Shown piece after piece: positions 1 to 64,000 of a DNA stretch of 64,000 nucleotides. Position 1 is the first letter of the stretch. Every line of letters starts with the position of its first letter. This DNA is from Cyathus striatus (lineage: Eukaryota > Basidiomycota > Agaricomycetes > Agaricales > Nidulariaceae), in the NCBI GenBank assembly GCA_025738555.1, contig JAOVFP010000001.1:6262001-6326000 (forward strand), given 5' to 3'. The position numbers and the translations under genes are program-made. Below the pieces are notes generated by a model, which saw nothing but the letters and a program-made list of their open reading frames with translations, made no database searches and was not told the origin of the DNA.

Positions 1-539
1 GACATATGTCACAAAGATAAGACAATGGTAGACAAAGCTCATTGTGACTACCCAAATAAATATTTCATTGTTATTTCATAGGTGAAAACCCTTTGAAATA
101 TTGAATAAAGAATTTCAAAGAAAATGGGGATCCAGGTTTCAATATTTCTTTGTTATTGTGACTTTCAAATATGTGAGAAATATTATATGTGAATTGTAAG
201 AGTATTACAAAGCAAAATAATGATGTAATATAAAGAATATTTCCATGATATTTCAAAGCTATTTCACATTGAAATATTGAGGCATGCACACAGTGTAAAT
301 GAGAACTTGAGATTGCTAGTGCTTCATACAGAGGACTTATATACATAATAGACAAGTAACTACTATTTTCTAGTGTATGCTACTATAATCTTCCTGCATA
401 TTCCAACATGTGCTACTACATTCTCCAATGATCCCCTACCCTCTCACTTACATAACATGTGACTAATCTGCTAGATATTGAGGTGCCAGCTGAAATCCCA
501 ACACCACCTACACACATGGCAAATAACTTGACATCTAAC
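1..539. other. AT-rich stretch, nothing recognised
   Basis: I see no coding pattern, RNA gene or repeat family here. Short open frames exist on both strands but lack family motifs and codon structure. The GH31 relic begins at about 540. Confidence 0.5.
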
Positions 540-1189
540 TCAAATCCACAAATGGAAGTGACAAAATAGACCTCACCTGGCCAGGCATGACTGTTTACCC
601 TGATTGGTTCAATCCTTCCACACAGATGTACTGGAATGAGCAGTTTGCAGAGTTTACTTTATATGAGCAGATGATCTCTACAGCTATGCAGGAGGCAATG
701 CTTAGTCAATGACCTGGGGAGAGGCTGTTTACTATTATGTGCTTGGCATTCCCTGGTGCTGGGGTGCACATGGGCAAGTGGTTGGGGGATAATTTGAGCT
801 TGTGGGAGCATTATAGGTGGTCAGTGGCAGGTATGTTGGGCTTTGCAGGGGTGTTTCAGGTTCCAATGGTTGGGAGTGATATTTGTGGGTTTGGTGCAGT
901 AATTTACACTCCCCCAAGAGGTCTGTATGGATCTGTATGGATCCGCACAGATCCGTACGAAATCCGCACGGAATCCGAAAATTCCGTACGGATCCGTGTG
1001 GATTCCGTGCAGATCCGTACAGATCCGTACAGACCTGTATAGATACTATACAGAATTTATATAGTGGCTATTATTATTATTAAAGGTGATTATTCTATAT
1101 GGATTCCATACATATTCTGCATGGATTCTGTGTGGATTCATGCATTGCTGCCTTGTCACAGGTGTCAAGTGTAACACTACATGAAATCT

Positions 1190-3030
1190 GTGATACACTC
1201 AATATATAGTATCATGCTCAATACATAGTGTCATGCTTAATGTATAGCATCACACTCAATGCATAGTGTCACACTCAACACTTAGTATCACACTTAATGT
1301 ATAGTTTCATGCTTAATGCATAGTGTCACACTCAACACTTAGTATCACACTTAATGTATAGTGTCATGCTTAATGCAGAGTGTCACACTCAACACTTTGT
1401 GTCACACTCAACATTTTGTGTCACACTCAACACTTTGTGTCACACTCAACCCTTAGTGTCACACTCAACCCTTAGTGTCACACTCAATGCTTAGTGTCAC
1501 ACTCAACCCTTAGTGTCACACTCAATGCTTAGTGTCACACTCAATGCTTAGTGTCACACTCAACCCTTAGTGTCACACTCAATGCTTAGTGTCACACTCA
1601 ATGCTTAGTGTCACACTCAATGCTTAGTGTCACACTCAACCCTTAGTGTCACGCTTAACCCTTATTGTCACACTCGACACAGTGTTAAGTGCGACACTAA
1701 GTGTTGAGTGTGACACAAAGTGTTGAGTGTGATACTAACACGGCGGGGTATTAGCTGTCATGTAACGGTCGAGCGTTGAACAGTACTGGGATCTGTCATG
1801 TAGCATAATTTGTCACAAAGGTCACCGTGAATTGAACTAGTTCGACTATTCAAAAGAACAAAGAGGAATATCACGTGACTTGAAAGACTTGAAAGCAAAC
1901 CAGAACTACGAACTTCTCAGGCGAGACAAGTCAGTTACATAATATTTTAAAATGGCTCACAATTCTGGCCGACAACTTATTTTCACAGTTGTGCAGCACA
2001 AAGAAAAAATGGATATATACTCATACTGCTGCTGAATTATACTTACTATATTATTATTACATTTTGAATATTCCAATGTCATGTTTAAATAGGATTTCTT
2101 AATTTCTGATGATGTGCAGACTTACTGCCATACTGTGCTTTGTTCTGTATCAATCAATGAATCGTTCAGTTTCATGTGACACGCGTGACTCTTATTCTAC
2201 ATGACAGTACCCACTACTGTTCAATTTCGATCGTTACATGACAGCAAATACCCTGCCGTGTAAGGGTTAAGTGTGACACTAAGGGTTAAGCATGACACTA
2301 AGTGTTAAGTGTGACACTAAGTGTTAAGCGTGACACTAAGGGTTGAGCATGACACTAAGGGTTAAGCATGACACTAAGCATTGAGTGTGACAATAAGGGT
2401 TAAGCGTGACACTAAGGGTTGAGCGTGACACTAAGCATTGAGTGTGACAATAAGGGTTAAGCGTGACACAGTGTCACGCTTAACACTTAGTGTCACACTT
2501 AACCCTTAGTGTCACACTCAACCCTTAGTATCACACTCAACACTTTGTGTCACACTCAACACTTAGTGTCGCACTTAACACTGTGTCACGCTTAACTCTT
2601 AGTGTCACACTCAACCCTTAGTGTCACGCTTAACCCTTAGTATCACACTCAACACTTTGTGTCACACTCAACACTTAGTGTCACACTTAACACTGTGTCA
2701 CGCTTAACCCTTAGTGTCACACTCAATGCTTAGTGTCACACTCAACCCTTAGTGTCACGCTTAACCCTTATTGTCACACTCAATGCTTAGTGTCATGCTC
2801 AACCCTTAGTGTCACGCTTAACCCTTATTGTCACACTCAATGCTTAGTGTTATGCTCAACCCTTAGTGTCACGCTCAATCCTTAGTGTCACGCTTAACAC
2901 TTAGTGTCACGCTTAACCCTTAGTGTCACACTCAACCCTTAGTATCACGCTTAAACCTTAGTGTCACACTTAACCCTTAGTGTCATGCTTAATGGAGAGT
3001 GTCACACTTAGTGCTTAGTATCACACAATT
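1190..3030. repeat. Minisatellite AGTGTCACACTCAACNCTT in A1, with an inverted middle block
   Basis: The unit of about 19-20 bp runs forward from about 1190 to 1672, reverse-complemented from about 1673 to 2466, and forward again to about 3030. The junction near 2467 is a palindrome around GTGACACAGTGTCAC. A2 has the same repeat in one orientation only, so the flip is particular to A1. A 522-bp inverted-repeat element lies inside the flipped block. Confidence 0.85.
1739..2260. mobile_element. 522-bp MITE with TAA target duplication (Harbinger-like)
   Basis: The ends are inverted repeats: CACGGCGGGGTATT on the left and, inward from the right, CACGGCAGGGTATT, continuing into TGCTGTCATGTAACGNTCGA. 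TAA flanks both sides (1736-1738 and 2261-2263), the three-base duplication typical of PIF/Harbinger elements. No coding sequence is visible. It interrupts the A1 minisatellite, so it is younger than that array. Confidence 0.7.
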
Positions 3031-3506
3031 TTCTATTCTAATTTTCTATAAGGAAATAAGTATAATAAGATTCCGTACAGATTCTGTACAGAATTTTTCA
3101 GGTCTGTAATGCAGAATTCTGCGGAATCCGCACGGAATTTTTGATTCTGTGTGGAATCTGTGCAGAATCTGTACAGACCCAAAAAAACCTCTGCCAAAAA
3201 GAAAAAAATCTGTGCAGATTCCGCACAGATTCCGAAAATTCCGTACAGATTCTGCACGGATCTGTACAGAACACCTGGCTAAGTGTAAAGAGCTCGTTTG
3301 GTGAGTATTTCTTTTTGGTGTTGAGTGGTGGTTGGTACTGATGGTGTTGTGTGTAGGGGGGAATATGACTGAGACACTTTGTGCAAGGTGGGCTACATTT
3401 GGGCCTTTTTATCCTTTCATGAGGAATGTACTATGTTTTTCTTTTCTTGATTTGTAACTTGGCTTATCTTTGTGATTTGTAGTATAATGGTGATACCTCT
3501 ATAAAT

Positions 3507-3740
3507 GAGGTCATTACACTCCTCCACAAAATCATGTAGACTCCATGTAGATTCCACCTGGACTCCACCTGGACTCTACCTGGACTCTACCTGGACTCTA
3601 GCCAGAATTATGACCAGCCTATTTTCTATGTAAAGTCCAGGTAGAGTCCAGGTGAGTCCAGGTTGGCTTCATCTGCACTTTACACAGACTCTACCTGGAC
3701 TCCACCTGAACTCTAGGTGGACTTTCTGGTAGAATCTTTG
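3507..3740. mobile_element. X-side terminus and iterons of XT unit 5
   Basis: GAGGTCATTACACTCC at 3507 matches the X-side end consensus RAGSTCnTKAYRCT of units 1-3, A and G. It is followed by repeated GGACTCTACCT / GAGTCCAGGTA blocks in both orientations to about 3735. X5 lies downstream and points away from this end, as in the other units. The opposite end of unit 5 was not found; unit 2 interrupts X5 at 19672 and the continuation is not recognisable after 40507. The bases before the end (CTATAAAT, 3499-3506) are the candidate target duplication but have no visible partner. Confidence 0.65.
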
Positions 3741-3781
3741 TTACATGTTACATTAGAATTATTACTCTTACTTATATATGT

Positions 3782-3866
3782 AAAAAAAAATTGCACCACA
3801 GTGGTTCAAACCCAAGATGCGAACACTTAAATATGTGCACAATTACCACTAGGTTATTGGACCTTG
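3782..3866 (-). ncRNA. tRNA-like Pol III cassette of unit 5
   Basis: On the minus strand an A-box-like AACCTAGTGGTAATTGTGC (around 3838-3856) is followed by a B-box-like GGGTTTGAACC (around 3803-3815) and then a run of nine T (complement of 3782-3790), which would stop RNA polymerase III. It lies about 300 bp inside the unit end and points toward it. Stems of a real tRNA are poor, so it is tRNA-like rather than a tRNA. Units 1 and 3 have equivalents at the same place and orientation. Confidence 0.5.
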
Positions 3867-3949
3867 TAAAGTAAAGGTAAGCTACTCCTCTTGACAAGCT
3901 CACTGCCAGTGCCACATGTTTCAAAAATATTGTTAATGTCATACAACAC

Positions 3950-5310
3950 TTTCAACAACTCTCATCACTCTTAACCATGTCGTCGACACTGCATCTCCCA
4001 CCCCACCTCTGCTCTGTCCTCCACCTTGGTCCCCAGTGTGTCCCCACCCCCACACTCCCAGACCTCAACATTCCTCAATCTCAAGACTTTCAGTGATGTC
4101 CACAACATATTGCCCACATGCATTCTCACTAGGTAAGCCCCCTAGCTCCACCCCATCTTTGCTCACCTCTACATTTACCACTGCCACCCCTACAGGCTAC
4201 CATTGTTGATGCAGTAAGATCCACAATGTCACACAGCACACCACCATGTTCCCACTCTCCATTCCACACCCCACCATGCCCCCACCTCAACATCCCACCA
4301 CCTCAACCACACCACCTTGGCAATACTCTTCCCCAACCACTGCAGCGTCCCCCACCTTACAACAACAACACTATGATGCTCTCAATGCATACATCAGAGC
4401 CAGGTAAGCCTATTCTCTCATCTTGTATGGATGCCACATGCTACCTTACTTCCCACAGCATTATCTATGCTTCATAGATTTCACCCACAGCTCCACCTCA
4501 TCCTCACTGTGTTGCACTGACAATGATGCCTTGCCATTCAGCCTCTCCTCTTGCATCAAGAAGACAATGACGCTGCTGGCAAGAACAGCATTGATTCCAC
4601 ATCACCCCCCCTCCCCCCTCAGTGTCAACATCTCAGCCACCACCAGGACTGCTGCCTCACTAATGACAATAACAACTGCCTTCTTGCCCCCAATCACTGC
4701 TACCTCCACCACCTCCCCACAGCCAACACCAACTGTCTCATCCCCATGATGATAATGACCACACCACCACCATCCACCTCATCTTCACCACCACCAGTGT
4801 CTCATCCTCATGATGATGACAGCTATCATCACTACTAGCACTGTCTTGCCCCCCCCCACCACCACCAGCTGTCTCTTCCTCACAATGATGATGATGACCA
4901 CCACCACCACCATCTGCCGTCCCACCCCCACCACCACCAGTCATCTCATCCCCATGATGACAATGACAATGACCATTCACTGTCTCACCCCCTCACTACC
5001 ATCTGCCATCTTGCCCCCTCCCCCCACCACCAGCTGTCTCGCCATCATGATGATGATGACAATGATGACCATCCACCATCTTACCCCCACTAACCACTGT
5101 CTCATTCCCACAACCACCAACTATTGTCTCGCCTCCACCACCACCACCACCACCACCACCAACTGCTGTCTTGTCCCCACCACAACCATCCACTGTCTTG
5201 TCACCACTACCACCAACTGCTGTCTTGCCCCCACTACCACCACCACCACCTGCTGTCTTGCTCCCACCACCACCTGCCATCTTGCTCCCACTACCACTGC
5301 TTGTTTGTGT
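3950..5310 (+). repeat. C-rich CCA/ATGATG minisatellite of unit 5
   Basis: The + strand is rich in CCACCACCACC and CATGATGATGAC, with a recurring CTGTCTTGCCCCCACCACC motif from about 4840 to 5300. Open frames here (for example 4810-5313) are Thr/Pro-rich by-products of the repeat and I do not call them genes. The X-sense strand is the C-rich one, as in units 1, 2 and 3. Confidence 0.7.
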
Positions 5311-5974
5311 TAGAGTAACATTTTTATTTTATGTATATTAGCATAGCTAGTTCATGTATTAGATTTATCATAATGAATATATTATAACTTTTATAACAAG
5401 AACATGTGAGATTATGAATGAGTGATTAGTAGAATGTGAGATTGTGAGCATGTGCAAGTTATTAATATAGTACAAGGCAAGGTGCAAGCACATGCAGATG
5501 AAATCACCTCTGGTATATTATTATCACAGCGTGAGGCTGCAAGTGCATACAGATGCAATTGCTTCCATACATTATTAGTACAGTGTAAGGCTGGCAATTG
5601 ATTTAATAGCAATCTATTTAGACTGATGCCAGTCTATTTTTAGTAAATTTAATGTGGGTGCATGCCATGAACCTTAATGAATTCTGTTCTGTTTTTAACT
5701 TTTTGAATCAATGTGTGTCAGACTGAAATATAATTAGATTCTCACATATAGTAAGCTTTCTAAGTGATGAAATCTTTCTTCCCTTCCCACTTTGATCCAT
5801 ACTGAGATTGCTGTCTTGCCCCCCACCTGCTCTTCAATTTCACTATCCACTGTGTCAAGCATGTCTAAGTCAACTAAAACTTCAAACACTGTCAATCCCT
5901 CTATGGATGAGCCTAGATTGTTCAGATCTAGGACCAGAACTGTTACCCAGGAGCAAGTTGTGAGAACAACTAGT

Positions 5975-6240
5975 AAGATTACTACTAAGTCCCAAGAACA
6001 CTCTGGAGAAGGCAAATGCACCTTCTGAGCTTTCTGAAAGGCCTAAGTCTATGAGATCAAGTAGTAGGTTTGCTTCCTGGGCCCAAGAACAATCAGGAGA
6101 AGGGACAAATGCACCTCCTGAACTTTCTGAAAGGCCTAAATCCATCAGATCAAGTAGTAGAATTGCTTTCAGGGCTCAAGAACAGTCTGGAGGAGGGACA
6201 GAGACACCTCCTGAGCTTTTTGAAAAGCCTAAGTCCAAGA
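5975..6240 (+). repeat. Three tandem ~114-bp copies inside X5 exon 1
   Basis: Each copy encodes RSxxR...QEQSGxG...PSELSERPKS or a close variant, so the duplication multiplies an Arg/Ser basic patch. Copy one has lost two nucleotides relative to copies two and three, which breaks the frame. Confidence 0.7.
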
Positions 6241-6469
6241 AATCAAAAGCTAAAGTTAACACAAAATCCAAAAAAGTGAGAACTCAAGATATTTAGGTAG
6301 AACAGAGGAAGGAAAGGAAAAAGGAAAGGAAAAAGGAAAAGGAGGAGGAAAATCTAAGTGTATAGTATTTTAATTCATTCTTTATGTGATCTAACTAGCA
6401 TTAAAATGTAGAAAAACTTCAGTTACAAGACAACAAGAAGATATCACTAATGAAGCAAAAGGAAAACCA

Positions 6470-7841
6470 CTGTATATTTCACTCCTCCACAAGATCAGGT
6501 GGACTCTACCTGGACTCTACCTGGACTCCACCTGGACTCCACTGAACTCAAGTGCCTAAGCTGTATGTAGACTCTATTGTTACATGTGTGTGAAAGTGTG
6601 ACATGTTGAAAAATGTTGGAAAAAGCGTGACATGTGTGACAAGCGTGGGAAAAGCGTGACATGTTCGAAAAATGTCACATATCACAATCATCACACTTGC
6701 CACACTTTTTGAACATGTCACACTTTTCCCACGCTTGTCACACATGTCACGCTTTTTCCAACATTTTTCAACATGTCACACTTTCATACACATGTAACAA
6801 TAGAGTCTACATACAGCTTAGGCACCACACTTTTTCTAACATTTTTCAATATGTCACACTTTCACACATGTGTGACAAGTATGATGACTGTGGGAAACAT
6901 GTTACAACTATGACAATAGAGTCTAGGTAGAGTCTGATTGCTTGAGTCCAGGTAGAGTCCAGGTGGAGTCCAGGTGGAGTCCAGGTAGAGTCTAGGCAGA
7001 GTCTAGGCAGAGTCCTTACTCTGCCTAGACTCTATATGGACCACCTGGACTCTATCTGGACTCTACCTAGACTCTACATGGACTACCTGGACTCTACTGA
7101 ACTCAAGTTTACTAAAGTCCAGGTAGAGTCCAGGTAGAGTCCATGTAGAGTTCAGGTTCAGTCTAGGTGCTTGAGTTTACTAAAGTCCAGGTAGAGTCCA
7201 GGTAGAGTCCAGATAGAGTCCATGTAGAGTCCAGGTTCAGTCTAGATGCTTGAGTTTACTAAAGTCCAGGTAGAGTCCAGGTAGAATCCATGTAGAGTCC
7301 AGGTTCAGTCTAGGTGCTTGAGTTTACTAAAGTCCAAGTAGAGTCCAGGTAGAGTCCATGTAGAGTCCAGGTTCAGTCTAGTTACTTGATTCTACTGAAG
7401 TCCAGGTAGAGTCCAGGTAGAGTCCAGGTAGAGTCCATGTAGAGTCCAGGTTCAGTCTAGATGCTTGATTCTACTAAAGTTCAAGTAGAGTCCAGGTAGA
7501 GTCCAGGTAGAGTCCAGATAGAGTCCAGGTTCAGTCTAGGTGCTTGAATTTACTTAAGTCCAGGTAGAGTCCAGGTAGAGTCCAGGTAGAATCCAGGTGG
7601 AGTCCAGGTGGAGTCCAGTTGCTTGAGTCCAGTGGACTCCAGGTGCAGTCCAGCTCACACCTGGAGTCCACCTGAAGTCTATGTAGAGTCTATTATTTTC
7701 TATATGTAAAGTCCAGGTGAAGTCCAAGTAGAGTCCAAGTAGAGTCCAAGTGAAGTCCAAGTAGAGTCCAGGTAGAGTCCTGGAGTCCAGGTGGAATCTA
7801 CATGGAGTCTACATGATTTTGTGGAGGAGTGTAATGACCTT
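6470..7841 (+). mobile_element. G: non-autonomous XT-family element, 1.37 kb, 8-bp TSD GAAAACCA
   Basis: The left end is CTGTATATTTCACTCC and the right end, read inward, is AAGGTCATTACACTCC. GAAAACCA is duplicated at 6462-6469 and 7842-7849. The interior is iterons of GAGTCCAGGTA with a ~90-bp higher-order repeat (about 7120-7640; recurring GTTCAGTCTAGGTGCTTGAG). It interrupts exon 2 of X5; removing it and one duplication restores the exon up to the GTAAGT donor. The iterons are the same type as those at the unit 5 end, so G looks like a deletion derivative of the unit 5 family (inference). It encodes no protein. Confidence 0.9.
6548..6822. repeat. Long inverted repeat (~105-bp arms) in G
   Basis: The arm from about 6550 to 6657 (CTAAGCTGTATGTAGACTCT onward through AAAGCGTGACATGTGTGACA) reappears reverse-complemented at about 6718-6822 with very few differences, separated by about 60 bp. 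A partial third arm follows to about 6920. Transcribed, it would form a long hairpin. Confidence 0.8.
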
Positions 7842-8777
7842 GAAAACCACAGCATTTAACCCTGTAAGTAACTATTATGTTGACCTTGAATATTTTAACT
7901 AATTCAGTAGAGCAGAACAAATTCTGGAGGATGAAAATACATCTGTTGCTCCTCCTCCTTCTCAACTTCACATGTCCTTGCCTGAGAATACTGCTTCTAC
8001 TTTCACTGCTGAAAAATAAGGTGACTTGTTGAATAAAGAAGAAATTCTGGTACCATTGAGTTCACAATTGGGGAGTATGAAACTTGATATATCTAAGTCT
8101 TCATCTGAGTCATCTTCTGACTCTAACTCTTCAGACACTTCTGAGTCAATTGAGCAGCTCAATAAGCTTGATACATCTGTAAATGAGTCAGAAGAAACAG
8201 ATGAATCAGAAGAAATGAAAGAGTCTGAGGAAATAGATGACTCAGAAGATATGAGTGAGTCTGAGAAAATGAATGAGCTAGAAGAGACAAGCAAGCCAGA
8301 ATACATGGATACTGACCATACACTAAAGAAAGCTTCTGATTCTAAACATAGTTGGTCAGAGCTCTCAAGTTCTTCTGAAGATTCTGAGAGTCAAAGTAGT
8401 TCAATGAGTAAGATATCATGCCAGTCAAAGTCCCATAGCTCAGTTAGGAGCTTCACATGCAGTTGGAGGGTTTTCCTGCCAGCATGCTATAGGTAATTTC
8501 TTTAACTTTGGAGATCAAGAAGGTATATTTGTGTTATTTATCAATTCATTAGTTTTACTTATTCATTTATATAGATGTACTTATGATACCATCAAATAAC
8601 ACACAAGGCAAAATTCATTTATTCCTGAAGCATGATTATACTGAAGCAGATTACATTATCGACAATCAGACTCCAGGTTCTGATCTTGCTACTGTTCTTG
8701 AGGTTGTTGATGAATATTGGGAGCTGGTGTCTGGTATGTTCTCTTACTAATACTACAAATAATCTGTATGTGTCACT

Positions 8778-9290
8778 CCCACACATGTCTCAACTGACTC
8801 TCACCTGACTCTCACCTGACTCTCATCTAAGTCTCAATAGTCTCACCTGACTCTCATCTGACTCTCAACTAAGTCTCAGAAGTCAGGTTAGACTCTCATC
8901 TGACTATCATTTGACTCTCAACTAAGTCTCAGAAGTCAGCTGAGAGTCTAAACTAGGTCTCAACTGAGTCTCAAGAGTCAACTGAGAGTCTCATTAGAGT
9001 CAGTTGAGAGTCAGTTGAGACTTCCTGAATTAGTATTGGGCTTAGCTTGGATTCACACATGACTCTCACCTGACTCTCACCTGACTCTCATCTGACTCTC
9101 ACCTGACTCTCACCTGACTCTCATCTGACTCTCATCTGACTCTCACCTAACTCTCATTTGTCTCTCACCTGACTCTCACCTGACTCTCACCTAACTCTCA
9201 CCTGACTCTCATTTGTCTCTCACCTAACTCTCACCTGACTCTCATCTGTCTCTCACCTGACTCTCATCTGACTCTTATCTGACTATTACC
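8778..9290. repeat. T-side iterons of unit 1 (CTCACCTGACT)
   Basis: About forty copies of an ~11-bp motif CTCACCTGACT / CTCATCTGACT, with some in reverse orientation near 8880-9020 (GAGAGTCAGTTGAG). The same motif returns at the other end (about 18905-19205). Position and repetition suggest transposase binding sites (inference). Confidence 0.85.
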
Positions 9291-9405
9291 CAAGAATTAT
9301 CATGGCAAAAATTATTTGTGCAATTAATTATAAAATTCTCAACAAGAAATTCATATTACAATAATTAAATAAACAGATCAACCTAAGAATGAGAGCTATT
9401 TAATA

Positions 9406-11821
9406 TTACATTATCTGATCATCAGGTATATCTTCTTCCACTTCCTCCCTATCATACTCATCACCAGCTTGCTCCTCTTCCTCTTCCTCAGGATTATTTG
9501 AAGCTTTATTAAGCTGATTTTGAATAACTTTCTGAGTATGAATAAATAGTAGAGCATGAATGGTCCAATCAAAATTTGCCACAGTCATTCTATTAAGAAT
9601 ACTTTGATATCCTCCTAGCCAAGCATTGAGTTGTTCACATGCCTATTAAACTATTAATTGTTAATATAAATCAGCAATAAAAGAACTTACTTGTGTATTA
9701 AATGCCCTCTTATAGTGGGGTCTACCATTTATATCATATTCTACTACTACCAGATTTGGTGCAGAACTATTCAAAGGTGCAGGGTTACACCATTTCCTGT
9801 AAATGTAATCAGTTGTGCGATGATTGATATAGTGGTAAGAGTCTACAATCAATCTAGATGTACGACTCCATATTTCCCATGCTCCATTTAAAATAGCTGC
9901 TTGTAAAACTACACAAGCTTTATCAATGCAAATATAACTTGGTCTGGATTCCTCAGTAGGATATACTTTATTAAGAAAATCCAAAATTTGAACTGGGCCT
10001 TCAGACTTAGTAAATTTAGTCCATGCTTTAACAATACCACATGGAGCACAAATAGTTTCTACACAATAATATCTTGGTGCCACAAAATAGTTTTCTCGTT
10101 TGTTGCAACATATATTAGCTGCAGGAGGATTGTCATGAGCTGGGGCTACTTGGCGATTAACTGGGGGAAGCCAATCCAATCTTTCATTATCAGTTCTATG
10201 AAGAATTCTCCTAATACCTAATAAAGATTGACGCCCAAATCTGATTAAATGACTGCGCCATCTATTGTCATGCTCAATACAAGTCTTAGTATTGGGTTCT
10301 TTATAATTATCACAATCTGCAATATGGCATAAATGCCCACGTAATATTCTGTGTTCTGTGCAAAATACCCCATTCACTTCATTTTCTAGTTTTTGGTCAC
10401 AGTCTTCAAATGCACAATGTCTGGGTCCCATAATAATTCCATCTATAACAATCATATTTGTAATAGCTATATTCTCAGATTCATTGGAAGTTGGTTCAGA
10501 CCTTAAACTAGGAGAATCAAATTCACTTGAACTACTATTAGAATTACTATCAATATCCATTTCATGCTCAGATTCATATTGTACTTGACGGGCATTGCGT
10601 GCATTCTGTCTAGCTTCAATGGCATCCTGTCTAGCCAAATCTGCACCTTCTCCCATTAGATTTGGAACAGCATGATTTTCATCAATTCCAATTATAGCTG
10701 CTGGATCATCTTCAGTTAATACATCAGCAGTAGCTTTATATTCATGTGTACATTCACTGCATGAATGACCATCAGCAGACTGAATTATTCCATTTTGACC
10801 AAGTGAATCAAATGCACACTTTGTTATTTTGTTAATTGCATATTGCTCAAAAGGTACAGTTAAAGTAGTATTCTCTGAACTTGCTACTTGTCGAATAGTC
10901 TCATACACAAATGCTTGCCATGTTTGACGGCGAGATAACTTGAATGGTATTTCTGTTGAACTTATAAAGCATTCATTCCAAAATATAGTAAAAGCAGAGC
11001 TGGATGCATGAAAGTGGTATATTGCCTGTACAACTGAATTTGTGAAAGATCGATCAGCCCAAACTTTCTGGCCAATTTTCATAAATTTTGCTGCATTTAC
11101 TAAACTTCTGACTCTATGATTTTGAATTTTTGCATGCTTGGAGTCAGCATAATAAAATGACTGGCAGTTATTACATTTTCCTTTCAAGATATATGCATTT
11201 TTATATCTGTGCATTCCCTTTATAAGTGTTACACAAGGATAGTCTCTTTCACGAGTATCTTGATGAAGTGCTGCATTATTACAGTCTCCTGCTGAACATT
11301 GTACACATGCTGGACAAATAGCAAATACAGGCTCAATATTAGCAGTTGAAACTGGATTAAGACTATCCCCATTTCTAACTGGATCCAGACAGAGAAACTT
11401 GGCAAACATATCTAGTTTTTCACCTAGCATATTAAAGTATACTGCATCAGTTTCTATATTGGCAATAGATATTTCATCTTCATTGAATAAATGATTAATA
11501 TCATCATTTATGTGCTTTTGGAGTATTCGTGCAAGTGCAGTAATCCAACCAGTAACAAGTTGTCTATTCTCTCCTGGTACAAGGACAACTTGTTGTCTTG
11601 AATGAAGATTTATTAAATCTGTATTATTTGTTAAGGTGAATAATACTGTAAGCACTGTTGCTAGTGTTACTTCAGCACTGAAGTTCAATGAAATAAATCT
11701 GGAGAAGTCATTAAATTTAATATTTGGAAATGGATCTTGAGCTGGAGAGGAAGCACATGCTTTGGGAAGGCATGTTATAAATCCATAAAATATTACAGTC
11801 CAACAAATATATTCCCAAATA
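9406..11821 (-). CDS. T1: CxC5/CxC6 KDZ-like transposase, reads intact
   Basis: Two exons are clear: 11821-9691 and 9642-9406, joined by a 48-bp GTAAGT..AG intron between AFNTQ and ACEQLN. A CAG acceptor at 11822 implies a short 5' exon I cannot place. The visible product is about 800 residues. Counting from TTG at 11688: CxC5-type cysteines CPACVQC (125-131) and CNNC (172-175); HSCSEC near 308; an acidic-serine linker; CxC6-type cluster (HCAFEDC, FCTEH, LCHIADC, TCIEH, 424-473); CAPCG (547-551). The candidate D-D-E core is YICIDKAC (D589), LIVDSYHY (D616) and ACEQLN (E669). Before residue 1 there is a hydrophobic stretch (IWEYICWTVIFYGFITC). The C-terminus is acidic. No stop or frameshift is seen. 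CxC5/CxC6 clusters are known as partners of fungal KDZ transposases; the catalytic assignment is my inference. Confidence 0.88.
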
Positions 11822-11919
11822 CTGTATAAAATATTGTTAGTATATGATAATCAACTTAAAATATAAATAAAATAGTAAGATGACAAATGTTATGCATTGC
11901 ACATCATTAAACAACAAAA

Positions 11920-12165
11920 TGATACAACTAATCTTTACTGTTGAAGTATAATATACAATCTACATACTTGTTGAAAGTATGAAGAAATCAACAAGGAATC
12001 TATACTGTTGAAAGTACAGATTTACAATTGAAGCTATACTTGTTGAAAGTATAACTTCATTAAAAAGAATAGAATAGATAACAAAGCTTTTATGAAAAAT
12101 TTATACTGTTGAAGTATTGATAAAAAAACTTCAAGTTATACTTGTTGAAAGTATAACTTTGTTGA
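11920..12165. promoter_or_regulatory. Repeated ACTGTTGAAGTA / TACTTGTTGAAAGTA spacer between X1 and T1
   Basis: CTGTTGAAG and CTTGTTGAAAGTAT recur every 50-70 bp in the gap between the end of X1 and the start of T1. The spacer between X2 and T2 has the same motifs. The location, upstream of T, fits a promoter or a protein-binding region, but function is inferred from position only. Confidence 0.45.
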
Positions 12166-14042
12166 AAATAACAAAGAAAATATTCTTACAAAGCTCGCTC
12201 CTTTCCTTTTTTACTCCCTCCCCTCTTATCTTTACCCTTGCCCTTATTCTTGTCCTTTTCCTTCTCTTTCTCCTTCTCTCTCTCTTCCTTTTCTTCTTCT
12301 TTCTTCTTCTTCTCAGCAATAGTAATACGCTTATTCAGAATTTCACCTAGATAATCAATACCAGGCTTCCTAGCTCCCCAGACATCTTCATTCTTAATAT
12401 TGGGATCTCCCATAAACCATTGTTCCATCCTTTTAAAATACTTCAGGTTGTGAAAGTGCCTATGAACCCTGAAGTAGGATGATGGTGTTGCAAAAAATAT
12501 GGTATATGTTCGCTCATTACTACTCTCCTTTCCAGTAAAGGATCCATCAGCAATCTTTCCAGGTAACTCCAAAATGATCTTCTGTATAAAGAGCCATTTT
12601 GCATATACAACACGAATACTGACAGTCCCCTCATAGCGCAAAGCAGGAGGAATCTTAAAGATGTCAATAATTTGCTGCTACTCTTTAGTAACTGATCTTA
12701 GAGCTTTACTTGAACCAGAACCAGAAGCCACAGGAGCAGATGTGGTAGCAGCAGGAGCTGAGATCATGTTTGTAGATGAATCAAGTCCTTCCTATGAAAA
12801 CTGTGAGTTAATTATAGCAAATAAATACTCCATACTTACTGCTAAAACATGACAAACTGTATTGTTTTTTTCATTAACAAACCACTCAATATCTTCAAGA
12901 TCTGTTAGAAGTTCTGAATAGTGGCCTTTAATAACCCAAGTATTATCCTCCCAGATAAACATATATGGGTTCAACACTGTACATAGATATAGTCAATATA
13001 TATGTGGACATAAAGAATAGATGATATACCTTTGACATATGAATATTTTTGACCAATCAACTGTACAATTTTACCAAGTTTGTAATGCAATTTAACATTT
13101 TTGATGGCAAAATGTGCTTCTGTTGATTTGCGATTACTGAAAACATGTATGGTTCCAGTTGTAGGTACCTCAAATGGTACTTCATCTCTTTCCTCTATAA
13201 AATGTGTTAAATAGTTAAACAAAACAAAACATTTTAATTATTTACCTGCATCACCAAAGTTAAAATTATTTCCTAGTGCATGCTCACGCATGTGACCACC
13301 TGTAATTTTAGATGCACCTTGTAACTCAAGAGAGTCCACAGCCTTAGCAACAGAGTCATCTTCATCTGAATCAACTTCTTCTGAATGCTGGTCATTAAAT
13401 TGACTCATGAAGCTTTCAAAAGTTTGATCCTCTCTAATAAGATTGGATTCTAAACCAGTTAAACTATCCAAGGTAGATGAATGACTGGATGCAGTGCTAT
13501 GTAATAAAGACTTTCGACTAGACTTTGAAGAGCAGCTGTCAATACTAACAGTGGGACTGGTTGGGCTAGTAGAGCAGTTGCGCCTCTTGTTGTTTTTTTT
13601 AGGAGTTTTATCAACATCCATTTCCTCTGTATCATCATATTCACCCTCAATTGAAGTAGATCCTTTACTTAATAATTCACTAGATTTTGACTTAGAGGTA
13701 TTGCCAGTTGACTTAGATCCACTGAATATGGACAGTTCCTTTTCATTCAATGAATCACCAGAAGTGGACTTAATAGAGCTACTGAATGCAGAGCCACTTG
13801 ATCCTGACCTAGAGTCTGTTGAAGTCTTTACATGAGGTGGGAGTACTGTCCCAGAGCGACCATGAAGCTGAGGAGGTGGAGCAACTGTCAAGTTGCTTCG
13901 CTCCAGAATTAGTTCTGTTCTATATATAATGTAAAGCAATAAGTAGAAAGAATAGAATAAGAAATTATACCTAGTTAGATGAGGTGGCACCCCTTGAGCA
14001 TCAAGCTCTTGGTCCTCTTGTAGACGCTGAACAGAAGATTTC

Positions 14043-16505
14043 CAGTAATTTACACTCCCCCAAGAGGTCTGTACAGATCTGTACGGATCCGCACAGATCC
14101 GTACGAAATCCGCACGGAATCCGAAAATTCCGTACGGATCCGTGCGGATTCCATGCAGATCCGTACAGACCCGTACAGACTTGTATAGATACCATACAGA
14201 ATTTGTATAGTGGCTATTATTATTATTAGAGGTGAATATTCTATATGAATTCCATACATATTCTGTATGGATTCTGTGTGGATTCATGCATTGCTGCCTT
14301 GTCACAGGTGTCAAGTGTGACACTACATGAAATCTGTGATATACTCAATATATAGTATCATGCTCAATGCATAGTGTCATGCTTAATGTATAGTATCACA
14401 CTCAATGTATAGTGTCACACTCAACACTTAGTATCACACTTAATGTATAGTTTCATGCTTAATGCATAGTGTCACACTCAACACTTAGTATCACACTTAA
14501 TGTATAGTGTCATGCTTAATGCATAGTGTCATGCTTAATGCAGAGTGTCACACTCAACACTTCATGTCACACTCAACACTTCATGTCACACTCAACACTT
14601 AGTGTCACACTCAACCCTTAGTGTCACGCTAAATGCAGAGTGTCATGCTCAACACTTAGTGTCACACTCAATGCTTAGTGTCACACTCAACCCTTAGTCT
14701 CATGCTTAATGCAGAGTGTCACACTCAACACTTAGTATCACACTTAATGTATAGTGTCATGCTTAATGCATAGTGTCATGCTTAATGCAGAGTGTCACAC
14801 TCAACACTTCATGTCACACTCAACACTTCATGTCACACTCAACACTTAGTGTCACACTCAACCCTTAGTGTCACGCTAAATGCAGAGTGTCATGCTCAAC
14901 ACTTAGTGTCACACTCAATGCTTAGTGTCACACTCAACCCTTAGTCTCATGCTTAATGCAGAGTGTCACACTCAACACTTAGTATCACACTTAATGTATA
15001 GTGTCATGCTTAATGCATAGTGTCATGCTTAATGCAGAGTGTCACACTCAACACTTCATGTCACACTCAACACTTCATGTCACACTCAACACTTAGTGTC
15101 ACACTCAACCCTTAGTGTCACGCTAAATGCAGAGTGTCATGCTCAACACTTAGTGTCACACTCAATGCTTAGTGTCACACTCAACCCTTAGTCTCATGCT
15201 TAATGCAGAGTGTCACACTCAACACTTAGTATCACACTCAACCCTTAGTGTCACGCTTAACCCTTAATGTCACACTCAACCCTCAGTGTCACACTCAACA
15301 CTTAGTGTCACGCTTAACCCTTAGTGTCACATTCAACACTTAGTGTCACACTCAACGCTTAGTGTCACACTCAACACTTAGTGTCACGCTTAACCCTTAG
15401 TGTCACATTCAACCCTTAGTGTCACACTCAACCCTTAGTGTCACACTCAACACTTAGTGTCACGCTTAACCCTTAGTGTCACATTCAACACTTAGTGTCA
15501 CACTCAACCCTTAGTGTCACACTCAACACTTAGTGTCACGCTTAACCCTTAGTGTCACGTTCAACACTTAGTGTCACACTCAACACTTAGTGTCATGCTT
15601 AACCCTTAGTGTCACGTTCAACACTTAGTGTCACACTCAACTCTTAGTGTCATGCTCAACACTTAGTGTCACACTCAACCCTTAGTGTCACGCTTAATGC
15701 AGAGTGTCACACTCAATGCTTAGTGTCACACTCAACCCCTAGTGTCACACTCAACCCTCAGTGTCACACTCAACCCATAGTGTCACACTCAATGCTTAGT
15801 GTCATGCTCAACTCATAGTGTCACACTCAACCCTTAGTGTCACGCTTAATGCAGAGTGTCACACTCAACCCATAGTGTCACACTCAATGCTTAGTGTCAC
15901 GCTCAACTCATAGTGTCACACTCAACCCTTAGTGTCACGCTTAATGCAGAGTGTCACACTCAACTCCTAGTGTCACACTCAACCCTTAGTATCACACTGA
16001 ACATGTAGTGTCACACTCAACCCTTAGTATCATGCTTAACACATAGTGTCACACTCAACCCATAGTGTCACACTCAATGCTTAGTGTCACACTCAACACT
16101 TAGTATCATGCTTAACCCTTAGTGTCACACTTAACCCATTGTATCACACTCAACACTTAATGTCACAATCAATGTATAGTGTCACGCTTAATGGAGAGTG
16201 TCACACTTAGTGCTTAGTATCACACAATTTTCTATTCTAATTTTCTATAAGGAAATAAGTATAATAAGATTCTGTACAGATTCTGTACAGAATTTTTCAG
16301 GTCTGTAATGCGGAATTCTGCGGAATCTGCACGGAATTTTTGATTCTGTGCGGAATCTGTGCAGAATCTGTACAGACCCAAAAAAACCTCTGCCAAAAAG
16401 AAAAAAATCTGTGCAGATTCCGCACAGATTCCGAAAATTCCGTATGGATTCCGCACGGATTCCGTGTGGATCTGTACAGAACACCTGGCTAAGTGTAAAG
16501 AGCTC
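14043..16505 (+). mobile_element. A2: non-autonomous XT-family element, 2.46 kb, 8-bp TSD AAGATTTC
   Basis: Near-twin of A1: left end CAGTAATTTACACTCCC, right end read inward GAGCTCTTTACACTTAGCC, GGATCCG-type iterons at about 14070-14180 and 16265-16470, and the AGTGTCACACTCAACNCTT minisatellite between. AAGATTTC is duplicated at 14035-14042 and 16506-16513. It lies in exon 2 of X1, a few bases after the splice acceptor. The minisatellite is in one orientation throughout, with a higher-order repeat of 247 bp in about three copies (marker TTCATG at 14561, 14808, 15055). Confidence 0.92.
14320..16215. repeat. Minisatellite of A2 with 247-bp higher-order repeat
   Basis: The array of about 19-20 bp monomers is in one orientation. 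Blocks containing the variants ACTTCATGTC and CGCTAAATGCAGAG repeat as 247-bp cassettes from about 14540 to 15230. The rest is less ordered. Confidence 0.85.
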
Positions 16506-16930
16506 AAGATTTCCTATAAAAGAATAAATTAAGTGCAACAGATATTATTAAACAACATGACTTACTTGACTTTCTTCCTCCGTCCTTTGGGAATAGGTTT
16601 CTGTTTTATCTTCTTTCCCTTCCCTGTACCTTTCTCTGACACCTCTATTACATCCTCCTCTTCCTCCTCCTCTTCCTCCTCCTCCTCCTTATTGCCATCA
16701 CTCTCATTATCCCCTTCTTGCTCCTCATTGCTCTCAGATTGATTCCCTTTCCTGCCCCTTCCCTTTGGTCGAGCCCTAGAAGCAGGCCTCCCCCTTTTAG
16801 CAGTTGGAGCACGACTAGAAGCACCACTTGCAGGTGCAGTGGTAGTATTCCTAGATCTGGATCTAGTGGAAGAGGATGGTGGAGCAGCACCAGCACCAGC
16901 AGCAGCAGTCTTGGACCTAGTGGTATGCAT

Positions 16931-17336
16931 GGTAGACAAAAGTAGACAGTAAAAAAGCAGTGTAAAAAGCGAAATTGTATCTTAAGTGTTGTGCACTCAG
17001 ATAAAGGAAGAAAGGGAAAAGAGACACAGTCTTTACTTATATCATTCATGGGACTTGGTCAATCAATCTCTGGCGGCACAAAAGAAGAAAAGAAGCATGT
17101 ATTATTAACATGAGACAGACATGTGTCTACTCTATAAATAACATTCCTACCTCGAACTCCAACTCCTACTCAATTGGGTGCTGTTTCAATGGTCACTGGC
17201 AACTGCCAGGACTCAATGAACCAGCACCAAAGAGGAGGAGAGGAAGGGAGGGCTTGGAAGGGAGGGGTAAGAAAGATACATATGTGCATTGGGGTGTTGA
17301 CATGGGAGAAACCACGATATAAATAGATTTTGTGAG
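16931..17336. other. 5' flank of X1 with a 17-bp motif shared with X2
   Basis: No gene is seen. CACTGGCAACTGCCAGG at 17194-17210, about 265 bp upstream of the X1 start, is identical to 38367-38383, about 220 bp upstream of the X2 start. It contains the inverted repeat TGGCA/TGCCA. A promoter role is inferred from position. Confidence 0.4.
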
Positions 17337-17337
17337 A

Positions 17338-18475
17338 GAGGAAAAGCGTTTGCACTCGGGGACGTTGTGGTGGAGGGGAGAGGTGAGCATTGTGCTCAAA
17401 GATGTGACAGGGGCTCAGGCACGGTGTGGAGAAGGGGAGGAAAGAGCATTGCACTCAGGTTGTGGGGAAGGTGAGAGGTGAGCACTGAGCACTGAGACAT
17501 TGTGGGGAATGTGGGGAGGGGAGGAGGGAGTGTTTGCATTCGAAGACATTGTGGGGGGATGGGAACCGAGAGTGTTTGCGCTCAGACACGGTGTGGGGAG
17601 GGGAGGAAAGAGCATTTGTGCTCGAAGATGTAGCGGGGGGTGGGAAATGAAGAGCGTTAGCGCTCAGGCATCATGTAGGGAGGGGAGGAACGAGCGTTTG
17701 TGCTCGAAGACGTTGCGGGGGGTGGGGAACAAAGAGCGTTTGCGCTCAGACACGGCGTGAGGAGGGGAGGAACGAGCGTTTGCACTCGAAGATGTTGCAG
17801 GGGAGGGGAAGAAAGAGTGTTTGCGCTCAGATACGGTGTGGGGAAGAGGAAGAAAGAGCGTTTGTGCTCGAAGATGTTGTGGGGGGTGGGGAACAAGGAG
17901 CGTTTGCGCTCAGACACAGTGTAGGGAGGGGAAGAATGAGCATTTGTGCTCGAAGACGTTGCAGGGGGGGGGGAACCGAGAGTGTTTGCGCTCAGATACG
18001 GCGTGGGGAAGAGGAGGAAAGAGCGTTTGCGCTCAGACACGGTGTGGGGAGGGGTACAGGGGAGAGGGGAGGGAAACGACGAGCGTTTGCACTCAGACGT
18101 GGTACAGGGGAGAGGGGAGGGAAACATGAGTGTTTGCACTCATAGATGTTACGGGGGGAGGGAGGGGAGGGAACGAGCGTTTGCACTCATACATGGCGTG
18201 GGGGAGAGGACATCGAGCGTTTGCACTCAGACGTCATAGAGGAGAGGGAGGGGGGAGCGTTTGCGCTCAGACATGGCATGAGGGACAGAACGTCAAGCGT
18301 TTGCGCTCAGACGTCACAGAGGAGAGGGAGGACGGAGCGTTTGCGCTCATACGTGGCATAGGGGAGGGAAGGAGGAGTGTTTGCGCTCATACGTGGCATG
18401 GGGGAGGGGAAGAGGAGCGATTGCACTCAAAACATCACGGGGGAGAGGGGCTAGAAGGGAGCGTTACGCTCAGTG
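17338..18475. repeat. G-rich minisatellite of unit 1 (GAGCGTTTGCGCTC)
   Basis: Monomers of about 38-58 bp each combine GAGCGTTTGCGCTC (a small hairpin, GAGCG/CGCTC) with a run such as GGGGAGGGGAGG. The + strand is G-rich, so the X-sense strand is C-rich. Long open frames across it are repeat artefacts. The same position in units 2, 3 and 5 holds unrelated arrays. Confidence 0.85.
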
Positions 18476-18805
18476 ACACTGGAGTGAGGGAAGAAAGAGA
18501 GAATGCACACCTTAACGCCATCGTGGGGACAAACAACGCGCATTCCGGAATAAACAGAGAGAAAAGCGATTGTGCTCGATAAGAAAGAGCGATTGCGCCC
18601 AAAGAAGAGAGGAAGAGGATCGAAGGTAAAGTGGAAATGATAGAGCGAATGGAAGGTGGGGGGAGCAAGGGAGCGAATGGAGAGTGGGAATAAAAAATTA
18701 ATTGACAAGTCGCCCCACAAAAAAAGACGTACGTACGTGTGACTAATCGCGTGCTTATTAATAATAATAACATTACATAATATTTAATGACATCATCTAT
18801 TTATG

Positions 18806-18893
18806 ATTGATAGCCCATTGGCGCTTTCGGAATAAGCGCCGGTAACGTGACCACATCGAGGGTTCAATTCTGCTAAGATGCAATCTTATTTTA
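18806..18893 (+). ncRNA. tRNA-like Pol III cassette of unit 1
   Basis: A-box-like TAGCCCATTGGCG at 18811, B-box-like GGTTCAATTC at 18861-18870 and a T4 stop at 18889-18892. It points to the X-side end, about 340 bp away. Folding into a full cloverleaf is not convincing. Confidence 0.5.
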
Positions 18894-18904
18894 CACTGAT
18901 AACT

Positions 18905-19210
18905 TATACAAATATAAGTGATAGTCAGATGATAGTCAGGTGAAATTGTATCAATCAACTCTCAGATTAGTATCTGATACTAGATTGAATAAGAGTAAGG
19001 TGATAGTAAGGTGATAGTAGGGTGAGACTTGTGATTATTCTAATTTTGTATGTAATTATAATCTGACTATCAACTGACTCTCACCTGACTCTCACCTGAC
19101 TCTATGAAAGTCTCACCTGAGTCTCAACTAAGTCTCATCTTACTATCAATCTACTCTTTGATACTATCAACTGACTCTCAACTGACTCTCTGATAGTCAG
19201 TTGAAACATG
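18905..19210. repeat. X-side iterons of unit 1
   Basis: Copies of GACTCTCACCT and GATAGTCAGGTGA in both orientations, matching the T-side iterons at 8778-9290. They run up to CAACTGACTATCAG just inside the end. Confidence 0.8.
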
Positions 19211-19689
19211 TGGCTAAGTGTCACGACCTCCAAATAATATGACCTAATAAGTGTTATAATTAGACAAGAATTCACCTATTTCAGTTTGTAAAGATGGAAG
19301 ATGGATACTGAAAGGAAGATTCTCAAAAGCCTCACAGCAATCTGATGCACTTGAGTGGAGACATGAGAGTAATAAGTACATCATTGAGATTCTAGCAGAT
19401 GGTGCTGTAGATCAGCAAATTCCAGGGCCATCTTCCATGTTTACATTTGATAAGCCATCTAAGTCAAAATCCAAATCATCAATGAGTAATAATGATATAA
19501 CTCAGCTGCTTATATCTCAGTTTGAGATTCCTAAACATCTTCAAAACATGAGTGGGAAGGACAGTATAAGAATGACATATTTGAAATACTGTAAGATCAA
19601 TGAGATCTTTAATAAAGAAGTGGAGATGGCTTCTTTAGAAGAGGTAGCTGGCTGTCATATTGACAAAAAACCAGTATATTGCACTCTCC

Positions 19690-20070
19690 CACATTCTCAT
19701 TGGACTCCCACTGAACTCTCACTAGACTCTCAAGAGTCTCACTGGAGTCTCACCACAGTCTCAATAGTACAGTGTAGAGGTGTAGTCCTCTACAGAGTGA
19801 GCCTTCCTCAGTCCCAAGTACATAAGACCAGTTCTATAGGGAGAAACTAGCTACACAGGCATAGGGATGATGGTAAGAAAGACTAAAGAGTGGTGATGTA
19901 AGCGAGTCTACTTATGTACTACTGTAAACCTTAACCCAACTCTTACATACAGTGATACTCTCACTGGACTCTCAGTTAAGCCTAACTCTATGCTCTCAGT
20001 ATCTTATCACCATGTATCACTGTACTCTCACTATACTCTCACTATACTCTCACTGTACTCTCACTGTACT
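19690..20070. repeat. T-side iterons of unit 2
   Basis: Degenerate CTCTCACTGGACTC / CTCTCACTATACTC copies, in two blocks separated by about 190 bp of non-repetitive sequence without coding pattern. Confidence 0.75.
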
Positions 20071-20073
20071 CAC

Positions 20074-20760
20074 ATAATGGAAACCCAAAGTGAGTACAGG
20101 TACGGGAATGGGAGTGGGAGTGCGGAAGTAAACTGTGGCTTCAGCATATGTGCCGCACTGCCTGGATATCCCCAGGGAATGGTTCATATTTCAAAACAGA
20201 TGATATCCAATGTAAGGAAACATTCCAGAGTATGTGAGGGGCTTTGCCACTACACTAGGCAGTGGAAGAGGAACCTGAAGGAAAACCCAGAGCAGGTTTT
20301 GGAACTTAGAGTAGGAAGAAAGTGTACAGAATTGATATGAATACTGAAGACTACCTAGTACATTTGGAAGGCTATTTATATGTACTAGTAAGACATAGGT
20401 ATGAATCCGGAGACAGAATACTAAGTGTAAGTAAATGAAATAAAGACTGGGCAAAGAGGAGTAGCAGCACAAATGATGCGCTCAGAATGAAGAATAAGAA
20501 ACTAAACTACATTGCCCATAATGAAATGTACAAGTGAGAATGGAAGAGAGGAGTAATGGTATAATGATACAGTGAGGCCGTCATAAGAGAAACTAAGTAT
20601 CTGGGATACCTGATAGAAAACCTGATGGGTTCTGGGTACATTCCCAGGTGGGAACATCAGGAAGTGTAAACCCGAAGCAGGTACATTCCGGGAATGGTCC
20701 GGTTATATTGGAAGGTCACATGGGAATGTCGGCACAATGTATCCAGACACAGATGTAACA
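20074..20760 (-). mobile_element. E2: solo LTR, truncated at its 3' end
   Basis: Read on the minus strand it starts TGTTACATCTGTGTC at 20760 and matches E3 (29232-29997) and E1, including CATTCCCTGGGGATATCC-type sequence near 20165-20190. It stops at about 20074, missing roughly the last 68 bp relative to E3. The adjacent TGGAG (20761-20765) has no partner on the left. It follows directly on truncated T2, so a deletion probably removed both the LTR end and the rest of T2. Confidence 0.75.
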
Positions 20761-21275
20761 TGGAGCCTCTTTACAAGATGGTGTAGAGCAAGTGTAATGA
20801 CTTGGACAAACAGTAAAAACAGGTTCAACTTCTGTGGTTCTTACAGAGTTTAAAGGGTGTCCTTTTTTAATTGGATCAAGTTTTGAGCCCAATGCATTAA
20901 TTCTCTGCACATCAGTTATATCCTCAGCATTTGAAACTTCATCTTCAGTAAACAAATTATTAATTTTACCACCTAGATCCCTTTTTAGAACTCTAGTAAG
21001 AGCTGTAATCCAACTTGTTGCAGATTTTCTATAGGCTAATTTTTGTTTTCCATGAAGGTTCAATAGGTCTGTGTTATTATTTAAAGTAAATAACACTTTG
21101 AGTACCATTGCTAGTGTAATATCTGCATGGAAGTTGCTTGTAATAAATTCAGAAAAATCTACAAATGTTATTTCAGGAAATGGATCCTGCACTGTAGATG
21201 ATGCCCATGCTTTAGGAATGCATGATATAAAACCATAAAATATAAAAAGCCAAATAAAATAGTGCCAGAAACTGA
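20761..21275 (-). pseudogene. T2: 5' fragment of the unit 2 transposase
   Basis: The fragment aligns with the start of T1: hydrophobic FWHYFIWLFIFYGFISC, then QDPFPEITFVDFSEFI, LFTLNNNTDLLNLHGKQ, and the first CxC5 cysteines (CPSHYTCSTPSC). It ends where the LTR E2 begins at 20760. The rest of CxC5, CxC6 and the D-D-E region are absent. A CAG acceptor precedes the hydrophobic segment in the same phase as in T1, so the first exon again lies upstream. Confidence 0.8.
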
Positions 21276-21343
21276 AATTTTTTAAGTTAGCTTATTATTC
21301 TTGCAGGTTAGGCAAAGCAAACAGAATATCAATTCAAACTATA

Positions 21344-22400
21344 CTGTAGCCGACCATGAAAGTGGCCATTTCAACTTGTGCAACTGTGTGCACCTTTTCA
21401 GTTTGCCCTATGCCAGAAATTGTTCTGCAGACCTGTGTGCATATTATTCATTTATATATTCTGAGAGTTTCAGATTTTTAGATGAAGTATCTAGCTCAGA
21501 ATGAATTTATTTGTTACAAGGACTCCAAATTATGGTTTACAGGGAAACCTGCCACACCTAGGAAATTGAATGTCCCTTGATCACACTATAAGCTACAATA
21601 AGCTAAGACTTCTTGGGCTGCTGACAAAGCAAGCTCGGCTGCATGTGCTTTACCTGGACTGTTCTGCTGAGTTCTCATCTTACTAATAGGATGATATCTC
21701 AATGATAGGGAGCTTTCTACACATGGAATTGCGGGGGTATATTTTTCAGAACCTATTAAATACTTTTCTGACTTCTGCAAAGCCCAATATTTACCTGATA
21801 TTGCAAGCAACTGACTGCATCTGACACTACTAAATTTAGCATAAAAACAAAGATGCTCTTCTCATGCACCAAATAAAATGGGATAAAATAAGTGGAGTAC
21901 ATGATCCTAAAGATATAACCATGTATTGTAGCCTCCAAAAAATCTAAGTAAAAGGAGCTTTCTATGGCCTTCGAGCTTCATACAGATATGGGCCTGTGCC
22001 GGTGAGTAGATAACATATATGTATCAATTGCATAGCAGATCTACATATATTGGGACCATATTAGTTATTTCTACCACCCAGGATATCAATACAACTTATT
22101 TATATACCTAACTGTATTTTTATTTCAGCCTATCGTGGTGTTATAATGGAGGAGTAGCAAGATGATTCTTGAGACAGCATGTGAACCTATAACAAATTGA
22201 GGCCACATCGACATTTTTATCACTTCTAGCTACCACATCTTTACACGCTGAACCCGTTTGGGGTTAAAACTTTGTATATATGTAGCTACAGTATATTACT
22301 ATACATATCACAAAAAAACCGAGCTTAATTTGGTGCTGTGGTCGCTCAAATCACTCAATGGCCACTTACTATAGGTGGCCACTTTCAGGGTTGGCTACAG
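21344..22400. mobile_element. 1.06-kb inverted-repeat element with TA duplication (Tc1/mariner-like)
   Basis: Left end CTGTAGCCGACCATGAAAG and right end read inward CTGTAGCCAACCCTGAAAG, followed in both by TGGCCA. TA flanks at 21342-21343 and 22401-22402. No transposase is recognised inside; the frame at 21586-21810 (minus) has no motif I know. It sits between X2 and T2. Confidence 0.7.
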
Positions 22401-22419
22401 TAGTACAAAAGTAAAACTG

Positions 22420-22680
22420 TTGAAGTTCATATAATACATACTTGACATACTTGTTGAAAGCATGAATAGCTATATAAAAAAACACAAGAAAATAATACTG
22501 TTGAAGTAAAAATATTATACAAGTCTTACATACTTGTTGAAAGGATGTAAGACTGAGAAAAATGAAAAACAGGTACTACTGAAGTAAAAATATTGTACAA
22601 GTCTTACAACTTGTTGAAAGAATATAAGACTTAATATGGTACAATTTTACATACTTGTTGAAAGCATGCATGCATCATAA
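22420..22680. promoter_or_regulatory. TTGTTGAAAG repeat spacer between X2 and T2
   Basis: Alternating CTGTTGAAGTA and CATACTTGTTGAAAGNATG motifs, as in the X1-T1 spacer. Conservation between two units, despite change elsewhere in the spacer, supports a role upstream of T. Confidence 0.45.
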
Positions 22681-22784
22681 TAGAAAAAAAGTCTAACTGA
22701 AAATATGAAAGGGCATTGGGAAAAATTCTTACAAATTATTGTCCCCTCTGTTCTTCTTCCTCTTTCCATCCTTCCTTTTCTCTT

Positions 22785-25700
22785 TCACTCTTTTGTTCCT
22801 TTTCCCTTATCTTTGCTCTTATAATTGTCATCTGCAGAACTATCCTCATCTTTTTCCTTAGCAAGCTTCTTATCCTCTTTACCAAACTTCTTTAAAATGA
22901 TCTTCAATGCCTCCTGAGTTTGTGGTTCTCCTTTCCAAACTTCATAATCTGAGATATCTGGGTTCCCTTCAAACCAAAGCTCCATTTTAGGATATTTAGG
23001 AAGCTTGCTAAATAGAGCCTTCCATCTATAATAGGCTGGAACTGATGTAAAAATAGTTGCAATAACACTAATAGGAGGCATTTTATTTTGCCATTTTCCA
23101 GCACTAATCATAGTAGGGAACTTTTTAATGATATTCTCAATGAATACCCACTTAGCATACTGAAGACAAATACTAACAGCTCCATGATCATGTAGTGCAA
23201 GAGGAACTTTGAAAAAATCGATTATTCTCTTTTGAGCTTCAGTAGATTCCCCTAACTTAGAAGCTGAAGATGTAGAAACCTCTTCACTAAATACTGATGG
23301 AACATTAGAAATATTTGCAGCTTGTGTTGTTCCAAGACCCTCCTAATCTAAGATTAAGTAACATTCTATGCTTGAAATAAATTATAAACTTACAAGTAAA
23401 ATCTTACAAAATGTAGATTTATCTTCATCAAGTTCCCATTGAACTTCCTGGTCTTTATCTTCTAAAAGCTCAGAATATTGTCCAGTTAAAGACCACCCAT
23501 TATCTTCCCATAAAAAGACATATGGATTAGATACTGAAAATAGTAAATATTTTAGAGTGATAATTTGAAATCAAGAAAGTAATAATACCTTGAATGGACT
23601 TGTACTTTGTGTGAGATGTACAACCAGGGCAGTGACCTGCAGGACTGAGAGAGACACAATAGGGTCTGAAGTCCAATGTACAGTGAGCAAGTATTAGATT
23701 GAAGTAGTATGTGTACAGCTTACCTGAAGTCCAATGTACAGTGAGCAAGTGGGGATTGCCACTGTAGGACCTCAGGATTATATACTACTAGCTTATCTAC
23801 CAAAGTCCGAGGGTCTAAGGGTCCAAGGGTCCAAGGGTCCAACCAAGGTCTAAGGGTCCAACCAAGGTCCCAACCCAGGTCCAGTACCTAAGTTTACCTA
23901 AGTCTACCTAAGGTTCATTAGTCAGCAGAGAAGTGTCAGATCACTTCTAACACCCCCCCATGATCTGAACAGTCTCTAAGTATGTAGTTAAGTAAAGGAA
24001 GTAAAAGTGAAGGAAAGTGAAAGAAAGTAAATGAATGAATCTAAGGTAAAAGTCCCATGTTCTCTCTACAGAATTCAACTTTTGGAATGGTAAGTGGCTT
24101 GGTGAGAATGTCAGCTATTTGCTTTTCAGTTGGAACATGATGCAAGCTGATAGAACCTCTTTCAACAGTTTCTCTAAGCCAGAAATAACAAAGATCAAGT
24201 TGCTTCATGCGCCCATGGTGTTCTGGATTCTTGGTGACAGAGATGGCAGACTGGCTGTCAATGTGAAGAGGACTAGAAGTGAGAATGGGATAGCCAAATT
24301 CCTTCATGATATTCTGCATCCAAAGTATCTCTTTGCCAGCTTCAACAGCAGCAATGTACTCTGCTTCAGTTGTGGATAAAGTTACTATAGTCTGTAACTT
24401 GCTAGACCAGCCAATGGCACCTCCACCAATCAGAGTTACATAACCACCAGTAGAATGACCTGTGTCTTTGCAATCACCATGGGAAGCATCACAATAAGTG
24501 AGGAAGAGTTTGTCTCCTTTGGCAGCACTATAGGTCAACTTGTAATCAAGAGTTCCCTTCAAGTATCTGAAGAGATGTTTGACAGCTAACCAGTGTTGCA
24601 TGCCAGGATTGGAGTTAAATCGACCTAAATACCCAACAGAAAAAGCAATGTCTGGTCTTGTAGTGATAGCAAGATATTGTAGAGATCCTACAGCACTCAG
24701 ATAAGGGATGGAAGCCATCTCAGAACGTTCCTCAGCTGTCTGAGGACCCATAGACTTGGTCAGAATGAGACCATGATTCATAGGAGTTCCACAAGGTTTG
24801 CAATCACTCATGCCATATCTCTCAAGCATATCAAGCACATACTGGCGCTGTGAGAGAGTAATAGAGCGATTGGGACGATCCCTGTCTATCTTAACACCCA
24901 GAAGGAAAGAAGTAGGGCCCAAATCTCGAAGTTTGAAGTGGGCAGAAAGCTGCTTGACTGTTTCATCAGCAGCAGAAGGAGAAGTTGATGCAATAGTAAT
25001 GTCATCAATGTAAACAGGCATGATGATCTTAGTATCACCCTTTGAGTAAATGTAGACTGAGTGGTCTGAATGAGTTCTAGTAAAGTCCATAGTGGTTAGA
25101 ACATCTTGAAGCTTCTTTCTCCATTGTCTAGCAGCTTGTTTAAGTCCATACAGTGATTTTCTAAGTCTGCATACATGATTTGGACCACCTTGATGGAATC
25201 CTTCTGGTTGGAGCATGTATATCTCCTCCTCCAAGTCACCATATGTAAAGGCAGATGAGATGTCAACAGATCACATAGTCATGTCTTTGATAGCAGACAG
25301 AGCAGCTACAAGCCTGAGAGAGGCAGGACAGAATGTTGGTGCAAATATCTCTGTGTAATCATGCCCAGGACATTGTGAGTACCCCTTTGCAACAACTCTA
25401 GACTTGTATCGCTCGACAGCCCCAGTAGGAGTTGGCTTGATCTTGAATACCCATCTAGAGCCTATAGCCTTCTTTCCTGGAGGCAACTCCACAATATCCC
25501 AAGTTCCATTTCGCATCAATGACATGATTTCATTATTGCAAGCTTCCTGCCATTGTTGTGCATCAGGGGCTTTCATGGCAAGCTTGTAGTTCTTGGGATC
25601 AACTCCTGTTGGTGCAGCTCCAGCAAATTGAACCTCCAGATACCCCCCCAGATCATCTTCACTGCTATTATCCTCAAATGGATTCGGCTCCTGAATATCC

Positions 25701-28700
25701 TCATCTGAGTCATCAGGTAGAGGAGCAGGTGAAGAAGGCACTCTTCCTTTTCCCATTACTTTCCACCACTCACCAGGAGGTCTAACTTCCCTTCTGGGAC
25801 GTCTCTGAGCTAGTGGAGGAGTAGCAGGTAGAGCAGGTGGAGCAGGAGGTGGTGGTGAAGGGGTGGGAGTTGAGGTTGGTGTGGCAGTAGGAGATGATAT
25901 AGGAGTTGTAGATGGACTAGTTGGAGGACTAGAATGATTTGGAGGTAATATGGAAACATCAGGAAAGGGAATGGATGAGTCTGTAGATTCATAGACAGCA
26001 GGCTCTGGAGAAGAGATAATGTGAGGTGGAATTGGAGATGTTGGCTTGGATAGACCAGGAAAGAGCCTTTCATCAAATTCAGCTCTCTCTGAGATAACAG
26101 TCTTCTTGGTGGTTGGATTGTAGAATTTCCAAGCCTTGTATCCAGCTGGGTAACCAATGAAGACACATTTCTGCATATGTGGCTGAAGGGACTTTCTCTG
26201 CTCTTTGTGCACAAAGACATAAGCAGTACAGCCCCAGACTCACAGATTGCTAAGGTTAGGTTTCTGGCCATGCCATGCCTCATAGGGTGTCTCACCAGGC
26301 AGGGAAGAAGTGGGGAGACGATTCCACACATAAACCATGGAAGATAGGCATTCACTCCAAAATGATGGAGGGAGACAGTACTTTACGCTCCCCCCCCCAG
26401 TCCGTCCGGACTCCGGACGGACTCAATATAGTCCGGATAGTCCGGGTGGAGTCCGGCGGAGTCCTGATGGAATCTGGTGGAGTCCAGGTGGAGTCCAGGT
26501 GGAGTCCAGTGAAGTCTGGCGGAGTCCGGGTGGAGTCCGGATGGAGTCCTGATGGAATAGATATTGTCCTGATGACATCCTGCTGGAATATAAGAAGTCC
26601 TGATGGAGTCCTGGTGGAGTCCTGATGGACTTTGTATTTTTTAAAGTAAGTTCTGTTTAAGACTCCAGGTGTATTTTCCCACACCTATTGATAACATACT
26701 ATCTCACTACTACATCTTTGCTACTACTACTATTCTTTACTACATTTTCCCACACTCTTCAGTACATGCTACCACTATTATTCTTTACTACATTTTCCCA
26801 CACCCTTCAGTACATGCTATCACTACTACTACTCTTTACTACATTTTCCCACACCCTTCAGTACTGATAGCATACTATCTCCTACCACATCTTCCTATGC
26901 CTCTTCTACAATATTTTCCCACACCTATTATTCTCCTACCAGATATCTCTGTACTACATTTGTACCACATTTTCTGACACATCTTCTACCATATTTCCCA
27001 CACCTATTATTTCTGATGCCTCTTCTACCACATCTTCCAATGCTTCTACAACAGACCATCATCATGTTCAAAATCTTCACTAATAATACTAAAGTTTTGG
27101 CTGTTCTGCTGTTTTATTACTTGTTGAGTATGATAAAAGATCATAGAATGTATGAACCAATTAAAGTTGCTTGGAGTCATACATTTCATAATAGATTCAA
27201 ACCCACCAAGCCATGAATTTAGTTGTTCACAGGCTTGTGTATTGAATGCTCGTTTGTGATATCTTTCACCATTTCTGTCTTGTGCAATATAAACAAGGTT
27301 TGGTGCAGAACCATCTTGTGGTGCTGGATTACACCACTTTCTACAAAGATAATCATCTGAGCGGTGATTTGTATAGTGATAGCCATCTACTACAAAGCGG
27401 CTACTTTTAAACCAATCTACCCAACTTCCATTTGCAACTGCTGTTGAAGAAGTTTACATGCCTTATCAATACATATATAATCTGGTCTTAATTCTTCATC
27501 AGGAAAAACATCTTCTAAGAACTTAAGTATATTGGTTGTTGACTCCGACTTCACAAACTTTGTCCATGCAATTACAGCACCACATGGAGCACATATTGTT
27601 TCTACACAATAATAGCGAGAGGCACTAAAATAATGAGATTTCTTTGGAATATTGGTATCTGACTCATCATGAGGCTGCTGAACACGTCTTCCTCGGTTTT
27701 TATTCCAAGGTGGATTTTCAGCTGGTTTGCGAAGCATTCTTCGTGCACCATTTAAATAATCTGAACTATGTTCTAAATTATATTTACGCCACATTTCCTG
27801 GTGCTCATTGCAAGCTTGTGTATTTTATCTTTTGATCTTGACAGTCACGAACACGGCATCTTGCTCCAAATTCTTGGTTGTGAACATCACAAAATACACC
27901 TCCTCTATGGTTTACAAGAGTATTGGAACAATTGTCATATGCACAGTGCTTAAAATATGTATTAGTATAATATTGTTTAGTTTTAGTTGTGCATTACCTG
28001 TGGTCCCATAACAATCCCATCAATTACTACCATTTTAACTGTTGCACTCTCATTTGGTAGTGAGTCTTGAGTTTCTCTATAAGGCTGTGTACACTCTAAG
28101 CAGCTGTGATTATGTGATGCACATATTTTTCCATTTTCACCTAACCTTGCAAATGCTTCTTCTGTTAATGCAGTAATTGAAAGTCCATCAAGACTAATAA
28201 AATTAACACCAGATCCTGCAGAAACCATGCATATTGATTCATGTATAAAAGCCTCCCAGACTTGTCTTCGGCTTATTTCCTTTCCATTTCCAAAACTGTT
28301 GTTCCAATATTCCATATATGCTGCAGCAGATGCATGAAAGCTATATATACAATTCAGAACACCTTGAGAAAATGCCCTATCTACCCATAGTTTTTTTCCT
28401 ACTTTCAGATATTTAGCAGAGTTTAAATGAACCATATAATATCCCTGTTTTTCATCATAGGCTCGTTCATGTTCTGCAGAATATAATGTTTTACATTTTT
28501 CACAAACACCTGATACTACATAAGCATGTTCAAATATTTTTGAGCCTTTAATTAATGTTGCTTTAGGTACATCTCTAACTTTAGTATGCACATGTAGTGC
28601 CCGTCCTTTACAGCTCCGTGTCTCACACTCTGCAGCTATAGGACATATTATATGAACAGGATCAATACTAGCATGAGATACAGGTTTCAGTTGACCTTCA

Positions 28701-31700
28701 AAAACTTTCCTCTCCTGATTGAAAGGATACAAGTTCAGAAGTCTTGCCATTTCATTTAATTTAGTGCCTAACAAAATAGATCTGCCTGTTCGAGTTGTGT
28801 GTTCATTAATTTCATAATCTTCAAAGAGATCATCTGAGTCCATGCCAATTTTTTCCTGAATAGCTCTAGCCAGTAATCTAATCCATGCAGTTGCATCAAC
28901 ATTTTTTCTCCTGTTAACTTTGCATTCTGCTGTCTTGCATGAAGACTCAACAAATCAACATTATCAATCATAGAGAACAATATAACCAATGTGGCAGAGA
29001 GTGTGATATTGGAACCAAAATTTGACAGAATAAATTTACTGAATACATCAAATGTGATGTTAGGAAATGATTGTTCTCCTGCTGCAAGTACTGGTTGAAT
29101 AAAAATAAATAGAACTAGTATTGCACTTGGGAGCCATTGAAATAGCCAAATTATTAATAACCAGAATAAAATATGTTGAGTGATTTCTGGCATGAATATA
29201 GCCCATATACAGGTTAAGCACCACAGATATGTGTTATATCCATGTCCGGATACATCGTGCCGACGTTCCCACGTGACCTTCTAACATACCCGGTCCGTTC
29301 CCGGAACGTACCCGCTTCGGGTTTACACTTCCCGACGTTCCCGCCCGGGAACGTACCCGGAACCCGTCGGGTTTTCTATCGGATACTTCGGATACGTACT
29401 TTCTCTTATGACGGCCTCACCGCGTCATCATTCTATTACTCCTCTCTTCCATTCCTACTTATACGTTTCATTATGGCCTTTGTAGATTAGTTCCTTATTC
29501 TTCATTCTGAGCGCGTCATTTGCGCCCCTACTCCGCTTTGCCAAGACTTCATTTCCTACTTACTCCTTTGACTTGTCCTTTGTATAATACTTCTACATTC
29601 GTATCTACAGGTTCCTACTTAGTATAAGTAGTCTTCCAGTTGTAATAGGTAGTCTTCAGTATTCGTATCAACTCTGTACACTTTCTTCCTACTCTAAGTT
29701 CCGAAACCCGCTCCGGGTTTTCCTTCGGGTTTCTCTCCCGCTACCTAGTGTAGTGGCGAAGCCTTCTCTTATACTCTAGAACGTCTTCCTTTGTTACATA
29801 TCATCTTACTCGAAATACGAACCATTCCCTGGGGATATCCAGGCGGCGCAGCACACAAGCTGAAGCCACGGTTCTTTCCGCACTCCCGCTCTACGTTTCC
29901 GCACCCGTACTCACTTCGGGTTTCCGTTATAGTTCTCCCACACCCTCCGGGTGTCTTCGCAACCACTTCTAAGCAGGAAGAGAATCGGTACGTAACAATA
30001 TGTCTCAAAGGTTACCATCCAACTGAAAAATCATATTGTAAACTATTACAATTTGAGTTCAATATACTTACTTGCGCTTCTTTGAACTTAATTTCTCTTT
30101 ATCCTCATGAGCCTTCTCATCCTTACCTCCCTTCTCCTCCTTGCTCTTTCCCTTTCCCTTTCCCTTCCTTTTCTCCTTCTTCTCCTTAAGCCATCTTTTC
30201 AAATCCAAAAATGTGTAGTAATCTCTTTCAAAGCCCCAAAGGTCCAGATCAGTAGGACTATCCTCATCTTCAGCCAACCAAGACTGCATTGCTGAAAAAT
30301 CTGCAATCTTATCAAAGTTTGAATAGTTCTCATACCAGGCTGAAGATGAGACAAAGACTGTGACAATTTCTTTCTTTGTGGCCTTGGCAACTGGCCAAGT
30401 CCTGTTCTTGTCCATAGTATTGTGGTCAGAAACTGCCTTTATACAGGCAAGATACCTCTGGTATGCGACTCGAAGTCCAGGTGCAGTGCTCTCAAGAATG
30501 TTCCTAGGAATCTTTAGAACATCGATAAGTTCCTCAGTACGTTGCTCTGAGATTCCACCTCTTTGAACAAGAGAAGGGGTGTGAGAGCGAGAAACAGCAC
30601 GAGAGCTAGTTGCAGAGCTTCCAGCTGACTTAGATGGAATGGAATATGTCTCAATATCGAGGGAGAGTGGTGCATTTGGCTGAAATCCAGACTATAAAGC
30701 AACACAATATAAGTAAATAGTACAAGAATAAAAGAATAAAATATATAGCTACACTTAGAATTGGCAAGATTAATTCGCCATCTATCTTTAGCCAGTCAAC
30801 TTCCTCATCATCCTTGCAGCAGATTCAAAGTTTCCAAGAATGTTCCAGGCTTTACTTTCATAAACGTACAAACAGTGATCAGCAGCTAAAATGATATTAG
30901 TATATGAATAAAATATGAAAGAAAACATACTAAAGAAATGTTCAGCTCTGTCTTTGAGTTTCTTCAAGACAGGCCCAATGGTTGCTGTAAGATTATGCTT
31001 CAATGTAAATGAAGCAACTCCAGGTACCATAACAGTACTTGGATCTGCATTAGACATATACAACCATACTCGCCCTTTAACTGAACCAATAGTAGTACTT
31101 TCGGCAGCACTGTGAAAGTCGGCAGCATTTGGGTGATTCCCAAGTGCATTTCCTCTGAGAATGCCACCTACTTAGAGTTAGTACATATATATTTATACAA
31201 ATTATAGGTTTACCTTCACTCCTTGAAGAACCTTTGGGACTAATATTGATAATATCCACAGTGTCGACTGTACCTGGCTTACTGATAGTACGAGGTGGAC
31301 TAACTGGTGGACTATTCATGATAATATCTAGCTCTGCAAACATTGAGTCAGTATAAATACAAATATTACTGAAAATCCATACCTTTATCTTTACTAGTCC
31401 TGTCTTCTGTATGATTGCTGTTGGACTTGAAAGATATGATGCTGATATCACTCCCTTTCAAGATCTTAAATATAGTAATACAGTTATAACATTACTGAAT
31501 TTTTCTTACCTTTATTCTTACTGGTGTGATCTTCTGTATACTTTTTGTCAGACTTGAAAGATGTGACGCTAATATCACCTACCATCACTGTGTTCTGATT
31601 CATTTCCATGACCTGCATTTGATCCATCAGTTGAACCTTCAGTATTTTCTGAAATATAACTTGTGTTAGTAAATATATGTGTAAGCTATCAATTCAAACC

Positions 31701-34700
31701 TTTATTTTCGCTTTCATTATTGGTATCATATCCATCTGATTCATGTTCTTCTTCAACTGTAGAAGATATAAATGTTTAGATACACATTTTATACATGTAA
31801 ATGAATATTTCTTTACCTTTTTCATGTCTGAATGGCGCTTACGAGTAACAGTGAAAACTGGAGCTGCTGGTTGAGGTACATCAGAAGATGGACCCCGCTT
31901 TGGAGGGGCAACAGGAAGGCCGCTTTCCTCCAGCACCCTTTCAGCACTAAGTATTATTAGTACATAAATATTGTATAAATATATGTAATACGTACGCAGT
32001 AAGGTCAGGTACACCTTCTTTATCTGCAGCAGCATCCTCAGCTCTTTTCTGTTCCGAAGTTTTTCTAAAAAATATTAGCAAGGCAGTGAAAGGGAGTTGT
32101 GAAACCATACCGAGTTTTTTTGGCTTTCTTGGCTTTTACAACTTTTTTACTCTGTTTTTCCTGCACATTTTCACTCTCCTCATTATCTGTAATAGGTTTG
32201 TTGGTTGTGGCCTGCTTCTTTGTTGGTGGTTGGGCTGTAAGATCGGCAGCAGAAGTACCACGCTTGCGAGACTCGCTACGAGTTTCATGTGTAGCAACTG
32301 ACAGAGAAGCAGACTCAGTAGGAGTAATACTAGAAGCCTGAGTTGTAGCAGAGCGAGTGGAACGACGAGGAGCCATTGTGTGTAGAAGTGTTAAAATGCT
32401 TTGAGATAGCAAGATAGTGGTGGTGGTTGAGGGTTGAGAAGGAGGGGGATTGATGCAAACCAAAATCTTAGAAGTCTGATGATGCACAGCAAATTCTCAT
32501 GATCAAAAGTTAAAAATATACAGCCTTTTATAGGCTACATTGAACATAACTAAATATATATTACATGTCATTGGCTATACAACATAACTATCTAACTATT
32601 TTAAGGAGACACAGCCTTTGATCTTCTTCGGCCCGTTGACAGCACGCATGAAGACAAAGGGAGAGGGGGAGAGACGGCATGATAGGGGGGAAAGGGGACA
32701 ACAGACGATGGGGATGAGGGGGACGAGGAGGTAGCGGAGGAGGGGAGAAGGGAAAGGGGATGGATACTCATCCTCGTCACTTGCAAGATGAGGAGGCAGA
32801 GGCGGAGGGGAGGAGGGCATGGGAGGAGGGGGGGTGACGGGTGGCTCGTCCTTGTCATTTGCGAGACGAGGCATGGGAGGAGGGGGGGACGAATGCTCAT
32901 CCTCGTCATTTGCGAGACGAGGCACGGGAGGAGGGGGGGACGAACGCTCGTCCTCGTCATCTGCGAGACGAGGAGGGGAAGGAGGGGGTAACGGCTGGCT
33001 CATCCTCGTCATTTGCGAGATGAGGAGAAGTGGGAGGAGGGGAGATGGCTGGCTGGTTCTCGTCATTTGCGAGACAAGGAGGGGAAGGAGGAGGGGGGAC
33101 GAGGGCCGAGCGCTCGTCCTCGTCATTTGCAAGACGAGGAGAGGGGGGACGAGCGCTCGTCCACGTCACTTGCGAGACGAGGACGGGGGAGGGGGGACAG
33201 TGCTCGTCCTCGTCACTTGTGAGACGAGGACGAGGAGGGGGGGGGGACGAGCGCAGGTCCTCATCACTTGTGAGACGAGGACGAGGAGGGGGGGACGAGT
33301 GCAGGTCCTCGTCACTTGTGAGACGAGGACGAGGAGGGGGACGAGTGCAGGTCCTCGTCACTTGCGAGACGAGGACGAGGAGGGGGGGGGGGGGGACGAG
33401 GGGGGGGGACGAGGAGGGGGGGGACGAGCGCAGGTCCTCGTCACTTGCGAGACGAGGATGAGGAGGGGGGGGATGAGCGCAGGTCCTCGTCACTTGCGAG
33501 ACGAGGACGAGGAGGGGGGGGGGGACGAGCGCAGGTCCTCGTCACTTGCGAGACGAGGACGAGGAGGGGGGGGATGAGGAGGGGGGGGACGAGCGCTCGT
33601 CCTCGTCACTTGTGAGACGAGGATGAGGAGGGGGGGACGGCGCAGGTCCTCGTCACTTGCGAGACGAGGACGAGGAGGGGGGGGGGACGAGCGCAGGTCC
33701 TCGTCACTTGTGAGATGAGGACGAGGAGGGGGGGGGACGAGCGCAGGTCCTCGTCACTTGCGAGACGAGGACGAGGACGAGGAGGGGGGGGAGAGCGCTC
33801 GTCCATGTCACTTGCAAGACGAGGACGAGGACGAGGTGGGGGACGAGCACTTGTCCACGTCACTTGCGAGACGAGGACGAGGAGGAGAGGGGGGACGGCA
33901 AGCTCGTCATTTGCGAGACGAGAGGCAGGCTGGGAGGGGGGACGGCCGCTCGTCCTCGTCACTTACAAGACGAGGCAGAGGGAGGAGGCGAGGGGGTGGT
34001 GACTAGACGAGAAGGAGCGAGCGAGTGAGGGAAGAGGGAAGAGGGAAGAGCGATACTTACCTATACCGTGTATGCGCTCACACACACACCCTCCCTTTCC
34101 ACTATGGCGCCTGTGCCATTACCACGCGTTATCGATCTTGAAGGAAATCGATTGTCACCTGCTAAGTGTTGGTGGGGCGACAACGTGGGAAGGGGGCTTA
34201 AGGCGACGACTTGAGAGGCTTGGGGTGACGACGTGGGAGGGGGCTTGAGGCGACGACGTGGGAATGGAGCTTGAGGCGAAGGCACTGACATGGGAAGGTG
34301 AGGCGATGACATGTGAGAGAAAGAGAGAGTGCGGTGGGAAAAACTACATGCTGTTTTAGGAAAGTGAGATATATGGCTAATATAACTTACTGACTTAAGA
34401 AAATATAAGACCGTTTGGTGTATCGGTATTGCGTACGATTTCAGTGTGCACGTGACTTGTCCCTACGTTGCTGGTTCGATTCACGCTGGTTGTAAAGTTT
34501 TTACTATAGAATATTAAAGGTAACTAACTAGTAATAATAAGTAACTAGTAATAGTGGGTACTTGTAAGTCCGTGTCCGCCTAGTCCAACTGGAGTCCAGG
34601 TGAGTTCCGAACGGATTTAGTCTGCCGGAATTCCTGCTAAACTTGCCGGACTCCAGCTAATGAAAGCATTCCTGGCGGACTCCAGGTGGACTCCAGTTGG

Positions 34701-37700
34701 ACTGGAACCGGACTGGATTTGGAAAATTGGGTGGACTCACAGCAAAAATGTGTCCGCCTGGAGTCCAGCTGGAATCCACGGACTATCTGGAAAATCCTTG
34801 AAGTTCGTCCGGATAGTCCGTGGAATCCATGGAGTCCGTCCGGAGTCCGAACGGAATGGGGGGGCGAGCATAAAGACCTCGAGGGAGATGAGACTCATTG
34901 AGCATAGCTGTAACATCATCAGCCATAGTGTGATTTGCACGCTCTGCAACTCCATTTTGCTGAGGTCTGGCAGGAGCAGTATGTCTCCTTACAATTCCAC
35001 ATCTATCTGTGAACTTGATGAATGCATTAGACATGTATTCACCTCCCTTGTCATCCTGTAAAGCTTTAATCTTTCTCCCAAGTTGGTTCTCAACCAAAGA
35101 CTTGTAACTCCTGAAAGCATCAAATGCACCACTCTTCTTCTTCAAGAAGGCAACACAACGATATCTGGTGTAATCATCAATGAATGTGATCCAGTATCTA
35201 TAGCCAGATGGAGTCTGAGTAGGCAAAGGGCCATGGAGGTCAGAATGAATGAGCTCTAAAGGGGCAGAAGTGCAAGATTCAGATGAAGGGAATGGATTAG
35301 AATGCATCTTGCCAGCTAAGCAAGGTTCACAGATAGGGTCAGGCTTCTCCTTGGACTTGATGACAATCCCTGTAGCCATATCTTCAGATATAAGTTTCTG
35401 AATGTCTGCATAATTATGGTGTGCAAGACGACGATGCCATAGCTGTAAATCCATGGGGCAAGTTGAAGAAATGTTGGCTACTTCAGAAACAGCAGAAAGG
35501 GCTTCTGTCTCTCCATCCAAGTATGCATTATTGTTGGGAGTGATGGAAGCAGAGAATATAAGACTTCCATTCTTGCTGAAATCAACATACTGTGATCCAG
35601 CAGTCATAATGATGCCCTTGCAATGAGTTAAGTAGAGACAGGAGAGTAAATTGTTTCTGAGCTGGGGTACATGCAGGACTCTGGTGAATTCTATAGATCT
35701 GGATACCTTTCCTCTAATCACTGGGTGAAAGACCACAGTGCCCACTCCTTGGGAATAAATGATTTTCCCATCAGCTAACTTGATTGGAACCTTCTTGGGT
35801 GCATAATTGCGAACCCAATGGTGATGGGGTGTCATATGACAAGATGCCCCTGTATCTGTGTTCCAATCAAAGTCTGCATCAAGTTGGAGTGGGTAGGAAG
35901 GATCTGAGGGATCCAGAGAACGAGTACTTGCATTTCCAGCAAATTCAGTAGCATCTCCATTGAATTCTGAATCAAATTTGACATCAGCAGAGGCAGTAGT
36001 AACTTCTGATGTGGAGGATTGTGCTATGGAAGCAGTGGAAGAGGGAGAAGGCTGTGGAGAACCAGTGGAAGATGGCAGACTAGATGAAGATATGCCAGGA
36101 GAGGTACTTTTGGGTGAAGTGGAACCTGGAGTGGAACCTGGAATGGAAGACCTAGTGGTAGCCTGCTTATGAGCTCGTGATCTTGCTCTTTTGAATCTGT
36201 AGCAGTTGGATTGAAAGTGACCAACTCGATTGCAGAATTCACAAGTAATAGACATGGTGTCACCAATGTCCAGATGTGGGGAGACAAAGCAGGTGATGTA
36301 GAATAACAAGACCAAAGGAATGTGATTTGAAGTGCACTGTGAGTAATGACCCAGACAGCACACTGAATGGATGTGCAGAGGAGAAAGACCAGAGTGTGGT
36401 AGGAACTGCACTGTCGGTAAAATCCCAGACAGCATAAGTAGAAGGAAGGTGATGAGTTGTAGTGGAACTACCAGAACAACTGGGTAAAAAGAATGTGGAG
36501 TGGAGGTTGATTTAACAAGCAAGCAGTTAAAGCTCGGGGCCCATAACCTGTGAGATGTACAACCAGGGCAGTGACCTGCAGGACTGAGAGAGACACAATA
36601 GGGTCTGAAGTCCAATGTACAGTGAGCAAGTATTAGATTGAAGTAGTATGTGTACAGCTTACCTGAAGTCCAATGTACAGTGAGCAAGTGGGGATTGCCA
36701 CTGTAGGACCTCAGGATTATATACTACTAGCTTATCTACCAAAGTCCGAGGGTCCAAGGGTCCAACCAAGGTCCCAACCCAGGTCCAGTACCTAAGTTTA
36801 CCTAAGTCTACCTAAGGTTCATTAGTCAGCAGAGAAGTGTCAGATCACTTCTAACACTTTGTTCCTATATATTTCAGAAGTTTGTACAGATAAACCTGGA
36901 GCTCTACTCTTCTGAATGTAAAGATTGGGAGAGAACTAAAAAGATCATTGTAAATTTTGATAACTCCAGTTGATGGAGTTGTATTAGTGGTATCAACTAT
37001 CATTTTATCTTTGTCTCCAATATTAAAGATATTTCCAAGTGCATTCTGATGGCTGTGCCCACCAATAATCTTTGATGCTCCTTGAAGGTCAATAGATGTG
37101 TCATCTGGAGTGGAATATTCAGATTGCCTTATAAAGTTTTCAAATTGCTCAGGATTCTGAAGTACATTGTTCCTCACAGATTTTTCAGACATAGATGTAG
37201 AACTCCTAGTTGAAGTTCTGGATACAGACCAGCTAGAAGCAGACTGGCTATTTGATGCAGAACTGTGGGAAATAGACCTTCAGCTAATCTTTGATGAGTG
37301 GCTACTAGTACTCAGAGTGGGAGACTCAGGAGAACTGGATCTTCCCCACTTTTCAGTAGCCTTCTGGGGAGTAGTCTCAATAATCTCATAATCTATATCC
37401 TCTTCTTGAATTTGACCTGGATGTGAGGAAAATACTAATGATGTCTCATGCTTATTAAACAGATGTCCCATGTCATTTGAAAGCGAACTAAATGGATCTT
37501 GAGGAGTAGGATAGATGCTGGTGTAACAGTTCCTGAGCATTCACAATAATGAGGTGGTGGTGCCACTGGAACATTGCTATTTTCTAAGATTTTTTCAACT
37601 CTAAAAAATGAGAACAATATGAGAAAAGATGTGAATATGAATAAAAAAATATACTTTGTAAATCTCTTTGGTTTTCCAGCAGCTTCATTTTGCTGGTCTT

Positions 37701-38146
37701 CTTTGAGTCTTTGAACAGAGCTTTTCCTGCCAGTACATAAGATGACTAAAAATAATATACACTTTTACTCACTTAATTTTCTTCTTTCTAGCCCCCCCTC
37801 CCTGCTCTCTCACTCCTCCCTCCCTCTCTTCCCCTTCCTCCCTTCCCTCTTCCCCCCCCTCCCTTTCTACTCCAACTTCCTCCTCCCCTGTCCCACTTTC
37901 CTCCTCCTCCTTCTCCTCCTCCTCCTCCTCCTCATTGTCACTCACAATCCTTTTCCCTCCCTTCCCCTTTCTCCCACCCCTACCCCCCCCTCCAGACTTA
38001 GCTGGCCCCCCTCTCTTAGACTTGGAGGTAGAAGCTTGAGGCTTGATTGTGTCAGCACTCCAAGAATCCTTGGTCCTGGACCTGGTGGAGGTAGCAGGGA
38101 TGGAAGATGCAGCAGCAGTGGCAGATCTAAGAGACCTAGGTGCCAC
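22785..38146 (-). CDS. X2: partner gene X of unit 2, split by the Copia element
   Basis: The N-terminal part (38146 to about 36862) has APRSLRSATAAASS, a Gly/Arg- and Glu-rich region, KSSVQRLKEDQQNEAAGKP, ILENSNVPVAPPP, a Ser-rich region and GASKIIGGHSHQNALGNIF. Copia lies between 36856 and 23610. The C-terminal part (23609-22785) has NPYVFLWEDNGWSLTGQYS, AQKRIIDFFKVPLALHDHG, LQYAKWVFIENIIKKFP, KMELWFEGNPDIS and a Lys-rich tail. Apart from the insertion I see no stop or frameshift, so it looks like a recently killed gene. At the place where X3 starts with ATG, X2 reads GTG (38146); an ATG at 38210 in frame could serve instead. Compare X1 and X3 for the family pattern. The molecular role is unknown. 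Confidence 0.7.
23610..23952 (-). repeat. Copia LTR, 343 bp (3' LTR in element sense)
   Basis: Same sequence as 36549-36856 except for extra GGGTCCAA copies near 23815-23880. Followed inside the element by a C-run (CCCCCCCC, the minus-strand polypurine tract region). Confidence 0.9.
26397..26640. repeat. T-side iterons of unit 3 (GAGTCCGG / GGAGTCC)
   Basis: GTCCGGACTCCGGACGG opens the block, then GGTGGAGTCCGGNGGAGTCC variants follow. The matching block at about 34570-34860 uses the same motifs. Confidence 0.85.
26675..27010. repeat. Tandem ~57-bp repeat (TACTACATTTTCCCACACCC)
   Basis: Four or so degenerate copies of a unit containing CATTTTCCCACACCCTTCAG and CATGCTACCACTACT, between the iterons and the 3' end of T3. 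No coding pattern. Confidence 0.65.
27046..29190 (-). pseudogene. T3: CxC5/CxC6 KDZ-like transposase with three frameshifts
   Basis: It covers the whole T family: a hydrophobic N-terminal segment (FWLLIIWLFQWLPSAILV), FPNITFDVFSKFILSNF, CxC5 cysteines (CPIAAEC, CEKC), CxC6 (CAYDNC, FCDVH, CRVRDC, CNEH), YYCVETICAPCG, then YICIDKAC, FVVDGYHY and ACEQLNSW for the presumed D-D-E. It ends at TAG 27048-27046. Frameshifts lie in an A-run near 28905, near 27840 (also an A-run) and near 27440. No stop codon is needed to explain the breaks, so decay is recent. It has an intron after IVMGPQ (about 27953-28000) that T1 lacks, and it lacks the T1 intron before ACEQLN. Confidence 0.85.
29232..29997 (+). 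mobile_element. E3: solo LTR, 766 bp, 5-bp TSD ATATG
   Basis: Begins TGTTATATCCATGTCCGG and ends CGGTACGTAACA, with ATATG at 29227-29231 and 29998-30002. TG..CA ends, a 5-bp duplication and lack of coding fit a solo LTR. CpG is abundant here, unlike most of the window, which suggests this copy is young. It separates X3 from T3. Confidence 0.85.
30068..32376 (-). CDS. X3: partner gene X of unit 3, most complete copy
   Basis: Starts at ATG 32376 (MAPRRSTRSATTQASS) and ends at 30068 in a Lys/Glu-rich tail. Exons in order: basic N-terminus with KKAKKTR; KTSEQKRAEDAAADKEG; RVLEESGLPVAPPKRGP; several short Ser/Asp-rich exons; SPPVSPPRTISKPGTVD; GGILRGNALGNH (the shortened form of the HALGN motif); VWLYMSNADPSTVMVPGVAS; CLYVYESKAWNILGNFESA; then EELIDVLKIPRNILESTAPG, VAYQRYLACIKAV, WYENYSNF, MQSWLAEDE and LWGFERDYY. 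Introns are short. I see no certain lesion, though small exon borders were placed by eye. Function is unknown; constant pairing with T suggests a shared job in mobility or expression of the unit. Confidence 0.65.
32500..32685. other. 5' flank of X3
   Basis: No gene recognised. The 17-bp CACTGGCAACTGCCAGG motif upstream of X1 and X2 is not found here. Confidence 0.4.
32690..33990. repeat. G-rich minisatellite of unit 3 (CCTCGTC..GACGAGG)
   Basis: Monomers of about 45-60 bp join CCTCGTCACTTGCGAGACGAGG (given here as arms CCTCGTC and GACGAGG around an 8-nt loop) to G-runs of 6-12. The + strand is G-rich, as in units 1 and 2. Open frames of up to 252 codons in it are artefacts. Confidence 0.88.
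34408..34502 (+). ncRNA. tRNA-like Pol III cassette of unit 3
   Basis: GTTTGGTGTATCGGTATTGC (from 34413) resembles a tRNA D-arm with A-box, GGTTCGATTC at 34473-34482 is a good B-box, and GTTTTTAC at 34497-34504 gives a T5 stop. It points toward the X-side end about 380 bp away. The T-stem does not pair fully, so a working tRNA is unlikely. Confidence 0.55.
34570..34865. repeat. X-side iterons of unit 3
   Basis: GGACTCCAGGTGGACTCCAG and GGAGTCCGNCCGGAGTCCG variants in both orientations, matching the T-side block. Confidence 0.8.
36549..36856 (-). repeat. Copia LTR, 308 bp (5' LTR in element sense)
   Basis: The 5' LTR in minus-strand sense. The bases just inside, GGTTATGGGCCCCGAG read on the minus strand, are the primer-binding-site region. 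Flanked by CTTTG at 36857-36861. Confidence 0.9.
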
Positions 38147-38515
38147 AGTAAAAGAGCAGAAAACAGTAAAGTAAAAAGAGCAAAAAGCAGTGACAGATCT
38201 TAAGTGATGCACTCAGATGAGGGAAGAAAGAAAGGGAACTGAACCCCAAGGTGTTTCTATATATTACAAGTTGCGACACATCACAGGTTCAAACTATAAA
38301 TAACTACTTGACAAGTAATTACCAAAATTCTTCCACAAAGTTCCAAATAGGTCCTGCTGTTCTCATCACTGGCAACTGCCAGGATAAGAAGGCCACAGGA
38401 CCTAATACAGAAAAGGATATCTCCACCGAAGCAGAGGAAAGACAAAAATTATAATTAAAGCAACCAAAGAGCCTCTGCACAAAGCAGAGAACATCAAAAA
38501 ATTGACAGGCATGCA
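38147..38515. other. 5' flank of X2 with the shared 17-bp motif
   Basis: CACTGGCAACTGCCAGG at 38367-38383 matches 17194-17210 exactly. Nothing else recognisable. Confidence 0.4.
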
Positions 38516-38519
38516 ACAC

Positions 38520-39350
38520 AACAAGAGGGTGGGAGCAGATGCACAATGAAGGGAGGGGGCAGAGTGCCACTCAATGCAATGTGAAAGGAATGAGGAGAAG
38601 CAGAGCACCACATGACACAATGAGAAGGGGGTGGGGAGGAGCAGAGTGCCATGCGATGCAACAAGAGGGTGGGGAGTGGATGCACAACAAGGGGAGGGTG
38701 GGAGGGAGAGCATTGCTCAACACAATGAGAAGCAGAGTGCCAGACTGCTACTCAACACAGTGAGATGCACGACAAGGAGAGGGGGGCAGAGTGCCACTCG
38801 ACACAACAAGAAGGGGATGAGAAAAAGCAGAGTGCCAGAGTGCTACTTGATGCAATGATAAAGTCCTGTGGAGTGAGGGGGTGGACAGGTGGTAATGTGT
38901 GTCGTCCTACACAGTAGGAAGGGGGGTCCAGAGGTGGTAGTTGTTGTCCTAGGTGGCAGGGAGGGGGTCTGAGGTGGAGATGTGTGTCATCCTACACAGT
39001 GGGAGGGAGGTCCAGAGGTAGTGGTTATTGTCCTATGCAGCAGGGATGGGGTCTGAGGTGGAGATGCATGTCATCCTATGCAGCAGGAGGGGGGTCCAGA
39101 GGTGGTCATCATTGTCCTAGGCAGCAGGGAGGGGGTCTGAGGTGGAGATGTGTGTCATTCTACGTGGTGGGAGGGGGGTCTGGAGGTGGTGGTTATTGTC
39201 CTACACAGCAGGGAGGGGGACCAGAGCTGTGCATTGTCATCCTATGCTGTGAACTGGGGGACCAAGGGTGGTGTGTTGTCATCCTACACAGTGAAACAGG
39301 GGACAAGAAGTTATGCATTGTCATTCTACACAGCAGGGAGGGGCTAGTAT
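38520..39350. repeat. G-rich minisatellites of unit 2
   Basis: Two arrays: about 38520-38870 (GGNAGAGTGCCACNCNATGCAA units) and about 38880-39350 (~90-bp units with GGGAGGGGGTCTGAGGTGG and TGTGTCATCCTACACA, whose ends TGTGT/ACACA can pair). Same strand bias as in units 1 and 3. Confidence 0.8.
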
Positions 39351-39384
39351 TACAATCACCTATGCTGAAAGGAGGGGAGGGGGA

Positions 39385-39960
39385 TTCCATGATCGCCCAT
39401 GATAAGAGGTGCCATATTTGCCCATGCAAACTGAGCCCATGCTGAAGATTGGAAGAAATTGTCCACACCATCAAATGTCATGTGCATTCATTGACATAGA
39501 ATATCAGGTGCTGCTAAAAAAAAAACATGCGAGATCGAATACAGACAAAAAAAGAAAATGCTCACTATTGATCCCAATACTGCCAACACCCAACACCCAA
39601 CATCCAATGCTGCGTAACAGGGGCCAGAGGTAGTGTGTTGCTGAACTGAGGTTGTCCTATGCTGCGAAATGGGGACCAGAGGCAGTGGGTTGTCATCCTA
39701 TGTGGCAGGGAAGGGGTCCATGATTGCCCATGCTAAAGAGTGCCATATTCACCCATGCACAATGAGTGCCGTATTCGCCCATGCAAACTGAGCCCACACT
39801 GAAGATTGGAAGAAATCACCCATGCCATCAAATGCCATGTGCGTTTGTTGACATAGCATATCTGGTGCTGCTAAAAAAAATGCGTGAGATCGAACAGAGA
39901 CAAAAAAAGAAAAACTCACATTAGCCAATGCCCAATGCCCAATGCCCAATGTGCTTGAAG
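39385..39960. repeat. Direct duplication, offset about 358 bp
   Basis: GCCCATGCAAACTGAGCCCA..CTGAAGATTGGAAGAAAT near 39418 recurs near 39778, and the following CATCAAATGNCATGTG and ACANACAAAAAAAGAAAA blocks also repeat. No gene. Confidence 0.7.
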
Positions 39961-40249
39961 TACCAAATGGAAAGTTACATATCTCACAAGCAAGCAGAAA
40001 GGAAGGAGAGAGGAGGGAGGGGAGGGGAAGGGAGGGGAGGGGAATAAGAAGTGGGATATTGTTGCTGTTGCTCAGTGCAAGTAGCAAGTCTGGATTTGTC
40101 TGATGATTTGGTCACATGAGAAATCAAATTGATACACACAGACCATTAGTGTGCACAGACCATCAATGCTCATGGACTATTAGTGTGCACAAACAATGAC
40201 AATAAGATCTATGCATATGCATGGACCATGTCACGTGATTTTTGTGGTG

Positions 40250-40500
40250 GGAGCAATTTCTCAGTAGATTCCCATTGGACTCCCTGAGATACCTCTCAGC
40301 ATAACCTCATTGGACTCTCTGAGAATCTCACTAATGGGAATTTAGTGAGAGTTTACTGAGATACAAAATTGTATGTAATCTCACTGGACTCTCTCCACAC
40401 TCTCAATACTTGCACTAAAATTAATACTAATTCTCACCAGAGTCTCAGAGACTCTCACTGGACTCTCACTGGACTCCAGTGAGACTGTGGGTTAGTGTAA
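40250..40500. repeat. X-side iterons of unit 2
   Basis: CTCACTGGACTCTC / GAGAATCTCACT variants ending at CTCCAGTGAGACTGTGGG just inside the X-side end at 40507. Confidence 0.75.
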
Positions 40501-41045
40501 TGACCTCCATGAATCACAATAACCAAGCTAGCATGCTATATCAATGCCTTGCATGAGCTTCATCATGAGTAAGTCTATATCTTGTAAACATTTTATCTTT
40601 AGTATAGATTGTTGATTATAATGATTTCCTTACAAATGGTATGTAGTTTTAAGATAAAATAGTGTAGATAAAATAGTACCACAGACATAATGGTGTCACT
40701 TTTTATAAAAATAAGAGATGGTATTTGAATGATTTGAAATGCATCAATACAGAACTGAACTTATGACTACAAGACAGAAAAACTTTATTTCAGGGATGTT
40801 TGTTACATCTGTGTCCAGAATCTGCTATTCTGCACTATCCCGACATTCCTGCACTTCCCACACTTCCGCATTGGCCGCATTTCTGACCAATTGTCAGATA
40901 CGTCGTCATGATTTATCATTTACTTACTTGTGCATGAGTGTTAGCCAGAATGATCATAAAAATGAAGTGTTTTATGATTGCCGCAATCATCTATCTCATG
41001 ATTGCCTGTTTCTAATGTAACTACTATATGTCTATTACAATTATT

Positions 41046-42440
41046 ATAGTGATCATATGCAATCATTGGTTACTTTGAAGTGGATATTACTACTGTAGGC
41101 CTATTATAAATGGTGATCATATGCAATCATTGGTTACTTTGAAGTGTATATTTCTACTGTAGGCCTATTATATATGGTGATCATATGCAATCATTGGTTA
41201 CTTTGAAGTGTATATTACTACTATAGACCTATTATATATGGTGATCATATGCAATCATTGGTTACTTTGAAGTGTATATTACTACTATAGACCTATTATA
41301 TATGGTGATCATATGCAATCATTGGTTACTTTGAAGTGTATATTACTACTATAGACCTATTATAAATGGTGATCATATGCAATCATTGGTTAATTTGAAG
41401 TGTATATTACCACTGTCCTATTATAAATGGTGATCATATGCAATCATTGGTTAATTTGAAGTGTATATTACCACTGTAGGCCTATTATAAATGGTGATCA
41501 TATGCAATCATTGGTTAATTTGAAGTGTATATTACTGCTGTAGGCCTATTATAAATGGTGATCATATGCAATCATTGGTTAATTTGAGGTGTATATTACT
41601 ACTGTAGGCATATTGTAAATGGTGATCATATGCAATCATTGGTTACTTTGAAGTGTATATTACCACTGTAGGCCTATTATAAATGGTGATCATATGCAAT
41701 CACCAGTTAATTTGAAGTGTATATTACCACTGTAGGCCTATTATAAATGGTGATCATATGCAATCATTGGTTAATTTGAAGTGTATATTACTGCTGTAGG
41801 CCTATTATAAATGGTGATCATATGCAATCATTGGTTAATTTGAGGTGTATATTACTACTGTAGGCATATTATAAATGGTGATCATATGCAATCATTGGTT
41901 ACTTTGAAGTGTATATTACCACTGTAGGCCTATTATAAATGGTGATCATATGCAATCACCAGTTAATTTGAAGTGTATATTACCACTGTAGGCCTATTAT
42001 AAATGGTGATCATATGCAATCATTGGTTAATTTGAAGTGTATATTACCACTGTAGGCCTATTATAAATGGTGATCATATGCAATCATTGGTTACTTTGAA
42101 GTGTATATAACTGCTATAGACCTATTATAAATGGTGATCATATGCAATCATTGGTTATTTTGAAGTGTATATTACCACTGTAGGCCTATTATAAATGGTG
42201 ATCATATGCAATCATTGGTTAATTTGAAGTGTATATTACTACTGTATGCCTATTATAAATGGTGATTATATTTAATCATTAGTCAATTTCCACTGAATAT
42301 TATGACTGTTGGCCTATTGTAATATTATGATTATATGTAATCATTGGTTAGTTTAGTGTATATTACTACTGTAGGCCTATTATAATATGATGATCACATG
42401 CAATCATTAATTAATTTGATGTGAACATGTCTACTGTAGG
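41046..42440 (+). repeat. 64-bp satellite array, left arm of the KDZ element (~21 copies)
   Basis: The unit contains TGGTGATCATATGCAATCA and GAAGTGTATATTACTACTG, with period 64 (marker GATCAT at 41115, 41179, 41243). Copies near the inner edge are more divergent. Confidence 0.93.
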
Positions 42441-44640
42441 CTTATTTTTTATCAATCTATTAAGGTTATTTGTGATGTCTCTAACTACTTAGCTTGATCA
42501 TTTGCATGATGATATTTTATACATATTGATTCTTGTCATATCTCCATATGTGCATGTCAAGCAAGTGAGCTCAAGACGTGTCAGACATAGCAGCATACAA
42601 GTGCATCATGTGTTGTTTATCATCAACACAAATGTTGCATTAGTAATGTTATTATGCACTGACATTGCCAAACAATGTCTAAACAAATTGCCTTGTATTA
42701 TTAGTAAGTTTGTCTGAGACACATACATGATTACTTTGATAATTGTCATGCTGGGTTTGGGTGAAGTATGCTAAGTTAATGATAGGAGGCAAACTGGTGT
42801 TCATGTAAACTATATATGTGGTATGTGATATGTACAAGTATGCTGTATAAAACTATATGCAATATTAATGTGTCTAGGTAAACCAATAACACCAACGGCA
42901 CCTGCCCATGCTAGTAATGAGGCACAGTCAAGTCATGCACATCATAGCACCTATCATGCCATTCACACCTCCAATACAGCCCACCTCAGTTTGCCTTGCC
43001 AAATATCAACCTATTCCATCCCTCGCCACTCAATGTAATTCCTCACAACAGAAGACTGGGCCAGTGTCATCCACTGAGAGTGCAGCCCATACCACCTACT
43101 GATCGGGCACAACGAGTGACACACAAAGGGCCACAATGGCAGAAGGACCTAGCTTTGGGGTAGGAAACACAGTCCCCTATATTCTGAGGCGACGACGCGG
43201 AAGATGGTAAACTGAGTGGTGAGTGTCCGGTGGAAGAAGTTGACGAGGGATACTCAACTTACCATAAGTGAATTTCATCCAGCACCCTTCATTTACATTT
43301 TCCGCCATGACATTCATCCATCCCTAAACCAGCATGCAACTGCAACCTGGAATTCAAAACAAAAAACAAAAAGAATTCACATTAACATTTCCTAAGAGCC
43401 CACTAAACATCCAACACCAAACTCACTGCGGGCGCGAGAACAAGTATGGGGGCCAAGTCCAAAAACACAATACAACATTCAAGAGCCTCGTGTGCTAGAT
43501 CTGTGAGTGTGCCTTGTGTTGATAAGGCGTCAGCAAGGGTCGGAGAGGATAGAGGAGAAAGCTGAGAATGTGAACGAAAGGGAGGGAGGTAAAGGAGAAG
43601 GTGAGGAAGCAGGAATGGAAAAGGGACAAAGATGGGAGACATAATGAATATGAGGGGGTTCGAAGAGCACAGGAGATTGAACGATAAAATAAAAAGATGA
43701 AAGCACTCTCGAAAACGAAGGAACTGAGTAATGGAAGAGATAGCACGAACCTATCAAATACCAATGCAAATGTTCTTTCTCGGTCAACCATTTCTTATGA
43801 TGTCCTGCTGTGACTGCCCAGACCCTACTCCTCCCCCTCTAGGAGTCCTCCTACACTGGTTCTGGCACCACATGAAAGCGCAGGAGCCGCATTAGGCGGT
43901 GTATTAGTCCCAAAGGTGCGTTTGCGCACAATGATACCTCGTCCTTGATATTTCAGCATACATATAGGTAAAATCTTGATTTCGAAGAGCGAGAGCGTAC
44001 CAGGGAGGATCGAACGAATGTTGGATGTATGCGTAGTGAGAGCCTGTAGAAGTTGACTAGGTCAGTGGTTGTCAGCGCGAATAAGTCACTTAACTCAATA
44101 TCAGTGTACTCGCCCAGCACCCCTCCATCTCACATAATCCATATCGCACCATTCATTGTACTTCCCCATTGTGCAATCATTTGCCCATTGCGGTCCTTGG
44201 CACATCGCTCGCTGTTTGCAATTGCTGGTCGGTACAGGCCACACTGTGCAGTAGACGGCATGGAGCCTTCTGTAGCAAATGTATCACAGGTAGGGCCTAC
44301 TGTATTCTGGAGGTGTAGAAGGACAAAAAAAGGGGGATGTGTACACGAGTGGTAGGATGGTGAGGCGAGGTAGTAGAGGTGAAGATGTGGAAGACGACGG
44401 TGCCAGGTGCCTGAATAGCTGTTAGAAAAGTGTGTCACATGATTATTACAACATTAGCTAATGACTCTTGAGCAGCCGCGCAACACATAGTAGAAGACTC
44501 AAGCGCTTAGCGCACTTTTGCACACGTGCTGGGGACAATGTGTATATACATGCATGAAGATCCCGACACGTAGGATATGAAGATGCGACTACGATTATTT
44601 AAACTTTAAAAAAGAAAGAGATTAAAAATGAGTATAAGTA
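42441..44640. other. KDZ element interior, no recognised gene
   Basis: Open frames such as 42908-43102 (+), 43495-43791 (-) and 44130-44438 (-) carry no motif I know and do not join into a plausible multi-exon gene. Cargo or decayed sequence cannot be excluded. Confidence 0.4.
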
Positions 44641-44809
44641 AATTATTGGGTTATACTTCCAGTAAGTATATGTTGTGTGACGAGAATTAAAGCAAAATAA
44701 GTATAAAGTATATAAGAGGAAAATCTTGGAAGAGAAATAATTGAGAATGATTGTCGATTAACATTGAGATGTAGAAAGATTTGAAAAAAAATAAGCCAAT
44801 AACACATGC

Positions 44810-47578
44810 CTATAAAATGGGAAGGAACGTGACATTGATGCATCCAAGGCAAAGCCAGGGTACACGGCGCAATTCATTTGGTTTATTTCTTAAGGCTGCT
44901 CAATTATATAATGTAAGTTCGCTTCTTTAATAATATAACAGGTATACATACCGTTTCTTCAACTTCTCGGACTCAATACCACTGCCACTGTTGATTCTCT
45001 TCGCTCCCACAAGTACTGGAATTGTTTCAACTTGTTGAAACACCCAAGTCATATCTTCAACAGCAGACCAAAACTTCTCTGCTGAGTCGCCCGGTACCTT
45101 CTGAAGTGCAGAAAGCCACCACGATAAAGATATAATGACACAGCATATACCTAATGCACCGCCATGAAATAGCGACCCCCATTCTGCACCTTCCAAAGGA
45201 ACAGATCTAGTAAGTGATCTGTTTTCGGAAACACGCCAGCTCGGTTGAATTGCAGTCCACCAGGCAATCCATGCGGAACCGAATTTTGCTGCAGTGATAT
45301 CTGGTATGGCTGAAGCACTTCGGCGATGCTGGATCCACCAGGAGATTTCTGCAGGGCGGTTGGCAGGAGGAAATGACTAATATTATAGGTAAGCTTCCGT
45401 AATATGTATCTGAAGATTACTTACAAGTATACCTGGCTTTTTAAGCTCGAATTTCCTCCATTCTGCTATCAGTGCTTCCCAGCGTTGGTCTGGTGAAACT
45501 GCATGTAGATACCCTACGTATGACTGCACGTAGTCAGGCAGCGACCTAATGTCCCCTCCTGGGCTGCTGCTAGTTGGACTTCCAGCATTTAGCGATGACA
45601 TGTTGCAACGGGAAACGGTGCAGTTAATAATACTCACCTCTCTTGTAAATTATGGCTGTTACGCACTGTGCTGAATAAACATTAATGAACTATACACAAG
45701 ATAAATTAAGACAAAGACTTACTTGTTAACAGTATTGTTGTGCACCCTCGCATCAGTATCAGGTCTGTCACCTTCACTAACACCTCCTGCCTCAGTGACA
45801 GCTGCATATGCACTGCAGAGATAAGTGATAAACGAGTTATACATTAATGAAGTATTATGAAGACTCACTTGCTAGATACAGTACTGAGGCTATTGCCTTC
45901 ACTAACATCACTTGCTCTGTGGGATAAGGGAATAAATAAGTTATATATATTAATTTACATAAAGACTTACGCTCTAACACTGCTTTCGTGCCTGTCGATG
46001 GTACCAGCTTCAGCGCCAGGTTCATTCTCTGTTACGACACCTGCTTCGGTGGCAGCTGTATTACCAGTGCTTCTTGATACATCACTGATACTGCTATCAG
46101 TACTAGCGCTTGATGATGACTGTGGAATACTTCAATGAAACCATGCATAAAGATCAGCTGACAGTTGTAATGAATTGAAATGATACTCACTTGTTTTCTT
46201 TGCATTTAGACCTGCGAGGACTCACCCCACTTAAATTATTTGCCTTCTTGTGTGATATCATGGCCTTCTGTGGCTTCGCTTTCTGGGGCCTCGCCTTCTT
46301 GCCGTTTTTGGCAAGACTTGAAGGTTGATTAGAATTATTATCTGAGCCTCCCAGCAACTGTGCAAGAAATCTGTTATTTTTAGTGATGTTGGCATTCCTA
46401 TCAGCTTCATATCTGGGCAAGTGTTCCCCATCAGATGTCGTAACATACTCGACAGGAGGAAGAGTGGGGTTTGGCGGACCCTTGGTATGTCCCAAGTCCT
46501 CCCCATGCTTGCTGGATTCCAGACTACATGAATTGCACTCTTCTTTGGCTTTGGTACATTCATCAGTTAGTATTCATGCTAAAGGATGTGGTGCACTTAC
46601 AGAAGCAATCAAGAAGGTATTCATCAAATTTGTTGCTAATATCTACAAATTTGTCATTACCCATCCACTGCTGAAAGGTTAACTTTTTATCGCTTCCACT
46701 ACCAAAGTGATGGCTTAACTATTATGTCAGTATTTTGAAGTCAAGCCAATAACGAAAGCTCACATACACTACAGTTTCTATCTGTCCGCCGTTATGAGGT
46801 TGTGGCCCTCCTGCAAAAAGGGTGAAGTTCCATCCGCTCTTCTTTGAAAGCTCAGTAATAATAGATGAAATCGAGAGTGAAAGCTTTTTAATCGCTCTGT
46901 AAAGTTACACTCTCCATGAGTACTTTGGATTGGGCATATATTGTTCACTTACTTCTCATATGCCCTGTTGCATTCACTCACACTCTTGAAGTGAGATTCC
47001 CCTATCTTCTCAAGGTAAGCAATGACCTCATCCTTAGCATTCTTCTCATCCCTTTCGTAGAAGTGCTCAATGACCTCCTTTTCGATTTCGAAGTGTGTCT
47101 TCTTTGGCTGTGTTCCTTGAGGGAATGAAGAGCAATATTCTACCCATGTATCTTCGATGAATGGCTTGAGATAATCGCCATACAGTATACCATAAACCTG
47201 CCACTCTTGGAGCGTCATATCGCTGTCATTTCCTGGCTTGAGGTCTAAAGCACCTCGAGATGTCGCTACAGAGTCCCGAATATAGTTTCGAACCCAACTA
47301 CTCAGTTGCTATGATAACAAACTTTCAGTTTATATGTGGAGTAGCTTGACTGTACGTACCCTACGTTTCTCTGTCCAAACTGCCTTCTGTGCATCGTCTC
47401 CAAAATCAGCCTTGTCTTTCATCGTAGGTACAGGCAGGCCCCACATATGCACCCATTCCGAATACATGTTCGCGAGCCACGCATTCGTATTGTGACTTTC
47501 TCTTGCACGGAGATATGCTGGTATTCTCGATTCGAGCCATATCCACTGCCCTGGCGTTGTCCATGAGTCCTTGGTCAT
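44810..47578 (-). CDS. Large multi-exon gene, agaricomycete family of unknown function
   Basis: Starts at ATG 47578 and ends at TAG 44812-44810, with about ten exons and short GTxxGT..AG introns. The N-terminal exon reads DSWTTPGQWIWLESRIPAYL and VWTEKRR, joining QLSSWVRNYIRDSV. Then come EYCSSFPQGTQPKK, KKSGWNFTLFAGGPQPHNGG, FQQWMGNDKF, a basic/Ser linker (RRSKCKENK), three short Glu/Ser exons, LPDYVQSYVGYLHAVSPDQR, NRPAEISWWIQHRR, WIAWWTAIQPSWR and a hydrophobic LGICCVIISLSWW. The frame is continuous through all exons I could join. The pattern (TTPxQ start, GW..xGGPxPxxGG, RPxEIxWW, QPxWR) is one I associate with unnamed proteins of mushroom genomes; no biochemical function is known to me. 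Its place inside the KDZ element suggests cargo. Confidence 0.65.
45750..46140 (-). repeat. Repeated short exons in the 44.8-47.6 kb gene
   Basis: Exons encoding RSTGNTAATEAGVVTENEPG, ASDVSEGNSLSTVSSN and AYAAVTEAGGVSEGD are related, each flanked by introns of similar sequence (GTRAGTCTT...ATTAATR). They look like tandem duplications of an exon plus intron. Confidence 0.55.
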
Positions 47579-47699
47579 GGTCAATTATGAAACGAGTCGA
47601 GTCCAATACTGAGAATGTGGAGGGATTGGTGAACAGAGGGATGTGTGGATTTTTATGTCAAGATCTAACTACGTGGCAACTTGGTATGTACTATGAACC

Positions 47700-48660
47700 C
47701 AAGTAAACAGTTGGACCCTATTTTCCTGGTGTGGCACGATATGGTACTGCGATTTGTGTAGGACTAAACACATTCCAATTACGTGTATAATTTGAATTGC
47801 ATTTAGTACATTGAATCTGAATCTGTGACACTAAATACAGGGTCTGAATAATGTTGTAAGGATCGTGACTCTCTAAAATCTTCAGTGAATACAGAATCAT
47901 TAAAAAGAGCTATAATGGACAAGCTTGATCTTTGTACATGTCGCATATCCGATGTCGATGTCCTTGGATGAAGAAAGCAGCCATTATTCTCTAAAATCTA
48001 CAGTGCAAATAGATCATTTTGAAAGACATACCTTGGTCCTTGATCTTGTTGATCATGTTGGCATATACACCTCTTCGGGTGAAGAAGCTCTAATTGACAA
48101 GTTGATCTTGTACAACATGTCAGCATATCCACATCTTTGGTATAAAATTAATCTCAAGAATCTGCAGCACAAATAGATAATTTTGAAAGACATACCTTGG
48201 TCCTTGATCTTGTTGATCATGTCAGTGTATCTATGTCTTTGGGTGAAGAAGCTCTAATTGACAAGTTAATCTTGTACAACATGTCGGCATATCCACATCT
48301 TTGTATGAAATTATTCTCAAAATCTACAGTGCAAATATATAATTTTGAAAGAAATACCTTGATTTTGTTGATCATGTTGGTGTATCTACATCTTCAGGTG
48401 AAAGGGAAGATCTAGTTGACAAGTTGATCATGTACAACACATCGTCATATCCATGTTAAAATCTACAGTGCAAATAGATCAGATTGAAAGACATACCTTG
48501 ATCTTGTCACTCATGTTGGCATATCCACTTCTTTGGGTGAAGAGGATAGCTATCTATTGCGTTGCTGTAAATTAAACCAATATATCATCATTCTCTAAAG
48601 TCCAAGTTAGTAGTCTAGTACTGTTTTGAAGAATTGATAGGAATCATGAATATGGGTGAA
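47700..48660 (+). repeat. ~185-bp tandem repeat, about three copies
   Basis: The unit includes TTTTGAAAGACATACCTTGG, CTTGTTGATCATGTNGG and GTGAAGAAGCTCTAATTGAC; copies start near 48010, 48180 and 48340, with a degraded one near 48480. No gene seen. Confidence 0.75.
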
Positions 48661-49560
48661 CATACTATAAACCCTAGCTGTTAATGCATCCACAACAATA
48701 GAGACTTTCCTGAGAGGCTAATAGAAGAAGTAAAACAACGAGTAAGTGTAAGGGCTGTAGGTGATGAAAGTGTAAGTGGGACACACACAAGTCATGACAG
48801 CAGAGAGTGTAATGTTTGGCTAATGCTACTACGTCTCGACTATCTAAGATCTTCAAGTCCACACCAAGATGTGGAAGATAGAAATCCCAAGGATCCACTC
48901 AAACATACCCTTGTAACTTTCTGTCAAAGAACAGCAAAGAACAATCAGTTAGCTAGTGTTATCTATTTAACAACTGGTACCACTTACACTCATATATCTA
49001 TATATCCATTATGTAGTACCATTTATTTGTAAGAGAACGATGGGGAATGACAGTGAGGTGTGGAAGGTCACGGTAGCAGACATACATAAGTGGGTAGAAT
49101 ATCCAATGTGCAACTTTGCGGGCTGAGTTCCAAGCTGCAATAGGAACTCGATCTGTTGGGTCTCTAAAAGATGCTGTGAGCACGAAGACATAGATTGGAG
49201 ATCTGAGGCCAAGTTGGGACTGTTGAGACGAAGAGTAGGTACTGGAAGCGATATTAGTACCACTAAGGCATAGATTGGAAGCTTGAATCGAAATTGGAAC
49301 TGTTGAGACGAAGTGTGGCTCATGGGGGTTGGGAACAATGTTAGAGTCACAGATAAGCCCCATCGATTAGCAATTGTTTTTGTGCGCTATAGAAGCGATT
49401 GTGGCTACATATCATACACTGTTCTTGCTCGCTCAATAATATTAGCGCCAATGTGTGAGTGATCAGACCATGAGGCTGGGTAATGGTCATGCGATACTAT
49501 AGAACTATTATAAGCCCCATCGATAAGCATTTATTTTTGTGCATTACAGAGACATCACAC
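48661..49560. other. KDZ element interior, no recognised gene
   Basis: The minus frame 49363-48998 has no recognisable motif. No repeats beyond short ones. Confidence 0.35.
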
Positions 49561-49566
49561 ATAATT

Positions 49567-50040
49567 TTAAAGTATGTGACGAGGTTCATGTGTCCATCCA
49601 ATGTGCCTTGGTGAACTCATCAATCTGAGCACTCGCCTTATTCTTTCCCAAAGTCCCAAGTCTTCCGTATTCTGCTTTTCCCTGACAGTCCGTAGCTTGG
49701 AAATATCAGTGATTACTAATAGATCCGATGCCTGGGCTACTGTGGATACCATTGTCAACCACTTCACGAGTTCGGCGCCACTATCACCGCCTGTGGTATA
49801 AAAGAACAGGTATGTTGAGATAACAAAGATTGAGATTAAAAGTGAGACTCGGGTTAAATGGGAGTGGAATATGAGGCCTATGAATAGGAGGGCGCTGGGA
49901 AGGGATTGTAGGAGCTGACAATAATGCTCGTTTTCGTTGGTAGGCATGATATGGATAGTTGTTGGCATAAAAAGCTAAATGAATGCTACATGAGTGAAAG
50001 ATGCCGTACGCGCTTAGTGAAGAGCTGATCAAAGAGATTA
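49567..50040 (-). pseudogene. Wax-synthase-like acyltransferase, N-terminal fragment
   Basis: The minus-strand frame reads two hydrophobic segments (SALLFIGLIFHS, VSLLISIFVISTYLFFY), then GDSGAELVKWLTMVS, DLLVITDISKLR, RIRRVLRLMSSPR and IGWTHEPRHIL before a stop at about 49567. The R-x-IGW-x-HEP motif and preceding membrane segments resemble fungal wax synthase domain proteins, membrane-bound O-acyltransferases of about 350-420 residues. Only the first third is present and the catalytic region is missing. It lies in the KDZ element, so it may be a captured gene fragment. The family call rests on this short region. Confidence 0.5.
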
Positions 50041-50254
50041 TCATTCAATGTGTACACTATATATATACTAACTAGCTGTCCAGTATCGACTGAATTCAGG
50101 TTGATTGATCTGATGATTAATTTCGAGCCACCTTCTGAGGCAATGTGAAGTCACGGGTGTAGAGCATGAACATAGAATCAGGAATGAAAGGGAAGTATAT
50201 TCATACATCACTTCAACATACATTCTCACCCATGCCCGCACTAGCCTTCTTCCA

Positions 50255-50700
50255 TAACAGTACTCACTCCCCCCTCAGAACTAGACCACTCCAACTTCAA
50301 CTGCAACACGCTCATGTGTGAATGGATGTACACACAGTGCATGTAATTGTTGTTATCTTCGATATCATGTTGAGTCTTGAGAATCGGAAAAATCGGAAAA
50401 TTGCGAAGTGAAGAGACCACTTGTTCATGGGGACTCAAGGCCAGCAGGTAACCGTTCGCAGACAGGGCATGAGGACAGGACCTTGCCCTTTTGTGAGGAA
50501 GTTCCTGGAATGAAGACATAAATGCACAGGGCTGGATAGTTGATGTACAGTGAGGTCGGTATCATGTCGGTACATATATGCATGAAGGAAGGAAGAACAG
50601 GAGAACAGGAGAGCGAAGGGGGAGCGGAGTCTAGGAGGAAGGGTAATAGAAAATGGCATAAAAAGGATATAGCGATTCCCTGCATACTTTGACAGTATCA
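50255..50700 (-). CDS. Small unknown gene or fragment
   Basis: A minus-strand frame reads SQKGKVLSSCPVCERLPAGL, then VSSLRNFPIFPILKTQHDIE and ends in EWSSSEGGVSTVMEEG. It has one CPVC pair and a codon pattern that looks coding, but no family I can name. An upstream hydrophobic frame may be a leader exon. Low confidence. Confidence 0.3.
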
Positions 50701-50844
50701 TTCAACTACCTAGCTTAGTTCACTGGTGCATCCCTATACAACTTCACCAGGGAAGCATAAAACTTTGTTCCCCCACTCCTTATTTCATTAGATAGCAATC
50801 TTCAATGAGTCATTTGGATTTGGTCCAAGTGTGAGTACGAGTGT

Positions 50845-51045
50845 GGGCAGTGTGTGTTGGGAGGTGGTGGCGGTTCCTGTGGATTTACGAGGGTCTCCAA
50901 GTGCGAGTACAGGTGGAAGTGGTGTACATTGGGAGGTGGTGGCAGTTCCTGTAAGATTTATGAGAGTCTCCAAGTGCGAGTGCGAGTGGAAGCGGTGTGT
51001 ATTGGGAGGTGGTGGTAGTTCCTGTGGACTTACAAGATTCAACAT
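50845..51045. repeat. ~71-bp tandem repeat, three copies
   Basis: Units contain GGGAGGTGGTGGCGGTTCCT and GTCTCCAAGTGCGAGT. The open frame across them (50831-51289) is probably repeat-derived. Confidence 0.75.
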
Positions 51046-51522
51046 AATGGGACAAACTTCAAGCTGTACATACAAAGAAACCACCCAGCTAGGTGCAAAA
51101 GTATCCGGGAAATGGTGGGTAGAGCTGGGGAGGAGGGTGGTGACAGATATTAGTGAACGTTGGAAATGGGTGACACAGTTGCAGGTGGACATTGACCAAG
51201 TGAGGTTGGGATATGAAGCTATGGGGGGTTGGCGTCAAACATTGGTAGGTTGTTTGTATGAAAGAAGCGATGTGAAGGGTTTGGACTGATGCAATGTTGA
51301 TGTGTGCTGACAGATGTAATGACAGGTAGTATTTTACATATGTATGCAATTTATGCGTTCTAAATCATGAAAGTAACATGATTATAGCTATCAGCCACAT
51401 GTAACACTATTATTATAGCTATCAACTGCATGCTTCAACCACGTGTTACATGCATGCAACATTATATATACTAAGTACAGTTTCGATTTCTAACTTTCAC
51501 TGCTCGGCACTATTTCTGCAAC

Positions 51523-54500
51523 ATGGCTCCGAAGCAACATCATGATGGTTCCCCAGTAGCCGAAACATCAAACACTAACCAGAAGCAGTCACGGCGCTCA
51601 TCAATTGCCAGAACGACAACTACTAGCTCAATCCAGTTCCGAACTGTTGTGCGTCCTCAAACGTCAACACATCATAATACTACTGGGGATAAGTCCAATC
51701 AATCAAATCAGGAACCCAGTACCTCACATAGAACATCTCGCATTACATCAATTACAATTGAGGATCATCAAGGCAAGAGAATATTAAAGAAGGAGTCACA
51801 GAGGGAGCACAAAGTTGAAAATACTCGAAATGAGGAAACAATAACACAGAATACAGATCAATTGTCTAACTTACATGAAAACCAGTGCCATGACAATGAA
51901 GAACAATTACATCAGCTACATGAAAGCCAGTTTCACAATAATGAAGACTCCACCCCAATTATGCAAAACCCAGACTCAGCTTTTAAAGCAAAGCGGAAGC
52001 GCAATCAAAAGTCTGCTGTCAGAATATAGTTATTAATGTGATAAATTTCCATGAACTAACCTAACAAACTTTGTAGGAAAAGCTGAAAGAATGGACAAAG
52101 TATCAGGATGAATTGCTAGATGAGCTCCTTCGCCATGATGGCAAGGGTGATTGTGCAAGTGATGACAAATGTGCAGTATGCAAAAAAGAAAATGGATTTT
52201 ATAAATGCAGAGATTGTTTCTGTGGTGGTTTATTGCAATGCAGAAAATGTATTCTAAAAGGGCATGCACAGTTACCACTTCATCGAATTGAGGTGAGATA
52301 AAACCCATAATTAATTTAATAATATGTTTAAATTAGAGTTTAAATTATCTAGAAATGGAATAACTTTTATTTTGAAAAGGACTCCTTGAAAAATCTTGGA
52401 CTTCATATCCAGCTTGAACATAGGGGATCAGTTTGTCCAAACCCAGCTGGTAATCCTATTGAATTAGTGGTTGTTGACACTAGTGGACTTCATCATGTTT
52501 CATTATCATTCTGTGATTGTGGAACAAAAATAATTCCTAAATATGCACAACTGATACGTGCTGGTTGGTTTCCAGCAAGCTTTGTCAAGCCTCAAACTGT
52601 TTTTACATTTGACTGTCTTGATACATTTCAAGAACTTACATTTCAAGCAAAGACTACTCTATATGACTGGTACCACACACTTTGTCGAAAAACTGACAAA
52701 TGCAAACTTGAAGGTGAAATAGTATGTGCAATATGTTAATTTTTAATAAAATATGAATACTAATACTATAGATTATAGAACTGTTATAATGAATTTAGAC
52801 TTGTTATGCGAATGTGGAGAATACTGTTTATGTGCAAAAGAGGTGGTAGAGGCCAATATACTGAAGGAATTTCAGGTACAAAGAATGGAGAATTGACAGT
52901 TGAGTGTCCTGCATGTCCACACCCAGGTAAAAACCTTCCAGAAAACTGGGAAAATGAAGGACTATTGAAGTAAGTGAAATTTCTATTATATTTATTTAAT
53001 TAACTTACACTACATATTGAAGGTACCTGTACATTATGTATTTGGCTGTTGATGCTAACTTCAAGTTGAGTTGTAAGGATCGTGGTATTCAGGACATAGA
53101 GCTTATGCCAGGTTGGGGTCTATATGTTGAAGAGAAAAGCTATCAAAGTCATCTTAAAAATTATGTTCACAATCCTGAAGTATGTGTTATTTATTATTAT
53201 AGTTACCACTGTTCTTATACATTTTTTAGATCAACACTTGTGATTCACAACATGATGCAATTCTTCAGGCAGGAATATGTTCAGCCCCAGGACATTCTGT
53301 AACTGGAACAGCTCTTGTAGTATGTTCAAGACATACCTTAATTCGACGAAATGGTGCAGGGGATTTGCAAAAGGGAGAAAGGTATGAAAATAATAACAAT
53401 TAATATCATCCCATAAATAATATATTCTCTGATAGATATAATAATATTGACTATATTGTACTCTCAACTCTTATTGGTGTCAATCTTCCTCGGATAGTAA
53501 TCACTTATAACATTGGATGTCAATGGTCAAAAAATCTGAGGAAAAGAATTGAAGCATATCCTGAATCTATGAGAGTTTCCTCTGATGTGAAGATTGATGT
53601 TGGTGTTCCTTCATGGCATATAAATGGACATGGAAGTTCATGTCGAAGCACCTTTGCTCTAGCATACATGCCTGGAGCTGGTCGAACTTGTGGAGAAGAA
53701 GTTGAAACCACTTGGTCTAGTAGTAATCAACTTCGTCCAAGCACACGTGAAATGGGATCAGGTTCTCGACATGAAGTATTAAATGACCAATGGAATGCTT
53801 GGAATGCTCAAAAAAAATTTTGGATTGTGTCAGTATATTTATTCTATATCTAAAATATATTACTAAATCTGTATTTAAAGGTAAACATTTTCCTAAGCGA
53901 TATAAGGAAGCAATTACTATGAGTGAAAAACACCAAATTCTCTTTGAAAAATTTCACAGTACATTTAATCCAATCATTACAGCAAGATGGGAATCTGAAA
54001 TTTTAGCATGGAACATGAACCACAATAATATTAATCCATATGATGAACCAGAGTGCAGTAAGTTACTCTCATCAAATAAAAATTTTGCTGATATTTTTTT
54101 AGCAACAACTTTGCAAGATGTTAGACTTGAACTAAATCAGGAAGAAATTGCATCCACTATGAAAGGAATAATTACTAAACACAAAATGACTATAACTAAA
54201 CTTTTAATTCTTGGACTTGAACTTGAAGAACAACAGTAAGTTGGAATCCATAAATAAGCATATGTTGCTTATATTGTTCTTAGACAGTTACTTAAGCTTG
54301 AGGCTATGAATGTAGGAAAAAAAATAGTATCAAAAGATCTAGCTGATCTTCAAGACAAGCGAATAACTCTTGCAACAAAAATTCATAAATGGCAAGATGT
54401 TCAATTAACTTACATGCCAGAAGTTAAAGATATAATAGAAGTTGATAAGGAATCAGCTAAAATTGAGTTAATTCCATTATATCTTCCTTCAGGACTTACA

Positions 54501-55445
54501 ACAGAATTGCGGGGTACTTTATTAAATAAAAATATTGCAAAATATGAACTGAGATTTTGACTGGCACAGGCAGAAGATTCACTAGCAAATATTCGGCATC
54601 ACCTTCGCATGATTTCAACATTATGTCAGTTTAAGAAATCAAATACATCTGGTACTGGAAATAGGCCAAATACATGTATAAGAGATACAATTAAGAGATA
54701 TCAAGATAAATCACAGCTTTATGCTGACTGCTACAGAAAGGCACATACAGCAATTAAAGCACTAGATCCAAATGGAAACTGGTAGTCATGTTTTCTTGAG
54801 CTAAAAACAGAGGATATTAATGGACCTGGAAAAGATCCAGATGATACATCTAGTAGTGGACGATTTGAAATGTCATGGATTTGGTTAATGTCTCGACCTT
54901 CATTCAATGGAAATGATAATGATAATAATGAATATCTCAAAATTGAATGGGCAAAGGCACGTGCAAGGAGAGACAGATGGCATGAGGAAGTACTCATCCT
55001 CAGAGAGGAGATGCAACAAACTATTGTATACTTTGAGTGGAAGGAAAAATGGTGGAAAAGTATAACAGATATCAGGGACTACAAAAATAATGTAGGACTG
55101 GATATTAAACAAGGAGTTATGGCATATGCCATGAAACAAGCTTCACTTTGTAGAAGGTTGGCACACAAGTGTGCAGAACATTGGCTGTCTATTTTACAAA
55201 GAGACAATTATACTCCTGAATGGGCTGATAGATATCTTACATCAGAAGATTCAAGATCAGAAAGTAATGAGGAAGAGGATAGTGAAGAGAATGAAGGGGA
55301 TTGGCAGGAAGAGCAGGATGTAGACATGGATGATAATCTGGAAGAGTTTGATTTGCCTTCAGACACTTCATCAATTGCAGATAGTGATGATGAGGACTTT
55401 AGTAGTAATGAAGATTGGATTGGAAAAAGTGATGATGATTGGTAG
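51523..55445 (+). pseudogene. KDZ transposase with CxC2 cysteine cluster, one frameshift and two stops
   Basis: Nine exons: 51523-52017, 52077-52292, 52353-52721, 52779-52969, 53023-53179, 53230-53381, 53436 to about 53828, 53881-54235, 54284-55445. Exon 1 is a polar N-terminus. Exon 2 has WTKYQDELLDELLRHDGKGD and the CxC2 cluster (CAVCKK, CRDCFCGG, CRKC). Exon 3 has SLKNLGLHIQLEH and SLSFCDCG. The KDZ core follows: YLAVDANFKLSCKDRG (first Asp), CDSQHDAI, ITYNIGCQWSKNL, WHINGHGSSC, GRTCGEEVETTW (Glu) and MGSGSRHEVL. An acidic tail ends at 55445. Breaks: an extra base is implied in the eight-A run 53810-53817 because exons 7 and 8 are out of phase; TGA at 54558-54560; TAG at 54783-54785. KDZ enzymes are RNase-H-fold DNA transposases. 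This copy is probably inactive. Confidence 0.93.
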
Positions 55446-55589
55446 ATTATCTAAATGATAAAATGTACAATACTATGGATTAGCATGTGTTTCATGTGTA
55501 ACAGAGCTGCTGAAATTTAAGGTAAATTTAGATGCTAGAATTAGAGCTGCTGAGAATTTAAAGTGAATTTAGATGCTGAAATTGACCAC

Positions 55590-56235
55590 TCTAACCAATT
55601 AGCATACAGTAGTAATATCCACTTCAAACTAACAAATGATTGCATATGATCACCATTTATTATAGGCCTATAGTAGTAATATACACTTCAAACTAACCAA
55701 TGATTGCAAATGATCACCATTTATAATAGGTCTATAGTAGTAATATACACTTCAAACTAACCAATGATTGCATATGATCACTATTTATAATAGGACAGGA
55801 GTAATATACACTTCAAATTAACCAATGATTGCATATGATCACCATTTATAATAGGCCTACAGCAGTAATATACACTTCAAACTAACCAATGATTGCATAT
55901 GATCACCATTTGTAATAGGCCTACAGTAGTAATATACACTTCAAAATAACCAATGATTGCATATGATCACCATATATAATAGGACTACAGTAGTAATATA
56001 CACTTCAAAATAACCAATGATTGCATATGATCACCATTTATAATAGGACAGTAGTAATATACACTTCAAATTAACCAATGATTGCATATGATCACCATTT
56101 ATAATAGGTCTATAGTAGTAATATACACTTCAAAGTAATCAATGATTGCATATGATCACCATTTATAATAGGCCTACAGTAGTAATATACACTTCAAAGT
56201 AACCAATGATTGCATATGATCACCATCTTTAATTG
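55590..56235 (-). repeat. 64-bp satellite array, right arm of the KDZ element (~9-10 copies)
   Basis: Reverse complement of the left-arm satellite (AACCAATGATTGCATATGAT, TAATATACACTTCAAA). It follows the transposase stop by about 150 bp. Confidence 0.93.
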
Positions 56236-59200
56236 TAATAGACATATAGTAGTTACATTAGAAACAGGCAATCATAAAACACTTCACTTTTATGATCATT
56301 CTGGCTAACACCACTCACTTGTGCTCATCCACTATGTCACTATTTTGTATTACTCCTCTATTACTACTCCTATCTGTTTCACTATATCACATACAGCCAT
56401 TACTTCCATTCTTCAGCCACCACTCCTCTATGGTGGCTAACTCCATGTTTACCTATCCCTAGTTATACCTTATACTTCGCTCAAAGTAAACTACTCCATA
56501 CTTTACTTAGTATTTAAGATCTAGTTTTTGTACAGTAACTTTAGTTTTCATATCAACTACAATTATGAATATACCACTATACTCTGTCTTCTTGTCTCTA
56601 AGGTTTTGTTCTTAGTTCTGGTCTCTATTCCAACCTTCCTCTGTTCTGACCTTTCTGCATTTCGCACTCAACCTTGCTCCTACCTCAAGCTTGTTCCTAC
56701 CTCGACTTGAAATACAAACCACCGAGAATCACAAGGGGTGCAGCATACAAGCTGAAGCCAAGGTTCACCTCTGCACTTTCCGAGTTCTCTGCTTCTGACC
56801 TTGAGCTTATGTAATACTACTGTAGCTATCTCTGTGCTAGACCCAGTGCCTCCCCTATCATCCCTCCGAGTGGTACAGTATGTAACAATGTTCTACCAAT
56901 ACTCCATGCAACATTACTTATTAGTGATGATAATATTATCTTATTGTATACAATTCACTCAGTAAACCTGTACCATGTCACAGTATTATAGTTATTACAC
57001 TTGTCACAATTGTCACACTTTTCATGTACTGTCATGGTGTGTGACTACTGTGTAGGGCTGGTCATAGATAGCTGGTATCTGAACACCTATGGATATTATC
57101 CAAATTTAGCCAAATTCAGATGAATCCAGATAATTTCCCATGGGTATTCGGATATTTTTAGCTCATCTGGGCACCCATCTATAATTAGCGCTTCTATATT
57201 CCAGCTCCGACTTAAACATGTTCAGGGTCACCTGGATATGTCAATTCTGTCTGAATAGACTAGTTCCTTCCCCTTTCTGCTCCTTTCCCACTTGATTTTT
57301 GTGAATACTGCTCTGTTGCTTTGCTTATAATTGCAAAAAAACCGATTTTATTATATTATAATGCCACCAAGAGGACCTAGGTGTGGATCTCATGGTAGAG
57401 GTGCCACTAGAGGATCCAAAGTATCCACCCCTGTAGGAAGCAATCAGGGGACACCACTTCTAAGCTGGCCTGTCACTCCTCAAAACCCATCACCAGCTTA
57501 TATTCCTCCACCATATACTCCAACTGTTTCTGATGAGGACATTGGAACTAGATATATTCCACCCTCTTACCCAGTACTGCTATCCCCTGTAAAGCAGAAG
57601 CAGTGTGCCATTGCAGCCTCAGTAAGAGATATGACAGATGCAGAGGTGTGGGATAAGCTGGATGATGAAATTATTGGTGTGTACCTCATAACAATCTTTG
57701 AATGCTCAAGAATTGATATAAAATGCAGAGGCTTCCTTTTCTAGATACATGTCACCAGCCTATAAGAACTATAATGTATCATTGGAGTGTCAGCTTGCCA
57801 ATGGACACTGCAAGATTTTCTTTATCTTCACATGCAAAACACAACCTGGTCCTAAATTGCATAATGCTCAATGTTGAGGGCATATGGATACTGACCATGG
57901 TACAAAGAATTTAAAGACTGGTATGGAGAGTTGTGAAAAAATTCAGGAAGATGAGACAGATTTATCTACACTATCATCAGTCCCCACCATTCCATACTCT
58001 CCAATAAACCACCAAACTCTTCTGGTTCTTCAATGTGCAGATAGTATGTGGCCTTTTAATATGGTCAATGACAAGTTTTATCAGATGCAGGTTCAAATGC
58101 TACATCCAGGGACCAAGCTACCATCTCATAACACCATCCAACAAGACACTATTCATCTTTTCAAAGCAATGTCACTTCATGTTCAGCAGTACTTTCAGGT
58201 GATTTTTATTTATCATTTATTTAAATACCAGCTTCTCAATTCTATGTTTCATGTTGCTCTTGATGGCTGGACTGCCCCAATCACTGCATTGTTTCTTGGG
58301 CTTGTTATTGTATGGGTAGAGAATGGAGATATTCATCATGCTATTCTTGATTTTATTTGGTAAATATTATTTTATGCAAATATTAATATAAATCTAATAG
58401 CTAAAATTCAGATTAAAACAAAAACACACTGGAAAATATCTTGCTAAGGAACTTGCTGCATGTCTAAAGCGATATGGCATTAAAAAACTTGTATGCTATT
58501 ATTCATATTGTTCATATTTTTTATTCTTTACTTAACACATTATTAGCTTCTATCTGTTAGTATGGACAATGCCAGTAATTGCAACAAGCTAGTTGAAATC
58601 TTGCCACAGTATATTCCAACATTCCGTGGTACATCAGCATGTGTTCATTGCACTGCTCATATTTTAAATCTTGTTGCCAAAGTAAATATATTATTTAAGA
58701 TTGAATATTATTGATATAATCAATTTAGAGCTTCATGTCTTTCTTTTTCAAAAAGTGTTCTTCAAAGAAGACTACCAAAATATCTGATGATAGATTGGTA
58801 GTTGAGTATGAAGATATAGACACTGATGAAATATCAATGAGGAGCTTGAAATCAATGATTTAATAGCAGAAGATGATGATGGACATGGTCTTTACAATCA
58901 TGAAGTTGCTGCTACTCTTCATGATCAGGCTATTCAAATTATGGGTAGGCAGAATGTTGTTGTTCCAGCAGCTGAAATGAGGGAAGCCTTACAGTTGATG
59001 CCAATGGTGAGTGGAATAATCTAATTTTATTGAAGTACTCATTAATTTCCAGGTTTTGGACCCTGCTCGCTGCATCAATGATTCTCCTACATTGCATGAA
59101 GAGTTTGACCAATTGGTCCAAAGGAATAATCAGTTGGATGGATCAAAACAGACTCTTGATTGATGTGTAGCTACTCGCTGGAATTCTGATTTTCAGTGTC

Positions 59201-59293
59201 TACTATCATGCAAATATTTCCAAAAGGAAGTGGAGCAAATTACCGCCATATCAAAGCATGGACTCACCAATTACCAACTTTCTGCTAATCAGT

Positions 59294-62200
59294 ATGGAAA
59301 GCCGGACAACCATGCTTGACTTGATCAGAGTTTTGGAATTCCACTTCGGCCTTTCAGCAAGACCCTTAGATCTTCACTTCAGATTTCGGTTTAGCATCTA
59401 CTACTTTGGTTTAGCACTTAGTTCTTCGGTCTAATACAATGTGTAATTTATTTAGCACTGGAAATGATATATTTGGTCTTTGATCCTATGTATAGAGTAT
59501 ATAAGTTAAGTATAATGAAACTCCAAAAACTTATGCAGTGATGATCATATCTATGGCACAAGTTCTCTAGCCTGTGTACAGTTAATAAATTAAGCAATAA
59601 GTGATGTTTGAACAAGCCACCATTTATGTGCAAATTATTGAGTTCACAAGGTGTATAATTAGCCATGATGCAATGTAAGCACCAAATCCTAATCAGCGAG
59701 TTGCAGAGAATACCATTGGAGTGATATTAGGTGGAGAAAGAGGTTGGAAAGAGGGTAAATACATGGGGCTTATGTATCTTACTACACTGCTAGTTTATTA
59801 AGTTTAAGTCAATATTTTGTACCAAGAACTTGTGAAATGCAGCAGCTGGTAGAATGTTACAGGTCAAGTGCCAATAAGGATGTAGCTAAACTGCAGTGCT
59901 TTCATTGGTGATATGTCCATGGTTTGCTTAGTATGTATTATTAAATCACTAGGCTTGGTGTGATTTAGTTGTTAAGTTGTTAAAGTTGTGTAGCTTGTTT
60001 AATATTTTACTTACATTTGGTCTGTGACAGCCTTTTTACAAAATATATTTGGGGGTACAAATAGTGGGTGCTGCATGTGGTTGAAGCAGACATTGAAGTG
60101 AAATTTCAGTGCACACTTCAGAAAGATAATGAACTGGACTCACTGGGGGATTAGTGACATATAAATAGACTAAGGTATTAATAGCCCTGCAATATTTATA
60201 AAATACTGTATATGAGAAGCATTCATGCATAAGCTACTGCTATCAGGTCACATTGTAGTCCAACATTATGTGTTTATGAAAACATTTACCATAGATAGCA
60301 ATGTAATTAATCACTCAACTTCTAATCCTATAATATATTTGACTATGAGCCTGTTGCATGCAAATATGACACTCTGTTGATCAAAAAATGACCATACCCA
60401 TACACAAGAATGTTTTTCTATGCTCCCTCAGGGCCCAGGAGCAGGTGGAAACTTCAACAATATTGACTAAACTTCTATTATAAATAATTTACACTTCATA
60501 AAGGTCATAAAATCGAGTTATACACCATTCTTTAGTAATCATGAAGTCATGTTTTTTACACTAATAATGCTAATGAAGAGCTTAACAACATTCTGACATT
60601 CTAGCCACTTCTCTGGATTGATTGCCTTAATGAAGGTAGAATGTGTTCAAAATTTGACATATGTAAGTCTCTATTATAAGTTTCTATGTACACCATAGAA
60701 GTGTATTAACTTACTTTTATAACCTCCATACATTTATCTAACTGCCTAGCAAGGATTATTGAATATTTTCCAGATTGTTTCCAGACAGGAAGTAAAGTTG
60801 TGTAAAAGAGACTTCCTAGGTGTATATTTTCTACCATAGATTACATATTAATATTTAAAATAAGAATTAGCTTAAACAATATCAAGATCTCAAATGCTAT
60901 GGTACATGGCAATCAAACTACAGCATGGTGATTTTTGTATAATGCTCTGTTTATAACACTCCATTTGATCAAAAAATCACCATAGTATTGGACAGTTCAT
61001 GATTTTTCAGCAAATTCTTATGTTTTTGATATTATAATACATTCTATGATATGCTTACACTATTATGATGAAAACACGTGCCCAAAAAGTCTCTTTTCTC
61101 GTTATTTCACATGTAAAGTTTAGTTTCCCACGCTTATTGACCATGCGGAGACACTTCAATAATACTTGCTGAGCAATAAAATAAATGCATAGATATTCTA
61201 AAGGTGAGTTAATGTGCTTTTATAGTGTAAATAGCGACCTATACAAGTCAAAAATTCAACACTTTCCACATCATTAAGTCAATCAACCTAGTGAAGTGAT
61301 AGAATAATAGTACTAGGCTCTGTATTAGCATTAGTATTGGTGGTATAAAAAATAGAGCACAGACTGCTTTTTTATATTCCTGATGTATATGTTACTTATG
61401 ATACAGGCCTAGCAAATATTGTTGAAGTCTCCGCGCATTGAGAAAGCGTGGGAAAAAAATTAGTATGCGAAACAACACGAAAAACGGAGACTTGGAGGGC
61501 AATTTAAAGGGTCAAATATCATTATAAATTAGCCAAAATGTTATAATAACAATAACATAATCTTAAATCAACCCGAAGGCTACATTATTTTGCGATATGT
61601 TTTGTTCAATAGTATTTCCCACACTTAATTGAAAAGCCTTACATCGTTACCTTTTCAATTGGTTAGCTGCCCAAGCTTCAAGTTCAAGGAATTCACAATA
61701 CCTCAAGCACCTGATGCAGCTCTTGTATGAATTAATAGTCTCTAAACTTTATCTTTCTGTCTGCTATAACTAGTAAGCTTATGCATAGCTATCATACATA
61801 ATCCAAAACTCAATATTTCGGAGCATATTGTTAAACCAAACATATACTTAACAGAAGCACATTCCCTAATGTTTTAGAGTAACACACATAATATGAGTGA
61901 GCAAAGATAATATCTAGAATCAAGTCATGAGCGTCATTTCCATACAGGAAATGATGCTCGTGACTTTTATATCATGTGATAATTCTCACACCACTCGGCA
62001 TCTGGCATTAAAATAAGTAATGTTAAATCTAAGTATGATTTACATGGCTTTGAATGACAGAAGCATCAACATTAAATGTCAACACTTAGAGTTCTGCACC
62101 TAACATTGAAAATATATGGAACACACTTAAGTGAAAAATGAGTTGCCAAAATCTCGTTAGAATTATATTCGTATTATGAGTTAACTTTATCAGATTTATC

Positions 62201-62626
62201 TAATCCCAGAACACCCATGTGGAAGGTATCAGTGTTAATATTTAAGCCGACACTCTGCTGCCAGCTCCTTGACCATAGTTCTTATGCACTAATGGTTACA
62301 CTGATTGCTTAATTTTGAATTACTCCAGAATCTATGTACAATACATATTATTATTTATCTAATTATTGAAACATGAGATTGTCAGTATGAACCAGATGAT
62401 AAATTATATACTCTAGAGTCTATACACAGGATCAAAGACCAAATATATCATTTCCAGCACTCAATTAATTACATTACATAGTGTATTAGGCTGAAGAACT
62501 AAGTGCTTAACCAAAGTGGTAGATGCTAAACCGAAATCTGAAGCGAAGATCTAAGGGTCTTGCCGAAAGGCTGAAGTGGAATTCCAAAACTTTGATCAAG
62601 TTGAGTATGGTTGTCTGGCTTTCCAT
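59294..62626. mobile_element. 3.3-kb non-coding element with ~210-bp inverted ends
   Basis: Left end ATGGAAAGCCGGACAACCAT, right end read inward ATGGAAAGCCAGACAACCAT, with similarity continuing for about 210 bp (CCACTTCGGCCTTTC, GATATATTTGGTCTTTGATC). Flanks TAATCAGT (59286-59293) and AAATCAGT (62627-62634) agree at 7 of 8 positions. Removing the element rejoins hAT coding as SANQWSLLKDL. No transposase is seen in it. Length of duplication would fit hAT or KDZ type. Confidence 0.85.
61083..61497. mobile_element. ~415-bp inverted-repeat element inside the 3.3-kb element
   Basis: The arm at 61083-61162 (with TTTCCCACGCTTATTGACCA and GCGGAGACACTTCAATAAT) matches, reversed, 61420-61497 (TTCCCACGCTTTCTCAATGC after complementing). 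Probable MITE or large hairpin; no clear target duplication. Confidence 0.55.
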
Positions 62627-63768
62627 AAATCAGTGGAGTCTTCTCAAGGATTTGATTGATGCTCTTGAAGTACTTTTTTATTTTTAAATCATATGTCTTT
62701 TTTACATTTCACTCTAGATTTTTAAAGAGGCAACAGATCTCTTTTCTCAGAAAGATGTTCCATTGGTTATGGATGTCTTGCCAATTTTTTTTGACATCTG
62801 GCTTTCACTTACAGATATTCTGATGGATAAGAAGAACTGCATTTGCTCAATTCTGAAGGTTGCTGCAAAAGCAGCATTACTAATGATAGATAAATACACC
62901 ATTTTGACTTCAGAGTCTGAGGTGTATTATATTGCAATAGGTGAGTTGTTTTTTATACTGTAAAGTTTAATTTTCTTCTAATTCATAATATAGTTATGTG
63001 TCCTGATTGAAAATTGGATTGGTTTAAGGAGCGTGACTATGATGATGATAAAATTGAAGAGATCAAAGACATGGTTGTCAAATGGTGGACTGAAAGTTAC
63101 AAACCAAATGAAGATGAGGAACCATATGATGCAGAGCCACAGGTTTTATTCATATTATTCTATTCATTAAATAATATTCATGTGTAACTTTCAGAAATCT
63201 CTGGGTCAATTTGTATGTAAAGCTGGGGGCTCCAAGAAGAAGCTCAAACCTGATAGCATTTATGTATATTTATGTGAGCCATTGGTGGAGGAGAATAATG
63301 TACAGGATATGGGAGGATATTTGAAGTACTGGACTTTTACTTCTAAAAGTAGACCTTCAGTATCACATATGGCTTTAGACTACTGCAGTGCACCTGGTAT
63401 GTCATTATTCATTTGAATTTAAATTATATAATTTATTATATTACATAGCCTCCAGTGTGGATGCAGAATGCACATTTTCAACTGGTCACTGACAAATCAA
63501 TTTTATGCAACACAGCATGACCTCCAACACATTTAGAGCAAAAATGGTGCTTGGATCCTGGTCTGATGGCCCTCTTTTTCCTGGCATTGAGAAGGTTGCA
63601 TCAATGCTGGCAAACAAGAATAACAACAACTCAGCCAAAATGGATGTGACTACAGCTGAGCAAGACTCCAGCCTGGTTGAAAATGTAGCTAATCCTGATT
63701 TAACATCATCTGGAGAAGATTTTGACTGGGGAAACATACCTGATACAAGTAGTGATAGTGAGTCATGA

Positions 63769-64000
63769 GTAACTATTAAAACCTGAGGAATATTTTGTAA
63801 TACACAAATTTCGCTTTATTCATTTTTCCTGTACATGTATTCTGTATTGTGTTTATCTAAATTTACTCTCCTGAATTTTAGGAGTCCAACAGTAAAAAGA
63901 TCATGAAATATGATTAAGAACTGAGGTAGATACAGCATATTGAAATAAAGTAAATACAATAATTTCAATTATATAATCGCTAGCATGGATCTGGCATGGA
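63769..64000. other. hAT 3' flank
   Basis: No coding or terminal repeat recognised before the window ends. Confidence 0.4.

Follow-up and report, generated by a model that had tools for sequence, protein, structure and literature searches.

The window, a stretch of 64,000 nucleotides of the Cyathus striatus genome, contains nested copies of an element that probably belongs to a lineage of cut-and-paste-type DNA transposons found in mushroom-forming fungi. What is probably one spliced gene, X-T, would encode a DDE transposase (T) acting on iterons and element ends, joined to a part X that probably serves in binding.

Elements in the window and their boundaries

As originally predicted, T1, T2 and T3 each lie downstream of X1, X2 and X3, all of them on the minus strand (units 1 to 3). 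The features identified were the following:

3507..8763, plus strand: fourth element, left end at 3507, X pieces at 7909-8533, broken by unit 1
19260-19607, plus strand: additional X piece of the fourth element
8764..19230, minus strand: unit 1, family A element, exact 8-bp duplication ATTATTTG (read on the element strand), termini GAGGTCGTGACACTT...GGAGTGACACATACAG
16565..16981, minus strand: first exon region of X1 (MHTTRSKT...), basic and AT-hook-like by eye
14044..16505, no strand assigned: piece nested in unit 1, lying in X1 between exons A and B, missing from genome copy A2
13241..13920, minus strand: X1 exon B, APPP motif ... LQGASKITGGH
12189..12788, minus strand: last exon region of X1, IFKIP domain and K-rich tail, one in-frame stop in the unit 1 copy
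11822..12189, minus strand: putative X1-T1 intron of 368 nt, GTAAGAA...TATACAG, read in the near-identical copy A2
9664..11821, minus strand: T1 main exon with hydrophobic segment, CxC5, CxC6 and catalytic domain (Pfam and open frame)
9463..9624, minus strand: last exon region of T1, proposed catalytic E helix (ACEQLNAWLGG; tblastn)
19672..40507, minus strand: unit 2, family B element interrupted by inserts nested in it, left end at 40507, right end CAATATACTG
36856..38711, minus strand: X5, forming the 5' half of X in unit 2, 91.7% to genome copy B1, collinear
22401..23610, minus strand: X2, forming the 3' half of X in unit 2, 98.3% to B1
20761..21343, minus strand: T2, truncated, N-terminal part only, 94.3% to B1
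34881..36855, minus strand: Copia on one flank of unit 3, with a gag/integrase frame recognised by eye
23611..26375, minus strand: Copia, opposite flank, RT/RNase H frames by eye
26376..34880, minus strand: unit 3, family 3 element inside the Copia, exact duplication GAGGGAGA, ends from genome copies
30071..32496, minus strand: X3 exon pieces
30023..30071, minus strand: putative phase-2 intron of 49 nt between X3 and T3 (genome copy L029 and window)
27049..29280, minus strand: T3, with frame breaks in the window copy

The piece nested in unit 1 contains a 19-bp minisatellite and carries AAGATTTCC at each edge; once it is removed unit 1 measures about 8.0 kb, and the size of about 7.7 kb predicted for unit 3 without inserts agrees with a genome copy on C4 of approximately 7,657 bp. 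The boundaries of unit 3 recur in the genome, since 31 of 42 matches begin exactly at the equivalent of 26376, six more begin at most 4 bases off, and 8 of 9 family-3 matches stop at 34880.

The architecture had been predicted to occur four times, with X5 as the fourth unit. Because a family-B genome copy aligns collinearly across 40507-39857, 38711-36856 (X5), 23610-22401 (X2), 21343-20761 (T2) and 20074-19675, X5, X2 and T2 belong to one element split by the Copia, which is itself split by unit 3. The number of four therefore holds if the plus-strand remnant is counted, for which no T on that strand was found in the window, and fails if X5 is counted. The 8-mers flanking unit 2, GATTCATG and GTTTTTTG, do not match each other.

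Both the nested copies in the window and the genome copies end in 5'-GAGGTC...C(A/T)G-3'. Over their first tens of bases the two ends match in families A, B and 3, the outermost few (GAGGTC versus C[A/T]GTA) excepted, and by eye the printed ends form imperfect terminal inverted repeats. The target duplications have a fixed length of 8 bp, being exact in 13 of the 20 copies with both ends and mismatched in seven (A5, A7, B3, unit 2 and three family-3 copies); X lies inside the ends in all 20. The iterons predicted at both ends were recovered as GAGTC/GACTC cores, which are enriched there relative to the middle: the first 500 bp, the last 500 bp and each 500 bp of the middle hold 6, 26 and 0.5 cores in unit 1, 7, 6 and 1.0 in unit 2, and 8, 13 and 0.7 in unit 3. 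A strand-biased minisatellite 5' of X, likewise anticipated, is present in 4/4 units with a C-rich sense strand (GC skew -0.41 to -0.65). The proposed Pol III-like cassette was not borne out, as no tRNAs and no Rfam matches at the gathering threshold were detected. T is presumed to bind 11-bp iterons near the ends, to cut at GAGGTC and C(A/T)G and to insert the element with 8-bp duplications, presumably by cut-and-paste rather than by copying.

Linkage of X and T and the nature of their junction

In the 107-Mb genome containing the window T follows X at a distance of up to 2.5 kb at 193 of 274 X loci, a lower bound, compared with 1.2 expected by chance. At two of the same 274 loci a same-strand T precedes X by no more than 2.5 kb, while none had an opposite-strand T within 2.5 kb downstream; in six chosen unpaired X loci which were inspected, T was present in all six. 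X is thus found mostly beside T and the element ends map outside X, in line with the original prediction, and the data support X as a constant part of the transposon. X comprises about 500 residues with no known domain and yielded no relatives in Pfam or PDB sequence searches. In the searches run for X and T, Pfam hits short of the curated cut-offs were counted as chance, and one search listed nothing but TRPM2 channels, at E 0.1. X is probably the part of the X-T protein that binds DNA, chromatin or a complex. No description of the full element layout with the partner X was found in the literature searched, to which Iyer et al. 2014 and Repbase did not belong.

X and T had been described as two genes, which now appears doubtful. 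In all 16 junctions read, a count that leaves out L042 with its broken X tail, the X stop codon lies inside a phase-2 donor site and a phase-matching acceptor precedes T. X and T therefore probably constitute a single gene, in which a phase-2 intron would be spliced to yield one X-T protein. A separate T, translated from a transcript of its own or initiated at a non-AUG codon, seems unlikely. Such an arrangement would be consistent with the spacer of 368-573 nt in several families, which exceeds the gaps between the other X exon pieces and whose hairpins could serve regulation, with the start of some metagenomic T frames at a Met right before the hydrophobic segment, and with the open T frames that contain a Met before the core in 8/16 junctions; in six of these the Met lies between acceptor and core, where a separate start is possible, and in two solely upstream of the acceptor. 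The remaining 8/16 T frames, however, lack any Met ahead of the conserved core, the first Met of T1 being residue 141, and where the spacer, with its splice signals, measures 49-59 nt (family 3 and two remote kinds), a promoter would have scant room. X-T fusions make up 7/9 of the X-containing Pleurotus models, within a search restricted to proteins of 688-2191 residues and thus biased toward fusions. The X-only models P0089 and P0092 might speak for separate genes, but both end at the place expected if the donor site were read through. The Pleurotus pulmonarius T model P0036 has a different N-terminal part that was not recognised as X.

The X-T intron harbours hairpin arrays in some families; an exon control covered five elements (A4 and A8 as far as the alignment reaches). 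One idea is that such hairpins hide decoy splice sites. Hairpins with a TCAAC loop occur in the putative X1-T1 intron at 12148, 12046 and 11974, and further hairpins at 22661 and 22457 in the X2 piece, which holds the start of the X-T intron; two TCAAC hairpins lie outside the intron in the window, at 36973 on the minus strand (X5 part) and at 36993 on the plus strand. A signal-peptide-like segment was predicted at the X-T border in 55 of 56 homologues, which is odd for a nuclear enzyme. The Drosophila P element makes 8-bp duplications, and intron retention in its transposase gene leads to a truncated product. The X-T elements share the duplication length, and by analogy the X-T intron could act similarly. 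It is conceivable, albeit improbable, that these elements represent a separate superfamily of DDE transposons in which the structured intron gates X-T and the segment is internally cleaved; transposition would then be controlled by three distinct products, namely X by itself, X-T tethered to a membrane and T set free.

The T protein and its relation to KDZ transposases

The C-terminus of T is modelled as an integrase-like DDE fold of the RNase H-like type, with CxC5 predicted ahead of the catalytic core and CxC6 behind the first catalytic strand of that core. It would differ from the catalytic core of retroviral integrases and IstA in this CxC6 zinc cluster, which seems to have been inserted behind strand 1. 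A model of the whole T (pLDDT 65.6) gave no useful structural match; in its stead a C-terminal model was used, for which Foldseek returned nothing at E<=0.001 against PDB (best 0.018) or against a viral-structure library. Among the weak viral rows were four giant-virus transposases of DDE or IS4-like type. A profile of the T C-terminus had no match among PDB sequences at E<=10, relatives beyond CxC5/CxC6 were lacking in Pfam and PDB sequence searches, and no T relatives were found in the viral and prokaryotic contigs searched.

In ungapped rows the candidate residues D5 (34/37), D172 (61/62) and E252 (63/63) are conserved and map to strand 1, strand 4 and the final helix; D470 and G471 are invariant in 25 rows. 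Because the fold alignment starts at model residue 1, D5 is placed near D64 of the integrase, and from this range we infer D5 as the first catalytic residue. The triad E127-D172-E252 was dropped once the alignment was seen to begin there. Since E127 (63/63) and D199 (61/63) are conserved as strongly, the proposed triad rests on the model. The comparison of copies shows purifying selection. To be set against this, two near-identical pairs with few changes give T dN/dS values of 0.37 and 0.54, and dS of X is saturated in two pairs.

CxC5 and CxC6 are named after KDZ transposases in Pfam, and the KDZ association stated in the original prediction turned out to be a database label. T is no closer to KDZ domains in the genome than expected by chance: among the KDZ matches listed, 3 of 258 T loci had one within 5 kb (3.7 expected) and none within 2.5 kb (2.1 expected), with at least 92 KDZ loci considered, including 11 weak places with which the result stands. 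The KDZ domain (PF18758) was not detected at E<=1 in T1, T3 or the scanned X frames of the window, nor was it among the matches listed (25 of 31 families) for 38 T homologues. The KDZ superfamily, reportedly described by Iyer et al. in 2014 and comprising Kyakuja, Dileera and Zisupton, resembles the T elements in comprising fungal DNA transposons with cysteine clusters.

Mobilisation of the element by a KDZ transposase, with T as an accessory cysteine-cluster protein, is suggested by the Pfam names and by the 8-bp duplications known from KDZ elements (PMC12810828; PMC12730594), among them Zisupton (Kojima 2025, PMC12730594). No hAT dimerisation or transposase domain was among the families listed for T (window frames and 38 homologues). 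hAT elements likewise make 8-bp duplications, and being common to Zisupton and hAT these are not diagnostic. Given the KDZ domain not detected in the frames scanned, the chance-level proximity, the modelled DDE fold of T itself and the report by Lavrijssen et al. 2020 (PMC7641404) that no KDZ occurs near CxC5/CxC6 frames, mobilisation by a KDZ transposase seems very unlikely. A less favoured but appreciable possibility is that T belongs to the KDZ transposases, having diverged strongly from them, instead of forming a lineage of its own, as the motifs (D, Cys/His insert, D-x-A/G-C, H...C, E) stand in a similar order when compared by eye. A profile comparison by hhalign, however, gave a probability of about 1%, with only 1 or 5 near-identical sequences on the KDZ side. 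The ends and inverted repeats of the T elements also differ from Kyakuja, for which CA..TG ends, 7-bp duplications and no TIR are given, and no X-like partner appears in the available description of KDZ elements (Kojima 2025, PMC12730594). Barely credible is the view, derived from Lavrijssen et al. 2020 (PMC7641404), that CxC5/CxC6 proteins travel with Copia retrotransposons: Copia adjoins such elements in Pleurotus, and a Copia sits inside unit 2 here, but the latter is the target of unit 3, which was inserted with its own 8-bp duplication, and the other family-3 matches listed end at the unit boundary and never continue into Copia.

The oyster mushroom insert and the distribution of T

The poMSH4 insert of Pleurotus ostreatus has a length of 6,792 bp and contains a 739-aa CxC5/CxC6 frame; identical copies, repeats and the lack of a nearby KDZ were reported, and the insert was tied to Copia (Lavrijssen et al. 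2020, PMC7641404). The account, in its available parts, is given without terminal repeats, duplications, a partner X or a transposase fold, and the terms "duplication" and "terminal inverted" are absent from its main text (PMC7641404). The sporeless oyster mushroom mutation may have been caused by an element of the X-T type, and an autonomous X-T transposon would be a simple candidate cause.

The C-terminal half of T is matched by 870 protein clusters, and the 120 of them listed include agarics such as Amanita, Galerina, Gymnopilus, Cyathus, Crucibulum, Pleurotus and Panaeolus as well as Dentipellis. How the transposase is produced and where it is destined are questions raised by the intron with its hairpins and by the conserved segment resembling a signal peptide. 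The proteins matching T are currently labelled merely as "cysteine cluster associated with KDZ", and viewing them as parts of autonomous transposons with a fused X would correct the annotation of many fungal genes.

X-T pairing in the genome and in other fungi

The transposase of unit 1 was annotated in the window as follows:
9664-11850, minus strand: T1, carrying CxC5 and CxC6 (Pfam)

T2 and T3 are relatives. Over the 288 ungapped positions of an alignment with T1 (323 columns, 35 gaps), a protein model of Cyathus striatus (P0114) matches at 272, and the genome is accordingly that of this bird's nest fungus or of a relative. In the window, which lies on contig C1 (6262001-6326000) of the assembly searched (107 Mb, 24 contigs), the partner segments X1 to X3 were located just upstream of T1 to T3 on the minus strand, in agreement with the original prediction. 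Furthermore, X exon pieces were detected directly 5' of T in unit 1 and in all ten genome copies examined (20 kb each; seven of family A, three of family B), with copy A6 retaining X only in part.

Searches with the last X exons of units 1, 2 and 3 yielded 274 X loci after merging, and T queries yielded 258 T loci. The predicted adjacency was confirmed: with only the best candidates scored, and the count thus a lower bound, a same-strand T was found at most 2.5 kb downstream of at least 193 of the 274 X loci (median gap 444 nt), whereas 200 rounds of random placement on the same contig gave 1.2 on average and never more than 4. Reciprocally, X lies upstream of T at at least 193 of the 258 T loci. 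Within 2.5 kb, an opposite-strand T was detected at none of the 274 X loci and a same-strand T upstream at two. Due to the best-candidate scoring the remaining 81 X loci are no evidence of lone X; at six loci chosen from them T was present on the same strand in each case.

With the Pleurotus X part as query, a search limited to proteins of 688-2191 residues, and thereby favouring fusions, returned nine proteins including the query, all of them from Pleurotus, seven being read as X-T fusions and two as X alone. The Flammula protein P0040 starts N-terminally with the X C-terminus (E 6e-13 to X3), followed by T. The match of X2 to the fused model P0090 was weak (E 1e-4, 23%), and the N-terminal part of one T model of Pleurotus pulmonarius (P0036) was not recognised as X.

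The X-T junction

X and T had been predicted as two genes. However, in all 16 junctions compared (A2, A4, B2 and loci L029-L041; several are near copies, leaving about eight independent kinds) the X stop codon overlaps GTAAG or GTGAG, giving a phase-2 donor, and a phase-matching acceptor precedes T, which favours one gene; some junctions offer more than one possible acceptor. The putative X-T intron is shortest, at 49-59 nt, in family 3 and in two remote kinds (L029, L037-L040); it measures 139 nt in L030 and 368-573 nt at all remaining junctions. In place of the ...AAKKATN-FCLQG of the fused P0090 and P0091, the X-only protein models P0089 and P0092 end with ...AAKKATK, which would follow from their reading through into this intron.

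Separate genes, with an own start for T, seem unlikely: the T frame is open without a Met before the FP anchor in eight of the 16 junctions (A2, A4, B2, L031-L033, L035, L036), although a Met does follow the acceptor in six (L029, L030, L037-L040), where T may have its own start, which slightly lowered our confidence in one gene and slightly raised that in two. The sole Met of L034 and L041 lies upstream of the acceptor, and the first Met of T1 is residue 141. Judged from the DNA and the gene models, X and T probably constitute one spliced gene.

At the X-T border, where the T exon begins, all of the 56 homologues that have 28 or more residues ahead of the FP anchor carry a hydrophobic 17-mer, and in 55 of them [AVST]xA follows it directly. 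A hydrophobic stretch preceding [AVST]xA is the pattern of signal peptides, which the conserved border segment resembles.

In some families the X-T intron also contains hairpins with a TCAAC loop, which form arrays in the window:
11822-12189 and about 22457-22661: TCAAC hairpin arrays, nearly confined to the X-T intron

With stems of at least 6 pairs, 2-5 such hairpins per intron were detected in eight of ten introns tested, the expectation from shuffled introns being 0-0.013; they are absent from the two shorter introns tested (49 and 139 nt). On the minus strand of the window five of six lie within the X-T intron and one in the X5 part, and in A2, A4, A8, B1 and B2 all of them are intronic. 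The stems vary in sequence with pairing kept (AAGTTATACTT/AAGTATAACTT, CCACTT/AAGTGG, AAAATACT/AGTATTTT), and folding of the L034 intron RNA gave a z of -3.1. As a guess, the hairpins may serve regulated splicing.

Element ends, target duplications and number of units

Alignable sequence breaks off at common places in most of the ten copies and unit 1. Family A starts with GAGGTCGTGACACTTAGCC (variant GAGAACTTGTC in A4, A6, A7 and A8) and terminates with GGAGTGACACATACAG, and family B extends from GAGGTCATTACACTGACCC to GCAATATACTG. The ends of unit 3, GAGGTCTTTATGC and GCGTAAAGTACTG, were defined by the stopping points of genome matches, with the same first base in 31 of 42 match rows and the same last base in eight of nine family-3 rows.

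Target duplications were checked in 21 copies (eight of family A with unit 1, four of family B with unit 2, nine of family 3 with unit 3), of which 20 were countable since A4 is without its right end. Exact 8-bp duplications flank 13 of the 20 copies with both ends (A1, i.e. unit 1, A2, A3, A6, A8, B1, B2, unit 3 and the family-3 copies on contigs C4, C7, C5, C22 and C6); no matching 8-bp flanks were found in the other seven (A5, whose left end is damaged, A7, B3, unit 2 and the family-3 copies on C8, C8b and C21). Since the C8 copy has on its right the same flank that C8b has as its left 8-mer (ATAATTCT), these two copies on contig C8 (L054-L057) seem to have exchanged flanks. On the element strand, nine of the 13 exact duplications end with G, a raw count pointing to a possible target preference.

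Four recurrences had been predicted, with X5 as the fourth X. Copy B1 aligns collinearly to window positions 40507-39857, 38711-36856, 23610-22401, 21343-20761 and 20074-19675; therefore X5 and X2 are two halves of one gene, separated by a Copia element which is in turn split by unit 3, and X5 is no unit of its own. The number four holds only if another X is counted instead, for which no plus-strand T was detected within the window:
from 3507, plus strand: fourth X element, interrupted by unit 1

A 19-bp minisatellite occurs at 1195-2985 and 14366-16225, the latter within a piece nested in unit 1. The edges of this piece repeat AAGATTTCC, which suggests a non-autonomous element whose duplication measures 8-9 bp.

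KDZ and the Pleurotus insert

The Pfam label links CxC5/CxC6 with KDZ, and the original prediction likewise regarded them as KDZ-associated. This association was not recovered for T, which is no nearer to KDZ loci than by chance: considering 92 KDZ loci among the matches listed, none was found within 2.5 kb of the 258 T loci (2.1 expected) and three within 5 kb (3.7 expected). The KDZ domain had no Pfam match in the window T frames scanned and was not among the families shown for 38 T homologues; a profile comparison of T with KDZ, weak in power, revealed no similarity. A plus-strand CxC2-KDZ gene in the window (52353-54236) is flanked by inverted arrays of a 64-bp repeat (41049-42446 and 55605-56233), some 14 kb from each other. 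These arrays may be subterminal repeats belonging to a KDZ element of its own.

According to Lavrijssen et al. 2020 (PMC7641404), KDZ is likewise lacking near CxC5/CxC6 frames in Pleurotus, where Copia was suspected and a 6.8 kb insert contains a 739-aa CxC5/CxC6 frame. The Pleurotus insert is probably a transposon of the X-T kind.
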